The notes under the pieces are model-generated. The model was given only the letters and a program-made list of their open reading frames with translations. It did not search any database and had not been told where the DNA came from. From Leifsonia sp. TF02-11 (GTDB taxonomy: Bacteria > Actinomycetota > Actinomycetes > Actinomycetales > Microbacteriaceae), in assembly GCF_017565305.1 (NCBI RefSeq), contig NZ_JAGEKP010000032.1, positions 1-64,000 on the forward strand: DNA of 64,000 nucleotides, in the 5' to 3' direction. The position numbers and the translations under genes were made by a program. Of this stretch, positions 1 to 64,000 are shown in pieces. Numbering within the stretch: the first letter of the stretch is position 1; the number at the start of each line of letters is the position of its first letter.

Positions 1-599
1 GGGGGGGGGGGGGGGGGAGCCGGGTTCGTGCACGCTCGGCGGTTTTGGGCGCGTCTGGGGGCGGTTCTCGGTGGTCGTTGGCTGGTTTCTCGGTGGAGAT
101 CTGCGGTTCTCGGCGGTCAGCTGCGGTTTCTCCGCGGTCAGCGGGAGTTTCTCGGCGGTCCTCGGCAGTTCTCGGCGGGTCTCCGCGGCGATGGGTAGTT
201 CTTGGCGCTCATCGACGATTTCTCTGCGGTCAGCGGCAGTTTCTCGGCGGTCCTCGGCGGTTCTCTGCGAGCCTCCGCGGCGATCGGCAGTTCTCGGCGC
301 TCATCGGCAGTTCTCAGCGCTCATCGGCAGTTTCTCGGCGGTCCTCGGCGGTTCTCTGCGAGCCTCCGCGGCGATCAGTAGTTCTCGGCGCTCATCGGCA
401 GTTCTCAGCGCTCATCGGCCGTCCTCCGCGCTCATCGGCAGTCCTCGGCTCCCATCGCCGTTCTCCGCGGTCATCTCCAGTTCTCGTGGGTCATCGCCGG
501 TTCTCGTGGGTCATCGCCGGTCCTGCGTGGTCATCGGCTGTTCCGTGCGCTCATCGCCGGAATTCGTGGCCGTCGGGTGGTTGCGGCCAGAATGGGCGG
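1..599. repeat. Degenerate 20-bp tandem repeat array, no gene seen
   Basis: The window opens with 17 G residues, then from about 60 to 560 runs through degenerate tandem units of about 20 bp of the form TTCTCGGCGGTCATCGGCAG. The units are in strict 20-bp register from 421 to 560; those at 481-500 and 501-520 are identical. A longer 91-bp unit (238-328) is repeated almost unchanged at 329-419. Reading frames stay open on the plus strand but give only Ser/Arg/Val/Ala-rich peptide that looks like no protein family. I see no gene here; function unknown. Confidence 0.8.
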
Positions 600-1523
600 A
601 TGACCACACCGCTCTCCGGCACCCACCACGGCCTGACCGCCGGCGACTATCACGCGACGATCGCGTCGGTCGGCGCCTCGCTCCGAACCCTCCAGCACCG
701 TGGGCGCCACCTCGTGGTCCCGTTCGACGCCGACGACGTGCGCCCGGTCTTCCGCGGAGCGACGCTCGCGCCCTGGCCGAACCGGGTCGTCGACGGGCGG
801 TACACCTTCGACGGCGCGGACCAGCAGCTCGCGCTCACCGAACCCGGCCGCGGCCACGCGCTGCACGGTCTGGCGGCCTGGCTCGACTTCACGGCCGTCG
901 ACCGCACGGCCAGCAGCGTCACGCTGGCGGCGACCATCGAGGCACAGGAGGGCTACCCGCACCGCGTGGAGGTCGCCGTCGTGTTCGAGCTCGACGAGGA
1001 CGGCCTGCACACCACCGTGACCGGAACGAACTCCGGCCCCTCCCCGGCGCCGTGGGGCACCGGGCCGCACCCGTACCTCGTCGCCGGCGACGGCAGGGTC
1101 GACGACTGGACGCTCGAGCTGCCCGCGTCGGACGTACTGACCGTGACGGAGGACCGGCTCATCCCGGTCGGGCTCGCCGACGTGGCCGTCGAGGCTGGAG
1201 GCGTCTTCGACTTCCGCGCGCCGCGCCGGGTCGCCGACACGTTCATCGACCACGCGTTCACCGGCCTGTTGCCGGCCGCCGACGGACGCACCACGGTCAC
1301 CCTGCGCTCGGCCGAGGGGACCGGTGTCGCGATGACATGGGACGAGGCGTGCCCGTGGGTGCAGATCCACACCGCCGACCGCGACACGCCGGAGCTGAGC
1401 CGACTGGGCCTCGCCGTCGAGCCGATGACCTGTCCTCCCGACGCCTACAACTCGGGCACCGACCTGATCGTGCTTGCCTCCGGCCAGTCCGCGACCGCCT
1501 CCTGGACGATCGCCGCACTCTGA
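600..1523 (+). CDS. Aldose 1-epimerase family protein
   Basis: A 307-residue protein of the galactose-mutarotase (aldose 1-epimerase) fold, which interconverts the anomers of free aldoses in the cytosol. Family features visible: an N-terminal beta segment ending in GASLRTLQH, then RGATLAPWPNRVVDGRYTF with the substrate-binding N-R pair, HALHGL carrying the first catalytic-type histidine, and GTGPHPYLVAG with the second histidine region. The open frame continues to position 45, but that extension is translated tandem repeat; the ATG at 600 begins the recognisable domain. No clear Shine-Dalgarno is seen. It stands alone and is followed by palindromic elements. The exact sugar cannot be told. 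Confidence 0.85.
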   Translation: MTTPLSGTHHGLTAGDYHATIASVGASLRTLQHRGRHLVVPFDADDVRPVFRGATLAPWPNRVVDGRYTFDGADQQLALTEPGRGHALHGLAAWLDFTAVDRTASSVTLAATIEAQEGYPHRVEVAVVFELDEDGLHTTVTGTNSGPSPAPWGTGPHPYLVAGDGRVDDWTLELPASDVLTVTEDRLIPVGLADVAVEAGGVFDFRAPRRVADTFIDHAFTGLLPAADGRTTVTLRSAEGTGVAMTWDEACPWVQIHTADRDTPELSRLGLAVEPMTCPPDAYNSGTDLIVLASGQSATASWTIAAL

Positions 1524-1587
1524 GTCGCGCCGCGCGCTCGCTCCGCGCTGCGCTCCGCTCCGAGCGGGCGCGGGCTCCCGTCTCGAC

Positions 1588-1619
1588 ATTCGTGACGAAT
1601 CCCGACATTCATGACGAAC
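1588..1619. repeat. Shortened nested-palindrome element
   Basis: One intact 13-mer ATTCGTGACGAAT (1588-1600), spacer CCCGAC, then a decayed 13-mer ATTCATGACGAAC (1607-1619). The central 15-mer found in the full 53-bp elements is missing. It is the first member of the local cluster. Confidence 0.8.
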
Positions 1620-1674
1620 CTTGTACCGTCGCGCTTCGCCGCGAGGGTGCGACCGGGTTGCACTTGCGCTCGAC

Positions 1675-1727
1675 ATTCGTGACGAATCCGCACTTTCGTG
1701 GCACGAATCATGACATTCGTGACGAAT
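1675..1727. repeat. 53-bp nested-palindrome element, copy 1
   Basis: ATTCGTGACGAAT (1675-1687), 6-bp spacer, central 15-mer TTTCGTGGCACGAAT with one mismatch (1694-1708), 6-bp spacer, ATTCGTGACGAAT (1715-1727). Together with the next two copies it forms a 109-bp periodic array: 53 bp of element plus a 56-bp spacer that itself contains a small GC hairpin. Confidence 0.9.
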
Positions 1728-1783
1728 CTTGCATCCCCTGCGCTGCGCCCCAAGGGGCGACGGGGTGGCACTTACGGCTCGAC

Positions 1784-1836
1784 ATTCGTGACGAATCGGC
1801 ACATTCGTGCCACGAATGTCGACATTCGTGACGAAT
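1784..1836. repeat. 53-bp nested-palindrome element, copy 2
   Basis: ATTCGTGACGAAT (1784-1796), spacer CGGCAC, ATTCGTGCCACGAAT (1803-1817), spacer GTCGAC, ATTCGTGACGAAT (1824-1836). It starts exactly 109 bp after copy 1. Confidence 0.9.
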
Positions 1837-1892
1837 CTTGCGGCGCCCGGGGGCGCAGGTTCGTGCGGCAGATTCGTGGCGGGGGTGGCGAC

Positions 1893-1945
1893 ATTCGTGA
1901 CGAATGTCGAGATTCGTGGCACGAATGTCGGGATTCGTGACGAAT
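1893..1945. repeat. 53-bp nested-palindrome element, copy 3
   Basis: ATTCGTGACGAAT (1893-1905), spacer GTCGAG, ATTCGTGGCACGAAT (1912-1926), spacer GTCGGG, ATTCGTGACGAAT (1933-1945). It starts exactly 109 bp after copy 2. A lone partial unit, ATTCGTGGC, lies just before it at 1872. Confidence 0.9.
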
Positions 1946-2037
1946 GGCGCGGTGGTTCGCGGCGGTTCGCGGCGGGCCGGCGCGCGCCGGCGGGCGCGGG
2001 CCGCAGCGGGCCGCAGCGGGCCGCAGCGGGAACGGGT

Positions 2038-2073
2038 GATGCCCCCAGCGGAACCCGACCGGCTGGGGGCATC
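2038..2073. terminator. Strong hairpin, possible bidirectional terminator
   Basis: Perfect 12-bp stem: GATGCCCCCAGC (2038-2049) pairs with GCTGGGGGCATC (2062-2073), with a 12-nt loop. It lies between the convergent epimerase and amine oxidase genes. There is no clear T run, as is common in high-GC actinobacteria, so terminator function is inferred. Confidence 0.6.
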
Positions 2074-2281
2074 GAAGCGCTGCACTAGGAGCAGCATGGT
2101 GATCGACAGGAGGTGCGTACCCGTTCGCGCCTCCGTCTACCAGCGAGCCGACGGATGATTCGACATCAGCTCGTGGGTACGACGATACATGACCCATGCG
2201 ACATTTCGCATCTCACGGCGAGACTACACAAGCATTACGAGGCGTTCGCAGCCGAGGCACGCGAAAAGTGCGCCGGCGGCA

Positions 2282-2312
2282 GGGACGCGCATCCCACGAC
2301 GGTGCGCGTCCC
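2282..2312. terminator. Hairpin downstream of the amine oxidase gene
   Basis: Perfect 10-bp stem: GGGACGCGCA (2282-2291) with TGCGCGTCCC (2303-2312), 11-nt loop. It is the second of two hairpins following the minus-strand amine oxidase stop codon. Confidence 0.55.
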
Positions 2313-2329
2313 GGCCGACCGGGAGTGGT

Positions 2330-2359
2330 GCGCGCGGCCATCCACGACTGGCCGCGCGC
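2330..2359 (-). terminator. Probable terminator of the amine oxidase gene
   Basis: Perfect 11-bp stem: GCGCGCGGCCA (2330-2340) with TGGCCGCGCGC (2349-2359), 8-nt loop. It begins 13 nt after the amine oxidase stop codon on the minus strand. Confidence 0.65.
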
Positions 2360-2372
2360 GGTCTCTGGGGCC

Positions 2373-3737
2373 CTACCGGGCCGGCTGTACGGCGGCGACG
2401 ATCGCTGCAGCGGTCTCGCGGCCGACGCGGATCGCGCCGTCCACGTGCTGGTAGCCCTTGCCCGCCATGTCGCTGCAGGAGAAGTGGATGGGGCCGACCG
2501 GGGTGCGGAGGTCCGAGCCGTAACGGGCGAGGCCGCCCATGTCGAAGCTGGCGGCGTAGGCGCCGCGCGTCCACTCCTCGCTGCCCCAGTCGCTCTCGTA
2601 GTAGACGACGGGGCTCAGGGCCTCGACGCCGTAGTAGTGCGACAGCGACTCGAGGATGCGCGCCTTGCGCTCCTCCGGCGACAGCCGGAACACGTCGTCG
2701 GCGGCCTCGTCGGAGACGAAGCCGACCAGCGTTCCGCGCGGGTCGCCGTGATAGCTGTTGTCGTACGCCTCGTGCACGAGCTCGTACGGGCTGAACGCCG
2801 TGCCGCTGTAGCCCTGCTCGCGCCAGAACGGCGTCTCGTAGACGGCGTGCACCTTGATCACGAAGCCCATCGACAGGTGCTGGTGCAGCTGCTGCTGGCG
2901 ACGCGGCAGCGGCGGGTCGTAGGAGATGCGGCTGATCAGCACGGGAGGAACGGCGAGGATCGCGAACCGGGCGCGGACCTCCACACCGTCCGCAATAGCC
3001 GTGACGCCCGACTCGTCCCAGCGGAGCGTGCGCACCGGCGCGTTCAGGTGCACGTCGTCCCCGAGCCGCTCGGCGAGCAGCAGCGGCACCTGCTGGAGGC
3101 CGCCCTTGACGCGCTTGTCGAGGATGAAGTCGGCGTCGACCAGGTTGCTGAAGCTTCCCGCGCTGGCGGCCATCAGGAGGGCCTGCAGCGCCGAGAAGGC
3201 GTGCGCCGGCTTGGTGAGCATCGCACCGGCGATGAACATGCCGATGTTGCGGCGGGCTTCCTCGTCGTCGGTCTGCGTCTCCAGCCAGCGGCGGAACGAG
3301 ATCTCGTCGAGCTCCTTGGCCTGCGGGTGCTCCCACGGCCGGTCGGGGTCGATCTCGGCGACCAGCGCGTCGAGGCGCTCGATCAGCCCGACGATCTCCT
3401 TCTCGGTGGCAGGGGCGACAGGGAAGATCTCGCCCTCGAACGTGCGCCGTGCGCCGTTCTCGCCGAGGTAGATGTTGATCCCCTCGCGGTAGCGGGAGTA
3501 GGTCTCCAGTCCCAGCTCGCCGAGGGTCTCGATGAGCGCGTCCTGGTCGGGCGACACCCACTGGCCGCCGATCTCCAGCGTCGCGCCGTCGATGTCGTTC
3601 GTCCAGAGGCGGCCGCCGACGCGGTCCCTGGCCTCCAGGACGGCCACGCTCAGACCGGCCTTCTTCAGCTCCGTCGCGGCCGTGAGGCCGGAGGCTCCAG
3701 CGCCGACGATGACGACGTCACGTTCGATGCTGTCCAT
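2373..3737 (-). CDS. Flavin-containing amine oxidase, putrescine-oxidase-like
   Basis: A 454-residue FAD enzyme of the monoamine/polyamine oxidase family, which oxidises a primary amine to an aldehyde with release of ammonia and hydrogen peroxide. Visible: the N-terminal dinucleotide motif VVIVGAGASGLTAATEL, the FAD-contact segment EARDRVGGRLWT, the substrate-side stretch EIGGQWVSPDQDALIETL, and the C-terminal flavin-binding region around SDMAGKGYQHVDGAIRVGR. The overall pattern resembles actinobacterial putrescine oxidases (family knowledge), but the amine is inferred. An ATG 18 bp upstream at 3755 is in frame, but the strong GGAGGAG ribosome site falls inside that extension, 9 nt before the ATG at 3737, so 3737 is preferred. 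No partner genes adjoin it. Confidence 0.87.
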   Translation of the reverse strand: MDSIERDVVIVGAGASGLTAATELKKAGLSVAVLEARDRVGGRLWTNDIDGATLEIGGQWVSPDQDALIETLGELGLETYSRYREGINIYLGENGARRTFEGEIFPVAPATEKEIVGLIERLDALVAEIDPDRPWEHPQAKELDEISFRRWLETQTDDEEARRNIGMFIAGAMLTKPAHAFSALQALLMAASAGSFSNLVDADFILDKRVKGGLQQVPLLLAERLGDDVHLNAPVRTLRWDESGVTAIADGVEVRARFAILAVPPVLISRISYDPPLPRRQQQLHQHLSMGFVIKVHAVYETPFWREQGYSGTAFSPYELVHEAYDNSYHGDPRGTLVGFVSDEAADDVFRLSPEERKARILESLSHYYGVEALSPVVYYESDWGSEEWTRGAYAASFDMGGLARYGSDLRTPVGPIHFSCSDMAGKGYQHVDGAIRVGRETAAAIVAAVQPAR

Positions 3738-3820
3738 TGCTATCAACTCCTCCATCGGGTCACGAGGATGCTAGGCGGGCACGCGACGCCGTTTCCTGTA
3801 CACACTGTCGAACGCGGGCA

Positions 3821-4936
3821 CTACGCCTCGCCGACGTGTATGTTCTCCGCGGACTCCGCAGCAGCACCGCTCACCCGGAGATAGACGATGAGCCAGCTGA
3901 ACACCAGCACGCCGGCGACCAGCTCGGCCGCCGTCAAGACGTAGTAGCCGACCGCGAAGAAGACCAGCATCAGCACGATCGCGCCGAAGAACACGTAGCC
4001 GAGCACGAAGAACGATCGCGGCGCGGCCGGCAGCGCGCGACGTACCCAGAACACGACCAGCGCGAACACCAGCACCATCCCGACGGCCGAGACGTTGTGC
4101 AGCGTCACCGAGATGTTCAGGGTGAAGACGCCGACGCCCGCCAGCAGCACGCCGATCAGGATGAGCCCGACGCGGACGCGCATCACGGCCGCCCTCCGCG
4201 CAGGGTCCGTGATGCCGCGCGTGTCGGTGGCGTACCGTGCGAGGGCGGTGACGATGACGCCGGCCAGGATGAGCGTGAGGTTGAAGGCGAGGGACGACAC
4301 GCTCTGCGACATCCCGAGGGCGCTGAGGTGCAGCTGCCACCAGTGCGGATCGGGCGCGCTCAGCATGGAGGTCAGGATGCCGACCACGGCGAACGCCGCG
4401 AGCACCGTCGAGAGCCGCATCAGGTCCATCCGGGCGGCCGAGAGGAACACCGCGTAGCCGGTGACCCCTGCCGCGGCAGCGGCGAGCACGGTCGCCGAGA
4501 AATGGTAGACGGTCGCATCCTGGAAGCCGTTCGCGAGCACCGCCCCGAGCACGAGCCAGCCCAGGAGGGCGAGGATGCCGTGCGCGAGGGCGATGGCGAA
4601 GGTGTCGAAGATGTCGACGGCGCCCGCGCGGTGCACGGCGCCGACGGCGCCGCCCGCCGGACGGGCGGTCTCGAAGGGCGTCAGACCCGTTCGCCGCCAG
4701 AGCCTCCCGGCGACGTAGGCGAGGAAGCCGATGATCCCGCCGGCGATCGCGACGAACTGGCCGACCGAGCCCGGGCCGGCGATCGGGAGGGTGCGGCCCC
4801 AGAACAGCAGCAGCGCCACCGCTCCGACGACGACGAACACCGCAGCGCCGCTGACGATCCCCGCGCCCTCCACCGTCAGCTGCGCGGGCGCCGACAGCCC
4901 GCCGAACGCGGGACGGACCCGTCTCGTCGTGCTCAC
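3821..4936 (-). CDS. DUF998-like polytopic membrane protein
   Basis: A 371-residue integral membrane protein with about ten hydrophobic helices, for example AGIVSGAAVFVVVGAVALLL near the N-terminus and YVLTAAELVAGVLVFSWLI near the C-terminus. The histidine-containing stretch SVTLHNVSAVGMVLVFAL resembles the HNxSA pattern of DUF998 proteins, whose function is unknown. The frame is open far upstream; the GTG at 4936 is chosen because GGGAGGTG lies 6 nt before it and the first residues STTRRVRPAFGG precede the first helix sensibly. Spacing to the amine oxidase (83 bp) permits but does not prove a link. I would not assign a substrate. Confidence 0.7.
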   Translation of the reverse strand: MSTTRRVRPAFGGLSAPAQLTVEGAGIVSGAAVFVVVGAVALLLFWGRTLPIAGPGSVGQFVAIAGGIIGFLAYVAGRLWRRTGLTPFETARPAGGAVGAVHRAGAVDIFDTFAIALAHGILALLGWLVLGAVLANGFQDATVYHFSATVLAAAAAGVTGYAVFLSAARMDLMRLSTVLAAFAVVGILTSMLSAPDPHWWQLHLSALGMSQSVSSLAFNLTLILAGVIVTALARYATDTRGITDPARRAAVMRVRVGLILIGVLLAGVGVFTLNISVTLHNVSAVGMVLVFALVVFWVRRALPAAPRSFFVLGYVFFGAIVLMLVFFAVGYYVLTAAELVAGVLVFSWLIVYLRVSGAAAESAENIHVGEA

Positions 4937-5040
4937 GGCGACCACCTCCCGCACACCGAGCGCGGCCACCGCCGGCCCCTGACGCGCACAATGTAACCCC
5001 CGGGTCCCCCGCGCGGCTACAGCGGATCCACCGGCGCCGA

Positions 5041-5092
5041 GACGTGAGTAGTCGCGGAATCCGGGCGGCGGATTCCCGCGACTACTCACGTC
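5041..5092. terminator. Long inverted repeat overlapping the FUSC gene stop
   Basis: The arms 5041-5063 and 5069-5092 are complementary over 23 bp with one bulged G; the outer part is GACGTGAGTAGTCGCGG and its complement. The loop is only about 5 nt. The TAG stop of the FUSC gene (5082-5084) lies inside the right arm, so the gene ends within the hairpin. Likely a terminator. Confidence 0.65.
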
Positions 5093-7373
5093 TCGACGGC
5101 GTGGGGAGGTCGGTGCCGAGGGTGTGGACGGGCCCGACGATGACGGCCTCCAGGCGGCGGACGACGTCGAGGTAGTCGCCCGTCCAGACGATCCGCACCG
5201 CCGTCGCGCTGACGTTCCCGTGCGCGTCGCCGAGGTCGCGCTCGACCGCGTCGGCCAGTCGCGAGCGCGCGGAGGCGTCGGCCGGCTCGGGAGGCGGAGG
5301 CCCCTTCCGCTCGAGCAGCCTCGCCGCCAGGCGCGCGTACCAGTCGTCGAGCCGCGCGACCGAGGCGTCCAGCGCCCGGTGGGCATCCGCCCGGTCGGCA
5401 TCGACGGTCTCCTGTCCCCTCCAGAGGTCGAGGATCGCGTCGCTCGCAGACCGCACGCCCGCGACGCCGCTGACGGAGGCCGAGACCTCGGCGAGGGGCC
5501 GGCGCTTGCTCCCGCGCTCCCCCAGGTAGGTGCGGAAGGCGTCGTCCAGCCGTCGGGCGGCGGCCGCGGCGCGGAGCGCCTGCGCCCGGGGCTCCGGGCC
5601 GTCGTGCGCGGCGGCATCGCAGCGGCCCAGCCCGAACGCGACCGACGCGGCCAGGTAGTCCACGCTCTCGGTGTATGCCTGAGCGAGCGCCTGCCTCAAG
5701 GCCGCCGCGGCCCCGCGCGGCCAGAACAGCGCCCCGACGAGGAGGCTCACCGCGCAGCCGAGAGCGATGTCCTCGATCCGGATGAGCCCGACCGTCCACC
5801 CCGATGGTGCGATGAGATTGAACAGCAGCACGAGCAGGATCGTGAACGCGGCCTGGCCGGCGGCGAACGAGATAGCGGCCGGTGCGATGCCGGCCACCAG
5901 GATGGCGATCGGCAGGAGCACCCAGATGACGACCCGGTTGTCGCCGATGGCGAGCATCGCGGCGGCGCCGAGCAGCACTCCGATCGCGGTGCCGATCACG
6001 CCGCGCAGCACGGTCTGGCCGGTGCTCAGCGCGTTCGACCGCAGCACGGACAGGGTGCCGAGCACGACCCAGAACGAGTGCTGCACGCCGGTCAGGTTGG
6101 CCAGCAGCACGGCGAGCCCGAGGGCGACGGCGCCACGGATGCTGTTGCGCAGCCAGACCGAGTTCCAGCCGACGAAGCCGCTCGCCCGCTCCGCCGCCAC
6201 CGCCACCGGACCGGCCAGGTCTCCGGGCTGACGGCCCGTCACCCGCTGCCACCACGAACGGCGCTCCGCCCGCGCGGTCAGCGCGATGTTGACGGCGACG
6301 GTGGTGGTCGCCTGGGCGAGTTCCTGCGCCCGGAAGCCGGGGTCGAGGGAGGCGACGAAGCGGTCGGCGGCGCGGCCGCCCTCCTCGGTCGCGCCGCTGG
6401 CGGGAAGGGCCATCGTCGCGGCCTCCACAGCCCCGCGCGCCTCGCCCAGGAGGTCGAGCGCCGCCTCGAGCTCCGCCGGGTCGCCGCCGTGCCGGCCCAG
6501 GAGGTCCGCCCCGCGTTCCAGGACCGCGGCGGCTGCGCTCTTGACCTCGAAGGCCGCGACGTGAACCGCACCTCCGGGCACGGCCGCAGGGATGCGGACG
6601 TGCTCGAACTGCTCGATGACGGCGTTCAGCCAGGTCAGCTCGTCGACCAGCCGGACGATCGTGCGCGCCGAGGTGCTGAGCCCGGTGGGGCGGTACGGCG
6701 TGTTCAGGAACGACCGATGCAGCGCGGCGACGGCCGCGTCGGCCTCCCGGGTCGCCGCATCGCGCTCGGCCGCCAGTTCGGGGTTGCCCGCGCGGAGCAT
6801 CGCCGCCGCCTCCGCGTGCAGCCGGGCGGCGAGCGCGCGGCAGGCGTCGACGGCGGGGCCGCGCAACGGCTCGCGGGTCGGGGCCGGCCAGAGCACGACG
6901 ATGGCGACGACGGCGACGACGGACGCGATCCCCCAGCCCAGCAGCCGCGGGCCGAGCGACGCGACGGTGCCGGGGAGGGTGACCGGCAGGATGAAGGCCA
7001 GGAGCAGCGACGTGCTCGCCGAGGCCATCACCGAGCTCACCGACCCGGCGAAGAGAACCGCGAATGCGACCACCGCCATGGCGACAGCGGAGAGCCACAC
7101 AGGTCTCGACAGGAGCGTGCCGACGCACACCAGCACGGCGCCGGCCGCGGCCAGCCCGAGCTGGGCCTGCACGCGATCCAACAGCGGCCCGCTGAAATCG
7201 ACGAGCAGCAGCATCGCGAACGACCCGAACGCGGCGAAGGTCGCCACGTCCGGACTGCCGATCACCAGCCCGCCGAACGCGAAGAGCAGCGGCATGACGA
7301 TCGCCGCGCGCCCGGCCCGGCGCAGCGCGGCGAAATCGGGATCGTGCCGCTTCAGCCATGCCACGACGCGCAT
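5082..7373 (-). CDS. FUSC-family inner-membrane protein
   Basis: A 763-residue protein with the architecture of the FUSC (fusaric-acid-resistance-like / aromatic acid exporter) family: two blocks of hydrophobic helices, roughly residues 25-165 and 395-545, each followed by a long soluble alpha-helical part. The second block contains NSVWLRNSIRGAVALGLAV and FWVVLGTLSVLRSNAL, typical of the FUSC domain. An in-frame ATG lies 30 bp upstream, but AGGAGG is centred just before the ATG at 7373 and the next residues, RVVAWLKRHDPDFAALRRA, fit the usual N-terminus. Such proteins are thought to export aromatic or weak acids; the substrate here is unknown. The last codon is inside an inverted repeat. Confidence 0.82.
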   Translation of the reverse strand: MRVVAWLKRHDPDFAALRRAGRAAIVMPLLFAFGGLVIGSPDVATFAAFGSFAMLLLVDFSGPLLDRVQAQLGLAAAGAVLVCVGTLLSRPVWLSAVAMAVVAFAVLFAGSVSSVMASASTSLLLAFILPVTLPGTVASLGPRLLGWGIASVVAVVAIVVLWPAPTREPLRGPAVDACRALAARLHAEAAAMLRAGNPELAAERDAATREADAAVAALHRSFLNTPYRPTGLSTSARTIVRLVDELTWLNAVIEQFEHVRIPAAVPGGAVHVAAFEVKSAAAAVLERGADLLGRHGGDPAELEAALDLLGEARGAVEAATMALPASGATEEGGRAADRFVASLDPGFRAQELAQATTTVAVNIALTARAERRSWWQRVTGRQPGDLAGPVAVAAERASGFVGWNSVWLRNSIRGAVALGLAVLLANLTGVQHSFWVVLGTLSVLRSNALSTGQTVLRGVIGTAIGVLLGAAAMLAIGDNRVVIWVLLPIAILVAGIAPAAISFAAGQAAFTILLVLLFNLIAPSGWTVGLIRIEDIALGCAVSLLVGALFWPRGAAAALRQALAQAYTESVDYLAASVAFGLGRCDAAAHDGPEPRAQALRAAAAARRLDDAFRTYLGERGSKRRPLAEVSASVSGVAGVRSASDAILDLWRGQETVDADRADAHRALDASVARLDDWYARLAARLLERKGPPPPEPADASARSRLADAVERDLGDAHGNVSATAVRIVWTGDYLDVVRRLEAVIVGPVHTLGTDLPTPSRRE

Positions 7374-7447
7374 CGCACCTCCTCGCACCCGCCGCCACCG
7401 CACACCCTAGCCGCGTCGGAGGGCCGTGGTGCAGGATCCTCCGTCGA

Positions 7448-7500
7448 GGGGCACGTATATGCCCCGATCCCTGCGTTTTAGGCGCGTTTGCGTGCCCTTC
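7448..7500. repeat. Inverted-repeat element with the GCGTTTGCGTGCCCTTC motif
   Basis: Contains a short inverted repeat GGGGCA-N6-TGCCCC (7448-7465) and then the 17-mer GCGTTTGCGTGCCCTTC (7484-7500), which recurs exactly at 58211-58227 inside a large hairpin. A related half (GAAGGGCACGTAAGCG) is at 38618-38633. It sits between the divergent FUSC and sigma-factor genes. Confidence 0.6.
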
Positions 7501-7540
7501 AGCAGAGGCGCGAGCACATCCGAGCGCATAGGATCGGCGC

Positions 7541-8473
7541 GTGACGGGGTTGGAGGAGGAGCTCGGCGGCCTGCGCCGCCCGCTCACCGCGTTCTGCTAC
7601 CAGCTGCTCGGCTCGCCGTTCGAGGCGGAGGACGCGGCGCAGGATGCACTGGAGCGGGCCTGGCGGGCGCGCGACTCGTACGATCCCGCCAAGGGCTCGC
7701 TCGCCACCTGGTGCTACCGGATCGCCCGCAACGTCTGCCTCGATCGGCTTCGGGAGGCGCCGCGCCGTCCACTGCCGCGCGACCTCCGCGAGCCGGGACT
7801 CGAGGTCGGCGCACCGCTGGTGCCCGCGTTCGACGTGCCGTGGCTGCTGCCCGCACCCACCGGCTGGGCGGCGGAGTCGGAGGTCGAACGAGCCGCGGAG
7901 CGTCGCGAAGAGGTGCGGTTCGCCGTCACCGCGATGCTGCAGTCCCTCTCCCCTGTGCAGCGCGGCGCGTTCGTGCTGCGCGAGGTGATGGGGCTGTCGG
8001 CCGCAGAGACCGCGGCCGTGCTGGAGGTGTCGGTGGCGTCGGCGAACTCCGCCCTGCAACGCGCGCGGGCCGCCGTGAGCGAGGGTGTGCGCCGGCCGCA
8101 CCCGCTCGCCCCGGCCGCGGTCGAGCGGTATGCGCGGGCGATCGAGCGGGCCGACGTCCCGGCCTTGGCCTCCCTGGTCGCCGACGACGTCGTGTTCGAG
8201 ATGCCGCCCGTGCCGCAGTGGTCGGTCGGGGCGGAGCCGTACCTGGCCTTCATGGCCCACCTGTTCGCGTGGCGGGGCACCCAGTGGTCGACGGAGCCCG
8301 TGTCGGCGGGAGGCCGCCAGGGGTTCCTGCTCTACCGCGGCGTCGGCGAGGCGCGCGAGCCGCACACCGTCCAGCTGTTCGAGGGCGACGAGACGGGGGC
8401 GATCGCGCAGATCCTCGTGTACCAGGACCCGCGTCTGTTCGGCCTGTTCGCAGACTTCGCCGCCGTGCGATGA
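7541..8473 (+). CDS. ECF-type RNA polymerase sigma factor with SnoaL-like C-terminal domain
   Basis: A 310-residue sigma factor. Region 2 (about residues 12-80) shows FCYQLLGSPFEAEDAAQDAL and SLATWCYRIARNVCLDRLRE; region 4 (about 135-180) shows LSPVQRGAFVLREVMGLSAA and SANSALQRARA for the -35 recognition helix. After it, about 120 residues (ERADVPALASLVADDVVFEMPPVP onwards) resemble a SnoaL/NTF2-like domain, as in the actinobacterial sigma-70 subfamily usually annotated TIGR02960. In such proteins the fused tail is thought to adjust activity in place of a separate anti-sigma factor; none is encoded next to it. Starts with GTG at 7541. Target genes are unknown. Confidence 0.88.
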   Translation: MTGLEEELGGLRRPLTAFCYQLLGSPFEAEDAAQDALERAWRARDSYDPAKGSLATWCYRIARNVCLDRLREAPRRPLPRDLREPGLEVGAPLVPAFDVPWLLPAPTGWAAESEVERAAERREEVRFAVTAMLQSLSPVQRGAFVLREVMGLSAAETAAVLEVSVASANSALQRARAAVSEGVRRPHPLAPAAVERYARAIERADVPALASLVADDVVFEMPPVPQWSVGAEPYLAFMAHLFAWRGTQWSTEPVSAGGRQGFLLYRGVGEAREPHTVQLFEGDETGAIAQILVYQDPRLFGLFADFAAVR

Positions 8474-8538
8474 ATTCGGGCCCTCCCGTTCGTATCTCCT
8501 GGTGACGCCGATTCGCGCGTCACGATGAGGAGGACATC

Positions 8539-9105
8539 ATGGGAAAGCTGATCGTCGTGCAGTTCATCACGCTGGACGGGGTCGTGGAGGATCCGGACGG
8601 GAGCGACGGGACGCCGTTCGGCGGCTGGGCGATGCGGTTCGGTCCGCAGGGCGTCGCCGGCGACAAGTTCCGGCTGGGCGAGATCCTGGAGACGGGCGTC
8701 CTGCTGTTCGGGCGCCGCACCTGGGAGCACTTCAGCACGCTGTGGCCGGCGCGCGACGATCCGTTCTCGCAGGCAATGAACCGGGCGTCGAAGGCCGTGC
8801 TGAGCACCGGCCCGCTCGACGTCGCCCGGTGGTCGGGAACCCGTCAGGCCGCCGACCTCGACGCCTGGCTGGACGAGACGCTGCCGGAGCGCGACGTGGT
8901 CGTGATCGGGAGTGGCGCCGTCGTCGCCCAGCTGGAGGCCGCCGGCCGGGTCGACGAATACCGGCTGCTGACGTTCCCGACGGCGGTCGGAGCGGGCAGG
9001 AGGCTCTTTCCGGAGGGGCGGCTGCTGACCCTGCTCTCGTCCGAGCAGGTGGGACCGGCGAGCCTCACCCGTTACGACACCGCCACGGCGACGACCGCGG
9101 CGTGA
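8539..9105 (+). CDS. Dihydrofolate-reductase-fold protein (RibD C-terminal domain family)
   Basis: A 188-residue cytosolic protein of the RibD_C/DHFR-like reductase superfamily. It begins KLIVVQFITLDGVVEDPDGS, the usual opening of this family, and continues with a nucleotide-contact region VLLFGRRTWEHF, then VVVIGSGAVVAQL and the conserved tail DEYRLLTFPTAVGAGRRLF. It is probably an NADPH-dependent reductase of unknown substrate. AGGAGG stands 6 nt before the ATG. It follows the sigma factor by 65 bp and may be cotranscribed. Its TGA (9103-9105) touches the edge of a 53-bp palindromic element. Confidence 0.82.
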   Translation: MGKLIVVQFITLDGVVEDPDGSDGTPFGGWAMRFGPQGVAGDKFRLGEILETGVLLFGRRTWEHFSTLWPARDDPFSQAMNRASKAVLSTGPLDVARWSGTRQAADLDAWLDETLPERDVVVIGSGAVVAQLEAAGRVDEYRLLTFPTAVGAGRRLFPEGRLLTLLSSEQVGPASLTRYDTATATTAA

Positions 9106-9106
9106 C

Positions 9107-9159
9107 ATTCGTGACGAATCCCGACATTCGTGCCACGAATGTCGGGATTCGTCACGAAT
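9107..9159. repeat. 53-bp nested-palindrome element, copy 4 (symmetric)
   Basis: ATTCGTGACGAAT (9107-9119), CCCGAC, ATTCGTGCCACGAAT (9126-9140), GTCGGG, ATTCGTCACGAAT (9147-9159). Here the whole 53 bp is one palindrome apart from the central base, because the outer 13-mers face opposite ways and the spacers are complementary. GAC and GTC flanks extend it to 59 bp (9104-9162). It separates two convergent genes. Confidence 0.93.
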
Positions 9160-9174
9160 GTCGGGCTTCGGGGC

Positions 9175-10347
9175 TCACGGATGCGCGGGCACCAGCGCCT
9201 CGAACGTCTCGGCGACCCAGTCGGCGATGATGCCAGCCACGTACGGCATGTTGTCGATCGAGATGTGCTCGGTGCCGCCCTCCGGGTCGTCGAAGATCCG
9301 CAGCGCGCGGCGGGGACTGTTCACCGCCTGCTCGTACGTCTCGTGTGCGTAGCGCACCGGGATCTGCCGGTCGCCGGCGCCGTGCGTGATGAGCAGCGGA
9401 GCGGTGATGCGCTCGGCGACGCCGTTCAGGTGCATCGAGCTCGTCTTGGCGATGAACTCGTCCATGTCGTTCACGCCCCACACCCAGAACACGTGGTCCC
9501 AGTAGTGCGGAACCGGGTTCTCGCCCTCGCGGTTGCGCCGCGCCTCCTGAACCGCGGCCCAGTCGTGGTTCGCACCCCAGGCCACGGCCAGCGCGAGCCG
9601 CTTCTCGAACGCGGCCGCCCGCGGGGCGTAGTAGCCGCCGAGCGACCAGCCGACGATGCCGATCCGGGCGGGATCGGCGCCGAGCTCCTCGGCGTTCGCC
9701 TCGATCCAGTCGACGATGGCCGCCGCCCAGACCTCGGTGTCGTAGCGGGCGGTGAGGCCGCGCAAGCGGAGGGCCTCGCCCGATCCGGGGGTGTCGATCA
9801 TGAGAGTGGAGATGCCGCGCTCGGCGAGCATCGCCGGGAACCCGGAGTAGTACATCATCTCCTTGGTCGAGTCGAGGCCGTTCCACTGGATGACCACGGG
9901 GTGCGGGCCGTCACCGGGAGCCCGGTAGAAGTAGCCGGGCAGCGATGAGTCCTCGTACGGCACCTCGACGCGGGTCAGCGGGACCCGGCTGAGCTCGACA
10001 TGCTTCAGCAGGAGGTCGATCGACTTCTGATACGCCGCGTTGCGGCCCTCCCACCGCGGTGACTGCAGGCGCTCGGCCTGTGAGGTGTAGAGCGACGCCC
10101 GGTAATACGTCTCCCCGGCGCCGATCCGGCGTCCTGCCGCCTCATCGGCGCGGGCCTTGGCGACGAGCCGGTCGGCGACGGCCTCCCACGAGGCGTACAG
10201 CTCGGCCGTGCCGGCGTCGTCGCCGTTCTGGGAGGCGAGCAGCACCGGCTTGCACGCCCGGTCGACCTCGTCGATGTAGCCGCCGTTGTTGAGGGTCGCG
10301 ACGACGGCGAGGCTCCAGACGTAGTTGGTCGGGAAGTACATGAACAC
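9175..10347 (-). CDS. Alpha/beta hydrolase resembling 2,6-dihydroxypseudooxynicotine hydrolase / FrsA-like
   Basis: A 390-residue alpha/beta-hydrolase. The nucleophile elbow is GWSLGGYYAPRAA; the acid and histidine are likely in the GAGDRQIPVRYAHE and DPEGGTEHISID regions. A helical N-terminal part of about 150 residues precedes the core, as in the C-C-bond hydrolases related to 2,6-dihydroxypseudooxynicotine hydrolase. That family cleaves acyl-aromatic compounds, which would fit the last step of the aromatic operon it belongs to. GTG at 10347 is chosen because AAGGAG lies 7 nt before it; an ATG follows 6 nt later. It is the last gene of the operon that begins at 15367. The substrate is inferred only. 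Confidence 0.78.
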   Translation of the reverse strand: MFMYFPTNYVWSLAVVATLNNGGYIDEVDRACKPVLLASQNGDDAGTAELYASWEAVADRLVAKARADEAAGRRIGAGETYYRASLYTSQAERLQSPRWEGRNAAYQKSIDLLLKHVELSRVPLTRVEVPYEDSSLPGYFYRAPGDGPHPVVIQWNGLDSTKEMMYYSGFPAMLAERGISTLMIDTPGSGEALRLRGLTARYDTEVWAAAIVDWIEANAEELGADPARIGIVGWSLGGYYAPRAAAFEKRLALAVAWGANHDWAAVQEARRNREGENPVPHYWDHVFWVWGVNDMDEFIAKTSSMHLNGVAERITAPLLITHGAGDRQIPVRYAHETYEQAVNSPRRALRIFDDPEGGTEHISIDNMPYVAGIIADWVAETFEALVPAHP

Positions 10348-10358
10348 GGGAGGACTCC

Positions 10359-11159
10359 TTACGTCGTCGTGATCGTGGCGCCGGCCGCGATGCGGTCGGC
10401 GAGGTGTTTGGCTCCGGCGGAGGCCGCGAAGCCTCCGTCGACGGGAAGGTCGGCGCCGGAGATGTACCGGGACGCGTCCGAGATCAGGAAGGCAGCCAGG
10501 CCGGCGACATCCTCCGCCTCGCCGAGTCGTTCCAGCGGCGTCAGCTCGAGCTGAGCCTCCCGCATCGCGGCGGGGGCGTTCGCGGTCATTTCCGTCTCGA
10601 TGAAACCGGGGTGGATGGTGTTGACCCGGATTCCGCGCGGCCCGTACTCGGTGGCGGCCACCCGCGACAGTCCGCGCAGGCCCCACTTGGAGGCCGTGTA
10701 GGCGGCCGTGTAATGGCCGGTCAGCCCGGCGACCGAGCCCACGTTCACGATCGACGAGCCTTCGCCCATCAGCGGCGCCAGTGCGCGCATCCCGAGCATC
10801 GGGCCGGTGAGGTTCACCGCGAGGACACGATCCCAGTCCGCCCGCCCGGTCTGGTCGATCCCCGCACGGTGCGTGACGCCGGCGTTGTTGATCAGGCCGC
10901 GGAGCGCGGCCCCGGCCAGCGTCTCCGCGAGCTCGGCGGCGAGCCGCGTCCACGCCTCTTCGTCGGAGACGTCGAGGTGGCGGAAGACGATGCCGTCGTC
11001 GAGCGCACTGCCGGGCTCGACGACGTCGGTGGCGATGACCCGCGCTCCGAAGCGCGCGAGCAACCGCGCCTCCGCGGCGCCCTGGCCTCGCGCGGCGCCG
11101 GTGACGACGACGGTCGCACCGTCGAGGCCGCCGAGCAGTCCGTCCGCGCCAGTGCTCAC
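10359..11159 (-). CDS. SDR-family oxidoreductase
   Basis: A 266-residue classical short-chain dehydrogenase/reductase, NAD(P)-dependent. The cofactor motif is VVVTGAARGQGAAEARLL, the NNAG motif is INNAGVT, and the catalytic Ser-Tyr-Lys appear in NVGSVAGL and the YTASK motif. The C-terminal PVDGGFAASAG is typical. GTG at 11159 overlaps the preceding gene's stop as GTGA, showing tight translational coupling with the FAH hydrolase. It probably oxidises or reduces an alcohol/ketone intermediate of the aromatic pathway. Confidence 0.88.
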   Translation of the reverse strand: MSTGADGLLGGLDGATVVVTGAARGQGAAEARLLARFGARVIATDVVEPGSALDDGIVFRHLDVSDEEAWTRLAAELAETLAGAALRGLINNAGVTHRAGIDQTGRADWDRVLAVNLTGPMLGMRALAPLMGEGSSIVNVGSVAGLTGHYTAAYTASKWGLRGLSRVAATEYGPRGIRVNTIHPGFIETEMTANAPAAMREAQLELTPLERLGEAEDVAGLAAFLISDASRYISGADLPVDGGFAASAGAKHLADRIAAGATITTT

Positions 11160-12139
11160 GTCGCGACCCGCTCCTGGCGGCTCCGCGCCCGCGGACGCAC
11201 ACGCGCCGCCGGCAGCTCGGGAGCGACGACGGGCGGCCCGACCGGGCCGATCAGCTCGCCGATGCCCTCGACCACCATGCGCACGGTGTCGCCGTCGGCG
11301 AGCGGGGGCGGGGTGAGCTCGCCGCGCCTCCCCCACAGTTCGGCCAGGCAGCCGCCGTTGCCGGTCGTGCCCGAGCCGAGCACGTCGCCGGCCACGACCC
11401 GCGAGTTGCGGGAGGCGTAGGCGACCAGCTCCGGGAACGGCCAGCCCATGTTCGACACCAGATCGTGCCCGATGCGCTCGTCGTTCACGAACACCTCCGC
11501 CTCGATCGCGAGGAAGCCCTCGTCGTCGAGGTACGGCTCGAGCTCGTCCGCGGTCACGATCCACGGCCCCAGGCTCATCCCGAAGTCCTTGCCCTTGGCC
11601 GGCCCGAGGCGCACCTTCATCTCGCGCGACTGGAGGTCGCGGGCCGACCAATCGTTCATGATCGTGTAGCCGAAGATCACCCCTGTCGCCTCGTCGGCGG
11701 TCAGGTTCGCGCCGCCGGGACCCCCGATCACGGCCGCGACCTCCAGCTCGAAGTCGAGCCGGGAGGTGACGGGAGGCCGAAGCGGCTCGCCGGGGCCCAG
11801 CACCGTGTGCGGGTTGGTGAAGTAGAAGGTCGGCGCCTGGTGCCACTCGGGCACGACCTCGCTCCTGCCGTCGACGGAGGCGCTCACGCCCTCCACATGC
11901 TCCTCGAAGGCGACGAAGTCGCGGATCGATGCGGGGACGAGCGGGGCGAGCAGCCGCACCTCGGCGAGTGCGACACCCTGGGCGCCACCGACGCGCGCCG
12001 ACAGCGTCCGCGCCTCCGCGGGCCCGCGCGCGAGCACGTCGGCGACGGTCAGACCGTCGGGGAACGGGACCACCCGGTCGCCGACCACGAACCCCTCGCC
12101 GATGACGGAACCGTCGGCCGTCCACCGCGCGATCCTCAT
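11156..12139 (-). CDS. Fumarylacetoacetate hydrolase family protein
   Basis: A 327-residue member of the FAH superfamily, metal-dependent hydrolases or decarboxylases of 1,3-diketo acids in aromatic degradation. Visible: the N-terminal part with RLLAPLVPASIRDFVAFEEH, and the catalytic domain with FELEVAAVIG (metal-binding acidic residues), GYTIMNDWSARDLQ, KGKDFGMSLGPWIV and the SGTTGNGGCLAE turn. It overlaps its upstream neighbour by ATGA and the downstream SDR by GTGA. Presumably it cleaves a ring-fission product. The C-terminal RVRPRARSRQERVAT is a basic tail of no clear role. Confidence 0.87.
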   Translation of the reverse strand: MRIARWTADGSVIGEGFVVGDRVVPFPDGLTVADVLARGPAEARTLSARVGGAQGVALAEVRLLAPLVPASIRDFVAFEEHVEGVSASVDGRSEVVPEWHQAPTFYFTNPHTVLGPGEPLRPPVTSRLDFELEVAAVIGGPGGANLTADEATGVIFGYTIMNDWSARDLQSREMKVRLGPAKGKDFGMSLGPWIVTADELEPYLDDEGFLAIEAEVFVNDERIGHDLVSNMGWPFPELVAYASRNSRVVAGDVLGSGTTGNGGCLAELWGRRGELTPPPLADGDTVRMVVEGIGELIGPVGPPVVAPELPAARVRPRARSRQERVAT

Positions 12140-13269
12140 GCCGGCTCCGCCATCCTGTGGGCGATGCCGAAGATCAGCCCGGCGGCGTCGGCCTCCCTGT
12201 CGTGGTCGATCTGCCACTGGCCGAGCTGCACAGAGGCCTCCACCACCGCCTGAGCGCGCGGAACACGACGTGCGTGGAATTCGTTCCACAGGGCGTCGTC
12301 GACCGTGTCGGCGGCGAGCAGCAGCTCGGTCAGCACGACCGCATCCTCCAGCGCCTGCGCCGCGCCCTGCGCGATGGTGGGCGGGCAGCTGTGCGCTGCG
12401 TCGCCGATCACCACGGAACGCCCCCGGTTCCACGGCGCGGGCACGAGGTGCTGGGTGAACCAGGTGTAGTTGACCTGCGCGCCCGCCTTCAGGTCGGCGC
12501 GGATGTCGTCCCAGGGGCCGCCGTAGGCCGCGGACTCCTCGAGCATCAGCGCGACGGCCTCCTCGTCGGTGATTCCGACGCGCTCCTGCGCGGGCTCGAC
12601 GAGGAAGGCGTACATGGTGTCGTCGCCGGTCGGTGTGTAGCCCGCGATGTAGACCGGGCCGCCGTAGTACAGCTCGCTGTGCTCGACGGACGCCGGCCGG
12701 GAGACGAACGAGCGCCAGATGCCCATGCCGGTCGGCTGCGGCCTGGTCTCGATGCCGATCAGGTCGCGGACCGCCGAGTTGAGGCCGTCGGCGCCGACCA
12801 GGAGGTCGTAGCTGCCGGCCGGTTCGCCGTCGACCTCCACCTCGACGCCGGCCCCGGTGTCGGTCACTCCCGTGACCTTCGCGCCGAACCGGACGTTCGC
12901 GCCCGCACGCTCGGCGTGCTCCAGCAGGATGCGCGCGAGGTCGGGGCGGTACATGCCGCCCGTGGCCGGAAAGTCAGGGCCTCCCGTCTTCACCTCCGGC
13001 AGCTCGGCCACGACCGGTGCGTCCGGGCCCGGAGCCCGCAGCGTCAGCCCCTCGAAGAAGTAGCCCTTCCGCTGCACGTCCTCCCAGACGCCGAGTGCCG
13101 CGAAGGCGCGGAGTGCGTTGCCCTGCAGGGTGATGCCGGAGCCGAGCGCGCTCAGCTCAGGCTTGGACTCGAAGACGTCGACCTCCACTCCTGCCTTGGC
13201 GAGCTGGATGGCGGTGGCCAGACCCGCGACACCGCTTCCGGCGATCGCGACCTTCGTGACGGCGGTCAT
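12136..13269 (-). CDS. FAD-dependent aromatic monooxygenase, salicylate-hydroxylase-like
   Basis: A 377-residue group A flavoprotein hydroxylase. The FAD-binding GxGxxG is IAGSGVAGLATAIQLAKAG at the N-terminus, the DG motif is LLVGADGLNSAVRDL in the middle, and the GD motif is VVIGDAAHSCPPTIAQGAA towards the C-terminus. Enzymes of this family insert one oxygen atom into a phenolic ring using NAD(P)H. Its place in an operon with a ring-cleaving dioxygenase suggests that it makes the catechol or hydroquinone that is then opened. ATG at 13269 has GAGAGG upstream. The substrate is unknown. Confidence 0.88.
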   Translation of the reverse strand: MTAVTKVAIAGSGVAGLATAIQLAKAGVEVDVFESKPELSALGSGITLQGNALRAFAALGVWEDVQRKGYFFEGLTLRAPGPDAPVVAELPEVKTGGPDFPATGGMYRPDLARILLEHAERAGANVRFGAKVTGVTDTGAGVEVEVDGEPAGSYDLLVGADGLNSAVRDLIGIETRPQPTGMGIWRSFVSRPASVEHSELYYGGPVYIAGYTPTGDDTMYAFLVEPAQERVGITDEEAVALMLEESAAYGGPWDDIRADLKAGAQVNYTWFTQHLVPAPWNRGRSVVIGDAAHSCPPTIAQGAAQALEDAVVLTELLLAADTVDDALWNEFHARRVPRAQAVVEASVQLGQWQIDHDREADAAGLIFGIAHRMAEPA

Positions 13270-13331
13270 ACAAGAACCTCTCTGTTCTTCTGCGTGCTCT
13301 TCTGTCGGCGCTGCTGGCGAGGCGAGGCCCG

Positions 13332-14345
13332 CTACAGCAGCGCGAGGGGGTTGATCGGCGACCCGACGGCCGCCGTGATCGGCAGCGGCGGGGCCGAGAG
13401 GAGGAAATCGTATCTCCCGAGTCGCGCACAGGCGTCCGCGAGCTCCTCCAGATCCCACATCTCGCCGATGGTGAGGCCGAGGTTCGGGATGACGACCTGG
13501 TGCAGCGGCTGGAACGCGGGCACGTCGAATTCGTTCGGCCGCACTTCGAAGCCCCAGGTGTCGGTCGCGATCGCGGCGATCCCGGTGTCGTGCAGCCAGC
13601 CGGCGGTGGTCAGCGAGAGTCCAGGGGCCGGGCCTCCCGCGTACTCTCCCCAGCCGTCGCGCCGCACCCGGGCGAGCTGGCCGGTGCGCACCAGGACGAT
13701 GTCTCCGGTGCGCACCGCGCTGGTCGCGCCCTGCGCCTCGACGCAGGAGCGCAGGTCCGCGGCGGTGATGGCGTAGCCGTCCTCGAGCTCGCCGGACTCC
13801 GGGCGGAGGTGCCGGCCGAGATCCAGCAGCACCCCGCGCGACACGATGGCTGCGGCAGCGTGCTCGATGCCGGTGACCAGGTCGCCGTCACTGGTGACGA
13901 CGTCGCCGGCCCTGCGCCCGTTCCAGGCGTAGCCGTGGTCGAAGATGTGACCGAGGCCGTCCCACTGCGTCGAGCACTGCAACGGCATCGCGATCACGTC
14001 GTCGGCGCCCCCGAGACCGTGCGGGAAGCCCTGCGTGCCGCGCTCGGCGTCCGTGCCGGTGTCGAGCATCGTGTGCACTGGGTTGGTACGCCGGCGCCAG
14101 CCCTTCTGCGGGCCGTTCATGTCGAACGACTGCGCCAGCGAGATCGCCAGCCCCTCGCGGACGAGCGCGGCGGCCTCCGCCCGCTTGGCCGCGTCGATGA
14201 GGTTGAGCGTGCCGAGCACGTCGTCCTCGCCCCAGCGGCCCCAGTTGCGGTACGCCTGCGCTCGCGCGCCGATCTCGGCCTCCGGGTCCTGGCGGTCCAG
14301 ATCGGCCGGCCGTTCGCTCGGTGCAGTTTCGCTCGGCGCGGCCAT
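13332..14345 (-). CDS. Cyclase-family metal-dependent hydrolase
   Basis: A 337-residue protein of the Cyclase (Pfam PF04199) family, which includes kynurenine formamidase and isatin hydrolase and generally cuts amide or ester bonds with bound metal. The metal-site segment is recognisable as QCSTQWDGLGHIFDHGYAWN, a variant of the usual GTHxDxxxH. The end shows FQPLHQVVIPNLGLTIGEMWDL, also typical of the family. It starts 2 nt after the dioxygenase stop. Its role may be to hydrolyse a lactone, amide or ring-cleavage product of the aromatic substrate. Confidence 0.8.
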   Translation of the reverse strand: MAAPSETAPSERPADLDRQDPEAEIGARAQAYRNWGRWGEDDVLGTLNLIDAAKRAEAAALVREGLAISLAQSFDMNGPQKGWRRRTNPVHTMLDTGTDAERGTQGFPHGLGGADDVIAMPLQCSTQWDGLGHIFDHGYAWNGRRAGDVVTSDGDLVTGIEHAAAAIVSRGVLLDLGRHLRPESGELEDGYAITAADLRSCVEAQGATSAVRTGDIVLVRTGQLARVRRDGWGEYAGGPAPGLSLTTAGWLHDTGIAAIATDTWGFEVRPNEFDVPAFQPLHQVVIPNLGLTIGEMWDLEELADACARLGRYDFLLSAPPLPITAAVGSPINPLALL

Positions 14346-14347
14346 CG

Positions 14348-15367
14348 TCAGCCGCGCCCCTGCACGGCGTACGGGTTGAGCAGCGCTTCCTTGATTTCCT
14401 CCGGCACGCCCTCCTCGGTGGCGCTCGGCCCGTCGGCGGCCGGGAACGACTCGGTCATCGACATCGGCATGGCGCCGTTGCGATAGAAGTTGTTCGACCC
14501 GAGCGAGGGCTTCCAGGTGTTGGGCTGCCAGTCGGGCACATAGTTCCGGTACCCGCCCGTGTTCAGCTCGATGCGGAGCGTCGAGGGCTCGCGGTAGTAG
14601 AGGAAGGTCTGCTCGCCGATGCCGTGGATGGAGGGGCCGTACTCGATCGGCACGCCGTTCTCCATCAGCACGTCGGCCGCGATGAGGAGCTCCTCGTACG
14701 TGTCGACCCAGAACGCGTAGTGGTTGACGCGCCCGGCGCGCGTGGAGCCGTCGAGCACGACGCCGAGGTCGTGCGACTTCTCGTTGGTGGTGAGCACCGA
14801 GAAGATCGAGATCGGCGCCTCGTCGAGCACGGTGCGCGCCATGATGCGGAAGCCGAGCACGTCGTTGTACCAGGCGGCGAACCCGTCGACGTCGCTGGTC
14901 GCGATCGTGACGTGGTCGAGCTGGCGCGGGGCGCCGGCGACCTTGCTGCGCTTCTCGGGGCGGTCCGGGTAGATCGACGCGACGTGACCGGGAGCCTGGT
15001 GGCGTGTGACATCCCAGTGCAGCGTCATCGAGTGACCCCACGGGCCGGTGAAACGGTAGGCGCGGCCGATGGCCGGCACGTCGTCGAGCCACTCGCCCTC
15101 GACACCGGCGGCCTCGACGCGCTTGGCGGCCTCCTCGAGGGCCTCCTCGCTCGACGTGCGCCACGCCATGGTCGCGAGCGTCGGCTCCGGGCCGGGTGAG
15201 ACGACGACCGAGTACGCGTAATAGTCGCCCCAGCAGCGGAGGTACACCGAGCCGTCGATGCGGTCGACGACCGTCAGCCCGACCTGTTCCTCGTAGAACT
15301 TCACGGACGCCTCGACATCGGGGGACGTGATCTCCACATAGGACAAGTGGGAGAGAAGCTTGATCAT
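14348..15367 (-). CDS. Extradiol ring-cleavage dioxygenase (VOC superfamily)
   Basis: A 339-residue two-domain glyoxalase-fold protein like catechol 2,3-dioxygenases. Domain 1 begins LSHLSYVEITSPDVEASVKFY; domain 2 begins RQLDHVTIATSDVDGFAAWY. The expected 2-His-1-Glu metal site is visible as H in LDHVTIA, H in RVNHYAFWVD and E in LRIELNTGG. Such enzymes open a catechol next to its diol. It is the first gene of the six-gene operon (15367 to 9175), with AAAGGA before its ATG. About 45 C-terminal residues past the metal Glu are longer than the minimal family fold. Confidence 0.87.
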   Translation of the reverse strand: MIKLLSHLSYVEITSPDVEASVKFYEEQVGLTVVDRIDGSVYLRCWGDYYAYSVVVSPGPEPTLATMAWRTSSEEALEEAAKRVEAAGVEGEWLDDVPAIGRAYRFTGPWGHSMTLHWDVTRHQAPGHVASIYPDRPEKRSKVAGAPRQLDHVTIATSDVDGFAAWYNDVLGFRIMARTVLDEAPISIFSVLTTNEKSHDLGVVLDGSTRAGRVNHYAFWVDTYEELLIAADVLMENGVPIEYGPSIHGIGEQTFLYYREPSTLRIELNTGGYRNYVPDWQPNTWKPSLGSNNFYRNGAMPMSMTESFPAADGPSATEEGVPEEIKEALLNPYAVQGRG

Positions 15368-15498
15368 CCTTGATCCTTTCCAGACGGGCGGAAGGTGAGT
15401 GCCCGGTCTCTACTTTCGAGCGCACGGCCGCATCAGGGAACCGCGTATCGGCTATGCCGGGGATCAATGAGACTGATTTCCTAGGTCGACATCGGCGC

Positions 15499-15525
15499 TT
15501 CTTTGGTCGCAGTGCGGCCCAAGAA
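15499..15525. promoter_or_regulatory. Possible operator between the dioxygenase and ROK genes
   Basis: An inverted repeat TTCTT (15499-15503) to AAGAA (15521-15525), extended imperfectly inwards, lies in the 226-bp divergent promoter region. It is a candidate binding site for the adjacent ROK regulator, by position only. Confidence 0.3.
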
Positions 15526-15539
15526 ACGGATTCTGGGGC

Positions 15540-15573
15540 GCAAGTGGCACCCTGTTCACGCACTTGCAGGGTG
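15540..15573. promoter_or_regulatory. Two interlocking inverted repeats before the ROK gene
   Basis: GCAAGTG (15540-15546) pairs with CACTTGC (15561-15567), and the overlapping CACCCTG (15548-15554) pairs with CAGGGTG (15567-15573). The two are mutually exclusive as RNA hairpins and also look like operators. They lie directly before either possible ROK start and could mediate autoregulation. Confidence 0.45.
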
Positions 15574-15593
15574 AGGTTGTGTCAGAATCAAGC

Positions 15594-16865
15594 ATGGCCA
15601 GGGACTCCGCACTCCGTTTCGGCGCGCAGACCGACGAGGTGATGAGCCTCCTGCGCGTGGTCAACCTCGTCCGCACCGGAGAGGCCGACACCCGGCCCGA
15701 GATCGGCCGGCTGACCGGCCTGGGCCGCGGCGTCGTGGCGCAGCGTGTCGATGCGGCGATCGAGATGGGCTTCCTGGAGGACGGCGAGTACGGTCCGTCC
15801 TCCGGCGGCCGCGCACCGCGGACGCTCCGCTTCCGCGCGGACCAGGGCCGGATCGTGATCTGTGCGCTCGGCGCCCTCCACATCCGCGTCGGCCTGGCCT
15901 CGCTCGACGGCACGGTGCTCGCGGAGGCGCACTGCGCGTGGGACATCGGCCGCGGGCCCGCCGAGACGATCGACACGGCCCTCGGAATGATCGACGAGCT
16001 CCTCGCCGCGGGCGAGGAGCGCCCGGTCTGGGCGGTCGCCGTCGGAGTTCCCGGCCCCGTGGACTTCGAGACGGGCTCGCCGGTCGCGCCGCCCATCATG
16101 CCCGGCTGGAACGGATTCGACGTGCGCCGCCGCTTCGAGCAGCGCTTCGACGCGCCGGTCTGGGTCGACAACGACGTCAACCTGCTGGCGCTCACCGAAC
16201 GCAGCCACCGCCGCGACGACAACGTCGACCTGATCTACTGCAAGGTCGGCAGCGGCATCGGCGCCGGCCTCGTCTCGCACGGCCGCATCCACCGCGGGGC
16301 GAACGGCGCCGCCGGCGACATCGGTCACGTGCGCGTGCGCGACTCCACCGCTGTCTGCCGCTGCGGCAAGGTGGGCTGCCTGGAGGCCGAGGCGTCCGGC
16401 TGGGCGATCATGCGGGACGCCGAGCGCGCGCTCGCGGAAGGCGCGACCGGGATCCTCGCCGGCCTCGTCGAGCGCGGAGAGCCGATCACCCCGGAGGCCG
16501 TGGCGATCGCAGCCCAGGACGGCGATGCCCTCGCGATCTCGCTGGTCCAGCGCTCGGCCCGACTGATCGGCGAGTCGATCGCGGCGCTCGTCAACATGTT
16601 CAATCCGGGTGTGATCGTGGTCGGCGGGGCGGTCTCGTCGGCCGGGGAGATCTTCCTCGCCGAGGTGCGCCAGCGCGTCTACGAGCTGTCCCTGCCGCTG
16701 GCCACCCGCGACCTCTCGATCGTGCGCTCCATCGGCGACGAACGGGAGCCGTTGCGCGGCGGCGCAGAGCTCGCGATCGAGGAGCTGTTCGACGTGACGT
16801 TCCCGCGCTGGTTCGCAGACGGTCGGCCGACGATCGAGGGGATCAAAGGCCCGGCGGCGGCCTAA
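15594..16865 (+). CDS. ROK-family transcriptional regulator
   Basis: A 423-residue protein with an N-terminal winged-helix part (about residues 10-65: EVMSLLRVVNLVRTGEADTR) and a C-terminal sugar-kinase-like ROK domain. The ROK signature includes VDNDVNLLALTE, KVGSGIGAGLVSHGRIHRGA, the zinc motif CRCGKVGCLE and VIVVGGAVSSAGEIF. ROK repressors usually sense sugars or sugar phosphates, so its position between an aromatic operon and the glycoside island is suggestive. ATG at 15594 is given; GTG at 15579 is also possible (GTGAGG close before it). It reads away from the dioxygenase operon. Its ligand is unknown. Confidence 0.85.
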   Translation: MARDSALRFGAQTDEVMSLLRVVNLVRTGEADTRPEIGRLTGLGRGVVAQRVDAAIEMGFLEDGEYGPSSGGRAPRTLRFRADQGRIVICALGALHIRVGLASLDGTVLAEAHCAWDIGRGPAETIDTALGMIDELLAAGEERPVWAVAVGVPGPVDFETGSPVAPPIMPGWNGFDVRRRFEQRFDAPVWVDNDVNLLALTERSHRRDDNVDLIYCKVGSGIGAGLVSHGRIHRGANGAAGDIGHVRVRDSTAVCRCGKVGCLEAEASGWAIMRDAERALAEGATGILAGLVERGEPITPEAVAIAAQDGDALAISLVQRSARLIGESIAALVNMFNPGVIVVGGAVSSAGEIFLAEVRQRVYELSLPLATRDLSIVRSIGDEREPLRGGAELAIEELFDVTFPRWFADGRPTIEGIKGPAAA

Positions 16866-16883
16866 CGTCATCCCACCCCCGCG

Positions 16884-16936
16884 ATTCGTCACGAATCTCG
16901 AGATTCGTGGCACGAATGTCGGGATTCGTGACGAAT
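16884..16936. repeat. 53-bp nested-palindrome element, copy 5
   Basis: ATTCGTCACGAAT (16884-16896), CTCGAG, ATTCGTGGCACGAAT (16903-16917), GTCGGG, ATTCGTGACGAAT (16924-16936). It lies between the ROK stop and the next plus-strand gene. Confidence 0.92.
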
Positions 16937-16956
16937 CTCTTCTTCTGGTTTTCGGC

Positions 16957-16983
16957 GTAAGCATGTAGCTTACCGGCATAAGC
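16957..16983. promoter_or_regulatory. GTAAGC/GCTTAC operator-like palindromes upstream of the fused deglycosidase-like gene
   Basis: GTAAGC (16957-16962), 5 nt, GCTTAC (16968-16973), then 4 nt and ATAAGC (16978-16983). Alternating half-sites of the same type occur at 37544-37562 beside the LysR gene, so this may be a shared regulator site. It lies 16-42 bp before the ATG at 16999. Confidence 0.45.
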
Positions 16984-16998
16984 GGACGAAGGGGCGCC

Positions 16999-18306
16999 AT
17001 GGGCCTGCCGATACTGGGTGACGACGCCCTGACCTCGACCACCGACGGGTTCACCGTGCGGGTGAGCCTGCCGTGGATCCGGTCGCTGCCGTTGTCGAGC
17101 GTGTCGGCGGTGCGGCTCCACCTCGACGGGGAGGAGTGCGCCGTCGAGGTGCCCGACGACGACGGCTGGTGGTTCGTACAGGACCGCCTGCCGCTGTGCG
17201 GCCGTCGCCCGCTCGCGCCGGGCGCCCACACCGTGGCGGTGGCGTTCCGGCTGCTCATCCCCTACCTGCCTGGCGGCCCGGACGGACCGCTGACGCTCGA
17301 CTTCGCGGCCGAGCGGCGTTTGGAGGTCGTTCACGACACTCCGTGGACCCTCGCGGCGAGCGCCTTCAACTGGACACCGGAGGTCATCCGCGCCGAGCGC
17401 GCGGCGACCGACATCGCGGTCGGCATCGTCGCCTCCGGGGCGGCATCGGTGATCGAGCTCGAACCGGGACAGCTGTGGAGATCGTTTCCGTCGACACCGA
17501 CAGAGGAGGCCGCAGCACTGCGCGACCGGATCAGCGCGGCGGGCGGACGGGTCGGCATCGTCGGCGCGAGCCTCGACGAGTGGCTGAGCCCGACGCGGAG
17601 GCGCGACGACGACGAGCGGTTCGCGTTCCTTCTCCCCCAGCTGCAGACCGCCCACGATCTCGGTGCGGAGGGCGTGCGGCTGCCGATCGGGCAGGCAGGC
17701 GCGGCACTGCTCGGGAGGCTGCAGCCCGTGCTGCACGAGCTCGACCTGACCCTCTACGAGGAGCTGCAGGGGCAGCAGACGCCGGACTCCCCTCCCGTCG
17801 CCCGCGCGATCGACGACATCGCCGCCCTCGCTGACACCCGCGTACGGCTGCTCGTGGATACCAGCATGCTGATGCCGGCGCTCCCCGTCACCTACCTCGC
17901 GGCGCTCGCTCCGAACATCCCGAAGGACCTCCTCGATCGGCTGACCGACGCCTGGCTGGAGCCGGTCACGCTCGACGCCGTCGTGGCCCACCTCCGGTCG
18001 GGCGCGGTGCCTCCCGCCGCACACGCCCTCTACATGGACCTGCTGGTTCGCTTCGGCCGCTCGTCGGTCGACGCGCTCCGCGGCGTCCTCCCGCTGGTGG
18101 GCGCGTTCCACCTCAAGTTCTGGGACCTCGACGACGCCGACGGGCGGGTCTCGCAGCCGCTGCGCGACCTCGGCGCACTCCTGCGAGAGGCCGCTCTCGG
18201 CTTCGCCGGCACGCTCTGCAGCGAATGGGGAGGCCACGAGTGGCTCGACGCGGACCCCACGGACCTGACCCGCGCCCACCTCGCCCTCGCGCGCGCCTCC
18301 CTGTAG
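16999..18306 (+). CDS. Fused, partly degenerate C-glycoside-deglycosidase-like protein (beta-like + alpha-like domains)
   Basis: A 435-residue protein with two parts. Residues 1-110 resemble DUF6379 (C-glycoside deglycosidase beta subunit): DGFTVRVSLPWIRSLPLSSV matches the IPWYRSLWLSSV core of the paralogues here. Residues about 115-435 resemble the AP-endonuclease-2 / sugar isomerase barrel of the alpha subunit. Candidate metal ligands are kept (E254 in LYE, D287 in LLVDTS, H371 in FHLKFWD, E409 in CSEWGGHEW), but the second His of the YEIH motif is replaced (L256) and the STMHS histidine is lost. So it may be catalytically altered or regulatory. It is encoded alone on the plus strand, with a possible LysR-type site upstream. 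Confidence 0.68.
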   Translation: MGLPILGDDALTSTTDGFTVRVSLPWIRSLPLSSVSAVRLHLDGEECAVEVPDDDGWWFVQDRLPLCGRRPLAPGAHTVAVAFRLLIPYLPGGPDGPLTLDFAAERRLEVVHDTPWTLAASAFNWTPEVIRAERAATDIAVGIVASGAASVIELEPGQLWRSFPSTPTEEAAALRDRISAAGGRVGIVGASLDEWLSPTRRRDDDERFAFLLPQLQTAHDLGAEGVRLPIGQAGAALLGRLQPVLHELDLTLYEELQGQQTPDSPPVARAIDDIAALADTRVRLLVDTSMLMPALPVTYLAALAPNIPKDLLDRLTDAWLEPVTLDAVVAHLRSGAVPPAAHALYMDLLVRFGRSSVDALRGVLPLVGAFHLKFWDLDDADGRVSQPLRDLGALLREAALGFAGTLCSEWGGHEWLDADPTDLTRAHLALARASL

Positions 18307-18333
18307 AACCCTCGAGGGGGCGGCCCCCGGCGC

Positions 18334-19203
18334 TCAGCGCTCGTGGTTGTAGTACGGCCAGGGGAGGAAGCGGCGCTCGCCCCTGCGGTCGGGCCCGGTC
18401 AGGGTCACCTCGCCGGTGGCGGCCCACTCGACACCGCGCGGGAACATCCGGATGAACTCGATGCGGCGGAAGGTGTCGATGTCGTGGCCGATCGTGATGG
18501 TGAACGAGCGGCCGGCCCCGTACTCGTTGATCCACGCGATCGGCTGGTCGGTGTTCATGCCGGGAAGGAAGGCGATACCCTCCTCCGGGATCGCCACCGG
18601 GTAGTGCGACATCGGCCAGATCGGCGCCTTCTCGTACGACTCCAGGTCGTCGTAGGTGGTGAGCAGCACCTGCGCGCCGTCGAGGATCTCGACGCCGGTC
18701 AGGATGTCGTCCCCGGTGACGGTCCAGCGTGCGCTGATGCCGTCCGTGATCGGGTGGCGCGGCTCGACGGTGTCGAGCTGCGCCTCGCCCCACGGACGCG
18801 GCCGCAGGCCTCCCGCGACGGTCAGCCGCGATCCGCGCAGGGTGTTGTACTCGTCCGGGTAGCCCCAGTCGTCCTCCTGGGCGGCCGACCCGTGGAACCA
18901 GACGATGCCCTTGCCGTCGTGGTGCACGAACTTCAGCAGCGCGGCGTCGGTCTCCGGCCCGAACCCGACCGCCTTCTCGTGGTAGCCGTCGCGACCCTCG
19001 AAGACGACGATCACCACGTCGTACTTGTCGATGATCGCCGCGCCCAGCCCGCGCGGGTCCTCCACGACCCGCACCCGGTAGCGCCCGGTGTCCTCCAGCA
19101 GCTGCGTGAGCCAGACATTGTGCTGGCGGAAGCTGCGGTGCTCGTTGTCGTGCTCGCGGGTCATGTGCCCGGAGAGGATGAGCACATCGATGGCATCGGT
19201 CAT
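18334..19203 (-). CDS. ThuA-like domain protein
   Basis: A 289-residue protein of the ThuA (class I glutamine amidotransferase-like) family. Visible: VLILSGHMTREHDNEHRSF at the start, YDVVIVVFEGRDGYHEKAV, GKGIVWFHGSAAQEDDWGY, and the late segment YGAGRSFTITIGHDIDTF with the family's G-H pattern. ThuA-type proteins occur with enzymes that make or use 3-keto sugars, as in rhizobial trehalose catabolism (established context). Here it is the last gene of the long glycoside operon and overlaps the preceding FMN oxidase stop as ATGA. I infer a role in handling a keto-sugar intermediate; the reaction is unknown. Confidence 0.8.
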   Translation of the reverse strand: MTDAIDVLILSGHMTREHDNEHRSFRQHNVWLTQLLEDTGRYRVRVVEDPRGLGAAIIDKYDVVIVVFEGRDGYHEKAVGFGPETDAALLKFVHHDGKGIVWFHGSAAQEDDWGYPDEYNTLRGSRLTVAGGLRPRPWGEAQLDTVEPRHPITDGISARWTVTGDDILTGVEILDGAQVLLTTYDDLESYEKAPIWPMSHYPVAIPEEGIAFLPGMNTDQPIAWINEYGAGRSFTITIGHDIDTFRRIEFIRMFPRGVEWAATGEVTLTGPDRRGERRFLPWPYYNHER

Positions 19204-20294
19204 GGAATTCTCCGTCCTGGTTCGAGGATGCTGTCGTCGATCTCCGCCACGCTCGTGGCACCGGTGATCGCCATCCCCTCGGCCAGCTCCGCTCGAAGGA
19301 TGCTCAGCACCCGCTCCACTCCGGCGGCGGCGCCGACGGTGAGCCCCCACAGAGCCGGACGACCGACGAGCACGGCTCTCGCGCCGAGGCCGAGCGCCCG
19401 CAGGACGTCGAATCCGGAGCGGATGCCACTGTCGGCATACACCTCGATCTCGTCACCCACGGCGTCGATGACGGCGGGGAGCGCCTGCGCCACGGGCTGC
19501 GAGGACCGCAGCCCCTGCCCGGCATGGTTGGACACGATGACGCCGGCGGCGCCGTGGTCTCGGGCGAGGATCGCGTCCTCGGGCCGGATGACCCCCTTCA
19601 GCAGGAGGGGCAGGTCGGACAGTCCTTTCAACCACTCCACATCCGCCCACGAGGCGGTCGGGTCGGGGAACGTCGCGCCGAACGGCTTGTCGCGATAGTC
19701 CCGGACGACATACATCGTGTGGGCGTCATCCCGCCACTGCTGCTCCAGGGCGCGCATGGCCTCCCGCATCGGGCGCGGAAAGGACGGCATCACGGGGAGG
19801 TCCACTGTCAGGCAGAGAGCCGAAGCGCCGGCGGCGACGGCGCGCTCGACCACGTCGCGCACGACACTGCGGTCCCGGAAGCAGTACAGCTGCTGCCAGT
19901 ATCGCCCGGCCGCCACCGCCCCGACCTCTTCCGGGGTCCGCGCGCCTGTCATGCTCAGTGTGGTGATGGTCCCGGCTGCAACCGCGCCCCGCGCGGTGGC
20001 GACCTCCCCCTCCGGCTGGACGAACGTGGAGCCCACGAACGGTGCCGTGATGATCGGCAGGGAGATGCGTTCGCCGAGCACGGTGACCGACGTGTCGACG
20101 TCACCGACATCGGTGAGTGCACGGGGCCGGAGACGGATGCTGCTCCAGGCGGCGATGTCGTCGTGCAGCGTCCGCTCCATGCCCGCGTTGTTGACGAACT
20201 CCCGGTACGCTTCGGGCATCACGCGCTCCGCAGCGACCCGGAACTCCTCCACGTCCCAGAGGTCCGCGAGGTCGACCATCTCGGCCCGTGTCAC
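19200..20294 (-). CDS. FMN-dependent alpha-hydroxy-acid-oxidase-fold enzyme with an atypical active site
   Basis: A 364-residue FMN beta/alpha barrel of the glycolate oxidase / lactate dehydrogenase family. Recognisable: PIITAPFVGSTFVQPEGEVA, RYWQQLYCFRDR (Y137), LTVDLPVMP (D165), LLLKGV (K233), SNHAGQGL (H257), and the phosphate-binding YADSGIRSGFDVLRALGLGA. The usual motif is SNHGGRQL, whose Arg holds the substrate carboxylate. Here Gln260 takes that place, and the second carboxylate Arg region is also altered. A hydroxy acid is therefore doubtful; a sugar-derived alcohol is possible. GTG at 20294 overlaps the upstream gene by GTGA; the stop overlaps ThuA by ATGA. Confidence 0.83.
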   Translation of the reverse strand: MTRAEMVDLADLWDVEEFRVAAERVMPEAYREFVNNAGMERTLHDDIAAWSSIRLRPRALTDVGDVDTSVTVLGERISLPIITAPFVGSTFVQPEGEVATARGAVAAGTITTLSMTGARTPEEVGAVAAGRYWQQLYCFRDRSVVRDVVERAVAAGASALCLTVDLPVMPSFPRPMREAMRALEQQWRDDAHTMYVVRDYRDKPFGATFPDPTASWADVEWLKGLSDLPLLLKGVIRPEDAILARDHGAAGVIVSNHAGQGLRSSQPVAQALPAVIDAVGDEIEVYADSGIRSGFDVLRALGLGARAVLVGRPALWGLTVGAAAGVERVLSILRAELAEGMAITGATSVAEIDDSILEPGRRIP

Positions 20295-21283
20295 CGTGGC
20301 TCCAGCCCGGCGGCCCGGTAGATGTCGTCGACCGTGCGCATCGTGCCCGCGCCGCGCTCGGCGTCGAGGATGCTGGAGGATCCGTCGCCGAGAACGGCGA
20401 CGAGGTGTTCCAGCTGACGCGCGTAGCTGTTCTCCCCGTCGACGGCGCTCTCCTCCACGAGGATGTCGTCGCCCGCGCTGACGCGGAGCTTCGCTCCCCA
20501 CTGCGGCACGATGACGCTCGTGGCCTCCAGGTGGGCAGCCGAGCCGGCGATGCGCAGCGACATGGCGCCCTCGTCGTCGCCGAGGAACGAAGCGCGGACG
20601 TCGGCCCGCGCTCCCGACGGCAGCCGCAGTACCGCGTCGGTCTGCAGGTCGATCCGCTGGTCGCCGTCGTAGAGCACCGCGGTGGCCTGCTCGACCACCG
20701 GCTCCCCCCACGCGGCGCGAAGGAGGTCGACCGCGTAGCAACCCACATCCATCACCGCCCCGCCGCCCAGGTCTCCGTCGAGCCGGATGTTTCCCGGCTT
20801 GACGACGAAGTGCGGGATGCTGAAGTCGATGTGGACGCTCTGGATGTCGCCGAGCACGCCCGATGCGATGACATCGAGCAGCTGTCGCGTGAACGAGTGG
20901 AGCCGGTAGTGGAAGCCGACGAAAGCACGCCGGCCCGTCGCCTGGGCGGTTTCGCCGATCAGGGCGGCGGTCGTGCCGTTGACCGACAGTGGCTTCTCGC
21001 ACAAGACGTGCTTCCCGGCGTTCAGCGCGCGGACCGCCCACTCGGCGTGGGTGATCGGCGGCAGCGCCAGGTACACGAGGTCGATGTCGGGGTCGGACAG
21101 GATCGTCTCGTAGTCGCCGTGCTTCGGCAGGTGCAGTCGCTCGGCGAACGCTCTCGCGCGTTCCGGATCGCGCGCCCCGATGGCGACGACGCTCGCCCCC
21201 GCCACGTCGCGCGACGGTTCCACCATCGCCCGCTCCGCGATACCACCGGCACCCAGGATGCCGATCCTCAGCTCCGACGGCAC
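20291..21283 (-). CDS. Gfo/Idh/MocA-family oxidoreductase
   Basis: A 330-residue NAD(P)-dependent sugar oxidoreductase. The nucleotide-binding start is RIGILGAGGIAERAM, the conserved EKP motif is [12 protein letters not shown] with the catalytic-type Lys, and the C-terminal domain has GGGAVMDVGCYAVDLLRAAWG. Members oxidise or reduce ring carbons of sugars, often C3 in 3-keto pathways. It sits 4 bp after an isomerase-like gene and overlaps the FMN enzyme. GTG at 21283 begins the fold immediately; the longer open frame is not protein-like. It probably acts on the sugar released from a glycoside. Confidence 0.87.
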   Translation of the reverse strand: MPSELRIGILGAGGIAERAMVEPSRDVAGASVVAIGARDPERARAFAERLHLPKHGDYETILSDPDIDLVYLALPPITHAEWAVRALNAGKHVLCEKPLSVNGTTAALIGETAQATGRRAFVGFHYRLHSFTRQLLDVIASGVLGDIQSVHIDFSIPHFVVKPGNIRLDGDLGGGAVMDVGCYAVDLLRAAWGEPVVEQATAVLYDGDQRIDLQTDAVLRLPSGARADVRASFLGDDEGAMSLRIAGSAAHLEATSVIVPQWGAKLRVSAGDDILVEESAVDGENSYARQLEHLVAVLGDGSSSILDAERGAGTMRTVDDIYRAAGLEPR

Positions 21284-21287
21284 GATG

Positions 21288-22295
21288 TCAGTCCTGTTTC
21301 GTCGAGAAGGCGGCGTCGAAGGACGCGTCGGGCGGGGTGATGGCGTTGAGCTCGCGCACGAAGGCGATGGCCTCCGGGGCGCCATGGAGGCGGTCCATGC
21401 CGGCGTCCTCCCACTCCACGGACGTCGGGCCGGTGTAGCCGATGAAGTTGAGCGCGCGGAAGATCGGTTCCCACGGCACCTCGCCGTGCGCAGTGGACAC
21501 GAACGTCCAGCCACGGCGCGGGTTCGCCCACGGCAGGTGCGAGCCGAGCACCCCGTTGCGGCCGTCGAGGTTGGTGATCGACTCCTTCACGTGCACGTGG
21601 AAGATATGGTCGGCGAAGTCGAGCACGAACGCCACCGGGTCCAGCTGCTGCCACATGAAGTGCGACGGGTCGAAGTTGATGCCGAAGCTCTTCCGGTGGC
21701 CGATCGCCTCCAGCGCGGCCTTCGCCGTCCAGTAGTCGTAGGCGATCTCGGAGGGGTGCACCTCCAACGCGAACCGCACACCGACCTCCTCGAACACGTC
21801 GAGGATCGGATGGAAGCGATCGGCGAAGTCCTGGTAGCCGGCGGCGATCCACGCATCGGAGGCCGGTGGGAACATCGCCACGGCCTTCCAGATCGAGGAG
21901 CCGGTGAAGCCCGTGACGGTCGTCACGCCGAGCGCCGCGGCCATCCGGGCGGTGAGCTTCAGCTCCTCGGCAGCGCGCTGCCGCACGCCTTCCGGGTCGC
22001 CGTCGCCCCAGACCCGGTCGTTCAGGATGTCGCGGTGCCGCTCGTCGATCGGGTCGTCGCAGACGGCCTGGCCGGCGAGGTGGTTGGAGATCGTCCACAC
22101 GCGCAGGCCGTTGCGCTCCAGGATGTCCTTCCGCGACTGCACATAGTCGGCGTCGTCCCACCGCGAGACGTCGAGGTGGTCGCCCCAGCAGGCGATCTCG
22201 AGGCCGTCGTAGCCCCACTCGCCGGCGAGCCGGGCCACCTCCTCGAACGGGAGATCGGCCCACTGGCCGGTGAACAAGGTGATCGGTCTGGTCAT
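21288..22295 (-). CDS. Sugar phosphate isomerase/epimerase family (AP-endonuclease-2-like TIM barrel)
   Basis: A 335-residue TIM barrel. Candidate metal ligands are in [15 protein letters not shown] (Glu and His), [13 protein letters not shown] (Asp and His), IFHVHVKE (His) and [12 protein letters not shown] (Glu). Unlike the deglycosidase-alpha paralogues in this island it lacks the FSSTMHSLSP and HAKFYD motifs; it looks more like isomerases acting on free sugars or inosose-type compounds. AGGAGG lies 6 nt before the ATG at 22295. Between two Gfo/Idh genes, it probably isomerises a keto-sugar intermediate. Confidence 0.84.
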
Positions 22296-22305
22296 GTTCG
22301 TCCTC

Positions 22306-23487
22306 CTACACGCGCGCGGGTTCTGCGGCCTCGACAGCGACCCACGCCGAGTCGTTCGCCGAGCTGGCCTCCACCGCGGCGAGCACACGTTGCACCGCGA
22401 GGCCGTCGGCGAAGGTGGGGTCGAGCTCGGTGCCGTGGGCGATCGCCGTGACGAAGTCGACGACCTGGTGCGAGAAGCCGTGCTCGTAGCCGAGCATGTG
22501 GCCAGGAGGCCACCACGCCGAGACGTACGGATGCTCGGGCTCGGTGACCAGGATCGTCGTGAACCCCTGCAGTTCGGCGGGCGCGTTGCGGTCGTAGTAC
22601 CGCAGTTCGTTGAGGCGTTCGAGGTCGAACGCCAGCGCTCCCTGAGAGCCGGAGACCTCGATGGTGAGGGCGTTCTTGCGCCCGGTGGCGAAGCGCGTGG
22701 CCTCGAACGACACCAGTGCGCCGTTGCCGAGCCGTCCGGTGAAGATCGCGGCGTCGTCGACCGTCACGTCGCCGAGCTCTCCGGTGGAGCTGCCGGCGAA
22801 CCCGGAACGCTCGCCGAGCACGGGCCGTTGCGCGACGATCGTCTCGACCGTCCCGGAGACCCGGGTCACCGGGCTCCCTGTCACGAACTGCGTCAGGTCG
22901 ACGATGTGCGCGCCGATGTCGCCCAGGGCTCCCGAACCGGCGTGCTCCTTCTGGAGCCGCCAGCCGAGCGGCACGGACGGGTCGACGAGCCAGTCCTGCC
23001 GATACGCCCCGCGCACCTGCCGCACCTCGCCGATCGTCCCGCGGGAGATCAGGTCCTGCAGCAGGGAGACGGCCGGGACGCGCCGGTAGGTGAAGCCCAC
23101 CATCGCGCGCACCCCCTTCTCGGCGGCACGCTCGGCAGCCGCCGCCATCGCCTCGGCCTCCTCGACCGAGTTGGCGAGCGGCTTCTCGCAGAGCACGTGC
23201 TTACCGGCCTCCAGCGCCGCGATCGCGATCTCGGCGTGCGAGTCGCCCGGCGTCACGATGTCGACCAGGTCGATGTCGTCGCGGGCGATCACCTCGCGCC
23301 AGTCGGTGGCGTGCTCGGCCCAGCCCCACTGGGCGGCGGCCTTCGCCACCGCCTCCTCGTTCCGTCCGACGATCACGGCCAGCTCGACCGAGTCAGGGAG
23401 GTCGAAGACGCGGGGAGCCTGCCGCCAGCCCACCGAGTGCGCAGCGCCCATGAACCCGTAGCCGATCAGGGCCACACGCAGCGTCAT
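22306..23487 (-). CDS. Gfo/Idh/MocA-family oxidoreductase
   Basis: A 393-residue oxidoreductase. The N-terminal Rossmann motif is [14 protein letters not shown], the catalytic-type motif is [17 protein letters not shown], and the C-terminal domain includes [19 protein letters not shown] with the His-Asp pair seen in myo-inositol-dehydrogenase-like enzymes. It overlaps the upstream DUF6379 gene by ATGA. Together with the other Gfo/Idh gene it provides two redox steps for the sugar moiety. The preferred substrate cannot be read from the sequence. Confidence 0.87.
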
Positions 23488-23900
23488 GCCAGCACCAGCT
23501 CGCGCTCGACGGGCACCCGGTTGGTCACGTACCGGCCGGGGCCGCCGTCGACACCCGGCATGATCTGCATGTAGAGCAGGCGCATGGTGAGGACGACCTC
23601 CACGGTGAGTCTCTCGCCCGCCGCAGGCGCGTGGCCCAGCGGGATCACGACGTCCGGGCGGTCGGCGACGAACCACAGGGTCTCGGACTGCTCCGGCAGC
23701 TCCTCGATCCGGTAGCTGCGGCCGTTCAGCTCGAAGCGGAGGTCGTCGCGCGGGATCTCCACGCCGTTCACGGTCGCCGCGACGTCGTCGACCGCCGAGA
23801 GCCACAGGCTCCGGTACCAGGGGAGCTGGATCGAGACCGCGATGCCGTCGTCGGTACGCCGCACGTCCTTCTCCGAGAACAGCGAGTTGTGCGTTGCCAT
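23484..23900 (-). CDS. DUF6379 protein, C-glycoside deglycosidase beta-subunit-like
   Basis: A 138-residue small beta-rich protein. The conserved core IQLPWYRSLWLSAVDDVAAT, the VNGVEIPRDDLRFELNGRSY stretch and the end LLYMQIMPGVDGGPGRYVTN match the other DUF6379 copies in this window. In known C-glycoside deglycosidases this subunit forms a complex with a TIM-barrel alpha subunit and both are needed for C-C cleavage of the 3-keto glycoside (established for the family). The likely partner is the barrel at 24729-25778, separated from it by the NTF2-like gene. The partnership is inferred. Confidence 0.83.
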   Translation of the reverse strand: MATHNSLFSEKDVRRTDDGIAVSIQLPWYRSLWLSAVDDVAATVNGVEIPRDDLRFELNGRSYRIEELPEQSETLWFVADRPDVVIPLGHAPAAGERLTVEVVLTMRLLYMQIMPGVDGGPGRYVTNRVPVERELVLA

Positions 23901-23909
23901 GAGCGTCTC

Positions 23910-24707
23910 CTACTTGAACGTGTCGGTGAAGGTGTCGTGCGCGACCGGGGGCACCGGCTCGAGCGACTGCACCGTGTTCGGGCTGTACGGGTGGTTCTCA
24001 CTCGGGACCGGCTCGTCCGCCGGCGGCATGAACACCGGCTTGCCGTCGTCGCCGAAGTACATGAGGTCGAGGTCGAAGGCCCCCTGGTTCTTCTCGCCGA
24101 AGCTGACCCAGTTCTCCTCGAACGGCGCCCGGGCGAGCTCGTAGCAGCGGAACTTCCAGATCTTCCACTCGCCGTCCTGGCGCAGGAAGTCGATGGCGTA
24201 CTTGCACCAGACCCAGTGCGCCCAGACCTTTTTGCCCTGCACCGGTTCGGGCGAGTACATGTCCGGGAAGGCCTTGGCCACCTCCGGGTCGGTCAGGCCC
24301 GACTCGGTGCCGGCCATCAGCCAGACACCCTTCGCGGTCTTTCCGTCTCCGGCGACCTCGATGACCGGCGTGGTCGTGGCGTGGAGGATGAGCTTGCCCT
24401 CGGGCGACGGACGGCCCCGGTGGTAGCGCGTGACGCTCTCCCAGGTCGTGTACTGCCCGGCGTTCGTGTAGCGGGCGCGGATCCCCTCCGTGCCCTCCTT
24501 CACCCAGAGCGGGATGATCTGCTCGTCCTCGAAGGCGTTGTGCAGATACATGTAGCGGCTGAACAGGTTCTCGATCTCGCCGCGGTCGGCGGCGCGACGG
24601 GCGAGGCCCTGTGCGGCGGCGACCTCCTCGCGCAGGCGCGCGATTTCGGCGACGAGCTCCGAGACGGTCGTCTCGCCGATGGCGTTCGATACAGCGGTTT
24701 CCGACAT
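23910..24707 (-). CDS. NTF2/SnoaL-like protein with N-terminal helix
   Basis: A 265-residue protein. Residues about 15-45 (TVSELVAEIARLREEVAAAQ) look like an amphipathic or coiled-coil helix. The body from about 45 (RGEIENLFSRYMYLHNAFED) to 215 fits the cone-shaped SnoaL/NTF2 fold and keeps YAIDFLRQDGEWKIWKFRCY. Such folds include cyclases, dehydratases and isomerases of polyphenols or steroids. It lies between deglycosidase alpha and beta genes, so it may bind or modify the aromatic aglycone or the sugar lactone. AAGGAG lies before its ATG. No specific function is assigned. Confidence 0.72.
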   Translation of the reverse strand: MSETAVSNAIGETTVSELVAEIARLREEVAAAQGLARRAADRGEIENLFSRYMYLHNAFEDEQIIPLWVKEGTEGIRARYTNAGQYTTWESVTRYHRGRPSPEGKLILHATTTPVIEVAGDGKTAKGVWLMAGTESGLTDPEVAKAFPDMYSPEPVQGKKVWAHWVWCKYAIDFLRQDGEWKIWKFRCYELARAPFEENWVSFGEKNQGAFDLDLMYFGDDGKPVFMPPADEPVPSENHPYSPNTVQSLEPVPPVAHDTFTDTFK

Positions 24708-24728
24708 GGCTGATGTGCTCCTTCGCGA

Positions 24729-25778
24729 TCAGGCCGGGACGCCGGCGACGGCGTCTTCGATGGTGCGCCGCATGAGCGCGTGCTGCTTCTTCACGAGGTC
24801 GATCGGGTCGGCCTCCCCGAGGTCCTGGAAGGCGTGGCCCTCCCACTCGCTGGAGAGGTACCCGCGGTAGCCGCCCTGGACGAGCTGGCGCACGATGCGC
24901 GGGATGTCCATCGCGGGTTCCTGACCCTCGGCGTCGATGTCATAGAACTTGGCATGCACGTGGAAGATCTGCGGCATGATGTCCAGCCACTCCTCCGGCG
25001 GCACCAGCCCGTGCATGTTGAACGCCAGCCGCGTGAACGGGCCGAAGCCGACCGGGTCGACGCCTTCGCCGGTGAGGTAGTCCTCGAACTTCTGGTTGCG
25101 CACGTGCATAGGCGTCGGCTCGTGCCAGATCTCGTCCATGACCGGGAAGTGCTTCTCGTCCATCCCCATCTTCGCCAGTTGCGCGAGCAGCGTCGGCGAC
25201 AGGCTGTGCATGGTCGAGGAGAAGTCGGCGGTGAACCCGAGCCGGTCACTGCCGAGCTCGTCGTAGAGCTCGCGGATGCCGAGCACCTTGGGGTCGTTGG
25301 GACCCTGCGGCGCGTGGATCTCGTAGCCGAGCCGCTGGTCGTACTTCTCGGCGAGCGGCAGGAGGCTGCGCAGCAGTTCCCGGCCGGCCGAACGGATGAC
25401 GACCCGTTTGAAGCCGAGGGTGTGCGCCGTCTCGAGTTGCCTGGCGAGGAAGTCGTGCTCTTCGTCCGGTGTCATGTCGCGGTCTTTGCGGCGCCCCATG
25501 TCGAGGTTCGTGCCGACGGCGCTCGGCTGGAGGCCGTACTTCTCGAGGGTGTCGAACCAGAGCTTCACGAACGCGGCGTCGACATCCGGGTAGGTGCGCA
25601 GCAACTGGGCGATGTTGAACTCGACGCCCGGGCCGATGCCGTTCTCGGCGACGGCCGCGATCAGGGTCTCCGGCGTGTAGAGGCCGGCCGCGAACTCGCT
25701 CGTCATCGAGTAGAGCGTCGTGCCCAGCTCGATTCCGGTGCCGGCGATGCCGGCTCCGATGGTGTCCTCCGCGCTCAT
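24729..25778 (-). CDS. C-glycoside deglycosidase alpha-subunit-like TIM barrel
   Basis: A 349-residue barrel of the AP-endonuclease-2 family. Candidate metal/catalytic residues are E153 and H155 (GYEIHAPQGP), D185 (GFTADFSSTMHSLSP), H273/H275 (IFHVHAKFYD) and E311 (SSEWEGH). These motifs are shared with the fused protein at 39566-41047, where a beta domain is attached to the same polypeptide, which supports the assignment. The family cleaves the C-C bond between sugar and aromatic ring after C3 oxidation, leaving an anhydro-keto sugar. ATG at 25778 overlaps the upstream barrel gene by ATGA. Confidence 0.8.
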   Translation of the reverse strand: MSAEDTIGAGIAGTGIELGTTLYSMTSEFAAGLYTPETLIAAVAENGIGPGVEFNIAQLLRTYPDVDAAFVKLWFDTLEKYGLQPSAVGTNLDMGRRKDRDMTPDEEHDFLARQLETAHTLGFKRVVIRSAGRELLRSLLPLAEKYDQRLGYEIHAPQGPNDPKVLGIRELYDELGSDRLGFTADFSSTMHSLSPTLLAQLAKMGMDEKHFPVMDEIWHEPTPMHVRNQKFEDYLTGEGVDPVGFGPFTRLAFNMHGLVPPEEWLDIMPQIFHVHAKFYDIDAEGQEPAMDIPRIVRQLVQGGYRGYLSSEWEGHAFQDLGEADPIDLVKKQHALMRRTIEDAVAGVPA

Positions 25779-26893
25779 GCGCTCACTCCTTCCGTGCTCG
25801 GCAGCCACTGCGCCAGCTGGCGGCGGGCCTCCGCGGCGTCTGTGACCATCCGGCTCCCCGTGTTCTGAGCGGCCGAACGCTGCACGGCCTGCTCGTCGCG
25901 GATGATCTCGAAGGGCGACTGCCAGTAGTTCCAGTGCCAGCCCTCGTATTCGCTGGAGATCGCCCCGTTGTAGCCGTTGCGCACCAGCAGCGCGATGAGG
26001 TCGCGCACCGGCACCGAGGGCTCCTCGTGGTTCTCGTCGATGCCGAAGAACTTGCCGTGCACGTGCTTGATCCACGGCATGATCTCGAGCCAGTCGTCCA
26101 CCCGCGCCGGGCCGAACAGGCCGGTGCCGTTGATGGCGAAGTCGATGCCGAGATCGGGCCGGCCGTTCTGCGCGGCCAGGCCGATGAACCGGCCGAAGCG
26201 CTGACCGTGGTCGGCCTGGTCGGCGGGAGGCCCGGCCTCGTAGAACTCGTTCCAGAGGTCGACGACCTGGCCGAGCAGCTCGTCGGTGGCGCCGCGGCGG
26301 CGGTACGCCTCGATCAGTGAGGGCGCGAACCCGGCGGTGGTGGCGCCCCAGTCGGCGGTGAAGCCGAGGAACGGCGACCCGACCTCCTCGTAGCGGTCCC
26401 GCAGCGCGAGGATGCGCGGGTGCGACGCGTATTGGTCGGCGTGCACCTCCAGGGCCAGCGTCACGCCGTACTGCTCGGCGATCGGAGCGAGCGCGGCCAT
26501 CGAGTCGGGTGTGATCGAGATCTGCACGCGCGCGATCGGGAACCCGAGCTTCGCAGCCGCCTCGATCTGGCGACGCATGTATTCGATGAGCTCGTCCTGG
26601 TTCAGGAGCCGGTCGCGGTGGATGCCGATGTCGGCGTTGATCGCCAGCGACGTGGTGACGAGGCCGAGCTCGTCGATCAGCTCGCGAAACCTCCCGGCGA
26701 ACCGGTCGTCGATCGCGGGGAAGCCGCGGAAGCTGGAGAAGCCGATGATCTCGAGCCCTGGTCCGTAGCCGTCGGCGGCGACCTTGCGGATCAGTCCTTC
26801 GAGGTCGTACTCGCGGCCGTGGAACGCCCGGGTGAAGCTGTAGAGGGTCACGCCCTGGATCGGGGATCCGAGACGCGTGGTCGAGTCGCTCAT
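25775..26893 (-). CDS. Second deglycosidase-alpha-like TIM barrel
   Basis: A 372-residue paralogue of the neighbouring barrel. It keeps E149-x-H151 (ALEVHADQY), D181 (FTADWGATT), the HVHGKFFGID motif with H277/H279, and E315 in SSEYEGWHWNYW. The STMHSLSP segment is changed to ATTAGFAPSL, so substrate or step may differ. It lies directly after a DUF6379 gene with an ATGA overlap, the arrangement expected of an alpha/beta pair. It could be a deglycosidase for another aglycone or an isomerase for the released sugar. Confidence 0.77.
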   Translation of the reverse strand: MSDSTTRLGSPIQGVTLYSFTRAFHGREYDLEGLIRKVAADGYGPGLEIIGFSSFRGFPAIDDRFAGRFRELIDELGLVTTSLAINADIGIHRDRLLNQDELIEYMRRQIEAAAKLGFPIARVQISITPDSMAALAPIAEQYGVTLALEVHADQYASHPRILALRDRYEEVGSPFLGFTADWGATTAGFAPSLIEAYRRRGATDELLGQVVDLWNEFYEAGPPADQADHGQRFGRFIGLAAQNGRPDLGIDFAINGTGLFGPARVDDWLEIMPWIKHVHGKFFGIDENHEEPSVPVRDLIALLVRNGYNGAISSEYEGWHWNYWQSPFEIIRDEQAVQRSAAQNTGSRMVTDAAEARRQLAQWLPSTEGVSA

Positions 26894-27285
26894 GCCGCCA
26901 CCGCCTTCATGGTCTTGCTGTCGTGCTCCTCGATGTGGAGCACCTCGTCGTCGCCGATGATGATGTACGGGATGTAGACCGTGAGGTCGACGGACACCTC
27001 GTGCTCGCCGTCCGCGGCGACCGGGATCTCGCCCGAGAGCACGGCGGAGTCGAGCGGGAACCACCACTCCTCGGTGTCGTCCTTCATCTCTGCGAAGGTG
27101 CGCTCGCGGCCGTTGAGCTCCCAGCGGAGCGTCTCGGCCGGAGCGGGCACGCCGTCCACGGACAGCGTGGCGCCTGCGATGCAGGACGCCGGGAGTGCAC
27201 GGTACCAAGGGATGCGCACGTCCACCGCGGCACGCGTGCCGGTGGTCCTGAGCGTTCCCTGCTCGATGATGCGATCGGGGATCAC
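26890..27285 (-). CDS. DUF6379 protein, C-glycoside deglycosidase beta-subunit-like
   Basis: A 131-residue member of the DUF6379 family: RAAVDVRIPWYRALPASCIA is the family core, followed by SVDGVPAPAETLRWELNGRE and a C-terminal VSVDLTVYIPYIIIGDDEVL in place of the YMQI segment. It overlaps the barrel at 25775-26893 by ATGA, so the two are probably translated together as a complex. It follows the GMC oxidase by 30 bp, with AAGGAGG before the start. Confidence 0.8.
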   Translation of the reverse strand: MIPDRIIEQGTLRTTGTRAAVDVRIPWYRALPASCIAGATLSVDGVPAPAETLRWELNGRERTFAEMKDDTEEWWFPLDSAVLSGEIPVAADGEHEVSVDLTVYIPYIIIGDDEVLHIEEHDSKTMKAVAA

Positions 27286-27315
27286 GAGTCCTCCTTGACT
27301 ACTTTTTCCGTGTTT

Positions 27316-28914
27316 CTACACACTAATGTTGGTTTGCTGCATAAGCAAGGATCCGGCGCCTGTCAGTTCGCGCGCGATGCGGCGAGCGCCCTTCACGGCC
27401 AGCGCGACGGAGGTCAGCGTCGGGTTGCACGCCGTCGCCGTCGGGATGACGCCGTTGCCGGCGACGAAGACGCCCGGCGCCTCCCACACCTCGCTGTCCG
27501 GGCTGCACACGCTGCGGCCGTCGTCGGTCTCCCCCATCCGCACGCTGCCCTGGTAGTGCAGGGAGGCGCCGAGCGGCATGGTGAACGGCCGGTCGCCGAT
27601 CGGGTCGCCGACCGCTTTCGCCAGCTCGACGATCTCGGCCTGCGCACGCTCGACCACCGCGCGGTCGCGGTCGGTGAGCGTGTAGTGGATGCGCATGGCG
27701 GGCATCCCGTACCAGTCGAGCTCGTCGTCGGCGAACGCCACCCGGTCGTCCCACTGCAGGTCCTTGGCGCAGAACAGGCCGAGCCCGACGATCGAGCCGG
27801 GCACGACCGGATCGTCGTCCGCGAGCGGGATCGGCGAGGCGTCGAGCTGCATGACCTGACCGTGGAACGGCACCGCGTCGGTGAACGGCACCCAGCTCAC
27901 GCCGCTGCGCTCGCTGATCGCGCCGTCGATGATCTCGTCGGCGCCGACGCTGCCGCCGGTCGCACCCTCCGCTCCGCGCTCGGCGGCCGCGACCTCCGCG
28001 GCATCGCGGATGCGGGTGGCGTACACGACCTGCGTCTGATCGTTGAGCATGCGGCCCAGCGCAGTCGGACGGATGCCGGACGCCCAGAGCACTTGCGGCG
28101 TGCGCAGGGCGTCCGCGGCGACCACGACGAAGCGCGCACGCACGGTGTGGAGATCGCCCGTGCGCCGGTCGCGCACCTCCACGCCGACGGCGCGGCCGTC
28201 AGCGAGCAGCACCCGGGTGACCAGCGACTCGTCGTACAGCGTGAAGTGCGCGTTGGCGCGGGTCTCGTCGCCGAACACCACGTCGGAGCCCGACCAGACC
28301 AGCCGGCCGTCGTCCCGGCGGTGCACCGCAAGGGGCATCCGCTGCACGCGCCGGGCGGCGGGCCGCCCGTCGTCCACCGCGGCGGCGAGCCGATCGCGGA
28401 CGAGCGCCGTGAACGGCGCCCCGTCGAAGGCGTCGGTCGTGACGCCGAGCAGCCGATCGGCCTCGTCGAGGAGGTCGTCCAGGTCGGGCAGGAACGCGAT
28501 GCGCTCGCTGTCGCCCGGCCGCGGGCAGGCGCCGGTCCAGTGCGCGCCCATCCCGCCGACGTTGCTGGAGAACGCGGCGACGGGCATGCCGTCCTCCCCC
28601 GGCTCCTGGTAGCCCTCGTCGAGGAGGTAGGTGCCGGGGCGTCCGCGGCGCAGGCCGGCGGTCACGGCACCCGGCGAACTCACGGTCTCGGAGCCGGCGC
28701 CCGGCCCCTCCGAGCGCTCCTGGGCGTCGGCGCGCGCGATGGGGTCCTCGATGTTCTTGACGTGGGCTCCCGGCGGGCTCGACACCGTCGGGCCGACCTC
28801 GAACAGCGCGATCGTCGAGCCGGGCGCCTCCTCGCTGAGGATGCGCGCGTAGGCGGCGCCCGTCGGGCCGCTACCCACGATGACGACGTCGACCACCTCG
28901 GGATACCGGCTCAT
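27316..28914 (-). CDS. GMC-type FAD oxidoreductase, C-glycoside 3-oxidase-like
   Basis: A 532-residue flavoprotein. The FAD motif is VVIVGSGPTGAAYARIL, the second flavin contact is SSNVGGMGAHWTGACPRPG, and the C-terminal active site shows H453 in SLHYQGSVRMG and N497 in ACNPTLTSVALAV, the His/Asn pair of pyranose oxidases and related GMC enzymes. Microbacterium enzymes of this type (CarA) oxidise C3 of the sugar in C-glycosides (established). The adjacent DUF6379 and barrel genes argue for that role here. A natural electron acceptor other than oxygen cannot be excluded. ATG at 28914 overlaps the upstream gene as ATGA. Confidence 0.83.
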   Translation of the reverse strand: MSRYPEVVDVVIVGSGPTGAAYARILSEEAPGSTIALFEVGPTVSSPPGAHVKNIEDPIARADAQERSEGPGAGSETVSSPGAVTAGLRRGRPGTYLLDEGYQEPGEDGMPVAAFSSNVGGMGAHWTGACPRPGDSERIAFLPDLDDLLDEADRLLGVTTDAFDGAPFTALVRDRLAAAVDDGRPAARRVQRMPLAVHRRDDGRLVWSGSDVVFGDETRANAHFTLYDESLVTRVLLADGRAVGVEVRDRRTGDLHTVRARFVVVAADALRTPQVLWASGIRPTALGRMLNDQTQVVYATRIRDAAEVAAAERGAEGATGGSVGADEIIDGAISERSGVSWVPFTDAVPFHGQVMQLDASPIPLADDDPVVPGSIVGLGLFCAKDLQWDDRVAFADDELDWYGMPAMRIHYTLTDRDRAVVERAQAEIVELAKAVGDPIGDRPFTMPLGASLHYQGSVRMGETDDGRSVCSPDSEVWEAPGVFVAGNGVIPTATACNPTLTSVALAVKGARRIARELTGAGSLLMQQTNISV

Positions 28915-29705
28915 GCTGCGGCCGCCAGCTCGCGGATGAGCGCGACCGAGGCCGCCGACTCCTGCGTCGGGTAGTACTCGAGCCCGATCGGCCCGTCGTA
29001 GCCGGAGGCCCGCAGCATGCCGAGGCGGCCCGCCCAGTCGAGCTCGCCGGAGCCCGGTTCGCCGCGGCCGGGGGCGTCGGCGAGCTGCACGTAGGCGATC
29101 AGGCCGCCCGCGTTTGCCAGCTCCGCGGCCATGTCCTCGCCTTCGACGGCCGAGTGGTAGATGTCGTAGAGCACGCCGAAGAACGGGGAGTCGACGCCGC
29201 GCGCGACGTAGACGGCCTCTGCCGTGCGATCGAGCAGCGAACCGGGGTGGTCGACGCGCACGTTGACCGGCTCCAACGCGAGCGTGATGCCCGAACCGTC
29301 GATCTGCGCGATCGCCTTCTGATAGATCTCGACGAGCTTGTCGAGCTGCACCTGCCGCTTCCAGCCTCCGAAGCCCGTGCCGCTGCCGACTACGATGCGC
29401 GGGCAGCCGAGGTCCTGCGCGATGGCGACGCCCTCGTCGAGCTTGCGGTAGAACTCCGAGTGGTCCCACGGCGGGATCATGAACTGGGTGCGCGGCTCCG
29501 AGAGCTGGGCGGTGAGCTTCGTGCCGGTCTCCTCCAGCGCGGCCTTCAGTGCAGGGAGGTCCTTCGGCGTCGCGGGGGCGTCGATGCCGGTCGGTCCCCA
29601 CATCTCGACGGCACCGAAGCCGGCCGCTGCGGCGGCACGGACGCGATCGTGGTAGTCGCCGGCCTCGGTGAAGAGCAACTCGATGTTGGGTGCGAGCTCG
29701 TACAT
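28911..29705 (-). CDS. Hydroxypyruvate-isomerase-like TIM barrel
   Basis: A 264-residue barrel resembling hydroxypyruvate isomerase and related ketose isomerases. Visible: YELAPNIELLFTEAGDYHDR at the start, ITLALEPVNVRVDHPGSLL with the metal Glu, LYDIYHSAVEGEDM with Asp and His, YVQLADAPGRGEPGSGELDW with Gln, His replaced, and GLEYYPTQES with the last Glu. It is shorter than the deglycosidase barrels and has the Hyi-type DAPGRxEPGxGE segment. It probably isomerises a small keto sugar or hydroxy-aldehyde. It overlaps the GMC gene by ATGA. Confidence 0.83.
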   Translation of the reverse strand: MYELAPNIELLFTEAGDYHDRVRAAAAAGFGAVEMWGPTGIDAPATPKDLPALKAALEETGTKLTAQLSEPRTQFMIPPWDHSEFYRKLDEGVAIAQDLGCPRIVVGSGTGFGGWKRQVQLDKLVEIYQKAIAQIDGSGITLALEPVNVRVDHPGSLLDRTAEAVYVARGVDSPFFGVLYDIYHSAVEGEDMAAELANAGGLIAYVQLADAPGRGEPGSGELDWAGRLGMLRASGYDGPIGLEYYPTQESAASVALIRELAAAA

Positions 29706-29717
29706 GGGTTCTCCTGT

Positions 29718-30089
29718 TCAGAACATCGGATGGTCGTGGGCGGCATGCACGGGGACCTGCTGCAGCACGTCCCAGTGCTCGACGATCCGGCCGCTCTCGA
29801 ATCGGTAGATGTCCGCGACCGCGGCGTCGGCGGCGCCGGGTCGCGAAGCCTTGACGTGCACCATCGCGTGGTCGCCGTCGACGAGGATCCGCTGGATCGC
29901 GAACCGTGCGTCCGGGCTGCCGTCGAACTTCGGCGTCAACGCCTCCACCGCGGCGGCGGCGCCGTCGGCGATGTTCGGGTTGTGCTGCCGGTAGTCGTCG
30001 GCGACGAGGGCGGCGAAGGCGTCGGCGACGCGCTTCTGCGTGTAGAAGAGGTCGCAGAAGTGCTCGAACGCAGCGCGGTTGTCGCTCAT
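29718..30089 (-). CDS. Small SnoaL-like protein
   Basis: A 123-residue single-domain protein of the SnoaL/NTF2-like group: FEHFCDLFYTQKRVADAFAA, YRQHNPNIADG with the frequent QHNP motif, and DIYRFESGRIVEHWDVLQQV at the end, all common in the nuclear transport factor 2 family annotated next to catabolic genes. It starts at 30089, overlapping the large glycoside hydrolase gene by ATGA. Its function is unknown. It is the second SnoaL-type protein in this operon. Confidence 0.78.
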   Translation of the reverse strand: MSDNRAAFEHFCDLFYTQKRVADAFAALVADDYRQHNPNIADGAAAAVEALTPKFDGSPDARFAIQRILVDGDHAMVHVKASRPGAADAAVADIYRFESGRIVEHWDVLQQVPVHAAHDHPMF

Positions 30090-32716
30090 GACGACTCCGT
30101 CCGAGACAGCGTCACGGGCCCGAGCAGCCCGCTCGGCTCCTGCTGCGCGAACGCCGAGAAGAAGTCGGGCTGGGCCTTGGCGAGGGTGTTGGTCACGTCG
30201 ATCTCGAGCGTGTTGCTCCCGGCCAGCACCCCCGCCGGAATCTCGAAGACGTAGGGAGGCGCGATGCGGGTGCCGAGGTCGACGCCGTTCAGGCGCACGC
30301 CGGCGATCTCGAAGACCTGGCCGAGATCGAGGACGTGCGAGGCAGCCTCCGCCTCCGTCTCCGTCTCCGTCTCGAACGACGCCGTGTATCGCGCCGTGCC
30401 GCTGAACCGCGGCAGGAGGTCGGGGTCGCTGAGCGGGCGGAGACCGGTGAGCTCGCCCCAGTCCGAGAACACGGCCTCCCCTGCCGTCGCGACGGACACC
30501 GACCACGTCGGCGCCAGCACTTCCGCGGAGTCGCGCGCGGACGCCGATCGGACCGGCAGCCCCTCCCACGCCGACGGCCCGCCGACGATCAGCACCAGCG
30601 ATTCACCCGGGCCGAGATCGAGGACGACGGAGGTCGACCCGTCGTCGGCCATCCCGGGAACCGCGGTCAGCGCGCCGGTCATGGCGTCGTACGCGACGAC
30701 CTCGCCCTGCCGCGGAAGCAGCGCCGTCGCACGGACGGCCTCCTGCACCGACTCGTTCACGAGCATCAGCACATCCGCGTCGCCCAGATCGCGGCGCAGC
30801 ACCCGCAGCGACGCCGCCGGGCGGTCGAGCCGCACCGCGCGGTCCGTCATCGCGGAGACCGCATCGACCAGCCGCCTCTGCGACACCTGACGGAACCGCA
30901 CCCGGAGGGCGTTCGCATCGCCGCCGGAAGCAGCCACCTCCGGAACCGAACCCACGAACACGACGGGAACCCCCGCGTCGTCGAGCCGCAGCAGCTCTCG
31001 CGCAACGTGCGCGGGAAGGAAGGCGCTGCCCGGCACGATGAGCGCGTCGTAGGTCTCGCCGCCGAGCGACAGCCGCGACGCGTCCGCACCGGCAGCGGGG
31101 AGGGCATCGGCCGGCACGATGTCGGCGTCGAGCTGCGCCTCCATCAGCAGCCGAAGCGGCCGCTCGGACGGCATCGCGTCGCCGAGCCATTCGGCCTCCG
31201 CGTGGTAGAGCACGGCGAACGGGGCGACATGCGCGCCGCCCTGCAGCAGGTGGCTCAGCCGATTCGTGTAGGCGCTCAGCAGGCGCTGATGCGGGTACTG
31301 CGGGTTGTTGCCGCGCGCGTAGAAGTGCGGAGGGCAGTCCGGGTCGGGGAACGGCGCGGGCGAGAAAGCGTGCGGCACGATGTGCGTGACGCCCCGCACG
31401 AGGAGGTGGTTCGTCAGCCAGGTGAACAGCCGCAGCCCCGCGTACCAGCCGTACGCGCCGATCGTCTCGCACATCGCCCTGCCCTGTTTCAGGGGATCGA
31501 GGTGCGCGGCGGACGACGCCAGCTTGGCAAGCCCGAAGTGGAAGAACTCGCCGTCGGCGGCCCCGCTGAGGTTGCCGAACGGTCCTCGCGAGAAGCCGGG
31601 CACGACCTGGCCGCCGATGATGTCCACGCCCGCCATGTCCTGGCCGGCCATCGCGCGGAAGTAGTGCCCGGCGCCCGGGCCGAGCCGTGCGTGGGAGCCG
31701 TTGTCCTCGATGACGTGCCCGATGTGCTCGACACCGTGCGCGCGGCACCAGTCGCCGAGCCGGCGTCCGAAGTTCTCGGAGTACAACTGCGAGACCGTGT
31801 CCATGTAGGCGTAGCGCAGCTCGCGCTCGCGTCCGCCGGCCGGCATCCACAGCAGCGGCAGCAGTGGGGTCGCGTCACGGCCGAGACGCTCGGACAGGCG
31901 CGCGGCGACCGCGTCGTTCCACGGCAGCGGCACCGCCTTGCCGAGCCGCGAGTCGAAGTCGAAGGTGTCGGGGTCGTTGTAGAGCCCTGGCTCGTCGCTG
32001 AAGAACCCGCCGATCGTGGTCCCGAACTCGTCGGCGTAGCGCTCGTGGATGCGCTCGTAGACCGTGTCGATGAGCAGCCGCGTGGAGTCGGCGTTCAGGT
32101 AGTCGATGTGCCGCGCGTGCGGCTCGCTGCCGCCACCTTCGCCGACCGAGAGGAAGAAGACCCGCCACCAGCCGTCCGGGATGTCCCAGTGCAGCACGCC
32201 GTCGACGATGCGTTCGGTCAGGTCGACGGGGTCGCCGACGAGCTCGTCGGAGTCCTCGGCGCGCGGGTAGGCGAGCACGCGCAGCAGCGCGCCCGGCTGC
32301 TGCGCGGCCTCCGGACCCCAGAACTTCCGCCGCTCGACGATGAAGGAGGCGCCGCGTGCCGGACCGACGGCGTCGGTGTGCCGCTCGGTGAGGAAATGCC
32401 GGCGCAGCTCGGCCGGTGCCGCCTCCACGGCGCCGCCGGCGTGGCCCGTCGGGAAGATGTCGTCGTCGAAGAACCACACCGTGAGTCCGCGGCGGCGGGC
32501 GATCTCGAGCACGGCATCCACGTCGCGCCACCAGCCTTCGCCGAGGAACTCGGGGTGCGGTCGTGCCTCCAGGATGACGGCGCCGATCCAGGCGTCCGCG
32601 ATGCGCTCCAGCTCCTCGCGCACGACCTCGACCGGTCCGCCCTTCTGCCAGAACAGGGGCATGATCGCGTTCGGGACGACGCCGGTCACCGCATCGCGCA
32701 AGCGTTCGAGGGTCAT
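30086..32716 (-). CDS. Large glycosyl hydrolase, GH106 (alpha-L-rhamnosidase)-like
   Basis: An 876-residue protein. Its N-terminal barrel has VVPNAIMPLFWQKGGPVEVV, the segment FFDDDIFPTGHAGGAV, the DEPG motif TIGGFFSDEPGLYND with a likely catalytic acid, and GHVIEDNGSHARLGPGAGHY. The C-terminal ~250 residues form beta-sandwich modules, ending GVLAGSNTLEIDVTNTLAKA, a jelly-roll signature of this group. There is no signal peptide, so the enzyme should act inside the cell on imported glycosides. It overlaps the GH43 gene by ATGA. Rhamnose removal from flavonoid C-glycosides is plausible but inferred. Confidence 0.75.
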   Translation of the reverse strand: MTLERLRDAVTGVVPNAIMPLFWQKGGPVEVVREELERIADAWIGAVILEARPHPEFLGEGWWRDVDAVLEIARRRGLTVWFFDDDIFPTGHAGGAVEAAPAELRRHFLTERHTDAVGPARGASFIVERRKFWGPEAAQQPGALLRVLAYPRAEDSDELVGDPVDLTERIVDGVLHWDIPDGWWRVFFLSVGEGGGSEPHARHIDYLNADSTRLLIDTVYERIHERYADEFGTTIGGFFSDEPGLYNDPDTFDFDSRLGKAVPLPWNDAVAARLSERLGRDATPLLPLLWMPAGGRERELRYAYMDTVSQLYSENFGRRLGDWCRAHGVEHIGHVIEDNGSHARLGPGAGHYFRAMAGQDMAGVDIIGGQVVPGFSRGPFGNLSGAADGEFFHFGLAKLASSAAHLDPLKQGRAMCETIGAYGWYAGLRLFTWLTNHLLVRGVTHIVPHAFSPAPFPDPDCPPHFYARGNNPQYPHQRLLSAYTNRLSHLLQGGAHVAPFAVLYHAEAEWLGDAMPSERPLRLLMEAQLDADIVPADALPAAGADASRLSLGGETYDALIVPGSAFLPAHVARELLRLDDAGVPVVFVGSVPEVAASGGDANALRVRFRQVSQRRLVDAVSAMTDRAVRLDRPAASLRVLRRDLGDADVLMLVNESVQEAVRATALLPRQGEVVAYDAMTGALTAVPGMADDGSTSVVLDLGPGESLVLIVGGPSAWEGLPVRSASARDSAEVLAPTWSVSVATAGEAVFSDWGELTGLRPLSDPDLLPRFSGTARYTASFETETETEAEAASHVLDLGQVFEIAGVRLNGVDLGTRIAPPYVFEIPAGVLAGSNTLEIDVTNTLAKAQPDFFSAFAQQEPSGLLGPVTLSRTESS

Positions 32717-34227
32717 CGCTGCACCTCCCCGTCGAGCGGACGGTACTGGAAGCGCCGGAACACGACATCGCCGTCACCGGCGGCGAACAGCGCCGGCCGG
32801 AGGCTCTTGAGGTCGTTCAGCGTCGCCGAGTGGACGCCGGAGGTCTCGTACCGCACACCGTGGCGCACCCACGCCTCGCCAGGCCGCCGGTGCCAACCGG
32901 TCACGACGTGCCGGTTGTTCCGGAGACGCAGCTCGATGGAAGCACCCGGCTCGGCGGGCTCGCGCCAGTGCGTCCGGATACCGCCGGCGTAGCTCTGCAT
33001 CGCCGAGCCGTCCCAGCCCATCCCGAAGAACATCCGGTCGTTGAAGTAGAGGAGCAGGCCCCCGAGCGCGGCGTCGCACACCTCCAGCACGACCTCGATC
33101 TCGTAGGCGTCGTCCATCGCCCACGTCGTGAGCGGCGACGAGTCCGCGGGCGATGTGCCCGCGCCGCGCACGGTGAGTCCGTCGTGGAAGCGCGTGCGGG
33201 AGCGCTCGTCGATTCCAGGGTTGTCGAAGGTCCAGCGTTCGCCCCACGCGGTGTTCGAGAAGTCGTCGGAGGGCGCAGGGACCGCGATCGGCGAGGAGGC
33301 GCCGGCCGGCTTCCGCAACGGCGCGCCCAGGTCGGCGGCCGACGCCACCGGCCAGCCGTCCTCCGTCCAGACGATCGGTTCGAGCAGCGCCTGCCGGCCG
33401 AGGGTGCGATAGCCGTTAGCGTAGCCGTGCGACACCATCCACCAGCTGCCGTCCGGCGCGTCCAGGATGGTCGCGTGGCCGCGCGACCACCAGGCCTCGT
33501 CCGCCGACCAGGTGCGAGCGATCGGGTTGCCCGGCGCGTTCTGCCACGGGCCGTGCACCGAGCGCGCCCGGGCGACGATGACCATATGGCCGGTCGCCGG
33601 CCCTCCGGTGCCGCCGACCGCACTGACCAGGTAGAACCAGTCGCCGCGCCGGAACAGCTTCGGCCCTTCCAGCGCGTACGCTTCGGTGATCCAGTCGTCG
33701 GGGTACCGCCAGCCGTCGTACACCTGCTCGAGCGCTGTGACAGCGTGGAGGCCGTCCGGGCTCAGCCGGCAGCGGCGGATGCCGTTGACGAACAGGTAGC
33801 GCTCGCCGTCCTCCCCCACGACGTGGCCCGGGTCGATCGCCCCGGTCACCCCCGTGAACACCGGCTCGCTCCACGGCCCCTCCGGGCTGTCGGCGTGGAT
33901 CACCCAGATCTGCGGCTCGGTGATGGCCTCCGACCACGCGCTCGGGATGAACGGGATGTAGAGGTAGAAGCGTCCGTCGTGCTCGACGAAGTCCGGAGCG
34001 AACACCGTGCTGAGCGGCTCCGCGAGCGCGCAGGTCACGAAGGTCCAGTTGACGAGGTCGGGCGAGCGCCAGATCGCCAGCCCGGGCGACGCGTCGAACG
34101 ACGAGTGCGTCAGATAATACAGCTCACCCACCCGCAGGACCGCAGGGTCTGGCCGGTCACCGGGCAGCACGGGGTTGAGGAAGGTCCCGTTCCCGAGGTC
34201 GGGGGCGGAACGGGCAGCGTCGGTCAT
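32713..34227 (-). CDS. GH43-family glycosidase
   Basis: A 504-residue five-bladed beta-propeller glycosidase followed by a beta-sandwich domain. Typical signs: NPVLPGDRPDPAVLRVGELY with the general-base Asp, the mid-propeller region PEGPWSEPVFTGVTGAIDPG with the pKa-modulating Asp, YALEGPKLFRRGDWFYLVSA with the general-acid Glu, and ARSVHGPWQNAPGNPI. From about residue 310 a second domain (SDDFSNTAWGERWTFDN) follows. Members cleave beta-xylosides or alpha-arabinosides. Without a signal peptide it should act in the cytosol after uptake. It starts 6 bp after the ABC permease gene in the same operon. Confidence 0.86.
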   Translation of the reverse strand: MTDAARSAPDLGNGTFLNPVLPGDRPDPAVLRVGELYYLTHSSFDASPGLAIWRSPDLVNWTFVTCALAEPLSTVFAPDFVEHDGRFYLYIPFIPSAWSEAITEPQIWVIHADSPEGPWSEPVFTGVTGAIDPGHVVGEDGERYLFVNGIRRCRLSPDGLHAVTALEQVYDGWRYPDDWITEAYALEGPKLFRRGDWFYLVSAVGGTGGPATGHMVIVARARSVHGPWQNAPGNPIARTWSADEAWWSRGHATILDAPDGSWWMVSHGYANGYRTLGRQALLEPIVWTEDGWPVASAADLGAPLRKPAGASSPIAVPAPSDDFSNTAWGERWTFDNPGIDERSRTRFHDGLTVRGAGTSPADSSPLTTWAMDDAYEIEVVLEVCDAALGGLLLYFNDRMFFGMGWDGSAMQSYAGGIRTHWREPAEPGASIELRLRNNRHVVTGWHRRPGEAWVRHGVRYETSGVHSATLNDLKSLRPALFAAGDGDVVFRRFQYRPLDGEVQR

Positions 34228-34233
34228 CGGAGG

Positions 34234-35076
34234 TCAGCCCTTGAGCCCGCCGGCGTAGCCCTGGATGAACTTCTTCTGCGCGAAGGCGTAGAACGCGAGG
34301 ATCGGGATCATCGAGACGATGACGACCGCGAAGATCAGGTTCCACTGCGACACCAGCGAGCCGACGTAGCTGTACATGACCACGGGCAGGGTCTGCCAGG
34401 CCGTACCGTTCAGGAAGATCAGCGAGGTGAAGAAGTCGTTCCAGACGATCAGCCCGGCGAGGATCGCCACCGTGCCGGTCGCCGGCGACATCAGCGGGAA
34501 GACGACCTTGCGGAACACCTGGTAGCGGTTCGCGCCGTCGATGATCGCGGCCTCCTCGTACTCGGGCGTCAGGTTGCGGAAGAAGTTCGCGTACAGGAAG
34601 ACCGACAGCGGCAGCAGCATCCCCGTGTAGATGAGGATCATGCCCCACGGGTTGCCCACCAGGCCGACGTCGCGGGCGCCGATGTAGAGCGGCAGGGTGC
34701 CGAGCTGGGTCGGCAGGATGATCGCCACCAGGAACAGGTAGAACGAGCGGCGGCTCCACCTGCTGGTCGAGCGGGCGATGCCGTACGCGGCAACCGAACC
34801 GAGGCCGACCAGCAGCAGGATGCTGCCCGCCGTGATGATCACGCTCGACGCCAGGCCCGCCCAGATGTTGCCCGACGATGCGGAGGCCGGCGAGAGCAGC
34901 TGGATGAAGTTGTCGAAGGTCGGGCTCGTCGGGGGCGCGACCGCGGCGGAACTCAGGATGTCGGGCAGCGTCTTGAACGACCCGACGAGCAGGATCCAGA
35001 ACGGGAGCAGCATGATCGCCGTCGCGATGAGCACGATGACCTCGATCGCGAGGGTCTTCTTGGTGTAGCGGAACAC
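34234..35076 (-). CDS. Carbohydrate ABC transporter permease (MalG type)
   Basis: A 280-residue integral membrane permease with six predicted helices, beginning FRYTKKTLAIEVIVLIATAI. The EAA loop EEAAIIDGANRYQVFRKVVF, where the ATPase docks, is clear, and the C-terminus ends FAQKKFIQGYAGGLKG, typical of MalG-type CUT1 permeases. It is preceded by its partner permease with 3 bp between. No ATPase gene is in the window, so the system probably uses a shared ATPase such as an MsiK-like protein, as is usual in actinobacteria. It likely imports an oligosaccharide or glycoside. Confidence 0.9.
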   Translation of the reverse strand: MFRYTKKTLAIEVIVLIATAIMLLPFWILLVGSFKTLPDILSSAAVAPPTSPTFDNFIQLLSPASASSGNIWAGLASSVIITAGSILLLVGLGSVAAYGIARSTSRWSRRSFYLFLVAIILPTQLGTLPLYIGARDVGLVGNPWGMILIYTGMLLPLSVFLYANFFRNLTPEYEEAAIIDGANRYQVFRKVVFPLMSPATGTVAILAGLIVWNDFFTSLIFLNGTAWQTLPVVMYSYVGSLVSQWNLIFAVVIVSMIPILAFYAFAQKKFIQGYAGGLKG

Positions 35077-35079
35077 GGC

Positions 35080-36066
35080 TCACGCCTCCTTGAGCGAGCG
35101 GTCGCGCGTCGCGTACTGCTGCGCGAGGGAGAAGACCAGGATGAGCAGGCTCAGGATCAGAGCGAGTGCCGCGCCGAAGCCGAACTGCTGATAGGTGAAC
35201 GCCGTCTGGTAGACCTCCAAGGCGAGCGTCTGGGTGGCGCCGGCCGGGCCTCCCCCGGTGAGCGCCACCACCTGGTCGAAGACCCGGAGGCCCTGGATGA
35301 GCGTCAACGTCGTCGCGATGGCGACCGACGGCTGGATCTGCGGGAGGACGACGTAGCGGAACCGCTTGAAGGTGCTGGCGCCGTCGAGCGCCGCCGCCTC
35401 CTCCATCTCGATCGGGACGGTCGCGAGGCCAGCCAGGTAGATGACCATGACGAAGCCGATGTTCTGCCAGACCATCACGATCAGCACGCACCAGATGGCG
35501 AGCGTCGGGCTGGCCAGCCAGTTCTGCTTGGGGAGGCCAACGGCGGTCATCGCCTGGTTGAGCGGGCCGTTGTAGTCGAAGATGAACTTCCAGATGTACG
35601 AGACCGCGATCGGGCTGACGACCACGGGCATGAAGATCAGGGTTCGGAGGACGTAGCGCGACTTGAGCGAGCGGTTCAGCGCCAGGGCGAACAACAAGCC
35701 GAAGATGTTGGTGAAGACCAGGAATCCGAAGGCCAGGATGAGGGTGTTCCACAGCGACCCGATCAGTTCGGGTGTCTGGAAGATCTTGACGAAGTTCTGC
35801 AGGCCGACGAAGTCGAACGGGCCGAGGCCCGACCAGTTCGTGAAGGCGAAGAACCCTCCCGCGATCGTGGTGGCGTAGATCACGATCAGCATCAGCACGA
35901 GGGCGGGAAGCGCCCACCACCAGCTGCCGAGCTTCACCCGGTAGGGCTTGGTGCGGGGCGCACGCTGGGGCGACGCCACCGGGGCCGTGGCCCCGCGCGT
36001 GGTGGCCCCACTCTTCGTGGTCGGGGTCTTCGTGCTCATCGTCCGCACCTCTGACTGCGTCGTCAT
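35080..36066 (-). CDS. Carbohydrate ABC transporter permease (MalF type)
   Basis: A 328-residue permease with a charged N-terminal tail of about 45 residues and six helices, starting with WWALPALVLMLIVIYATTIA. The EAA loop is MEEAAALDGASTFKRFRYVV. It pairs with the MalG-type permease downstream. ATG at 36066 has AAAGGAA upstream; an internal ATG nine codons later is also possible. A hairpin lies between this gene and the substrate-binding-protein gene. Confidence 0.9.
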   Translation of the reverse strand: MTTQSEVRTMSTKTPTTKSGATTRGATAPVASPQRAPRTKPYRVKLGSWWWALPALVLMLIVIYATTIAGGFFAFTNWSGLGPFDFVGLQNFVKIFQTPELIGSLWNTLILAFGFLVFTNIFGLLFALALNRSLKSRYVLRTLIFMPVVVSPIAVSYIWKFIFDYNGPLNQAMTAVGLPKQNWLASPTLAIWCVLIVMVWQNIGFVMVIYLAGLATVPIEMEEAAALDGASTFKRFRYVVLPQIQPSVAIATTLTLIQGLRVFDQVVALTGGGPAGATQTLALEVYQTAFTYQQFGFGAALALILSLLILVFSLAQQYATRDRSLKEA

Positions 36067-36093
36067 CGATTCGTTCCTTTCACAACCGGGTTC

Positions 36094-36125
36094 GGGCGGC
36101 CGGCCCGGCGAAGGGTCGGCCGCCC
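36094..36125 (-). terminator. Hairpin between the binding-protein and permease genes
   Basis: GGGCGGCCG (36094-36102) pairs with CGGCCGCCC (36117-36125), 9-bp stem and 14-nt loop. Such stem-loops between a binding-protein gene and the permeases commonly protect the upstream message or attenuate the downstream genes; here that is inferred from position. Confidence 0.55.
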
Positions 36126-36136
36126 GGGTCGCCGGA

Positions 36137-37429
36137 TCAACCCCAGTCGGTGTCCAGCTGCTGCAGCACCTGCTTGACGGTCATCTGACCGGTCAGGATG
36201 CCCTGCACGCCGTTGCCGAGGTCGGTGTAGACCTTGGCGTTCGGCCACTCGGTGGGTGCGTAGCCCCGGGTGTCGTTCTTCGCGATCTCGTCCTTGATGC
36301 CGGCGTACTGCGGCAGAAGAGAGGAGTCGTTGCTGACATTCACCGGGATGGTGCCGACCTGCTTGGAGTACTCCTGCTGTCCCTTGTCCGAGACGATGTA
36401 GCTCAGGAACTTCGTCGCGAGCTTCGGGCTCTTGGTCTTTGCGCTCGCGGTGACGCCCTGGTCGGCACTCAGCGACAGGTAGGTCTTGGTGCCCTGTGGC
36501 GCCCCGACGGGGAGGGCGATGAGCTTCACGTGACCGCCGGCGGCCTGCATGATCTGCTGGGCCGCTGCGCTCGGGGCGAAGAAGCCGAGGATCTTGCCGG
36601 AGGACGCGCCGTTGGTCAGGGCGTCGAAGCCTGCGCTGGTGGCGCCGTCCTGGAAGCAGCCCGCGTCGTACATCTTCTTGATGGACTCCAGCGCGGTCGT
36701 CCAGCCCTTGGTGCCGGCGAAGGTCACCTTGTTCTTGGCGCGGTCCGCGTTCCAGTTCTTGTTCGGGCCGTAGACCGTGGAGGTCGCGAGCGCGACGGCG
36801 AGGATGCCGTTGTTCTGGTAGGTCGATCCGGCCAGACCGAAGACCGTCTTGCCGGCCGCACGGGCCGTGCCGCACTGCGCGATGATGTCGTCGAGGCTGG
36901 TCGTCGCGTCGATCTACACGCCGATGGACTGGGCGAGCTCGTCGTTGTAGATGACGCCGTTCAGCTGTGTGCCGAGCGGGACGCCGTAGATCTTGCCGTT
37001 GTAGGTGTAGAGGCTCTTCGCGGAGTCGGGGAGGTTCGACGCGATCGACGGGTCGTCGAGCGGTAGCACCAGCCCGGACTTGGCCCACGGGAGGATCGAG
37101 TTGGACTGGCCGGTGCCGCCCTCCGCGTAGAACGTGTCCGGAGCGTTGCCACCCTGTACGCGGGTGGCGATCGTCGTCGGGTAGCTCTGCACGGGGAGGT
37201 TCTGGGTCGTCACGGTGACGCCCTTGTTCTCGGCCATGAACGACGTGGCCAGGCTGTCGTAGGCCGCCTTGTCCTGGTCGTTGGTCGCGCCGTAGGCGAA
37301 GGTGATGGTCTGCGGCTCCGTGCCGGAGGAGTTCCCCGAGCCGGAGCAGCCTGCGAGCAGGAGGCCCGTTGCGGCGGGGATGGCGAGCCAGGCGAGCCGG
37401 GCTGTGCGGCTCCTGCGGGTGTGCTTCAT
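36137..37429 (-). pseudogene. ABC sugar-binding lipoprotein interrupted by an in-frame TAG
   Basis: The frame from ATG 37429 to the stop at 36137 would give about 430 residues of a CUT1-type extracellular solute-binding protein: signal and lipobox PAATGLLLAGCSGSGNSSG, then TITFAYGATNDQDKAAYDSL, NAPDTFYAEGGTGQSNSILP, GVPLGTQLNGVIYNDELAQS. At 36914-36916 a single TAG stops it after SIGV (172 codons); the same frame continues without a shift into IDATTSLDDIIAQC and a normal C-terminal half. A C-to-T change from CAG would explain it. It is either a recent loss, a sequencing error or suppressible. It is the first gene of the long glycoside operon; GAGG lies 8 nt before the ATG. Confidence 0.85.
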
Positions 37430-37662
37430 CGGATTGACCTCTTCCAAGACTTCGTTGTCGATGAGAGCGGCGGCTGTGTCGCCGTCCTCATGGGGGCAGT
37501 TTCGAGTGTCGCAGCGGTAAAGCAGATAAACAACGGTAGTTCTGCTTATCCCAGACATAAGCTGGGTCGATACGCGATCGATACGCTGAGCGGCACACCC
37601 CGCCGAGACCGGCGTCGATATAGTGAAAATCGCCGGCCCGAGGAGGAAAGGATCACATCGTC
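37430..37662. promoter_or_regulatory. Divergent promoter region, binding-protein operon / LysR gene
   Basis: 233 bp between the divergent genes. It carries a LysR-type inverted repeat, GCTTAT-N7-ATAAGC (37544-37562), which fits the T-N11-A pattern, plus a half-site GTAAAGC (37517-37523) on the operon side. AGGAGG at 37641 is some 16 nt before the LysR GTG. I found no convincing -35/-10 pair. Confidence 0.5.
37544..37562. promoter_or_regulatory. Probable LysR-type operator
   Basis: Perfect arms GCTTAT (37544-37549) and ATAAGC (37557-37562) with a 7-nt spacer, the classic LysR T-N11-A layout. The adjacent LysR gene makes autoregulation and control of the glycoside operon likely. Related half-sites lie at 16957-16983. 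Confidence 0.6.
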
Positions 37663-38598
37663 GTGACCGATTACCCGTTGATGTCGCGGCTCGATCTGAA
37701 CCTCTTGATCGCGCTCGACGCCCTGCTCACCGAGCGCAGCGTGACGCGCGCGGCCGAGCGGCTGCGCCTCAGCCAGCCCGCTCTGAGCGCCTCGCTGTCG
37801 CGGCTGCGCATCCACTTCGGCGACCCGATCCTGGCCCGCCGCGGCAACACCTACGAGCTGACGCCGTTGGCGCTCCGGCTGGCCGACCACACCACGATCG
37901 CACTGGACGCCGCCCGCCGGGTGTTCGAGAGCCAGGCCACCTGGGATCCCTCCGAGTCGGTGCGCCAGTTCTCGATCTACGGGTCCGACTACGGCTTCAC
38001 GACCATCGGCCGCACCGTGTCCGAGCTGGCCGCCGCGCAGGCTCCCGGCGTGCACTTCCGGTTCATGCTGCACAACCCGACCGTGGTCGAGGACGCGACG
38101 AACCGGCTGCGCTCGGTGGACGGCATGGTCATCCCGCACGGCTTCCTCACCGAGCTGCCGTTCGCCGACCTCTGGCAGGACGACTGGGTCGCGATCGTCG
38201 CCGAGGACAACGACGAGGTCGGTGATTCGCTGTCGCGCGAGGAGATGTCGAAACTGCCCTGGGTGATGAACTACCAGTCGCGCTCGGCCTTCACCTCCGC
38301 AGAGCGGCAGGTCCAGCAGCTCGGCATCGAGCCCAACGTGGAGGTGGTCGTCGAGAGCTTTCTCGCCATCCCGCACTTCATCGCGGGCACCCGGCGCGTG
38401 GGCATCATCCACCGAGCGCTCGTGCCGCTCGCCCAGCGCGCCGGTGCCGTGCGCGTGGTCGGCCTCCCGTTCGCTCCGACGCCGATCGTCAACGCGCTGT
38501 GGTGGCACCCCGTGCACACGCACGACCCCGAGCACACCTGGATGCGCGGCCTCTTCGAGGAGGCCGGCCGCATCGTCGCCGCCGGCGAGCACACCTAG
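37663..38598 (+). CDS. LysR-family transcriptional regulator
   Basis: A 311-residue regulator. The N-terminal helix-turn-helix is LDLNLLIALDALLTERSVTR followed by AAERLRLSQPALSASLSRLR; the effector domain follows from about residue 95. The DNA-binding part, beginning SRLDLNLLIALDALL, resembles NodD-type regulators that sense aromatic or flavonoid compounds, which would suit a polyphenol glycoside island (inference). The start is uncertain: GTG at 37663 is given, but the Shine-Dalgarno AGGAGG is 16 nt away and an ATG occurs at 37681. It is divergent from the ABC/glycoside operon and convergent with the second run. Confidence 0.86.
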   Translation: MTDYPLMSRLDLNLLIALDALLTERSVTRAAERLRLSQPALSASLSRLRIHFGDPILARRGNTYELTPLALRLADHTTIALDAARRVFESQATWDPSESVRQFSIYGSDYGFTTIGRTVSELAAAQAPGVHFRFMLHNPTVVEDATNRLRSVDGMVIPHGFLTELPFADLWQDDWVAIVAEDNDEVGDSLSREEMSKLPWVMNYQSRSAFTSAERQVQQLGIEPNVEVVVESFLAIPHFIAGTRRVGIIHRALVPLAQRAGAVRVVGLPFAPTPIVNALWWHPVHTHDPEHTWMRGLFEEAGRIVAAGEHT

Positions 38599-38617
38599 CG
38601 CGCTTCTGCCTTCCGCC

Positions 38618-38633
38618 GAAGGGCACGTAAGCG
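38618..38633. repeat. Half copy of the GAAGGGCACG inverted-repeat family
   Basis: GAAGGGCACGTAAGCG occurs once here, after the LysR stop and before the convergent esterase stop. It matches one arm of the hairpin at 58173-58227. Confidence 0.45.
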
Positions 38634-38644
38634 ACGTGGGTTGC

Positions 38645-39559
38645 TCACCAGCGGTCGCCGACCCACTCCACGACGGCGGCGAGCGTGCGCGCCGCGCCGG
38701 GGTGCGACGGCTCGTCGATGTGGGCGTGATCGGCGTCGGGTTCGACGTGGAGGGTGCTGTCGCGCCCGGCGACCGCGAGCCGGGCGGCGAAGGCCTCGCC
38801 CGACGGACGCAGGCCGTCCTGCTCGCAGACGACCACGAGGGTCGGCGGGAACCCGCCGACCGAGCCCAGCCCCGGGAACGCGTGCGGATCGTGCAGGGCC
38901 TCTGGCGACCCTGCGAAGTTCAGCGACAGCTGCGTGAACGGCGAGTCCGGATCGACGGCCGTACCGGGATGCGCGCCGTCCGGGTCGAGCGCGGGATAGA
39001 CGAGCACCAGCCCGGCGGGCAGCGCCTCCCCCGCGTCGCGGAGGCGCGCCGCCGCGCCCGCTGCGAGGTTGCCGCCTGCGCTCGCTCCGCCGAGCAGCAG
39101 CGCACCCGGCTCGGCGCCCAGCAGCTCCGCGCTGTTCGCCCTGGCGTACCTCCACCCGGCGAGCACGTCGTCCGACGGCGCAGGGAAGTGCACGTCGCCG
39201 AGGCACTTCACGTAGTCGATCGCGAGCACGGGGATGCCGCGCGCCGCGAGCTCCAGTGCCACCCAGTTCGACTCCGGCATGTCGAGGTGGCCGCCGATGA
39301 AGGCGCCTCCGTGCACCCACACCAGTGCCGCGCCCGCGTGCGCGACCGTGTCGTCGCGGTACAGCCGGGCCGGTTGCCGGCCGCTCGGCGCTTCGACGGC
39401 GAGGTCGCGTGTTCGAACGTGCGCCAAGCGCGGGAACCGCCTCCGCAGCGATGCCGTGTCGATGTCGGGCCGAGGGTCCGCCGGCTCGCCGTGCTCACGA
39501 AGCCACGCCAGCGCCTCCGGCAACGGCACGGTGCGGAGGTCTGGCTGCGTGTCCGTCAT
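38645..39559 (-). CDS. Alpha/beta hydrolase fold-3 esterase (HSL type)
   Basis: A 304-residue hydrolase of the hormone-sensitive-lipase group. The oxyanion motif is VWVHGGAFIGGH, the nucleophile is in LLGGASAGGNLAAG (Ser in GxSxG), the acid is near VVVCEQDGLRPSGE and the His in DADHAHIDEPSH. No signal peptide. It is the last gene of the second glycoside run, 6 bp after the fused deglycosidase gene. It may remove acyl groups from plant glycosides or hydrolyse a lactone; the substrate is not known. Confidence 0.86.
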   Translation of the reverse strand: MTDTQPDLRTVPLPEALAWLREHGEPADPRPDIDTASLRRRFPRLAHVRTRDLAVEAPSGRQPARLYRDDTVAHAGAALVWVHGGAFIGGHLDMPESNWVALELAARGIPVLAIDYVKCLGDVHFPAPSDDVLAGWRYARANSAELLGAEPGALLLGGASAGGNLAAGAAARLRDAGEALPAGLVLVYPALDPDGAHPGTAVDPDSPFTQLSLNFAGSPEALHDPHAFPGLGSVGGFPPTLVVVCEQDGLRPSGEAFAARLAVAGRDSTLHVEPDADHAHIDEPSHPGAARTLAAVVEWVGDRW

Positions 39560-39565
39560 GAGTCC

Positions 39566-41047
39566 CTACCGCCCGGCCGTCGCGAGCGACCGCATGCTCG
39601 CCCGGATCAGATCGTGCTGCCTGCGCACGAGCAGGAGCGGGTCGACCTCCCCCAGCTCGGCGAACGCGTGCCCCTCCCACTCGCTCGACCAGTAGCCGCG
39701 GTAGCCGCCCTCGACGAACACCCGCACGAGCTCGGGGTAGTCGATCGCGGGCTCCTGGCCGTCGTCGTCGATGTCGTAGAACTTGGCGTGCACGTGCTGG
39801 ATCTGCGGCATGATGTCCGCCCACTCGCGCGGGTCGACATGACCGTGCATGTTGAAGGCCAGGTGGGCGAAGGCGCCCAGGCGGCCCGGGTCGAAGCCGC
39901 GGCTGTCGAGGTAGCCGATGAACTCCTGCTGGCGCTCGCGCATCGACGCGTCGGTCGACCAGATCTCCTGCAGCCGCTGCACCTCCTCGTCGCCCAGGCC
40001 GGCACGGCGCACGGCGCGCAGCAGCGTCGGCGACATGCTGTGCATGGTCGAGGAGAAGTCGGCGACGAAACCGAGCAGCGGCGAGTCGAGCTCGGCGTAG
40101 ACATCGCGCACCTTCACGATCTCCGGCGAGTTCGGCCCCATCGGCGCGTGGATCTCGTACGCGAGCTTCAGGTCGAGTTCTTCCGCGACGGGCAGGAGGC
40201 GACGCATCAGCTCCGGCTTGGCCGACTGGATGCGCACCAGCGGGAACCCCAGCTTCGCCGCTCCGCGGAACAGCAGCTCGCTGACCTCGAACTCCTCGTC
40301 GGGCGTCATGTCGCGGTCGCGGCGCTTACCCATGTCGAGGTTCGCGCCGAACGAGCTGGCGTCGAAGCCGTGCCGGTCGAAGGCCTTCCGCCACGTCGCG
40401 ACGAACGCGTCGGAGACGACCGGGTAGGTCGGCAGCACCTGTGAGGCCACGATCTCGATGCCCGGGCCGATGCCGAGCTCGGCCACGCGATCCAGGAGGC
40501 CGTCGAAGTCGAACCAGCCGGCGCGGAACTCCGCACTGGCCGAGTACAGCGTCAGCCCGAGCCGGAACGGGTCCGCTTCGGTCGCCTCCGGAGCCGGCGG
40601 CACATCGGTCACGAGCACCGGTGGCGGCACGTCGTGATCGGTCGCGGTCAGCGTCAGCCGCTGGTGCACGACGTTCGGCACGTACAGGCCGGGGCCGCCG
40701 TCCTCCCCCGGCCTGATCTGCATGTACGGCAGCCGCAGCTCGCCGTGCAGCTCGACCTCGTGCGTCTCGCCGAGCGCGACAGCGATGTCGCGCCGCACGA
40801 TCAGCAGCGGGTGCGACTGCAGGTACCAGAGCACGTCGCTCTGCTGCGGGAGGTCGGCGATCGAGTAGCGCACGCCGTCGAGCTCGAAGGCGAGATCCTC
40901 CTCCGGAACCTCGACGCCGTCGACGGTGAGACGCAGGGTCGTGACCGACGACAGCCAGAGGCTGCGGTACCAGGGGATGGTGAGGGCGAGGGCGACGCCC
41001 TCCGGATGGACGCGCAGGCTCGCGTCGTCGATGAGTCCGTTGGGCAT
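39566..41047 (-). CDS. Fused C-glycoside deglycosidase (beta domain + alpha barrel)
   Basis: A 493-residue fusion. Residues 1-135 are a full DUF6379 beta domain (ALALTIPWYRSLWLSSVTTL ... LPYMQIRPGEDGGPGLYVPN). Residues 136-158 are a Pro/Glu/Ala linker (PPAPEATEADP). Residues 160-493 are a deglycosidase-alpha barrel with E298/H300 (YEIHAPMGP), D330 (FVADFSSTMHSMSP), H418/H420 (QHVHAKFYDID) and E456 (SSEWEGH). In known systems the two are separate subunits, so this supports their obligate pairing and the reading of the neighbours. All motifs are intact, so it is probably active. It follows the barrel at 41049 with one nucleotide between. Confidence 0.85.
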   Translation of the reverse strand: MPNGLIDDASLRVHPEGVALALTIPWYRSLWLSSVTTLRLTVDGVEVPEEDLAFELDGVRYSIADLPQQSDVLWYLQSHPLLIVRRDIAVALGETHEVELHGELRLPYMQIRPGEDGGPGLYVPNVVHQRLTLTATDHDVPPPVLVTDVPPAPEATEADPFRLGLTLYSASAEFRAGWFDFDGLLDRVAELGIGPGIEIVASQVLPTYPVVSDAFVATWRKAFDRHGFDASSFGANLDMGKRRDRDMTPDEEFEVSELLFRGAAKLGFPLVRIQSAKPELMRRLLPVAEELDLKLAYEIHAPMGPNSPEIVKVRDVYAELDSPLLGFVADFSSTMHSMSPTLLRAVRRAGLGDEEVQRLQEIWSTDASMRERQQEFIGYLDSRGFDPGRLGAFAHLAFNMHGHVDPREWADIMPQIQHVHAKFYDIDDDGQEPAIDYPELVRVFVEGGYRGYWSSEWEGHAFAELGEVDPLLLVRRQHDLIRASMRSLATAGR

Positions 41048-41048
41048 G

Positions 41049-41987
41049 TCAGTTCCTGTCTGCGAGCGCCGGGGCGCCACCGGCGGAGGCCCCCGCACGC
41101 TCGGCGGCGATGGATCGGATGAGGGCGTGCTGCCGGCGCAGCTGGTCGGACGCGCGGTAGGGCTCGTGGTGGCCCTCGTACTCGCTCGACAGCCAGCCGG
41201 TGTAGCCGGAGTCGACGACGACGTCGACGATCTCCCGCCACGGGATGTAGTGGTCGACGAGGTCGTCGTCCACCTCGTAGAACTTGGCCTGGAAATAGAC
41301 GGTGTGCTCCATGACATCGCGCAGATCCGAGACCGGCACGAACGGCACGTCCGGCGGCATCGCTCCCCCGTCGCCCATGCGGAAGGCGGCTGTTCCGCCG
41401 CGCCGCTGATAGCGCTGCACGTCGAAGACGCCGGTGTCGATCAGGAGGCCGAACTGCGAGGTGCCGGTGCGCTCCTTGAACTCCAGGTACTCCTCGACCA
41501 CCGGGGACTTGATGACGGTCGGCCAGTGGATCTCGGGGCAGATGACGATGCCGAGCTGCTCCGCCAGCTCGAGGTTGCGCTCCACGGCCTCCTGCCAGAT
41601 CGGGTCGACCCGGAGGTCGCCGGAGATCACGCCGATCTTCGGCCGCACGAACGAGAAGCCGAGCCTGCCGGCCAGCCGCAGGTCGAGTTCGAGCTGGGCG
41701 GCCCCCTCGGCCGCCGTCATCGTCCGGCCGGGGAACCGCCGGGTGTCGATCCACGATCCGTAGAGGGTCGGGGTGAGCCCGAGACGCTCGTTGCGGGCGA
41801 ACCACGCGTCGATCCACGCGCTGGAGGGATTCGGGTAGTCCGCGATGTGGCCCTCGCCGAGGAGTTCGAGCCCGGTGGCGCCGAGGTCCGCGACGTCCTC
41901 GATGCAGTCCTCGACCGTCATCGTGACGCCGATGTCCTCGGTGTAGCTGTACAGGGAGACGCCCAAACCGAACGGAAGCGCGCTCAT
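41049..41987 (-). CDS. Deglycosidase-alpha-like TIM barrel with a Gln ligand
   Basis: A 312-residue barrel paralogous to the alpha subunits. It keeps E152-x-H154 (CPEIHWPT), D184 (GLLIDTGVF) and E269 (SSEYEGHHEPY), but the HVHAKF motif is TVYFQAKFYEVD, with Gln233 in place of the metal His. Some AP-endonuclease-2-family enzymes use Gln there, so activity is possible. It overlaps the DUF6379 gene at 41984 by ATGA, suggesting a complex with it. It probably has a different substrate from the fused enzyme next to it, or acts on the released sugar. Confidence 0.77.
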   Translation of the reverse strand: MSALPFGLGVSLYSYTEDIGVTMTVEDCIEDVADLGATGLELLGEGHIADYPNPSSAWIDAWFARNERLGLTPTLYGSWIDTRRFPGRTMTAAEGAAQLELDLRLAGRLGFSFVRPKIGVISGDLRVDPIWQEAVERNLELAEQLGIVICPEIHWPTVIKSPVVEEYLEFKERTGTSQFGLLIDTGVFDVQRYQRRGGTAAFRMGDGGAMPPDVPFVPVSDLRDVMEHTVYFQAKFYEVDDDLVDHYIPWREIVDVVVDSGYTGWLSSEYEGHHEPYRASDQLRRQHALIRSIAAERAGASAGGAPALADRN

Positions 41988-42400
41988 CGGACGATCACCG
42001 CCTTCCGGGTCGTGGTCCAGATCGAGGGCTGGAGCTCTTCGGGGATGTACGACATGCGCAGCCGCAGTTCGAGCGTCACGTCGTGGATGCCGCGGGCCAG
42101 TCCGCCGGGCTTGGGCACGGTGAGCACGGCCGGCGCGTCCATCGGCCAGCGCGCGTCGGGCGATCGCTGCAGTTCGTCGAAGGTGTAGTCCGTCGCGCCG
42201 GACGGACCGGCCGGCAACGTCCAGACGATGTCGTCGCCGGCGAACTCCTCGCCGTCGACGGTCACCGTCGGCTTCTCGATCAGGTTGCCCCAGAGGCCGC
42301 GGTAGTACGGGCTCCGCACCCGCAGCTGGAACCCCGTGGGGGCGTCCTCCGGCCCGACGTTGCGGAACCCGGCAGCCTGGATGAGCTGTTCCTCGAGCAT
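41984..42400 (-). CDS. DUF6379 protein, divergent beta-subunit-like
   Basis: A 138-residue DUF6379 member, the most divergent of the window: the core is RVRSPYYRGLWGNLIEKPTV instead of IPWYRSLW, with VDGEEFAGDDIVWTLPAG after it and ELRLRMSYIPEELQPSIWTT at the end. It overlaps the downstream barrel gene and follows the second GMC oxidase by 13 bp, giving a GMC-beta-alpha order like that of the first system. Confidence 0.77.
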   Translation of the reverse strand: MLEEQLIQAAGFRNVGPEDAPTGFQLRVRSPYYRGLWGNLIEKPTVTVDGEEFAGDDIVWTLPAGPSGATDYTFDELQRSPDARWPMDAPAVLTVPKPGGLARGIHDVTLELRLRMSYIPEELQPSIWTTTRKAVIVR

Positions 42401-42413
42401 GTCGTCCTTCCCT

Positions 42414-44006
42414 TCAGTTCGTTCGTCCGGCGGCCTCGGCCACCGCGGTCAGTCGGCGCGCAGCCTCGCGTGCGCCGCGCACGGCGATCGCGACGCTCAT
42501 CAGCGTGGGGTTCATCGTGGTCGCCGTCGGGATGAGCGCGTTGCCGCCGACGAGGAGGTCGTCGTAGCCCCACACCCGCGAGTACGGGTCGGCCACCGAG
42601 GTGCCGTCGTCCTCCGCGCCGAGCCGCATGGTGCCCTGGTAGTGCAGGCTGGAGCCGTTCGGGAGCAGCCGCGGCTCGGCGACGAAGGTGCCGAGCGCGT
42701 TCCCGGCGCGGCGCAGCCGCTCGGTGGCCGCGGCGATCTCCGCCTGCTCATCATCCGTGAGCGCGTAGCTGATCGTGAAGTTCGGGAAGCCGCGATAGTC
42801 GAGCTCGTCGTCGTCGAAGGTGACGGCGTCGTCGAAGCGCGGTCGCTTGCGCATGCCGTAGCCCATGTTGACGTAGCCCCATCGGTTGCCGGCCGCCGGA
42901 TGCTCCGGGTCGAGCTGGAAGGGCGGGCTCTCCGCGTACATCACCTGCAGCGAGAAGGGGTGGTCCGGCTCCGAGAACGGGATGCGGTTCACGGCCGCGA
43001 CCGGGTCGGCCGGGTTCGTCGCACGGCGGGCGAGCTCGCGGTCGAGCTCCTCCTCCGTCGCGAACCGGCTCATGCTCGCGGCGTCGAGGGCGACGGTCGA
43101 GATGACCACAGGATGCTCGGTGAGGTAGTGGCCGAGCGCCCGCGGCCGGATGCCCGACGCCCACAGCAGCTGCGGGGAGCGGAAGGCGTCGGCGGCGACG
43201 ACGACGAGGTCGGCCTCCACCGGATAGATCTCGTGACTGCGGAGGTCTTCGACGGTGACGCCGGTGACCCGGCCGTCGGCGTGGTCGATGCGGCGCACCA
43301 GTGAGAGGTCGCGCAGCTCGAAGCGCTCGGCCAGCGGGCTCTCGGGGTCGAGCAGCGGCCCGAGCACCACATCCGCGCCCGCCCAGCGCATCGTGCCGTC
43401 GGGCTGCGGGTCGCCGGACACCGGCAGGGTGCCAGGGCCGAAGCCTTCGGGCAACTCGCCCGCGAACTCCTCTGCCAGCAGCGACCGGATGGCCGACCCG
43501 ATCTCGGAGTCGGCGAACGCAGCGGTCTGCACGTGCAGCAGCCGCGAAGCCTCGGCGATCAGCTCCTCCCACTCGGCGTCGGCGATGAACGGGATGCGCT
43601 CGCTGAACGACGGGCTCGGCGTCGCGCACGTCCAGTGCGCGCCCATGCCGCCCACGTTGGTGGAAGCCGCGGCGGCCGGGAACGTCGGCGCATGCGCAGA
43701 ACCCTCGCCGCCGTAGTCGAGCAGGTGCGTACCCCCGCGTGCGGTGAACATGCCCTCCACCACCGCCGACGGGATGCCGAGCGATTCGCGGAACACGCCG
43801 GCCTGCGGACCCTGCGACCGTTCGCGCGCCCGCTCCTTCTCGTCGGGGTCGGGGATGTTGCGGACGTTCTCGCCGGCGATGGGGGTCAGCTGCGGGCCGG
43901 CCTCCAGCATCACCACGCGCGCATCGGGAACGGCCTCCAGCAGCAGCCGGGCATAGGCGGAACCGACGGGGCCGCTGCCGACGACGGCGATGGTGTGGGT
44001 GATCAT
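42414..44006 (-). CDS. GMC-type FAD oxidoreductase, C-glycoside 3-oxidase-like (second copy)
   Basis: A 530-residue paralogue of the oxidase at 27316-28914. FAD motif IAVVGSGPVGSAYARLLLEA; flavin-linked segment STNVGGMGAHWTCATPSPSF; active-site H455 in SLHYQGTMRLG and N499 in TMNPTLMSVAIAV. The two copies share the whole layout but differ clearly in the middle substrate domain, which suggests different aglycones or sugars. It opens the GMC-beta-alpha-fusion-esterase series, 38 bp after the MFS gene. Confidence 0.83.
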   Translation of the reverse strand: MITHTIAVVGSGPVGSAYARLLLEAVPDARVVMLEAGPQLTPIAGENVRNIPDPDEKERARERSQGPQAGVFRESLGIPSAVVEGMFTARGGTHLLDYGGEGSAHAPTFPAAAASTNVGGMGAHWTCATPSPSFSERIPFIADAEWEELIAEASRLLHVQTAAFADSEIGSAIRSLLAEEFAGELPEGFGPGTLPVSGDPQPDGTMRWAGADVVLGPLLDPESPLAERFELRDLSLVRRIDHADGRVTGVTVEDLRSHEIYPVEADLVVVAADAFRSPQLLWASGIRPRALGHYLTEHPVVISTVALDAASMSRFATEEELDRELARRATNPADPVAAVNRIPFSEPDHPFSLQVMYAESPPFQLDPEHPAAGNRWGYVNMGYGMRKRPRFDDAVTFDDDELDYRGFPNFTISYALTDDEQAEIAAATERLRRAGNALGTFVAEPRLLPNGSSLHYQGTMRLGAEDDGTSVADPYSRVWGYDDLLVGGNALIPTATTMNPTLMSVAIAVRGAREAARRLTAVAEAAGRTN

Positions 44007-44044
44007 GATGCTCTCCTGCGGGTCAGGCTCGGGCGGGTCAGCGC

Positions 44045-45541
44045 TCAGGCGGCGGGGATGGACTCGGTCGCGGCCGCGCGCAGCGGGCCGGGATCGTCGG
44101 ACAGGCGGCTGTTCGGCAGCAGGATCGACGCGACCACCCCGACGAGGTAGGTCGCGGCGAGCGCGACGAAGACGGGGACGAAGACGCCCTGATAGACCTG
44201 CGCGATCTGCTGCTGCACGGCCGCGCTCTGGGTGTGAACGACGGCAGGGGTCAGCGTCGCGGGGTCGAGTCCCGCGGGCAGGAGCGCGACGACGGTCGCG
44301 CCGATGATGCCGCCGATGAGGGCGGTGGCGACGGTCGCACCGACCTGGCGGACGAGGTTGACGCTCGCGGTGATCGCACCGGTCTCGGTGCGCGGCACCG
44401 CGCTCTGCACGACCGCGACGATCAGGCTCATGAAGGCGCCGGTGCCGAGCCCCACGACCGCCATCGCGATCGTGGGAGCCCAGAGCGGCGCACCGACGGG
44501 AAGCAGGGCCATGGCGCCGAGCCCGGCGGCGCCGAGCGCGGTGCCGACGAGCGGATAGACGCGGTAGTGGCCGGTGCGGCTCACCAGCCAGCCGGTGACG
44601 AGATTGCTGACCAGCATCCCGAAGACCGTCGCGATCGGGACGAGCCCGGAGACCGTAGCGCTGGTGCGGTACGCCATCTGGAAGTACGTGGGCAGGTAGG
44701 AGGTGATCGAGAACAGCCCGATGCCGACGATCGCGGAGATCACGGTTCCGGTGGCGACCGTGCGGTCACGGAAGTGGCCGAGCGGCACCAGCGGCTCCTC
44801 CACCCGCAGCTCGACGACGAAGAAGACGGCGAACGCCACGGCGGCGACGACGAACGCGACGACCGTGGCGAGCGCCTGCGAGCGATCGCCCACTCCGGTG
44901 ACGGCGAGCACCAGGGCGACCAGTCCGACGGTGAGGGCGATCGCACCCCCGACGTCGAACCTCCCGCCTCGCCCCGGCTCGATGTGCGGCACCGCGACGA
45001 TCGCGAGTGCCAGCGCGACGACGCCGACGGGCGCGTTGATCCAGAACACCCACGGCCAGCCCCAGTTGTCGGTGATGATGCCGCCGAGCACGGGCCCGAT
45101 GAGAATCGCGACCGGGAAGGCCGCGCCGACGATCGCCATGAACTTCGGCCGCTGCCGCGGGGTCGTCGTCTCGGCGATGATCGTCTGCGACATCAGCTGC
45201 AGGCCGGCCGAGCTCATCCCCTGCACGATGCGCGCGACGATCAGCCAGACGATGCCGTTCGCGAAGCCGCAGGCGACGGACGTGACGATGAACACGACGA
45301 CGGAGGCCAGGAAGACCGCGCGGGGTCCGATCCGGTCGCCGAGCTTGCCGAGCACCGGCAGCAGGACGGTGCTGGCGAGCGTGTAGCCCACGACGATCCA
45401 GCTCATGTGCTCGAGCGCGCCGAGCTGGCCGGCGACCGTGGCGATCGCGGTGCTGACCACGGTGTTGTCGAGGGCGCCGAGGAAGGACACGACGAGGAGG
45501 GAGGTGACGAGGAGGCGGAACCTCAGTGGCGAGAGCGGCAT
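44045..45541 (-). CDS. MFS transporter, DHA2 (EmrB/QacA) type
   Basis: A 498-residue membrane protein with about 14 helices. The first helix carries SFLGALDNTVVSTAIATVAG (motif D1 of the DHA2 family), then GKLGDRIGPRAVFLASVVVF (motif A) and AILIGPVLGGIITDNWGWPW (motif C). Such proteins are drug/H+ antiporters. Here it precedes the second glycoside series and could export the aglycone or other toxic phenols, or possibly import a substrate. A TTGAAA/TAGAAT promoter lies upstream. Confidence 0.85.
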   Translation of the reverse strand: MPLSPLRFRLLVTSLLVVSFLGALDNTVVSTAIATVAGQLGALEHMSWIVVGYTLASTVLLPVLGKLGDRIGPRAVFLASVVVFIVTSVACGFANGIVWLIVARIVQGMSSAGLQLMSQTIIAETTTPRQRPKFMAIVGAAFPVAILIGPVLGGIITDNWGWPWVFWINAPVGVVALALAIVAVPHIEPGRGGRFDVGGAIALTVGLVALVLAVTGVGDRSQALATVVAFVVAAVAFAVFFVVELRVEEPLVPLGHFRDRTVATGTVISAIVGIGLFSITSYLPTYFQMAYRTSATVSGLVPIATVFGMLVSNLVTGWLVSRTGHYRVYPLVGTALGAAGLGAMALLPVGAPLWAPTIAMAVVGLGTGAFMSLIVAVVQSAVPRTETGAITASVNLVRQVGATVATALIGGIIGATVVALLPAGLDPATLTPAVVHTQSAAVQQQIAQVYQGVFVPVFVALAATYLVGVVASILLPNSRLSDDPGPLRAAATESIPAA

Positions 45542-45638
45542 ACGCGAGACCCGAACGATCGGGTGATCGACGCGACGGTTTGTGCCCTCGCCGCAACGTC
45601 ACGGTGAGGAACGGGCCTGCGGCCCCGACGTCATGGTG

Positions 45639-45668
45639 ATTCTAAGACAATCTTCCGCCTGTTTTCAA
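45639..45668 (-). promoter_or_regulatory. Candidate promoter of the MFS gene
   Basis: On the minus strand, TTGAAA (45663-45668) is followed after 18 nt by TAGAAT (45639-45644), close to sigma-70 consensus. It lies about 100 bp upstream of the MFS ATG in an otherwise GC-rich region. Confidence 0.5.
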
Positions 45669-45682
45669 CCTAAGTACTCAGG
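45669..45682. promoter_or_regulatory. Near-palindrome next to the MFS promoter
   Basis: CCTAAGTACTCAGG is a 14-bp palindrome with one mismatched pair, directly upstream of the -35 box. It may be an operator for the neighbouring TetR regulator. It lies 3 bp from the next 53-bp palindromic element. Confidence 0.4.
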
Positions 45683-45684
45683 CG

Positions 45685-45737
45685 ATTCGTCACGAATATC
45701 GAGATTCGTGCCACGAATGTCGACATTCGTCACGAAT
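45685..45737. repeat. 53-bp nested-palindrome element, copy 6
   Basis: ATTCGTCACGAAT (45685-45697), ATCGAG, ATTCGTGCCACGAAT (45704-45718), GTCGAC, ATTCGTCACGAAT (45725-45737). The stop codon of the TetR gene (45730-45732 on the minus strand) lies inside the last 13-mer. Confidence 0.92.
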
Positions 45738-46332
45738 CTCCGGCCGCGCTCAGCGCCGTCGCGAGGCGGTGGAGGCGGTGCTGGTAGGCCGCGAAGTCCT
45801 CGTCGTCGACCAGGAAGTGCGCGCCGTACATCGTGCGCAGCACGCACTCGGAGTACAGCACGCGCGCCACCTCGTGCCCGTTCGGCACCGCGAGCGCACC
45901 ACCGAGGCGCGCGACGAACCGGCGGGACTCCGCCGCGCCGGCGCCGAGGAGCTCCGGATCGTCGACCGACCGCGAGATCACCGCCCTCAGGAAGGCGGCG
46001 TGCGCGTCGAACAGCCGCGTGATCACAGCCACGGCGCGACCGGCGGCGTCAGTCACGCCGTCGATGGTCGCGCCGCTCTCGAAGAGTTCGTCCTCGGTCT
46101 CCCGCATCTGCCTGAGCCCGAGCTCGTAGACCGCGGCGAAGAGCCCGGCCCTGCCGTCCACCCGGGCGTAGATCGAGGGTGCGGAGACCCCCGTGCGCCG
46201 GCAGACCTCGGAGATCGACAGCGCCTCCCAGCCTCCGGCCTCGAAGAGCTCCGCGGCGGTGCGGAGCACGCGCTCCCAGCTCTCGCGGCTCCTCGCTTGA
46301 AGGGGCTCTCGCTCGGCGAACTCGGCGGTCAT
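45730..46332 (-). CDS. TetR-family transcriptional regulator
   Basis: A 200-residue regulator. The N-terminal helix-turn-helix is in RVLRTAAELFEAGGWEALSI and SEVCRRTGVSAPSIYARVDG; the all-helical C-terminal part would bind the ligand. It is cotranscribed with the flavin monooxygenase (31-bp gap) and divergent from the P450, so it may control both, and perhaps the MFS gene downstream. ATG 46332 has GGAGG just before it. The protein ends GDS with its TGA taken from a 53-bp element, so the present C-terminus may have been set by that element. Confidence 0.85.
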   Translation of the reverse strand: MTAEFAEREPLQARSRESWERVLRTAAELFEAGGWEALSISEVCRRTGVSAPSIYARVDGRAGLFAAVYELGLRQMRETEDELFESGATIDGVTDAAGRAVAVITRLFDAHAAFLRAVISRSVDDPELLGAGAAESRRFVARLGGALAVPNGHEVARVLYSECVLRTMYGAHFLVDDEDFAAYQHRLHRLATALSAAGDS

Positions 46333-46363
46333 GCCTCCATCCTCGCGCACGCCCTCGCCCCGG

Positions 46364-47593
46364 TCAGGGCGCCGCAGGGGAGACGATCCCCGCTCCCATC
46401 TCGTCGAGCTGCGCGATGATCTCCCCCGGACTCTTCTCGCCGACCTGCTTCTGGAGGATCGGCGTGTGGTCGAGCACGAAGTCCCGCACGGGGCGCACGA
46501 CGCGCGGCGCATGGTGGAAGGCCCGCCCGAGGATGTACGCCTGCTGCACCTGCGCGGTGGTGTGCGGGATGCGCGGCGTCTCGTAGCGCACCAGCGCGGC
46601 CTCGACCGCAGAGCGATCCGCGAGGTCGACGCCGGCGAGGGCCTGGCCGAGGAAGTAGCCGTCGCAGATCGACATGCCCGCGCCGTAGGCCGCATAGGGC
46701 GAGGTGGCGTGCGCGGCATCGCCGGCGAGGGTGACCCGGCCTTTCGACCAGCGCTTCAGGGGCGTGCGGTCACGGATCGGCCAGCGCTGGAGGTGATCGG
46801 CGGGGGTCGCCCTGACGAGCGCTTCGAGCGCGCCGCCGAAACGCTGCGCGAGCGCGAGGGCGTGCGCGTGCAGGTCGGTCGGCGGCTCTCGGCGCGGGTC
46901 CCACGCCTCGAGCACCCACCACTGGAATCCCTCCTGGTCGCCCCGCCGGATCGACGTGTAGCTCCCCTGCACCCGGCGGTCATGGGTCAGCACCGCCTCC
47001 CCCACCTCCGCCGTCGGAACGGGTTCGAACGTGTACCCGCCGATGATGTGGAGACGGTGGTCGCGCTTCTCGCTCGGGCCCCAGAGCCGGCGTCGCACCA
47101 GCGAGTCGATGCCGTCGGCGCCGACGAGGACGGGCGCCTGGAGCGTCTCGCCGTCGCGCAGGGCCAGGCGCACACCGTGGTCGCCGGTGTCGTCGATCTC
47201 CACCACCTCCTGATTCGTGCGCAGCATGCCCTCCGGCAGCGCGGCGAGCATCCGCTCGTACAGGTCGGGGCGGAGCATCCCGATGAACCCGCCGCCGAAC
47301 TCCTCGCGCACCCGCTCGGGGATCCGGATGTCGGCGCGCACGTGGCCGCTCGCGCTGCGGAAGGTCGTGTGGCACGGCGCTCCGAGTTCGGTGGTGTCGA
47401 CTCCCATCGCCCGGAGCGCCTTGATGGGCGGCGGCCACAGATTCAGGATGTTGCCGGCCGGGCGAGCCTCCGGGTACCGCTCCAGGATGATCACCGGGTG
47501 TCCGGCGGTGTGCAGCGAGAGCGCGCTGGCCATTCCGGCCGGCCCGCCGCCCAGGACGACGATCGGCGCCCCGGTGATCCCACGTTCGTTCAT
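46364..47593 (-). CDS. FAD-dependent monooxygenase
   Basis: A 409-residue group A flavoprotein monooxygenase, distinct from the one at 12136-13269. The FAD motif is IVVLGGGPAGMASALSLHTA, the DG motif VLVGADGIDSLVRRRLWG, and the GD motif VTLAGDAAHATSPYAAYGAG. It could hydroxylate a phenol or oxidise a ketone. It is divergent from the self-sufficient P450 with a shared 265-bp promoter region and upstream of the TetR gene in the same direction. Confidence 0.86.
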   Translation of the reverse strand: MNERGITGAPIVVLGGGPAGMASALSLHTAGHPVIILERYPEARPAGNILNLWPPPIKALRAMGVDTTELGAPCHTTFRSASGHVRADIRIPERVREEFGGGFIGMLRPDLYERMLAALPEGMLRTNQEVVEIDDTGDHGVRLALRDGETLQAPVLVGADGIDSLVRRRLWGPSEKRDHRLHIIGGYTFEPVPTAEVGEAVLTHDRRVQGSYTSIRRGDQEGFQWWVLEAWDPRREPPTDLHAHALALAQRFGGALEALVRATPADHLQRWPIRDRTPLKRWSKGRVTLAGDAAHATSPYAAYGAGMSICDGYFLGQALAGVDLADRSAVEAALVRYETPRIPHTTAQVQQAYILGRAFHHAPRVVRPVRDFVLDHTPILQKQVGEKSPGEIIAQLDEMGAGIVSPAAP

Positions 47594-47641
47594 GTCCGCT
47601 CCTCATCGAGTTGCGACGACTGTAGGGGCGATCGAGCAAAA

Positions 47642-47656
47642 TGTAAAGCAATTACA
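47642..47656. promoter_or_regulatory. TGTAA-N5-TTACA operator-like palindrome
   Basis: Perfect 5-bp arms TGTAA (47642-47646) and TTACA (47652-47656) in an AT-rich patch about 50 bp upstream of the monooxygenase ATG and 19 bp from the P450 -35 box; a candidate regulator site for the divergent pair. Confidence 0.4.
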
Positions 47657-47674
47657 ATTCACTTCGGTCGATTA

Positions 47675-47703
47675 TTGACATAAGCGCCGAGGCTGTGTAG
47701 CGT
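47675..47703 (+). promoter_or_regulatory. Candidate promoter of the P450 gene
   Basis: TTGACA (47675-47680) is followed after 17 nt by TAGCGT (47698-47703). The perfect -35 box and optimal spacing in this otherwise GC-rich DNA support a housekeeping-type promoter, about 155 bp upstream of the P450 ATG. Confidence 0.55.
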
Positions 47704-47716
47704 CGTCGTCTACACA
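47694..47716. promoter_or_regulatory. Operator-like inverted repeat overlapping the P450 -10 box
   Basis: TGTGTAG (47694-47700) and CTACACA (47710-47716) are perfect 7-bp arms with a 9-nt spacer. A repressor bound here would cover the -10 region, so the nearby TetR (45730-46332) is a good candidate ligand-dependent repressor. Confidence 0.55.
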
Positions 47717-47858
47717 GGCGGGGTGAGGGCGCCCGGCACCACGGCCGGCAGCGAATAATCCCCCTCGGCGCCCTCAGCGCGCCGGGCGAGCACGAGGACT
47801 CACGCGTCCCGCTTGTGCATGCCTCCAGCGGTGTCGCGGCCCAGCACTGGAGCAGAGG

Positions 47859-50078
47859 ATGACCATCTCCCCCACGCCGCCGGCGTGCCCTTTCAGCGAT
47901 CCCGAGCGGCTCTTCGCCGACCTCGACGCGACGCGGCGCGAGGGCGGCGCCCCGCCCGCCGAGACCTTCGGCGGCGCCCGCGTCTTCACGCGCTACGACG
48001 ACATCGTCGCCGCCCTCCACGACCCGGGGACCTTCTCGTCGCAGCCGGCGGTCGGCACCGTCCCGCCGCCGTGGCGCGAACAGTTCGAGGGGCGCGTGCC
48101 GAGCCGCGGAACGCTGCTCGGCGTCGACAACCCCGACCACGACCGGCTGCGATCGAGCGTCAACACCTTCTTCATGCCTCGCAGGCTCGCACGGTTCGAG
48201 CCGTGGATCCGCGAGGAGGCGCACCGGCTCGTCGACGGATTCGCCGGGCGCGGGGAGGCCGATCTCAAGACGGTCTTCGCCCTCCCGTTGCCGCTGCGGG
48301 TCGTCAGCCGGATCGTCGGGCTCGACCCGGATCGCGCGGAGTGGGTCGGCGAGGCGCTCGGCTTCTTCCTCGGCCCCAGGGACCTCTACCACCCGGGTAC
48401 GCCGGACGAGAAGGCCGCCAAACTGCTCGACCTCCACGATCACCTCCGTGAGCTGATGGAGCTGCGCCGCCATGACCGCCAGGACGACCTCATCAGCCAC
48501 ATCTGGGACCAGCGCGACAGCGGCGCCGTCGAGCTGACCGACTTCGAGATGCTGTCGATGTTCCCCGGGCTGATGCTCGCCGGCCATGAGACGTCGTCCA
48601 ACCTGATCTGCATGGCGCTCGCCCACTTCCTGGCCGACCCGGAACTGTATGCACGCGTGCAGCGCGACGACGCCTCCCGGGCGCGCGCACTGGAGGAGGT
48701 GTTCCGGTTCGAGTCCGCCATCACCGGGATGAAGCGGCTCGTCACCCGCGACACCGAGTTGGGCGGGGTCGGTCTGCGTGCCGGCGAGGACGTCTTCCTC
48801 GCCTACGCCGCCGGCTCCCGTGACCCCGGTCGCTTCGACGACCCGGGGCGGATCGATGTCGACCGCACCTGGGAATCGCCGCACCTCGGGTTCGGGCAGG
48901 GCGTGCACGCCTGCCTCGGCGCTCCGCTCGCTCGCCTGCTGCTGCGTGTGGAACTCGGCGTGCTCCACGAGCGCCTGCCCGACCTCCGGCTCGCGGTCCC
49001 GGAGGAGGGGCTGCGGCACACGGTCGTCTCCGAGGGCCGAGGGCTCGTCTCGCTGCCGCTCGCCTGGACGCCGACGGCGCCGACCGCACGCCCGCGCGTC
49101 TCGGCGTCCGCGAGCGCAGCGGCACCGGAGTCGCCGGCTCCCGATTCGCTGCCCGTGGTGGTGAGCGACCGTCGCGAGGTGGTCCCGGGTGTCGTCGAAC
49201 TCACTCTCGTCGCCGACGGCGGCAGCCTCCCATCATGGCGGCCCGGTGCGCACATCGACCTGGAACTGCCGGACGGCCTGGTGCGCCAGTACTCGCTCGC
49301 GGGCGACCCCGCCGAGGCCGGGTACCGGGTGGCCGTGCTGCGGGAGGCCGCGGGACGCGGCGGTTCCCTGGCCGCGCACGAGCGGGTCGCGGTCGGCGAC
49401 CGGCTGCTGATCCGCGGTCCACGCAACCACTTCGCGCTGCGGCCGGCTCCGTTCTCGCTGTTCCTCGCCGGTGGGATCGGCATCACGCCGCTGCTGCCGA
49501 TGGTCGCGGAGGCCGAGGCGGCAGGCGCCGGCTGGCGACTGCTCTATCTGGGGCGATCGCTCGCGACGATGGCGTACGCCGCCGAGCTCGAGGAGCGCTA
49601 TGGCGCGAACGTGTACCTGTGGCCCAGCGGCGAGCGCGGTCGCTACGACGTCGACGACCTGTGGAGGCGCCTCCCCGCCGGCGGCCTCGTCTACGCGTGC
49701 GGACCGGAGGAGCTCCTGCTGGCCGTCGAGGAGTCGGCGCGCCGGGCCGGGCGCACCGACAGCGTCGTCGTCGAGCGTTTCGCGCCGCGCGCGGTCTCGG
49801 CCCTCCCGAATCGCCCGTTCGACATCGAGCTGCGCCGCACGGGCGCCACCGTGCGCGTCGCGGCGGACGAGTCCGCCCTCGACGCCGTCAACCGTGCGGG
49901 CGCGAACGTGCTCTCGACCTGTCGGGAGGGCACCTGCGGCACCTGCGAGGTCCGCGTGCTCGCCGGGACTCCCGAGCACCGCGACTCGGTGCTCGGTCTG
50001 GAGGAACGGCTCGCCGGGGACACCATGATGGCCTGCGTCTCCCGGTGCATCGGCGAGCGGCTCGTGCTCGATCTCTGA
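47859..50078 (+). CDS. Self-sufficient cytochrome P450 (CYP116B-like fusion to FMN/2Fe-2S reductase)
   Basis: A 739-residue fusion. Residues 1-400 form the P450: I-helix AGHETS (241-246), ExxR at E280/R283, heme segment FGQGVHACLGAP with Cys352. A Ser/Ala/Pro linker (about 405-432) leads to a phthalate-dioxygenase-reductase-like part: FMN site RQYSL (476-480), NADH site GGIGITPLLPM (538-548), and a plant-type 2Fe-2S domain with Cys688, Cys693, Cys696 and Cys726. Such class VII P450s need only NAD(P)H and O2 and hydroxylate or dealkylate aromatics. All cofactor residues look intact. The natural substrate is unknown; the neighbouring flavin monooxygenase suggests aromatic catabolism or O-demethylation. 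Confidence 0.93.
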   Translation: MTISPTPPACPFSDPERLFADLDATRREGGAPPAETFGGARVFTRYDDIVAALHDPGTFSSQPAVGTVPPPWREQFEGRVPSRGTLLGVDNPDHDRLRSSVNTFFMPRRLARFEPWIREEAHRLVDGFAGRGEADLKTVFALPLPLRVVSRIVGLDPDRAEWVGEALGFFLGPRDLYHPGTPDEKAAKLLDLHDHLRELMELRRHDRQDDLISHIWDQRDSGAVELTDFEMLSMFPGLMLAGHETSSNLICMALAHFLADPELYARVQRDDASRARALEEVFRFESAITGMKRLVTRDTELGGVGLRAGEDVFLAYAAGSRDPGRFDDPGRIDVDRTWESPHLGFGQGVHACLGAPLARLLLRVELGVLHERLPDLRLAVPEEGLRHTVVSEGRGLVSLPLAWTPTAPTARPRVSASASAAAPESPAPDSLPVVVSDRREVVPGVVELTLVADGGSLPSWRPGAHIDLELPDGLVRQYSLAGDPAEAGYRVAVLREAAGRGGSLAAHERVAVGDRLLIRGPRNHFALRPAPFSLFLAGGIGITPLLPMVAEAEAAGAGWRLLYLGRSLATMAYAAELEERYGANVYLWPSGERGRYDVDDLWRRLPAGGLVYACGPEELLLAVEESARRAGRTDSVVVERFAPRAVSALPNRPFDIELRRTGATVRVAADESALDAVNRAGANVLSTCREGTCGTCEVRVLAGTPEHRDSVLGLEERLAGDTMMACVSRCIGERLVLDL

Positions 50079-50094
50079 CAGTCGCGTGCCCGCG

Positions 50095-50147
50095 ATTCGT
50101 CACGAATGTCGCGATTCGTGCCACGAATGTCGCGATTCGTCACGAAT
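50095..50147. repeat. 53-bp nested-palindrome element, copy 7
   Basis: ATTCGTCACGAAT (50095-50107), GTCGCG, ATTCGTGCCACGAAT (50114-50128), GTCGCG, ATTCGTCACGAAT (50135-50147). Just after the P450 stop. Confidence 0.92.
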
Positions 50148-50181
50148 GTCACGATCGACCGCGAGAGTCGGGAGGATCGGG

Positions 50182-50234
50182 ATTCGTCACGAATGTCGCG
50201 ATTCGTGCCACGAATGTCGGGATTCGTCACGAAT
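50182..50234. repeat. 53-bp nested-palindrome element, copy 8
   Basis: ATTCGTCACGAAT (50182-50194), GTCGCG, ATTCGTGCCACGAAT (50201-50215), GTCGGG, ATTCGTCACGAAT (50222-50234). The 3' end of the D-Ala ligase gene runs through it and stops in its last 13-mer (50187-50189). Confidence 0.92.
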
Positions 50235-51212
50235 GTCGGGCGGGGCGGGCGCCGCTGCGGGCAGCGCCGCGTCGAGCAGCGCCGCGACGAGGGCGGGGTA
50301 GTCGAGACCCGTCGCGGCGAACATCCGCGGCACCTGGGACTGCTCGGTGAAACCGGGCGTCGTGTTCACTTCGTTCAGCACGACGCCCTCCGCGGTGACG
50401 AAGAAGTCGAAGCGGGCGACTCCCGCGCAGCCGAGCGCGTCGTAGAGGGCGCGGGCCGCCGCCTCGATGGCCGCGTGCTCGTCGGCGGACACGCGCGCCG
50501 GCAGCGTGAACGACGCCGAACCGTCGTACTTCTGCTCGCGGTCGAAGACCGCCCCGTCGGCCACGGCGATCTCGAGGGTCGAACCGGCGCGCACGACGCC
50601 GTCGCGGTCGCGGAACAGGGCGATGTCCACTTCGCGTCCGGAGACGAACGCCTCGATCAGCGCCGAGCCGCCCGCCGCCCGCGCGGTGCCGATCGCGGCG
50701 GCGAGCTCCTCGGACTCCCTGACCACGGTGACCCCGTTGCTCGACCCGCCGAACGTCGGCTTCACCACGAACGGCGGCTCCAGCGGTAGCTGCGAGGCGT
50801 CGAACCGGTCGTCGACGAGCACGGCGGGAGCGGTGCGGATGCCGAGCGACTCCGCGACGAGCTTCGTGACCCACTTGTCCATGCCCAGCGCGCCTGCGCG
50901 CACCGGGGAGCCGACGAACGGCACGCCGGTCAGGGTCAGCAGTCCGGCGACGGCGCCGTCCTCGCCGTCCACGCCGTGCAGCACGGGGAACGCCGCATCG
51001 CACGACACCAGGCTGGAGACCGCCTGAGCGGGATGGATCGGGCCGTCGTGGAGGTGCCAGCCGCCTCGCCGGTCGACGGTGAGCGCGACGGCGGTCAGCC
51101 CGAGGGCGCGGACCGCGCGCACGACGGCGGCGGCCGACGCGAGCGACACGTCGTGCTCCTCGTTTGCGCCGCCGCCGATCACCGCGACACGGCGGATGGT
51201 CGAATCACGCAT
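50187..51212 (-). CDS. D-alanine--D-alanine ligase family protein
   Basis: A 341-residue ATP-grasp ligase that joins two D-amino acids for peptidoglycan precursors. Visible: VAVIGGGANEEHDVSLASA at the start, VLHGVDGEDGAVAGLLTLTG, GALGMDKWVTKLVAESLGI, PFVVKPTFGGSSNGVTVVRE, the loop FDREQKYDGSASF, and the metal-binding end VVLNEVNTTPGFTEQSQVPR. It overlaps the upstream alanine racemase gene by 8 nt. The last ~17 residues (PDIRDESRHSWHESRHS) are translated from a 53-bp palindromic element, so the natural C-terminus has probably been extended. A VanC/VanG-like D-Ala-D-Ser role cannot be excluded. Confidence 0.85.
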   Translation of the reverse strand: MRDSTIRRVAVIGGGANEEHDVSLASAAAVVRAVRALGLTAVALTVDRRGGWHLHDGPIHPAQAVSSLVSCDAAFPVLHGVDGEDGAVAGLLTLTGVPFVGSPVRAGALGMDKWVTKLVAESLGIRTAPAVLVDDRFDASQLPLEPPFVVKPTFGGSSNGVTVVRESEELAAAIGTARAAGGSALIEAFVSGREVDIALFRDRDGVVRAGSTLEIAVADGAVFDREQKYDGSASFTLPARVSADEHAAIEAAARALYDALGCAGVARFDFFVTAEGVVLNEVNTTPGFTEQSQVPRMFAATGLDYPALVAALLDAALPAAAPAPPDIRDESRHSWHESRHS

Positions 51213-52383
51213 GAGCCACCTCGCCGATCGTCGCTGCCGACGCGGCCGACGCACCCGGCGAGGCCGACGCACCCGGCGCCGTCGACCGGTGGATGCGCGC
51301 GACGCGGCTGCCGATCCGCGTGACGATCTCGTGCTCGATCGTCCCCGACCAGCCGGCCCATTCGGCGACCGTCGGCTCGCCGTGGTCGCCCGGGCCGAAC
51401 ACCGTGACCGACTCCCCCGCCGCGAGGAGGTCGTCGCCGGTGTCCACGACCAGCATGTCCATCGAGAACCGGCCGACGACGGGCCGGCGGCGGCCGCGCA
51501 CCAGCACCTCGGCACGCTCCGACGCCGCCCGCGGCAGGCCGTCGCCGTAGCCGACGGGCAGCAGCGCGAGGTTCGTGCGCCGATCGGCGACGTGCTCCAG
51601 CCCGTAACCGATCCCTGTCCCCGCCGCGACCTCCCTGGAGCCGACGACGGTCGTCGTCAGCGAGAGCGCAGGGCGCAGCCGGTCGGAGGTGCCGGACGGG
51701 TCGATCCCGAACAGCCCGGCGCCGATGCGGTGCAGCCCGAACCCCGAGCCGACGCCGGTCACGGTCGCGGCCGTCGCGGCCAGGTGGGCGACGGAGGGCG
51801 CCAGGCCGCGGCGCTGCGCCGTCCGCATCGCGTTGATGAAGACCAGCCGCTCACGCCGGTTCTGCGGGTGGTCGGGCCGGTCGGCGCACGACATGTGGCC
51901 CATCACCCCGACGACGCGGATACTGCCGAGCGCCTCCAGCTCGCGCGCGACGCCGCAGAGCGCCGACCATTCGGAGGCGGGGGCGCCGTCACGCGCCATG
52001 CCGACGTCGATGTGCAGGTGGACGCGCGCACGCCGTCCGAGCAGCGCCGCCGCGCGGCCGACCGCGTGCAACAGCCGCACGCTCTGGACCGCGAGATCGA
52101 TGTCGCCTGCGACCGCCGCCGCGAAGTCGGCGTCGACCGGGTTGAGCCAGCTCAGGATCGGCGCGCGGACTCCCGCCGCCCGCAGCGCGAGCGCCTCGTC
52201 GATGGAGGTCACCCCGATGGAGGTGGCTCCCGCCGCCAGCACGGACTGCGCGATCGCGCCGTGACCGAACGCGTCGGCTTTGAGCACCGCCATCAGGCGG
52301 CCTCCCGTCGCGGCGGCGAAGTAGGCGGCGTTCGAGCGGATCGCTTCGTCGTCGACGACGAGTTCGGAGGTCCACGTCATCAT
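51205..52383 (-). CDS. Alanine racemase
   Basis: A 392-residue PLP-dependent enzyme that interconverts L- and D-alanine for cell-wall synthesis. The Schiff-base lysine is in LMAVLKADAFGHGAIA (normally KANAYGHG). Other parts: HLHIDVGMARDGAPASEW, VVGVMGHMSCADRPDHP, GFGLHRIGAGLFGIDPSG, GTGIGYGLEHV with the catalytic-type Tyr, and MDMLVVDTGDD. A low-complexity Ala/Ser tail (STAPGASASPGASAASAA) follows residue ~365. It is coupled to the ligase gene downstream. Whether this is the only racemase or an extra, resistance-type copy cannot be told. Confidence 0.85.
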   Translation of the reverse strand: MMTWTSELVVDDEAIRSNAAYFAAATGGRLMAVLKADAFGHGAIAQSVLAAGATSIGVTSIDEALALRAAGVRAPILSWLNPVDADFAAAVAGDIDLAVQSVRLLHAVGRAAALLGRRARVHLHIDVGMARDGAPASEWSALCGVARELEALGSIRVVGVMGHMSCADRPDHPQNRRERLVFINAMRTAQRRGLAPSVAHLAATAATVTGVGSGFGLHRIGAGLFGIDPSGTSDRLRPALSLTTTVVGSREVAAGTGIGYGLEHVADRRTNLALLPVGYGDGLPRAASERAEVLVRGRRRPVVGRFSMDMLVVDTGDDLLAAGESVTVFGPGDHGEPTVAEWAGWSGTIEHEIVTRIGSRVARIHRSTAPGASASPGASAASAATIGEVAHA

Positions 52384-52481
52384 CGGCCCCCGGTGCTCGC
52401 GAATCGACGCACGCTGGTGTCATGCATTCCCTCAGAATGTGGGATACCGGAAGCCGATCCATCCCTCCAACTATGCGAACC

Positions 52482-52501
52482 CGTCATCCGCAGGGATGAC
52501 G
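52482..52501. promoter_or_regulatory. Perfect hairpin between racemase and glucosidase genes
   Basis: CGTCATCC (52482-52489) pairs with GGATGACG (52494-52501), 4-nt loop. It sits in the 235-bp divergent region, about 100 bp from either start, and may be an operator or an RNA hairpin. Confidence 0.4.
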
Positions 52502-52618
52502 TCAGAGCAGCATGGGAGCCCGAGATGTGCGCCGAAAGGTGGCGTCTCCGATCGCGAAACGCGACACTCGGCGCACAGGTGATCTTCCACCGCGGCGACC
52601 CGGCACCAGAATGAATCC

Positions 52619-55255
52619 ATGCCGCAGGTCGCAGACGTCGCAGACGGAGCCGAGAACGAACGCATTGCGCGAGCGGAGGACGGCTCGGCCGGCTGGCGCG
52701 ACTGGGGGCCATACGTCGCCGAGCGCGCCTGGGGCACCGTCCGCGAGGACTACAGCGCCGACGGCGACGCGTGGGAGTTCTTCCCGCACGACCACGCCAG
52801 GAGCCGCGCCTTCCGGTGGAACGAGGACGGCATGGCCGCCTTCTCGGACCTCAAGCAGACCTGGTGCCTCGGGCTCTCGCTGTGGAACGGGCGCGACCCG
52901 ATCCTCAAGGAGCGGATGTTCGGCCTCGCGGGCCCGCAGGGGAACCACGGGGAGGACGTCAAGGAGTACTGGTGGTACCTCGACGGCACGCCGACCCATA
53001 CCTGGAACACCTGGCGGTACCACTATCCCCAGGCCGAGTACCCCTACGCCGACCTGATCGCCACGAACGCGGCCCGCAGCAGGCTCGAGCCCGAGTACGA
53101 GCTCGTCGACACCGGCGTGTTCGACGACGGCCGGTACTGGGTGGTGACCGTCGACTACGCCAAGGACGGCCCGCACGACCTCCTGATGCGCATCACGATC
53201 GAGAACGCCGGACCCGATCCCGCGACGCTGCACGTGCTGCCGACTCTCTGGTTCCGCAACACCTGGTCGTGGGGTTACGACGTCGAGAAGCCGTCGCTGC
53301 GCCTCGACGGCGAGCGCATCGTCGGATCCGGGCCGTCGGGAACGCTGGCCCTGCGCGGCGAGGGCGCGCCGGAGGCACTCTTCTGCGACAACGAGACGAA
53401 CACCGCGCGGCTGTTCGGCGCGACCGCCGACGAGTCCCCCGCGTTCCCGAAGGACGGGATCAACGACCATGTGATCGACGGGGCGGCGACCGTGAACCCC
53501 GACCACACCGGCACCAAGGCGGCCCTCCACTACACGGTCGAGCTCGGTCCGGGCGAGACGCGCGTGATCCGAGTGCGGCTGACCGGCACCGAAGCGGCGC
53601 CCGCGGGCCTCGAGGCGCAGGAGCTCGGGCCCGGCTTCGACGCCGTCGTCCAGCAGCGCGCAGCGGAGGCCGACGCGTTCTACGCGGCCCTCCCGAACGC
53701 CCCGACCGACCCGGACGAGGCCCGCGTGCTGCGCCAGGCGTTCGCCGGGCTGCTCTGGTCGAAGCAGTACTTCCACTTCAACGTGGACAAGTGGCTCGAC
53801 GGCGACCCGGGGAGTCCTCCCCCGCCTCCCGGACGCGGCAGCGTGCGCAACGGGCAGTGGCGGCACTTCGACGCCGACGACGTGATCCTGATGCCAGACC
53901 CCTGGGAATACCCGTGGTTCGCCGCGTGGGATCTCGCCTTCCACTGCGTGACGATGGCGCACATCGACCCCGCGTTCGCCAAAGCACAGCTGATCCTGCT
54001 CTTGCGCGAGTGGTACATGCACCCCAACGGGCAGCTGCCCGCGTACGAGTGGAACTTCTCCGACGTCAACCCGCCGACGCACGCGTGGGCGGCGATCCAG
54101 GTGTTCCTCATCGACGGCGGCACCGACTACGACTTCCTCGCCCGCATCCTCCACAAGCTGCTGATCAACTACACCTGGTGGACGAACAGCAAGGACAAGG
54201 ACGAGGACGACCTGTTCGAGGGCGGCTTCATGGGCCTCGACAACATCGCGCCGCTCAACCGGTCGACGCTGCCGCCGGAGGTCGGGACGCTGGAGCAGGC
54301 CGACTCGACCGGCTGGATGGCGAACTACGCCCTCGACCTCCTCGAGATCGCCCTGCGGCTGGCGCGCCGCAACGACGTCTACGAGGACGTCGCCGTGAAG
54401 TTCGGCGAGCAGTTCCTGCGCATCGCGGGCTCGGCCAACAGCTCGGGGATGTGGGACGACGAGGACGCCTACTTCTACGACCTGCTCCACCTGGCCGACG
54501 GCAGGGAGGTGCCGCTCAAGGTGCGCTCGCTGGTCGGTCTCGTGCCCGTCGTCGCCTCCCTCGCGTACGACGAGCCGGGCGTGCGGACCATCCCGGAGTT
54601 CCGGCAGGTGCTGAACCGGTATCTGGCGAAGCATCCAGAGCTCGGGGCGTCGTTCCATCGCAGACGCTTCGGCGACCAGCAGGTCTACCTGCTGGCGATG
54701 GTCTCGCCGGAGCGGTTGACGCGGATCCTGAAGCAGGTCTTCGACACCGCGGGGTTGCTCAGCGACCACGGGATCCGCGGCGTCTCCGCCTACCACCGCG
54801 AGCACCCGTTCACGGTGGAGGTCGGCGGCGTCGAGGCGTCGGTCGACTACGAGCCGGCCGAGTCGACCTCCCCGCTGTTCGGCGGCAACTCGAACTGGCG
54901 CGGGCCGGTCTGGTTCCCGCTCAACGCCCTCCTGATCGCCGCGCTGCAGCACTACGAGTCGCACGGCGAGACCGGTGTGCGCATCGAGGACCCGCTCGGC
55001 TCGGGCAACGCGCTGACCCCCGGGGAGGCGGCGGACGACCTCTCCCGCAGGCTGATCTCGCTGTTCCTCCCCGGCCCGGACGGGCGGCGACCGGCCGACG
55101 CCCGCTACCCGCTGCTCTCGGCCGACCCGCGCTGGAAGGACAACATCTTCTTCTACGAGTACTTCGACGGTGACACCGGCCAGGGCCTCGGCGCCTCCCA
55201 CCAGACCGGCTGGACGGCGATGGTGGCGCACCTGATCCTGACGCGGAGTCGATGA
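52619..55255 (+). CDS. GH63/MGH-type glucosidase
   Basis: An 878-residue glycoside hydrolase of the (alpha/alpha)6-barrel GH63-like group, widespread in actinobacteria and often annotated glucosidase. Visible: WGPYVAERAWGTVREDYSAD near the start, DPWEYPWFAAWDLAFHCVTM, GQLPAYEWNFSDVNPPTHAW, GNSNWRGPVWFPLNALLIAA, and the end GEAADDLSRRLISLFLPGPDGR. The GxSNWRGPxW block is characteristic and contributes to the active site. It has no signal peptide, so it is cytosolic. It may trim mannosyl or glucosyl compatible-solute glycosides. It stands alone, before a 53-bp element. Confidence 0.87.
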   Translation: MPQVADVADGAENERIARAEDGSAGWRDWGPYVAERAWGTVREDYSADGDAWEFFPHDHARSRAFRWNEDGMAAFSDLKQTWCLGLSLWNGRDPILKERMFGLAGPQGNHGEDVKEYWWYLDGTPTHTWNTWRYHYPQAEYPYADLIATNAARSRLEPEYELVDTGVFDDGRYWVVTVDYAKDGPHDLLMRITIENAGPDPATLHVLPTLWFRNTWSWGYDVEKPSLRLDGERIVGSGPSGTLALRGEGAPEALFCDNETNTARLFGATADESPAFPKDGINDHVIDGAATVNPDHTGTKAALHYTVELGPGETRVIRVRLTGTEAAPAGLEAQELGPGFDAVVQQRAAEADAFYAALPNAPTDPDEARVLRQAFAGLLWSKQYFHFNVDKWLDGDPGSPPPPPGRGSVRNGQWRHFDADDVILMPDPWEYPWFAAWDLAFHCVTMAHIDPAFAKAQLILLLREWYMHPNGQLPAYEWNFSDVNPPTHAWAAIQVFLIDGGTDYDFLARILHKLLINYTWWTNSKDKDEDDLFEGGFMGLDNIAPLNRSTLPPEVGTLEQADSTGWMANYALDLLEIALRLARRNDVYEDVAVKFGEQFLRIAGSANSSGMWDDEDAYFYDLLHLADGREVPLKVRSLVGLVPVVASLAYDEPGVRTIPEFRQVLNRYLAKHPELGASFHRRRFGDQQVYLLAMVSPERLTRILKQVFDTAGLLSDHGIRGVSAYHREHPFTVEVGGVEASVDYEPAESTSPLFGGNSNWRGPVWFPLNALLIAALQHYESHGETGVRIEDPLGSGNALTPGEAADDLSRRLISLFLPGPDGRRPADARYPLLSADPRWKDNIFFYEYFDGDTGQGLGASHQTGWTAMVAHLILTRSR

Positions 55256-55264
55256 CGGGCGACG

Positions 55265-55317
55265 ATTCGTCACGAATCTCGTGATTCGTGCCACGAATGT
55301 CGACATTCGTCACGAAT
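55265..55317. repeat. 53-bp nested-palindrome element, copy 9
   Basis: ATTCGTCACGAAT (55265-55277), CTCGTG, ATTCGTGCCACGAAT (55284-55298), GTCGAC, ATTCGTCACGAAT (55305-55317). It begins 9 bp after the glucosidase stop. Confidence 0.92.
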
Positions 55318-55328
55318 CTCGTGGCTTC

Positions 55329-55347
55329 CGCGGCGCGACACGCCGCG
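55329..55347. terminator. GC hairpin after copy 9
   Basis: CGCGGCG (55329-55335) and CGCCGCG (55341-55347) with a 5-nt loop, directly downstream of the palindromic element; with it, a likely terminator for the glucosidase gene. Confidence 0.45.
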
Positions 55348-55438
55348 TCACAATGCTCGTGGGGGCTATCGCAGGGGGAGTTGACTGTGGCCGTTCCCGC
55401 TCGACGCACCGCACCGCACCGCTCGAAAGGACCACGCC

Positions 55439-55879
55439 ATGACCGCTCCGCAGTCCCCGGCCTCCGCGCCGCTCGACCAGCCTCTCTACGGCGCCACGTT
55501 CGGCGACGCCATCCGCCGGTTCTTCAAGAAGTACGCCGACTTCACCGGGCGGGCCAGCCGCAGCGAGTTCTGGTGGTGGTTCCTGTTCGCCGTCATTATC
55601 GGGGCGGTCTACGGCATCCTGCTGCAGACGCTGGGCACGATCGGCAACGGCGGTCGCGGCCTCGGCCCGTTCGGCTGGGTGCTGGTCGTTGTCTACATCG
55701 TCTGGGACCTGGTGATCCTGGTGCCCAGCCTGGCGCTCAGCTGGCGACGGCTGCACGACGCCAACCTGGCGGGCCCGATGTGGTTCCTCGGCTTCATTCC
55801 GGTCGTCGGCTGGATCATCGTGCTGGTCTTCTACCTGCTGCCGTCCAAGCCGGAGGGCGCGCGGTTCGACCGACGCTGA
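55439..55879 (+). CDS. DUF805 membrane protein
   Basis: A 146-residue integral membrane protein of the DUF805 (YhaH-like) family, function unknown. The family features YADFTGRASRSEFWWWFLFA near residue 30 and LSWRRLHDANLAGPMWFLGF further on are clear, with three or four membrane helices. AAAGGA lies before the ATG. It is convergent with the TetR gene 6 bp away. Confidence 0.87.
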   Translation: MTAPQSPASAPLDQPLYGATFGDAIRRFFKKYADFTGRASRSEFWWWFLFAVIIGAVYGILLQTLGTIGNGGRGLGPFGWVLVVVYIVWDLVILVPSLALSWRRLHDANLAGPMWFLGFIPVVGWIIVLVFYLLPSKPEGARFDRR

Positions 55880-55885
55880 GCCCGG

Positions 55886-56509
55886 TCAGGCTCCCGGCCG
55901 GATCCCCACGGCCGGCAGCAGCACCCCGTCGATGAGCGACAGCAGGTACGCGCGGTCGACAGGCTGCTGGAGGATGAGCACCCGGTAGGCGGTCATCGAC
56001 GGCACGAGCATCGCGAGCGTCTCGACATCGGTGTCGGCCGGGATCTCGCCGCGCTCGATGGCCCGACGCATGAAGAGCCGGTTGAGGGAGGCGCGCGGCT
56101 CGACGATCGCCGCCGTCACCGCGTCGACCAGGTCGGGGTCGCGGGCGAGCATGGAGGTCAGGCCCGCCATGATCTGCAGTTTGCGTTCTCCGTCTTCGAT
56201 CGCGTGCGGTTTGATCATCGCGACCAGGTCGCCGCGCAGCGTGCCGGTGTCGGGCAGGTGCTCGAAGTCGATGTCGTTCTTCTTCATGCAGGCGATGGCG
56301 TCGACGACGAGTTCGCCCTTGGATGCCCAGCGCCGGTACACGGTCGCCTTGCCCGCCTTGGCGCGCGCGGCGACCATGTCCATGGTCATCCGGTCGTAGC
56401 CGGTCTCGGCGAGGACTTCGAGCGCGGCGTCGAGGATGTCGGCGTCGCGCGTGTGGTCGCGCTTGCGCCCGAGTTTCGGAGCGGATCCGGTGGTGTCGAG
56501 CTGCGTCAT
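55886..56509 (-). CDS. TetR-family repressor of the adjacent MFS gene
   Basis: A 207-residue TetR regulator. The helix-turn-helix is ILDAALEVLAETGYDRMTMD followed by MVAARAKAGKATVYRRWASK, and the C-terminal domain (from about 90) fits the TetR_C ligand-binding fold. It is divergent from the MFS gene, with two palindromes in the 125-bp gap, the usual arrangement of a repressor with its target efflux pump. The ligand is unknown. Confidence 0.87.
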   Translation of the reverse strand: MTQLDTTGSAPKLGRKRDHTRDADILDAALEVLAETGYDRMTMDMVAARAKAGKATVYRRWASKGELVVDAIACMKKNDIDFEHLPDTGTLRGDLVAMIKPHAIEDGERKLQIMAGLTSMLARDPDLVDAVTAAIVEPRASLNRLFMRRAIERGEIPADTDVETLAMLVPSMTAYRVLILQQPVDRAYLLSLIDGVLLPAVGIRPGA

Positions 56510-56570
56510 TGCGGCTGTCCCCCTGTTCCTCTGTGTTCGGTGATGTGCTCTGGTGATGTCGCTTCGATCA

Positions 56571-56590
56571 TTCTAAGGTTAATTTTAGAA
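56571..56590. promoter_or_regulatory. TTCTAA-N8-TTAGAA operator-like palindrome
   Basis: Perfect 6-bp arms (56571-56576 and 56585-56590) in the TetR/MFS intergenic region; a likely TetR operator. Confidence 0.55.
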
Positions 56591-56601
56591 CTCAGTAGAT
56601 C

Positions 56602-56619
56602 CGAAACTGCCGAGTTTCG
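56602..56619. promoter_or_regulatory. CGAAACT-N4-AGTTTCG operator-like palindrome
   Basis: Perfect 7-bp arms (56602-56608 and 56613-56619) with spacer GCCG, some 15 bp before the MFS start. Another strong candidate for the TetR operator. Confidence 0.6.
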
Positions 56620-56634
56620 TATATGCTGACCCGC

Positions 56635-58170
56635 ATGACCCAGACTTCTCCCGTTTCCCCGGTCGCCTCCGCGGCCGCAGGCGGCTCCGTTCCGCACTCG
56701 CGGCGCTGGTGGACGCTCGTCACCGTCGCGCTGGCTCAGCTCATGGTCGTGCTCGACTCGACGGTCGTGAACATCGCCCTCCCCTCGGCCCAGCAGGACC
56801 TCGGCTTCTCCAACGCCGACCGCCAGTGGATCGTCACCGCGTACTCGCTCGCCTTCGGCAGCCTCCTGCTGCTGGGCGGTCGCATCTCCGACCTCATCGG
56901 CCGCAAACGCGCCTTCATCATCGGCCTGATCGGCTTCGCCGGCGCCTCCGCGCTGGGCGGCGCCGCCGGCACGTTCGGGATGCTCGTGGGCGCCCGCGCC
57001 CTGCAGGGCGCGTTCGGCGCGCTGCTCGCCCCCACCGCCCTGGCCGTACTGACGACGACCTTCACCGTCCCGAAGGAACGCGCCCGCGCGTTCGGCATCT
57101 TCGGCGCGATCGCCGGTGCCGGCGGCGCCGTCGGCCTCCTGCTCGGCGGCGTGCTGACCGAGCAGTTCGACTGGCGGTGGAACCTCTACATCAACGTCTT
57201 CATCGCGATCGCCGCGATCATCCTCGCGACGGTCTTCGTCACGGCCGGCCACCGCACCGAGCCGCGCCCGAAGCTCGACATCCCCGGCACCATCCTGGTC
57301 TCCGGTGCCCTGTTCTCGCTCGTCTACGGGTTCTCCAACGCCGAGAGCGACGGCTGGGACTCGCCGCTGACCTGGGGCTTCCTCGCCGCATCCGGCGTGC
57401 TCCTGATCGCCTTCGTGCTCTGGCAGCGCCGGGCCACCCACCCGCTGCTGCCGCTGCCGATCGTGCTGGACCGCAACCGCGGCGCCTCCTACAGCTCCAT
57501 CCTCATCGCCGGCTCCGGGATGTTCGGCATCTTCCTGTTCGTCACGTACTACCTCGAGACGACGCTGAAGTTCACGCCCATCCAGACCGGGCTCGCGTTC
57601 CTGCCGATGATCGTCATGCTGGTGATCGCCGCACAGTTCTCGACCAACCTGTTCGTACCGAAGTTCGGCCCGAAGGTCATGGTGCCGATCGGCATGGTGA
57701 TCGCCGGCTCCGGGATGCTGCTGCTGACCCGCCTCGGCGTCACCGCGAACTACGGCACCGAGATCCTCCCGGCCCTGATGGTCATGGGCGTCGGCATGGG
57801 CTCGATCATGCCGGCGGCGATCCAGACGGCCACCCTCGGCGTCGACCGCCACTTCGCCGGCGTCGCCTCCGCCCTCGTGAACACGAGCCAGCAGGTCGGC
57901 GGCTCGATCGGCACCGCCCTCCTGAACACGCTCGCGGCGACTGCGCTGACCGACTACGTGTCGGGCCACCTGCCGCCGACTCCGCACGTGTTGCAGGAGG
58001 CCGCGGTGCACAGCTACTCGACCGCCTACTGGTTCAGCGCGGGGCTGTTCGCCTTCGGCGCCGTGCTCTCCGCGCTGCTGTACCGGCGGCGCAAGCCGGC
58101 GGCGGCTTCGTCTGCGGCCGCCAGCGGCGCCGCCGCGCCCGCCGAGCCCGCGCCCGTCGTCGCACACTGA
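56635..58170 (+). CDS. MFS transporter, DHA2 (EmrB/QacA) type
   Basis: A 511-residue membrane protein with about 14 helices: AQLMVVLDSTVVNIALPSAQ (helix 1), GGRISDLIGRKRAFIIGLIG (motif A), IAGAGGAVGLLLGGVLTEQF (motif C). It probably exports antibiotics or other toxic compounds by proton antiport. The start is uncertain between ATG 56623 and ATG 56635; neither has a clear ribosome site, and the first helix is well inside both. The C-terminal tail is Ala/Pro-rich. It is paired with the TetR gene. Confidence 0.87.
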   Translation: MTQTSPVSPVASAAAGGSVPHSRRWWTLVTVALAQLMVVLDSTVVNIALPSAQQDLGFSNADRQWIVTAYSLAFGSLLLLGGRISDLIGRKRAFIIGLIGFAGASALGGAAGTFGMLVGARALQGAFGALLAPTALAVLTTTFTVPKERARAFGIFGAIAGAGGAVGLLLGGVLTEQFDWRWNLYINVFIAIAAIILATVFVTAGHRTEPRPKLDIPGTILVSGALFSLVYGFSNAESDGWDSPLTWGFLAASGVLLIAFVLWQRRATHPLLPLPIVLDRNRGASYSSILIAGSGMFGIFLFVTYYLETTLKFTPIQTGLAFLPMIVMLVIAAQFSTNLFVPKFGPKVMVPIGMVIAGSGMLLLTRLGVTANYGTEILPALMVMGVGMGSIMPAAIQTATLGVDRHFAGVASALVNTSQQVGGSIGTALLNTLAATALTDYVSGHLPPTPHVLQEAAVHSYSTAYWFSAGLFAFGAVLSALLYRRRKPAAASSAAASGAAAPAEPAPVVAH

Positions 58171-58172
58171 GC

Positions 58173-58227
58173 GAAGGGCACGTGGGCGCCCCTCAAGCGC
58201 AGCTTGAGGGGCGTTTGCGTGCCCTTC
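58173..58227. terminator. Large nested hairpin between convergent genes
   Basis: Outer arms GAAGGGCACG (58173-58182) and CGTGCCCTTC (58218-58227) enclose a perfect 12-bp inner stem, CGCCCCTCAAGC (58187-58198) with GCTTGAGGGGCG (58202-58213), loop 3 nt. It lies directly after the MFS stop and before the convergent HAD-hydrolase stop, so a bidirectional terminator is likely. Its GCGTTTGCGTGCCCTTC arm recurs at 7484-7500. Confidence 0.75.
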
Positions 58228-58233
58228 GGCGGC

Positions 58234-58923
58234 TCAGCGGGCGAGTGCACCCACGCCGACGAACGCCGGGATGTCCGCGACAGACGCAAGCACCGCGTCG
58301 TGGTCCGCGGCCTCCAGGGCCTCGCGCGGGGTCTGGCCGGTGAGCACGCCGACCGCGATCGCGCCAGCGTTGCGCGCCGCCTCCAGGTCGACGACGGTGT
58401 CGCCGGCCGCGAGCACCTGGCGTACGTCGGTGGCGCCCGTGCGCTGCATGGCGAGGTGGATCATGTACGGCGTCGGGCGGCCGGCCGGAACGTCGGAGGT
58501 GGTGACGACCGCGTCGAGCTGCCCGTCCGCGCCGACCGTCCAGCCGAGGGCCGCCAGCAGCGGCTCGACCACGTCGTCCGAGAAGCCGGTGGTCAGCGCC
58601 ACCTTCACGCCGGCGGCGCGGAGCGCGTCGATGGCGGCCACAACGCCCGGCAGCGCCACCGGCGGTTCGGCGCGGTAGGCCTCGGCGAGCAGCGCGCGGA
58701 AGCGGTCGAAGCGCTCGGCGACCAGGGCCGGCTCCGAGGCGACGCCGCCGAGGCGCAGCAGAGCGGTGATCGCCTCGATCTTGTCGGTGCCCATCCAGCG
58801 CTGCAGGTCGGCGTCGGCGACCGGGGCGCCGGCCTCTTCGACGGCGCGGCGCAGCGCCACGTAGACGGCGCCGTGGTCGTCGACGGTGGTGCCTGCGATG
58901 TCGAAGGCGGCGAGCTGGATCAT
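58234..58923 (-). CDS. Phosphonatase-like HAD hydrolase (PhnX-like)
   Basis: A 229-residue HAD-superfamily hydrolase. Motif I is AAFDIAGTTVDDHG with the DxAGTT pattern of phosphonoacetaldehyde hydrolase; a cap-domain WMGTDKIEAI has a Lys (K48) in the place of the Schiff-base lysine of PhnX (MGxxK). Motif II/III regions VKVALTTGFSDDV and VLAAGDTVVDLEAARNAG follow. It would cleave the C-P bond of phosphonoacetaldehyde to acetaldehyde and phosphate. It overlaps the GntR gene as ATGA and lies beside an aminoethylphosphonate-type transporter. Assigned from motif and context. Confidence 0.82.
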   Translation of the reverse strand: MIQLAAFDIAGTTVDDHGAVYVALRRAVEEAGAPVADADLQRWMGTDKIEAITALLRLGGVASEPALVAERFDRFRALLAEAYRAEPPVALPGVVAAIDALRAAGVKVALTTGFSDDVVEPLLAALGWTVGADGQLDAVVTTSDVPAGRPTPYMIHLAMQRTGATDVRQVLAAGDTVVDLEAARNAGAIAVGVLTGQTPREALEAADHDAVLASVADIPAFVGVGALAR

Positions 58924-59681
58924 GCGATGGACTCCTCGATGGCGGGGCGGATGCGCGCGATGGACGGGCGCTGGGAGATGATGTTCTCCACGACGAAGTT
59001 GGTCTGGTCGGGCAGGTAGCGGTCTTCCGCGTACTCGATCGCGCGGCCCGTGGCGGTGGAGGTCACCCGACGTTCGCGCAGCAGCGGAGTGCCGGGGTCC
59101 ACCTTCAACAGGTCCACGTCGGTCGCGTCGGCGGCGACCGCGTCGATGGTGTGCCGCGCGCTGTAGAGGTCGACGCCCTGGTCGCGCAGGTAGCGGAACG
59201 TCGAGCCCGAATCCGTGTCGAAGTCGAACAGCTTTGCGCCGACGTCGACGACGAAGTGCGTGCGCTCGATCATGGTCGGCACGCCGTCGATCAGCCGGAG
59301 CCGCAACAGCGCGACGATGTGGTCCTCCGGGTCGATGCCGAGCTGGGCGGCGACGAGTGTGCCGGCCGGGCGGCGGGCGATTTCGAACGTCTTCTGGCCC
59401 GGCGTCTTGCCACGCTGTTCCACCCACTCGGTGAACGAGAGGAAGACCTCCACCGGCTGGGAGGGCGTCGAGCGGCGCACGATCGGCTGGCGGCCCTGAC
59501 CGCCCGCGAGGATGCCCTCCTGGCGCAGCTGGGCGAGCGCCTGGCGCACGGGGCCGCGCGAGACCTCGAACTCCGCGCAGAGCTCCGACTCGCTGGGGAC
59601 CTTCGATCCCTCCGGCCACTCTCCGGTGAAGACACGGCGACGGAACTCATCGCTCAAGCGCTGATGCATCGGCTGGGTCAC
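58920..59681 (-). CDS. GntR-family (HutC/UTRA) regulator of the phosphonate locus
   Basis: A 253-residue regulator: winged-helix QRLSDEFRRRVFTGEWPEGS with SELCAEFEVSRGPVRQALAQ, then a UTRA effector domain containing GIDPEDHIVALLRLRLIDGV and PTMIERTHFVVDVG. A TTG ten codons upstream (59711) is in frame, but a TATACAAGT half-site lies at 59690-59698, so the GTG at 59681 is preferred. It is divergent from the FAD oxidoreductase/ABC genes and probably represses them unless the phosphonate or a product is bound. Confidence 0.82.
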   Translation of the reverse strand: MTQPMHQRLSDEFRRRVFTGEWPEGSKVPSESELCAEFEVSRGPVRQALAQLRQEGILAGGQGRQPIVRRSTPSQPVEVFLSFTEWVEQRGKTPGQKTFEIARRPAGTLVAAQLGIDPEDHIVALLRLRLIDGVPTMIERTHFVVDVGAKLFDFDTDSGSTFRYLRDQGVDLYSARHTIDAVAADATDVDLLKVDPGTPLLRERRVTSTATGRAIEYAEDRYLPDQTNFVVENIISQRPSIARIRPAIEESIA

Positions 59682-59689
59682 GCCCTGAA

Positions 59690-59698
59690 TATACAAGT
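59690..59698. promoter_or_regulatory. TATACAAGT half-site upstream of the GntR gene
   Basis: TATACAAGT at 59690-59698 repeats half of the operator at 59782-59797, 9 bp before the GntR start; a candidate autoregulatory site. Confidence 0.45.
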
Positions 59699-59781
59699 CG
59701 ATCAGCGGCAAGCGCCAACAAATCCGGAGAAGTTCAAGGAAATCACCTCGCGTTGTCCCCCGCCAGGTGAACGCGACGTTA

Positions 59782-59797
59782 ACTTATCTATACAAGT
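59782..59797. promoter_or_regulatory. Probable GntR operator before the phosphonate operon
   Basis: ACTTATCTATACAAGT is a 16-bp imperfect palindrome (ACTT..AAGT arms) of the kind bound by HutC-type GntR proteins, about 50 bp upstream of the FAD oxidoreductase start. Confidence 0.55.
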
Positions 59798-59845
59798 GCC
59801 GCCGCAGCTTGAGACCGGCCGTCGCCGTCGCGCAGAGTGGCCACC

Positions 59846-61024
59846 ATGACTCAACCGCTCCTCGCCGAGACCGACGTGCTCGTGGTCGGTGCCGGCATCG
59901 TCGGCCTCGCGCACGCCGCAGCCGCTCTGCGCCGCGGGCACACCGTCACGGTCATCGACCGCGACAGCCGTGCCGTGGGCGCCTCCATCCGCAACTTCGG
60001 TCACGCCTGCGTCACCGCCCAGTCCGGCGACCTGCTCGAGCTCGCCCACATCGCCCGCGGCCGCTGGCTCGACCTCGCCTCCGCCGCGGGCTTCTTCGCC
60101 GTCAGCCACGGCGCGGTCGCCGTCGCCCGCACCGCGAGGGAGCTCGCCGTGCTCGACGAGCTCGCCGCCTCGCGCGAGCCCGGCGAGGTGCGTCTGCTCG
60201 ACGCCGAGGCCGTGCGCGACGCGCTCTCCGTCCCCGGCGACGCACGCATCAGCGGGGGCGCGCTGCTCCGCGACGACCTGCGCGTCGACCCCCGCCAGGC
60301 CGTCGGTGCGATCGCCGGCTGGCTCTCCGAGCAGGGTGTCCGGTTCCTCTGGAACACGTCCTACCTCCACGCGGGCGACGGCGTCGTGCACACCTCGCGG
60401 GGGACGGTCCGCGCCCAGCGCACGTTCGTGTGCGTCGGCCACGACCTCGACCTGGTGCATCCGGTGGAGGCCGCCGACCACGGCATCCGCCGCTGCGGCC
60501 TGCAGATGGCCCGCGTCGCCGCGCCCGCCGGGGTCGCGATCGGCCCCGCCGTGCTCACCGGGACCTCGATGCTGCGCTACCCCGCATTCGCCGAGACCGC
60601 TGCCGCCGCCACGCTGCGCGACGACTTCCTGGCGGCCGACCCCGCCGTCGTCGAGATCGACGCGAACGTGATGTTCACGCAGCGGCCCGACGGCACGATC
60701 ATCGTCGGCGACAGCCACCGGTACGACGCGACGATGGATCCGTTCCTGGACGAGACGACCTCCGAGGTGCTGCTCCAGCGTGTCGCGGAGGTCCTCGGAA
60801 CCGGCCCGCTCCGTGTCGTCGAGCGCTGGCAGGGCGTCTACGCCCACAGCCTCACCGGCCCCTACCTCGTCACCGAGGTCGCCGACGGTGTCACGGCCGT
60901 CTCGGTGACCTCGGGCGTCGGCATGACCATCGCGCTCGGCCTCGCCGAGCGGGTGCTCGACGAGCGCCTCCCCTCTCTCACCCTCCCTTCCCTCACCACC
61001 TCCTCCCTCACGAAAGCGAACTGA
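59846..61024 (+). CDS. FAD-dependent oxidoreductase of the phosphonate-associated family
   Basis: A 392-residue DAO-fold flavoprotein: N-terminal VLVVGAGIVGLAHAAAALRR, the flavin contact GASIRNFGHACVTAQSGDLL, and the end VSVTSGVGMTIALGLAERVL. It resembles the TIGR03364 family, found next to phosphonatase-like hydrolases and aminoethylphosphonate transporters, and thought to oxidise aminoethylphosphonate or its N-methyl form to phosphonoacetaldehyde. That would feed the HAD enzyme directly. A GTG at 59837 is also in frame; the ATG is chosen. The lack of a PhnW-type transaminase nearby supports an oxidative route. Confidence 0.82.
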   Translation: MTQPLLAETDVLVVGAGIVGLAHAAAALRRGHTVTVIDRDSRAVGASIRNFGHACVTAQSGDLLELAHIARGRWLDLASAAGFFAVSHGAVAVARTARELAVLDELAASREPGEVRLLDAEAVRDALSVPGDARISGGALLRDDLRVDPRQAVGAIAGWLSEQGVRFLWNTSYLHAGDGVVHTSRGTVRAQRTFVCVGHDLDLVHPVEAADHGIRRCGLQMARVAAPAGVAIGPAVLTGTSMLRYPAFAETAAAATLRDDFLAADPAVVEIDANVMFTQRPDGTIIVGDSHRYDATMDPFLDETTSEVLLQRVAEVLGTGPLRVVERWQGVYAHSLTGPYLVTEVADGVTAVSVTSGVGMTIALGLAERVLDERLPSLTLPSLTTSSLTKAN

Positions 61025-61028
61025 CCCC

Positions 61029-62087
61029 ATGCGAAAGAACCCGATCCGTCTCGGCGTCGCCGGCGCCATCGCCGCGGCCGCGGTCCTGGCCTTCTCCGGC
61101 TGCAGCGGCACCGCGACCGCCGGCACAGGCAGCAGCACCACCGGCTCCAAGACCGTCACCATCTACAGCGCCGACGGCCTCGGCGACTGGTACAAGAAGC
61201 AGTTCGCCGACTTCACGGCGAAGACCGGCGTCACCGTGCAGTACGTGGAGGCCGGCTCCGGCGAGGTCGTCTCCCGCGCGCTCAAGGAGAAGTCGAACCC
61301 GCAGGCGGACGTGCTCGTCACCCTCCCGCCGTTCATCCAGCAGGCGAAGGCGAAGGGCCTGCTGCAGAAGACGAGCGCAGACCTCTCCGCCGTCCCCGAC
61401 GCCGAGAAGGACGCGAGCGGCGACTATGTCTCGCTCGTCGAGAACTACGCGAGCATGATCCGCGGGACCGCGGCCGCCCCGAAGCCGGACAGCTGGAACG
61501 ACCTGCTCGACGCCTCCTACCAGGGCAAAGTGCAGTACTCGACGCCCGGCCAGGCCGGCGACGGCACCGCCATGCTGCTGCTCCTCGAGCACAGCATGGG
61601 TCAGAAGGCCGCGCTCGACTACCTCGGCAAGCTGCAGAAGAACAACGTCGGCCCCAGCTCCTCCACCGGAGCACTCGGCCCGAAGGTGTCGAAGGGCGAG
61701 CTCTCCGTCGCCAACAGCGACCTGCAGATGGCGGAGCAGTCCATCGCGGCCGACAAATCGGCGTACGAGGTCTTCTTCCCGAAGACCGACGACGGCAAGC
61801 GCGCGACCGTCGCCCTCCCCTACGTGATGGGTCTGGCCGCCGGTGCTCCGGACAAGGCGAACGGCGACAAGCTGATCGAGTTCCTGCTCTCCAAGGAGGT
61901 GCAGCAGACGATCTCCGGCGACGCGTTCGGCATCCCGGTCCGCTCCGACGTCACGCCGACCGACGCCAACTACCAGACGCTCAAGAAGGCCCTCGACGGC
62001 GTCGAGATCTGGCAGCCGGACTGGACCTCGGTCCTCGGCTCGCTCGACGACACGGTCGCCGCGTACAAGACCGCGACGGGACAGTGA
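61029..62087 (+). CDS. Phosphonate (2-aminoethylphosphonate-type) ABC substrate-binding lipoprotein
   Basis: A 352-residue exported lipoprotein: signal IAAAAVLAFSGCSGTATAG with the lipobox Cys, then TVTIYSADGLGDWYKKQFAD. It belongs to the family of Fbp/AEP-type binding proteins; PhnS-like is inferred from its neighbours. Starts 4 bp after the FAD oxidoreductase stop and is followed by the ATPase at 62089. Confidence 0.84.
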   Translation: MRKNPIRLGVAGAIAAAAVLAFSGCSGTATAGTGSSTTGSKTVTIYSADGLGDWYKKQFADFTAKTGVTVQYVEAGSGEVVSRALKEKSNPQADVLVTLPPFIQQAKAKGLLQKTSADLSAVPDAEKDASGDYVSLVENYASMIRGTAAAPKPDSWNDLLDASYQGKVQYSTPGQAGDGTAMLLLLEHSMGQKAALDYLGKLQKNNVGPSSSTGALGPKVSKGELSVANSDLQMAEQSIAADKSAYEVFFPKTDDGKRATVALPYVMGLAAGAPDKANGDKLIEFLLSKEVQQTISGDAFGIPVRSDVTPTDANYQTLKKALDGVEIWQPDWTSVLGSLDDTVAAYKTATGQ

Positions 62088-62088
62088 T

Positions 62089-63321
62089 ATGTCGACGACG
62101 ATGACCGATGACCGCGCGGCGGCCGTCGAGTTGGAGCGGGTGAGCGTCGCCTACCGCGACACCACCGCCCTGCGCGACGTCAGCCTCCGGATCTCCGCGG
62201 GCGAGACCGTCGCCCTGCTGGGCCCCAGCGGCTCGGGCAAGTCGACGGCGCTCAAGGCGATCGCGGGCTTCGAGGCGGTGTCGTCCGGCACGGTCCGGCT
62301 CGGCGGCCGCGACGTCACCGGGCTGCCACCGGCGGAGCGCGGCATCGGCATCGTCGTCCAGTCCTACGCACTGTTCCCGCACCAGCGGGTGCGCGACAAC
62401 GTCGCCTTCGGCCTCGCCGCCCGGCGGGTGCCGCGGCGCGAGCGCGCCGAACGGGTGGCGGCTGCGCTCGCGATGGTCGGGATGTCCGACTTCGCCGACC
62501 GCTACCCCGCCCAGCTCTCCGGCGGCCAGCAACAGCGGGTGGCGATCGCCCGGGCGCTGGCGCCCCGGCCACGCGTCCTGCTGCTCGACGAGCCGCTCTC
62601 CGCGCTCGACGCCCGGCTGCGGGAGTCGATGCTGGAGGAGCTTCAGCGGCTGCGCTCCGAGCTGCCCGACGTCGCGATGCTGTACGTGACCCACGACCAG
62701 TCGGAGGCGCTCGCGCTGGCCGACCGCATCGCGATCATGCGCGACGGCGTGATCGTCGACATCGATGCGGCCGAGGAGCTTTACACCCGGCCGCCGTCGG
62801 TGTTCACTGCGACCTTCCTCGGCGGCGCCAACATCCTGGAGGCGACCGTCGTGGAGGCCGGCGCGTCCAGCGAGTGCGTCGAGCTGATGCTCTGCTCCGA
62901 CCGGCTCTCCGGGCGTTCCCTTTCACGGCGTGTGCCGGGCGAGCGGGTGCTCGTCAGCGTGCGCCCGCACGCGATCGCGATCGGCGCTCCCGGCGCGGAG
63001 CCCGGGCTGGCGGCCGAGATCGAGTCGGTCGTCTGGCGCGGATCGGCGCACCACGTGCGCGCCCGGCTCGCCTCCGGGGCGTCGGTGACCGTGATCGCGC
63101 CGCTCGCCGGCGCCCGGCCGCGGGTGGGCGACGCGGTGTCGCTGCTCGTGCGGCGGGAGGATGTCCACCTGCTGGATGAGAAGCCGGGCGCGGGTGTTAT
63201 GGCGGCTGCCGGTGTCGCGGCGGCCGCCGGTGTCGAGGCGGCCGCCGGTGTCGCGGGCGCTGCGGCACCCGGCCTCGATGCGAGAGTGGGCGTCGAGACG
63301 CGCGCGGGGGCCGCCGCGTGA
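62089..63321 (+). CDS. ABC transporter ATP-binding protein
   Basis: A 410-residue ATPase of the PotA/FbpC group. Walker [21 protein letters not shown]-loop [10 protein letters not shown], signature [15 protein letters not shown], Walker [21 protein letters not shown], and a C-terminal TOBE-like domain (about 240-360). The last 45 residues are an odd Ala/Gly/Val repeat made from three 18-bp units (63202-63255). The TGA overlaps the permease start as GTGA. It energises uptake of the phosphonate bound by the upstream lipoprotein. Confidence 0.9.
63202..63255 (+). repeat. Three 18-bp tandem repeats in the ATPase C-terminus
   Basis: Units 63202-63219, 63220-63237 and 63238-63255, differing at only two positions (consensus GCGGCCGCCGGTGTCGCG), encode [18 protein letters not shown] in the non-conserved tail. 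Confidence 0.85.
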
Positions 63322-64000
63322 TCGTCCAGCCCTCCGTCTCCGTTCCCGTCGCCCGCGAACCGCGTCGCAGCCGCCGCGGCAGTGCGACCCGCCGGCCGAC
63401 GGCCTCCCTCGGCTGGCTGTGGGCGGCGGTGCCGACAGCGCTGCTCGCGCTGTTCGTGCTGGTTCCGCTCGCCGAGATCGTGGTCCAGTCGTTCCTCACC
63501 GACGACGGCGCCCCCGCAGGACTTGCCCAGTGGGCCTCCGCGCTCGCCTCGCGCTCGCTCTGGACGTCGCTCGGCACCACGCTCGGCGTCGCCGCCGCGT
63601 CGACCGCCGGATGCCTGTTCGTCGGCGGCTTCCTCGCGTTCGTCCTCGTCTTCGTGCCGTTCCGCGGGTCGGCGATCGTGCGCAGGGCGATCGAGACCGT
63701 CGTCTCGTTCCCCTCGTTCCTCATCCCGCTCGCGTTCGTGGTGCTCTACGGCAACGCCGGCGTGCTGCACGCGCTGCTCGGGCCGGCCGCGGGGCGGTTC
63801 TCGTTCACCAACAGCGTCGCCGGCGTCGTCGCCGCCGAGATCACGTTCTACACGCCGTTCGTCGTGGCGCCCCTGACCGCCGCGTTCGCGTCCGTCTCGC
63901 GCGACCAGCTCGATGTCGCGGGGAGCCTCGGCGCCGGGCCGCTGCGGATCATCCGCACGGTCGTGCTTCCGGAGGCCGCGCCGGCGATCGGGGCGGCCGC
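63318..64000 (+). CDS. ABC transporter permease of the phosphonate locus (cut by the window end)
   Basis: Open from GTG 63318 to the end of the window (about 227 codons) with no stop. A charged, Arg-rich N-terminus of about 30 residues is followed by helices beginning WLWAAVPTALLALFVLVPLA, and the EAA loop DVAGSLGAGPLRIIRTVVLP is visible near the end. The GTGA overlap with the ATPase gene shows cotranslation. It is the membrane part of the aminoethylphosphonate-type system; a second permease may follow. Confidence 0.87.
   Translation, partial: MIVQPSVSVPVAREPRRSRRGSATRRPTASLGWLWAAVPTALLALFVLVPLAEIVVQSFLTDDGAPAGLAQWASALASRSLWTSLGTTLGVAAASTAGCLFVGGFLAFVLVFVPFRGSAIVRRAIETVVSFPSFLIPLAFVVLYGNAGVLHALLGPAAGRFSFTNSVAGVVAAEITFYTPFVVAPLTAAFASVSRDQLDVAGSLGAGPLRIIRTVVLPEAAPAIGAA

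Follow-up and report, generated by a model that had tools for sequence, protein, structure and literature searches.

The best-described repeats of a comparable kind are the REP and BIME elements, which are portrayed (PMC2817692, PMC3733652) as palindromic, extragenic sequences of 20-40 bp bearing a GTAG or CGTC tag, present in more than 100 copies and grouped in clusters of alternating subtypes, and for which roles in termination and protein binding have been proposed. REPINs are described as REP doublets moved by RAYT (PMC3116915): paired, extragenic palindromes with a preferred spacing, with singlets as remnants, tandem clusters that include the flanks and strong conservation of both ends. 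The family of nested palindromes analysed here, from Leifsonia sp. TF02-11, shares these traits of copy number, pairing and clustering. Unlike REP and BIME elements, however, its unit is untagged, nested, 53 bp long and without associated transposase, and unlike REPINs it combines a fixed 40-bp register with a third dyad, species-specific versions and a placement bound to gene ends. No description of it was found in the parts of the open-access literature that were searched, where the exact 13- and 15-mers appear in two papers on other subjects. We favour, at about even confidence, the reading that it is a Leifsonia-specific, REP/REPIN-like non-coding family whose members act where they lie, as sequence-specific signals that mark gene ends in both directions.

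Architecture and distribution of the repeats

The unit reads ATTCGTSACGAAT-N6-ATTCGTGSCACGAAT-N6-ATTCGTSACGAAT, a 53-bp succession of 13-mer, spacer, 15-mer, spacer and 13-mer (13-6-15-6-13). A pattern search of the window, that is the whole 64,000-nucleotide stretch analysed, located nine units, eight of them exact and one with a single mismatch, and found none in 100 dinucleotide shuffles of the same sequence (Table 1). This bears out a preliminary description, which had listed six places holding nine full copies and a shortened one, with constant 6-bp spacers; all 19 13-mers and all nine 15-mers of the window fall within these places. The copy at 9107, singled out there as one large palindrome, does form 29 base pairs as a single palindrome over 9104-9162. 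Fully complementary spacers, which make a perfect whole-unit palindrome, are rare (2 of 97 G000 units against 5.1 expected). The spacers are biased in composition and the flanks have the consensus GAS...STC, indicating that neighbouring dyads abut. The elements had also been called intergenic, but 3' ends of genes describes their location better: all six places adjoin a predicted stop codon, and the units at 45685 and 50182 overlap predicted gene ends. Rfam 15 gave no match at the gathering score in the window.

Table 1. Repeat elements and the segment between two of them in the window. Gene coordinates come from our own codon-usage gene-calling script.
Feature	Position	Strand	Surroundings	Located by
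Shortened copy with one 13-mer, 6 bp and a degenerate second 13-mer	1588..1619	none		13-mer search and reading by eye
53-bp unit with a single mismatch, in the 15-mer	1675..1727	none		pattern search
53-bp unit, exact	1784..1836	none		pattern search
53-bp unit, exact	1893..1945	none		pattern search
Array of the shortened copy and three units	1588..1945		between convergent genes 600-1523 (+) and 2373-3737 (-)	
53-bp unit forming a single large palindrome	9107..9159		1 bp past stop of gene 8539-9105 (+); convergent with 9175-10347 (-)	pattern search
53-bp unit	16884..16936		tandem gap, 18 bp past stop of gene 15594-16865 (+)	pattern search
53-bp unit	45685..45737		8-bp overlap with predicted end of gene 45730-46332 (-)	pattern search
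4.4-kb segment between elements	45738..50094		TetR-type regulator, FAD monooxygenase-like gene, P450/ferredoxin gene; missing in G026, with one fused element there	
53-bp unit	50095..50147		16 bp past stop of gene 47859-50078 (+)	pattern search
53-bp unit	50182..50234		48-bp overlap with predicted end of gene 50187-51212 (-)	pattern search
53-bp unit	55265..55317		tandem gap, 9 bp past stop of gene 52619-55255 (+)	pattern search

The further copies that the preliminary description had proposed to seek in the rest of the genome and in relatives exist, and their absence, which would have spoken against a repeat family, did not hold: the whole assembly contains 124 units, and the exact form of the window, present in four of 28 Leifsonia genomes, is a single version of a family found across the genus. 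This wider family, in which two 13-mer dyads lie at a distance of exactly 40 bp and a third dyad often stands midway, occurs in 23 of the 28 genomes in 5 to 354 copies and was not detected in G004, G007, G011, G017 and G022. The reversed pattern, serving as a control for the 40-bp register, gave zero matches, and a looser pattern gave none in 395 non-Leifsonia genomes of the same order. Weak matches with two mismatches occur outside the genus (two in G035, one each in G221, G222 and G238) and look by eye like long hairpins. Elements also lie at the ends of several contigs of the source assembly.

Versions differ between species and several coexist within one genome. In one G026 cluster (L132), two subtypes take turns every 64-66 bp, and several G000 clusters have subtypes interleaved. 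AT triplets of varying letters recur at constant positions roughly 10 bp apart and, at one place compared between G021 and G015, both outer 13-mers have changed together within flanks 91-95% identical. Three other readings were set aside. The family was absent from viral contigs, and plasmids and phages showed no similarity (two of these searches used one 161-base stretch of the window), which speaks against a phage or plasmid source; a CRISPR-like 13+27 array shares the 40-bp period and nothing else; and 5 to 354 copies are too few for DNA-uptake signals.

Placement after stop codons and possible hairpin formation

The elements are concentrated at gene ends. Among 35 placed clusters in G000, in stretches that had been selected around elements, 21 lie in convergent, 13 in tandem and one in divergent gaps, against 29, 123 and 81 element-free gaps, respectively (Fisher p 3e-9 for the convergent excess and 2e-5 for the divergent deficit). 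The same directional trend was seen in G027, G025, G021 and a mixed set; not counted are clusters at contig edges (six in G000, one in the mixed set) and, in G027, a single cluster called intragenic; G000 has none of that kind. In tandem gaps, 33 of 35 clusters lie closer to the stop of the upstream gene, and the median distance to the stop codon is 9 bp in G027, 11.5 in G021, 15 in G000 and 30 in G025.

Phased sets of palindromic sites enriched between convergent genes could also be bound by a chromosome-organising protein, or by gyrase gathering at convergent gene ends, as gyrase is reported to bind BIME-2 repeats (PMC2817692). We consider this very improbable: the sites listed for G025 (59 of 59) and for G027 (up to about 3.78 of 4.16 Mb) showed no origin or terminus bias, and a general factor would leave the five family-free genomes unexplained. 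An origin-proximal, nucleoid-occlusion-like placement, hinted at by a short sorted listing, was dropped on the whole-chromosome listing of sites.

As for the terminator option of the preliminary description, a hairpin-capable element shortly after a stop codon fits very well, but a T-run is lacking (with the two strands pooled, T does not exceed 0.26 in any of the 15 flank positions) and pairing at variable positions is not kept in the window's lineage. No terminator-like site was found at the four units within the stretch scanned, 45000-58500. Bidirectional intrinsic terminators likewise place a hairpin-capable palindrome between convergent genes right after stops; the Leifsonia elements differ by the missing T-run, by keeping letters over pairing in the window's lineage and by forming a one-genus repeat family.

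A broader version of this idea is an RNA-level signal: a long hairpin, folded from the transcribed 53-mer, would in either direction end transcription or shield the mRNA, the likeness in sequence being a by-product of copying. The tight distance to stop codons agrees with it, as do mean RNA fold energies of -24 to -31 compared with -18.3 for random 53-mers of the same genomes. G021 and G002 show pairing somewhat above chance, both over the whole element and at several positions, which fits a hairpin, and in these two genomes inverted 13-mers outnumber direct ones (27 to 12 and 16 to 5, respectively). Other long hairpins occupy the same kind of gap: 23 of 43 element-free convergent gaps of G000 hold long hairpins beating 15 shuffles, suggesting that the element takes a hairpin's place, an observation on which the favoured reading of gene-end signals draws as well. 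Besides the missing T-run, however, the 13-mers of G025 are mostly direct (11 to 2), and G000 sites conserve letters rather than pairing, with spacers pairing at 2.52 of 6 positions against 3.19 expected over 97 units. With one unit per cluster this becomes 2.90 against 3.26, and 64 of 2000 shuffles are as low, a weakening for which we do not claim active avoidance of whole palindromes; the outer-centre test in G000 gave 17 of 40 with one unit per cluster (p 0.43) and 31 of 96 over all units. On balance we regard the RNA-level signal as rather unlikely.

Site conservation, spread and segment loss

In seven ortholog pairs, chosen because they were intact, changes affect 2 of 266 site positions (0.8%, a figure to be read as that of pairs so selected), 9 of 84 spacer positions and 84 of 774 flank positions (about 11% in each case). 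When the six places of the window were compared with G026 without such selection, one had no aligned ortholog, another retained just one 13-mer, a third was degenerate, a fourth survived with two mismatches, and the remaining two had fused in G026 to give a single exact unit. Clusters were also mapped to G000, omitting those less than 700 bp from a locus end. For L. shinshuensis DP-L11, the nearest named relative seen, 14 of 20 rows fell at one G000 place with an element, two at two contig ends with elements, one was mapped by one flank and three were unmapped. The 14 rows of the MAG gave six at one place, one at two contig ends, one by one flank and six unmapped, and both Leaf336 rows mapped by one flank only. 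Judging from these alignments, most DP-L11 elements are apparently long resident at their places. Gene conversion could likewise keep sites alike, though the spacers are not homogenised. At the rsrA gene end, surveyed in 28 genomes of which five had no readable end and one (G002) was excluded as its row looks wrong-frame, the family is present in 10 of 22, leaves a degenerate trace in G009 and is missing in 11; since five of 28 genomes also lack the family altogether, no single copy is indispensable.

That no RAYT gene lies beside any copy, as first noted, extends to the 28 genus genomes: the Y1_Tnp profile (PF01797), which matched in five of 14 control genomes, matched in none of them. No GTAG or CGTC tag was found at the element ends. 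REP and BIME elements, proposed earlier as one option, do remain the nearest kind, given the high copy number, extragenic position at gene ends, tandem arrays, doublets with preferred spacing and regular alternation of repeat types within clusters. Membership in the RAYT-REPs is nevertheless ruled out by the missing Y1 match and tag; with the missing T-run, the family is REP/REPIN-like without being a RAYT-REP.

Alternatively, the elements might be REPIN- or MITE-like selfish palindromes, non-autonomous and mobilised in trans by a putative transposase, with gene ends simply being places that tolerate insertion. Presence that varies between species at the same rsrA end, up to 354 copies, several versions per genome and the absence from G002 of both elements of a G021 segment would be expected of such elements. 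We nevertheless find this reading unlikely, as none of the 28 genomes has a Y1/RAYT match, most DP-L11 clusters sit at the same place in G000, site letters outlast the spacers, viral contigs, plasmids and phages gave nothing, and neither of two empty-site alignments showed a clean target duplication; at one place compared between G021 and G002 the borders were blurred by divergence.

Two element-bordered segments, one of them the 4.4-kb segment of the window, are absent from a relative that carries one joining or fused element. Together with the position of imperfect palindromes directly after genes, this recalls integron attC-type recombination sites bordering movable gene segments. Such an origin is barely credible: ordinary recombination between repeats explains both losses, the elements are dispersed instead of forming one array, and the attC core motif was not seen by eye.

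Proposed two-way signals acting in place

The favoured reading of in-place gene-end signals builds on a core in which the 13-bp dyad ATTYG-NNN-CRAAT is repeated at exactly 40 bp. A third dyad, weaker or stronger, often lies halfway and brings dyad centres to 20 bp from each other; this middle dyad would have turned into the fixed 15-mer in the lineage of the window. At distances from the stop codon that range from a few bp to tens of bp, the elements would function where they are: a putative sequence-specific factor may recognise the phased dyads and, with them, block gene ends symmetrically from both sides, for termination or insulation, and new copies may arise by some non-Y1 route and tandem duplication. 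The analysis itself shows the gene-end position, the register, the conserved sites of intact orthologs, the versions particular to each species, the lack of a Y1 match and the loss of segments between elements, whereas the factor, the barrier and the route to new copies are inferred. The multi-dimer sites of a putative binding protein, envisaged initially, fit the near-invariant dyads, the regular helical spacing of 20 bp and the free spacers. matS and Noc/SlmA sites are also short, near-fixed dyads spread over the chromosome; the Leifsonia dyads, unlike these, come in threes at 20-bp steps, are bound to gene ends, showed no position bias among the listed sites and have no known binder.

RAYT transposases are the usual explanation for REP-like repeats; in Leifsonia, where copy numbers reach 354 per genome, the register is fixed, sites are constrained and 28 genomes gave no Y1 match, either another engine spreads these palindromes or a gene-end function keeps them. 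More tentatively, and with considerable doubt, the geometry of a dyad every 20 bp may be fixed in these one-genus gene-end signals, which lack a Y1 transposase, while a fast-evolving putative DNA-binding factor re-specifies the letters in each species, changing them together across an element. If this is true, Leifsonia would possess a genome-scale two-way terminator or insulator system co-evolving with its protein.

Copies and distribution of the element

The nine 53-bp units of 13-6-15-6-13 layout and the one shortened copy reported in the preliminary description were all recovered at their places in the window, where 100 dinucleotide shuffles gave 0 units against the nine of the real sequence. 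Further copies do occur elsewhere in the genome (G000; 50 contigs, 5,087,634 bases), which holds 226 exact 13-mers and, with up to three mismatches allowed, 124 units, as compared to 0 with a reversed-pattern control. In 602 kb of G000 stretches picked around elements, 66 units were exact, 29 had one mismatch, 1 had two and 1 had four, and none was found between four and nine mismatches. Element arrays were observed at the ends of contigs C1, C5, C12, C24, C27, C48 and C6, or no more than a few hundred bases from them (stretches L138, L147, L154, L121, L122, L128 and L151); the starts of C1 and C12 have units in common and look like a single array split in two.

At the same threshold, the exact form was detected in 4 of the 60 genomes searched, all within the genus (28 of the 60): G000 (124), G026 (73), G024 (45) and G008 (21). 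The only named records with exact matches were L. shinshuensis DP-L11 (G026), an uncultured Leifsonia MAG (G024) and Leifsonia sp. Leaf336 (G008). When the search was generalised to a pair of ATTCGKSMCGAAT 13-mers at a distance of exactly 40 bp, allowing three mismatches at most, 23 of the 28 genus genomes had the pattern (G014 354, G000 131, G019 120, G016 118, G023 104, G026 89, lowest G006 with 5) and none was found in G004, G007, G011, G017 and G022; the control gave 0 in all 28. Of 398 genomes of the bacterial family, this pattern occurred in 9 of the 10 drawn from the genus and in 4 of the 388 others, there with 1-2 matches each carrying two mismatches. A search of 396 genomes of the order with a looser pattern, a pair of ATTYG-NNN-CRAAT dyads 40 bp apart with one mismatch, matched only G000 (138), the sole genus member drawn. 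The family was not found in the viral contigs searched, nor did a similarity search of one window stretch against plasmids and phages return any match. In G014, the richest genome, the 13-mers form arrays of 40-bp period with 27-bp interspaces (L263, and L249 at the rsrA end), one of which continues into an assembly gap of N.

Coordinates of elements, hairpins and arrays in the window and in other stretches (L-handles)
Place	Feature	Counterpart in G026
Window 1588	element	no aligned ortholog
Window 9107	element	single 13-mer
Window 16884	element	kept, two mismatches
Window 38599-38644	partial arm of the 17-copy G000 hairpin family	
Window 45685 and 50095/50182	elements flanking the 4.4-kb segment	fused, one exact unit
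Window 45738-50094	4.4-kb segment	absent
Window 55265	element	degenerate
Window 58171-58233	another long palindrome, convergent gap, fold -54.9	
L124:14425-14504 (G000)	hairpin repeat at gene end	
L139:19672-19730 (G000)	hairpin repeat at gene end	
L132:15344-15656 (G026)	first and second subtypes alternating, step 64-66 bp	
L263:13852-14104 (G014, C10)	13-mer array	

Anatomy, versions and history

The 13/15-mers of G000 are almost invariant, with G or C nearly always at the dyad centre, and are flanked by GAS...STC, so that each 6-bp spacer consists of the flanks of two adjacent dyads joined together. In other species the variation lies in the middle, with the 40-bp register and outer 13-mers retained: G021, G002 and G027 have a weak W3-N9-W3 dyad there, and the layout is 13-7-13-7-13 in G009, G020 and G013, with centres 20 bp apart as before. 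AT triplets follow one another at steps of about 10 bp, the middle ones being weak in G025. A second subtype of the same layout (ATTTGCG.CRAAT-N27-ATTTGCGGCAAAT) is mixed with the first in arrays of G000 (L140, L143, L157, L127) and G026 (L132). Asymmetric 13-mers are inverted in G021 (27 to 12) and G002 (16 to 5), mixed in G027 (17 to 12) and direct in G025 (11 to 2); G015 carries eight elements of several versions in 412 kb.

In seven ortholog pairs, which were intact in both species and are thus biased to intact copies, changes affected 2/266 site positions, 9/84 in spacers, 84/774 in flanks and 6/21 at dyad centres. The window and G026 provide an unselected comparison (table). Of the 20 exact-unit clusters of DP-L11, 14 each map to one G000 place bearing an element and 2 others to contig ends of G000 that carry elements; copies per place vary. 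At the rsrA gene end, readable in 22 genomes, the family is present in 10 (several layouts), a trace in 1 and none in 11; in G008 short tandem repeats of rsrA's own last bases (GTGCACTGA) occupy the place of the element (L233). At one place compared between G021 and G015, both outer 13-mers differ together, the middle is alike and the aligned flanks are 91-95% identical.

The 4.4-kb window segment carries accessory genes (TetR-type, FAD monooxygenase-like, P450/ferredoxin), and in its place G026 has a single element, flanked on the left as the first window copy is and on the right as the last one is. In G021 two elements enclose about 10.4 kb; G015 lacks this segment and has a single joining element, and G002 has the segment but no elements there. 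Recombination between element copies explains both segment differences.

Position at gene ends and proposed recognition

Using genes predicted here from codon usage, 35 G000 clusters could be placed in 21 convergent, 13 tandem and 1 divergent gaps; the corresponding gaps of at least 60 bp without an element numbered 29, 123 and 81 (Fisher test, convergent excess p 3e-9, divergent scarcity p 2e-5). Corresponding counts were 20, 8 and 2 in G027 (plus 1 called intragenic), 10/4/0 in G025, 3/3/0 in G021 and 5/7/0 in a mixed set, and 33 of 35 tandem-gap clusters lie closer to the upstream gene's stop.

Long hairpins beating all 15 shuffles were found in 23 of 43 element-free convergent gaps of G000, where the mean stem score was 30.6, as against 30.5 in 14 gaps with an element; some belong to other repeat families (17 and 5 copies in the sequence examined). 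These G000 families are hairpins of 50-80 bp at gene ends (L124, L139, L142, L144, L155), and G015 has its own, unlike those of G000, with 3-4 copies each (L302, L305, L307, L309, L310), giving a picture of several palindrome families per genome. By eye, palindrome 58171-58233 has the GAAGGGCACGT arm of the 17-copy family.

The elements are of a known kind, gene-end palindromes resembling REP/REPIN/BIME, from which they differ in having no Y1 gene found and no tag, in their nested dyads in 20/40-bp register and in their species-specific versions. No earlier description of the family was found in the open-access literature searched. The Y1_Tnp profile PF01797 matched in 0 of the 28 genus genomes, which rules out a RAYT engine as far as this profile can tell. 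Canonical terminators are without support because no T-run was found at G000 unit flanks, and a terminator scan of window 45000-58500 gave no terminator-like site at its four units. As RNA, G000 elements fold to a mean of -24.0 versus -18.3 for random 53-mers; compared to shuffled spacers, the gain in folding is only weak for G000 (mean z -0.56) and clear for G021 (-2.03). All versions have the AT/GC code and the dyad register in common, and we therefore favour gene-end DNA dyads read by a putative sequence-specific factor; once recognised, they would form a two-way barrier.
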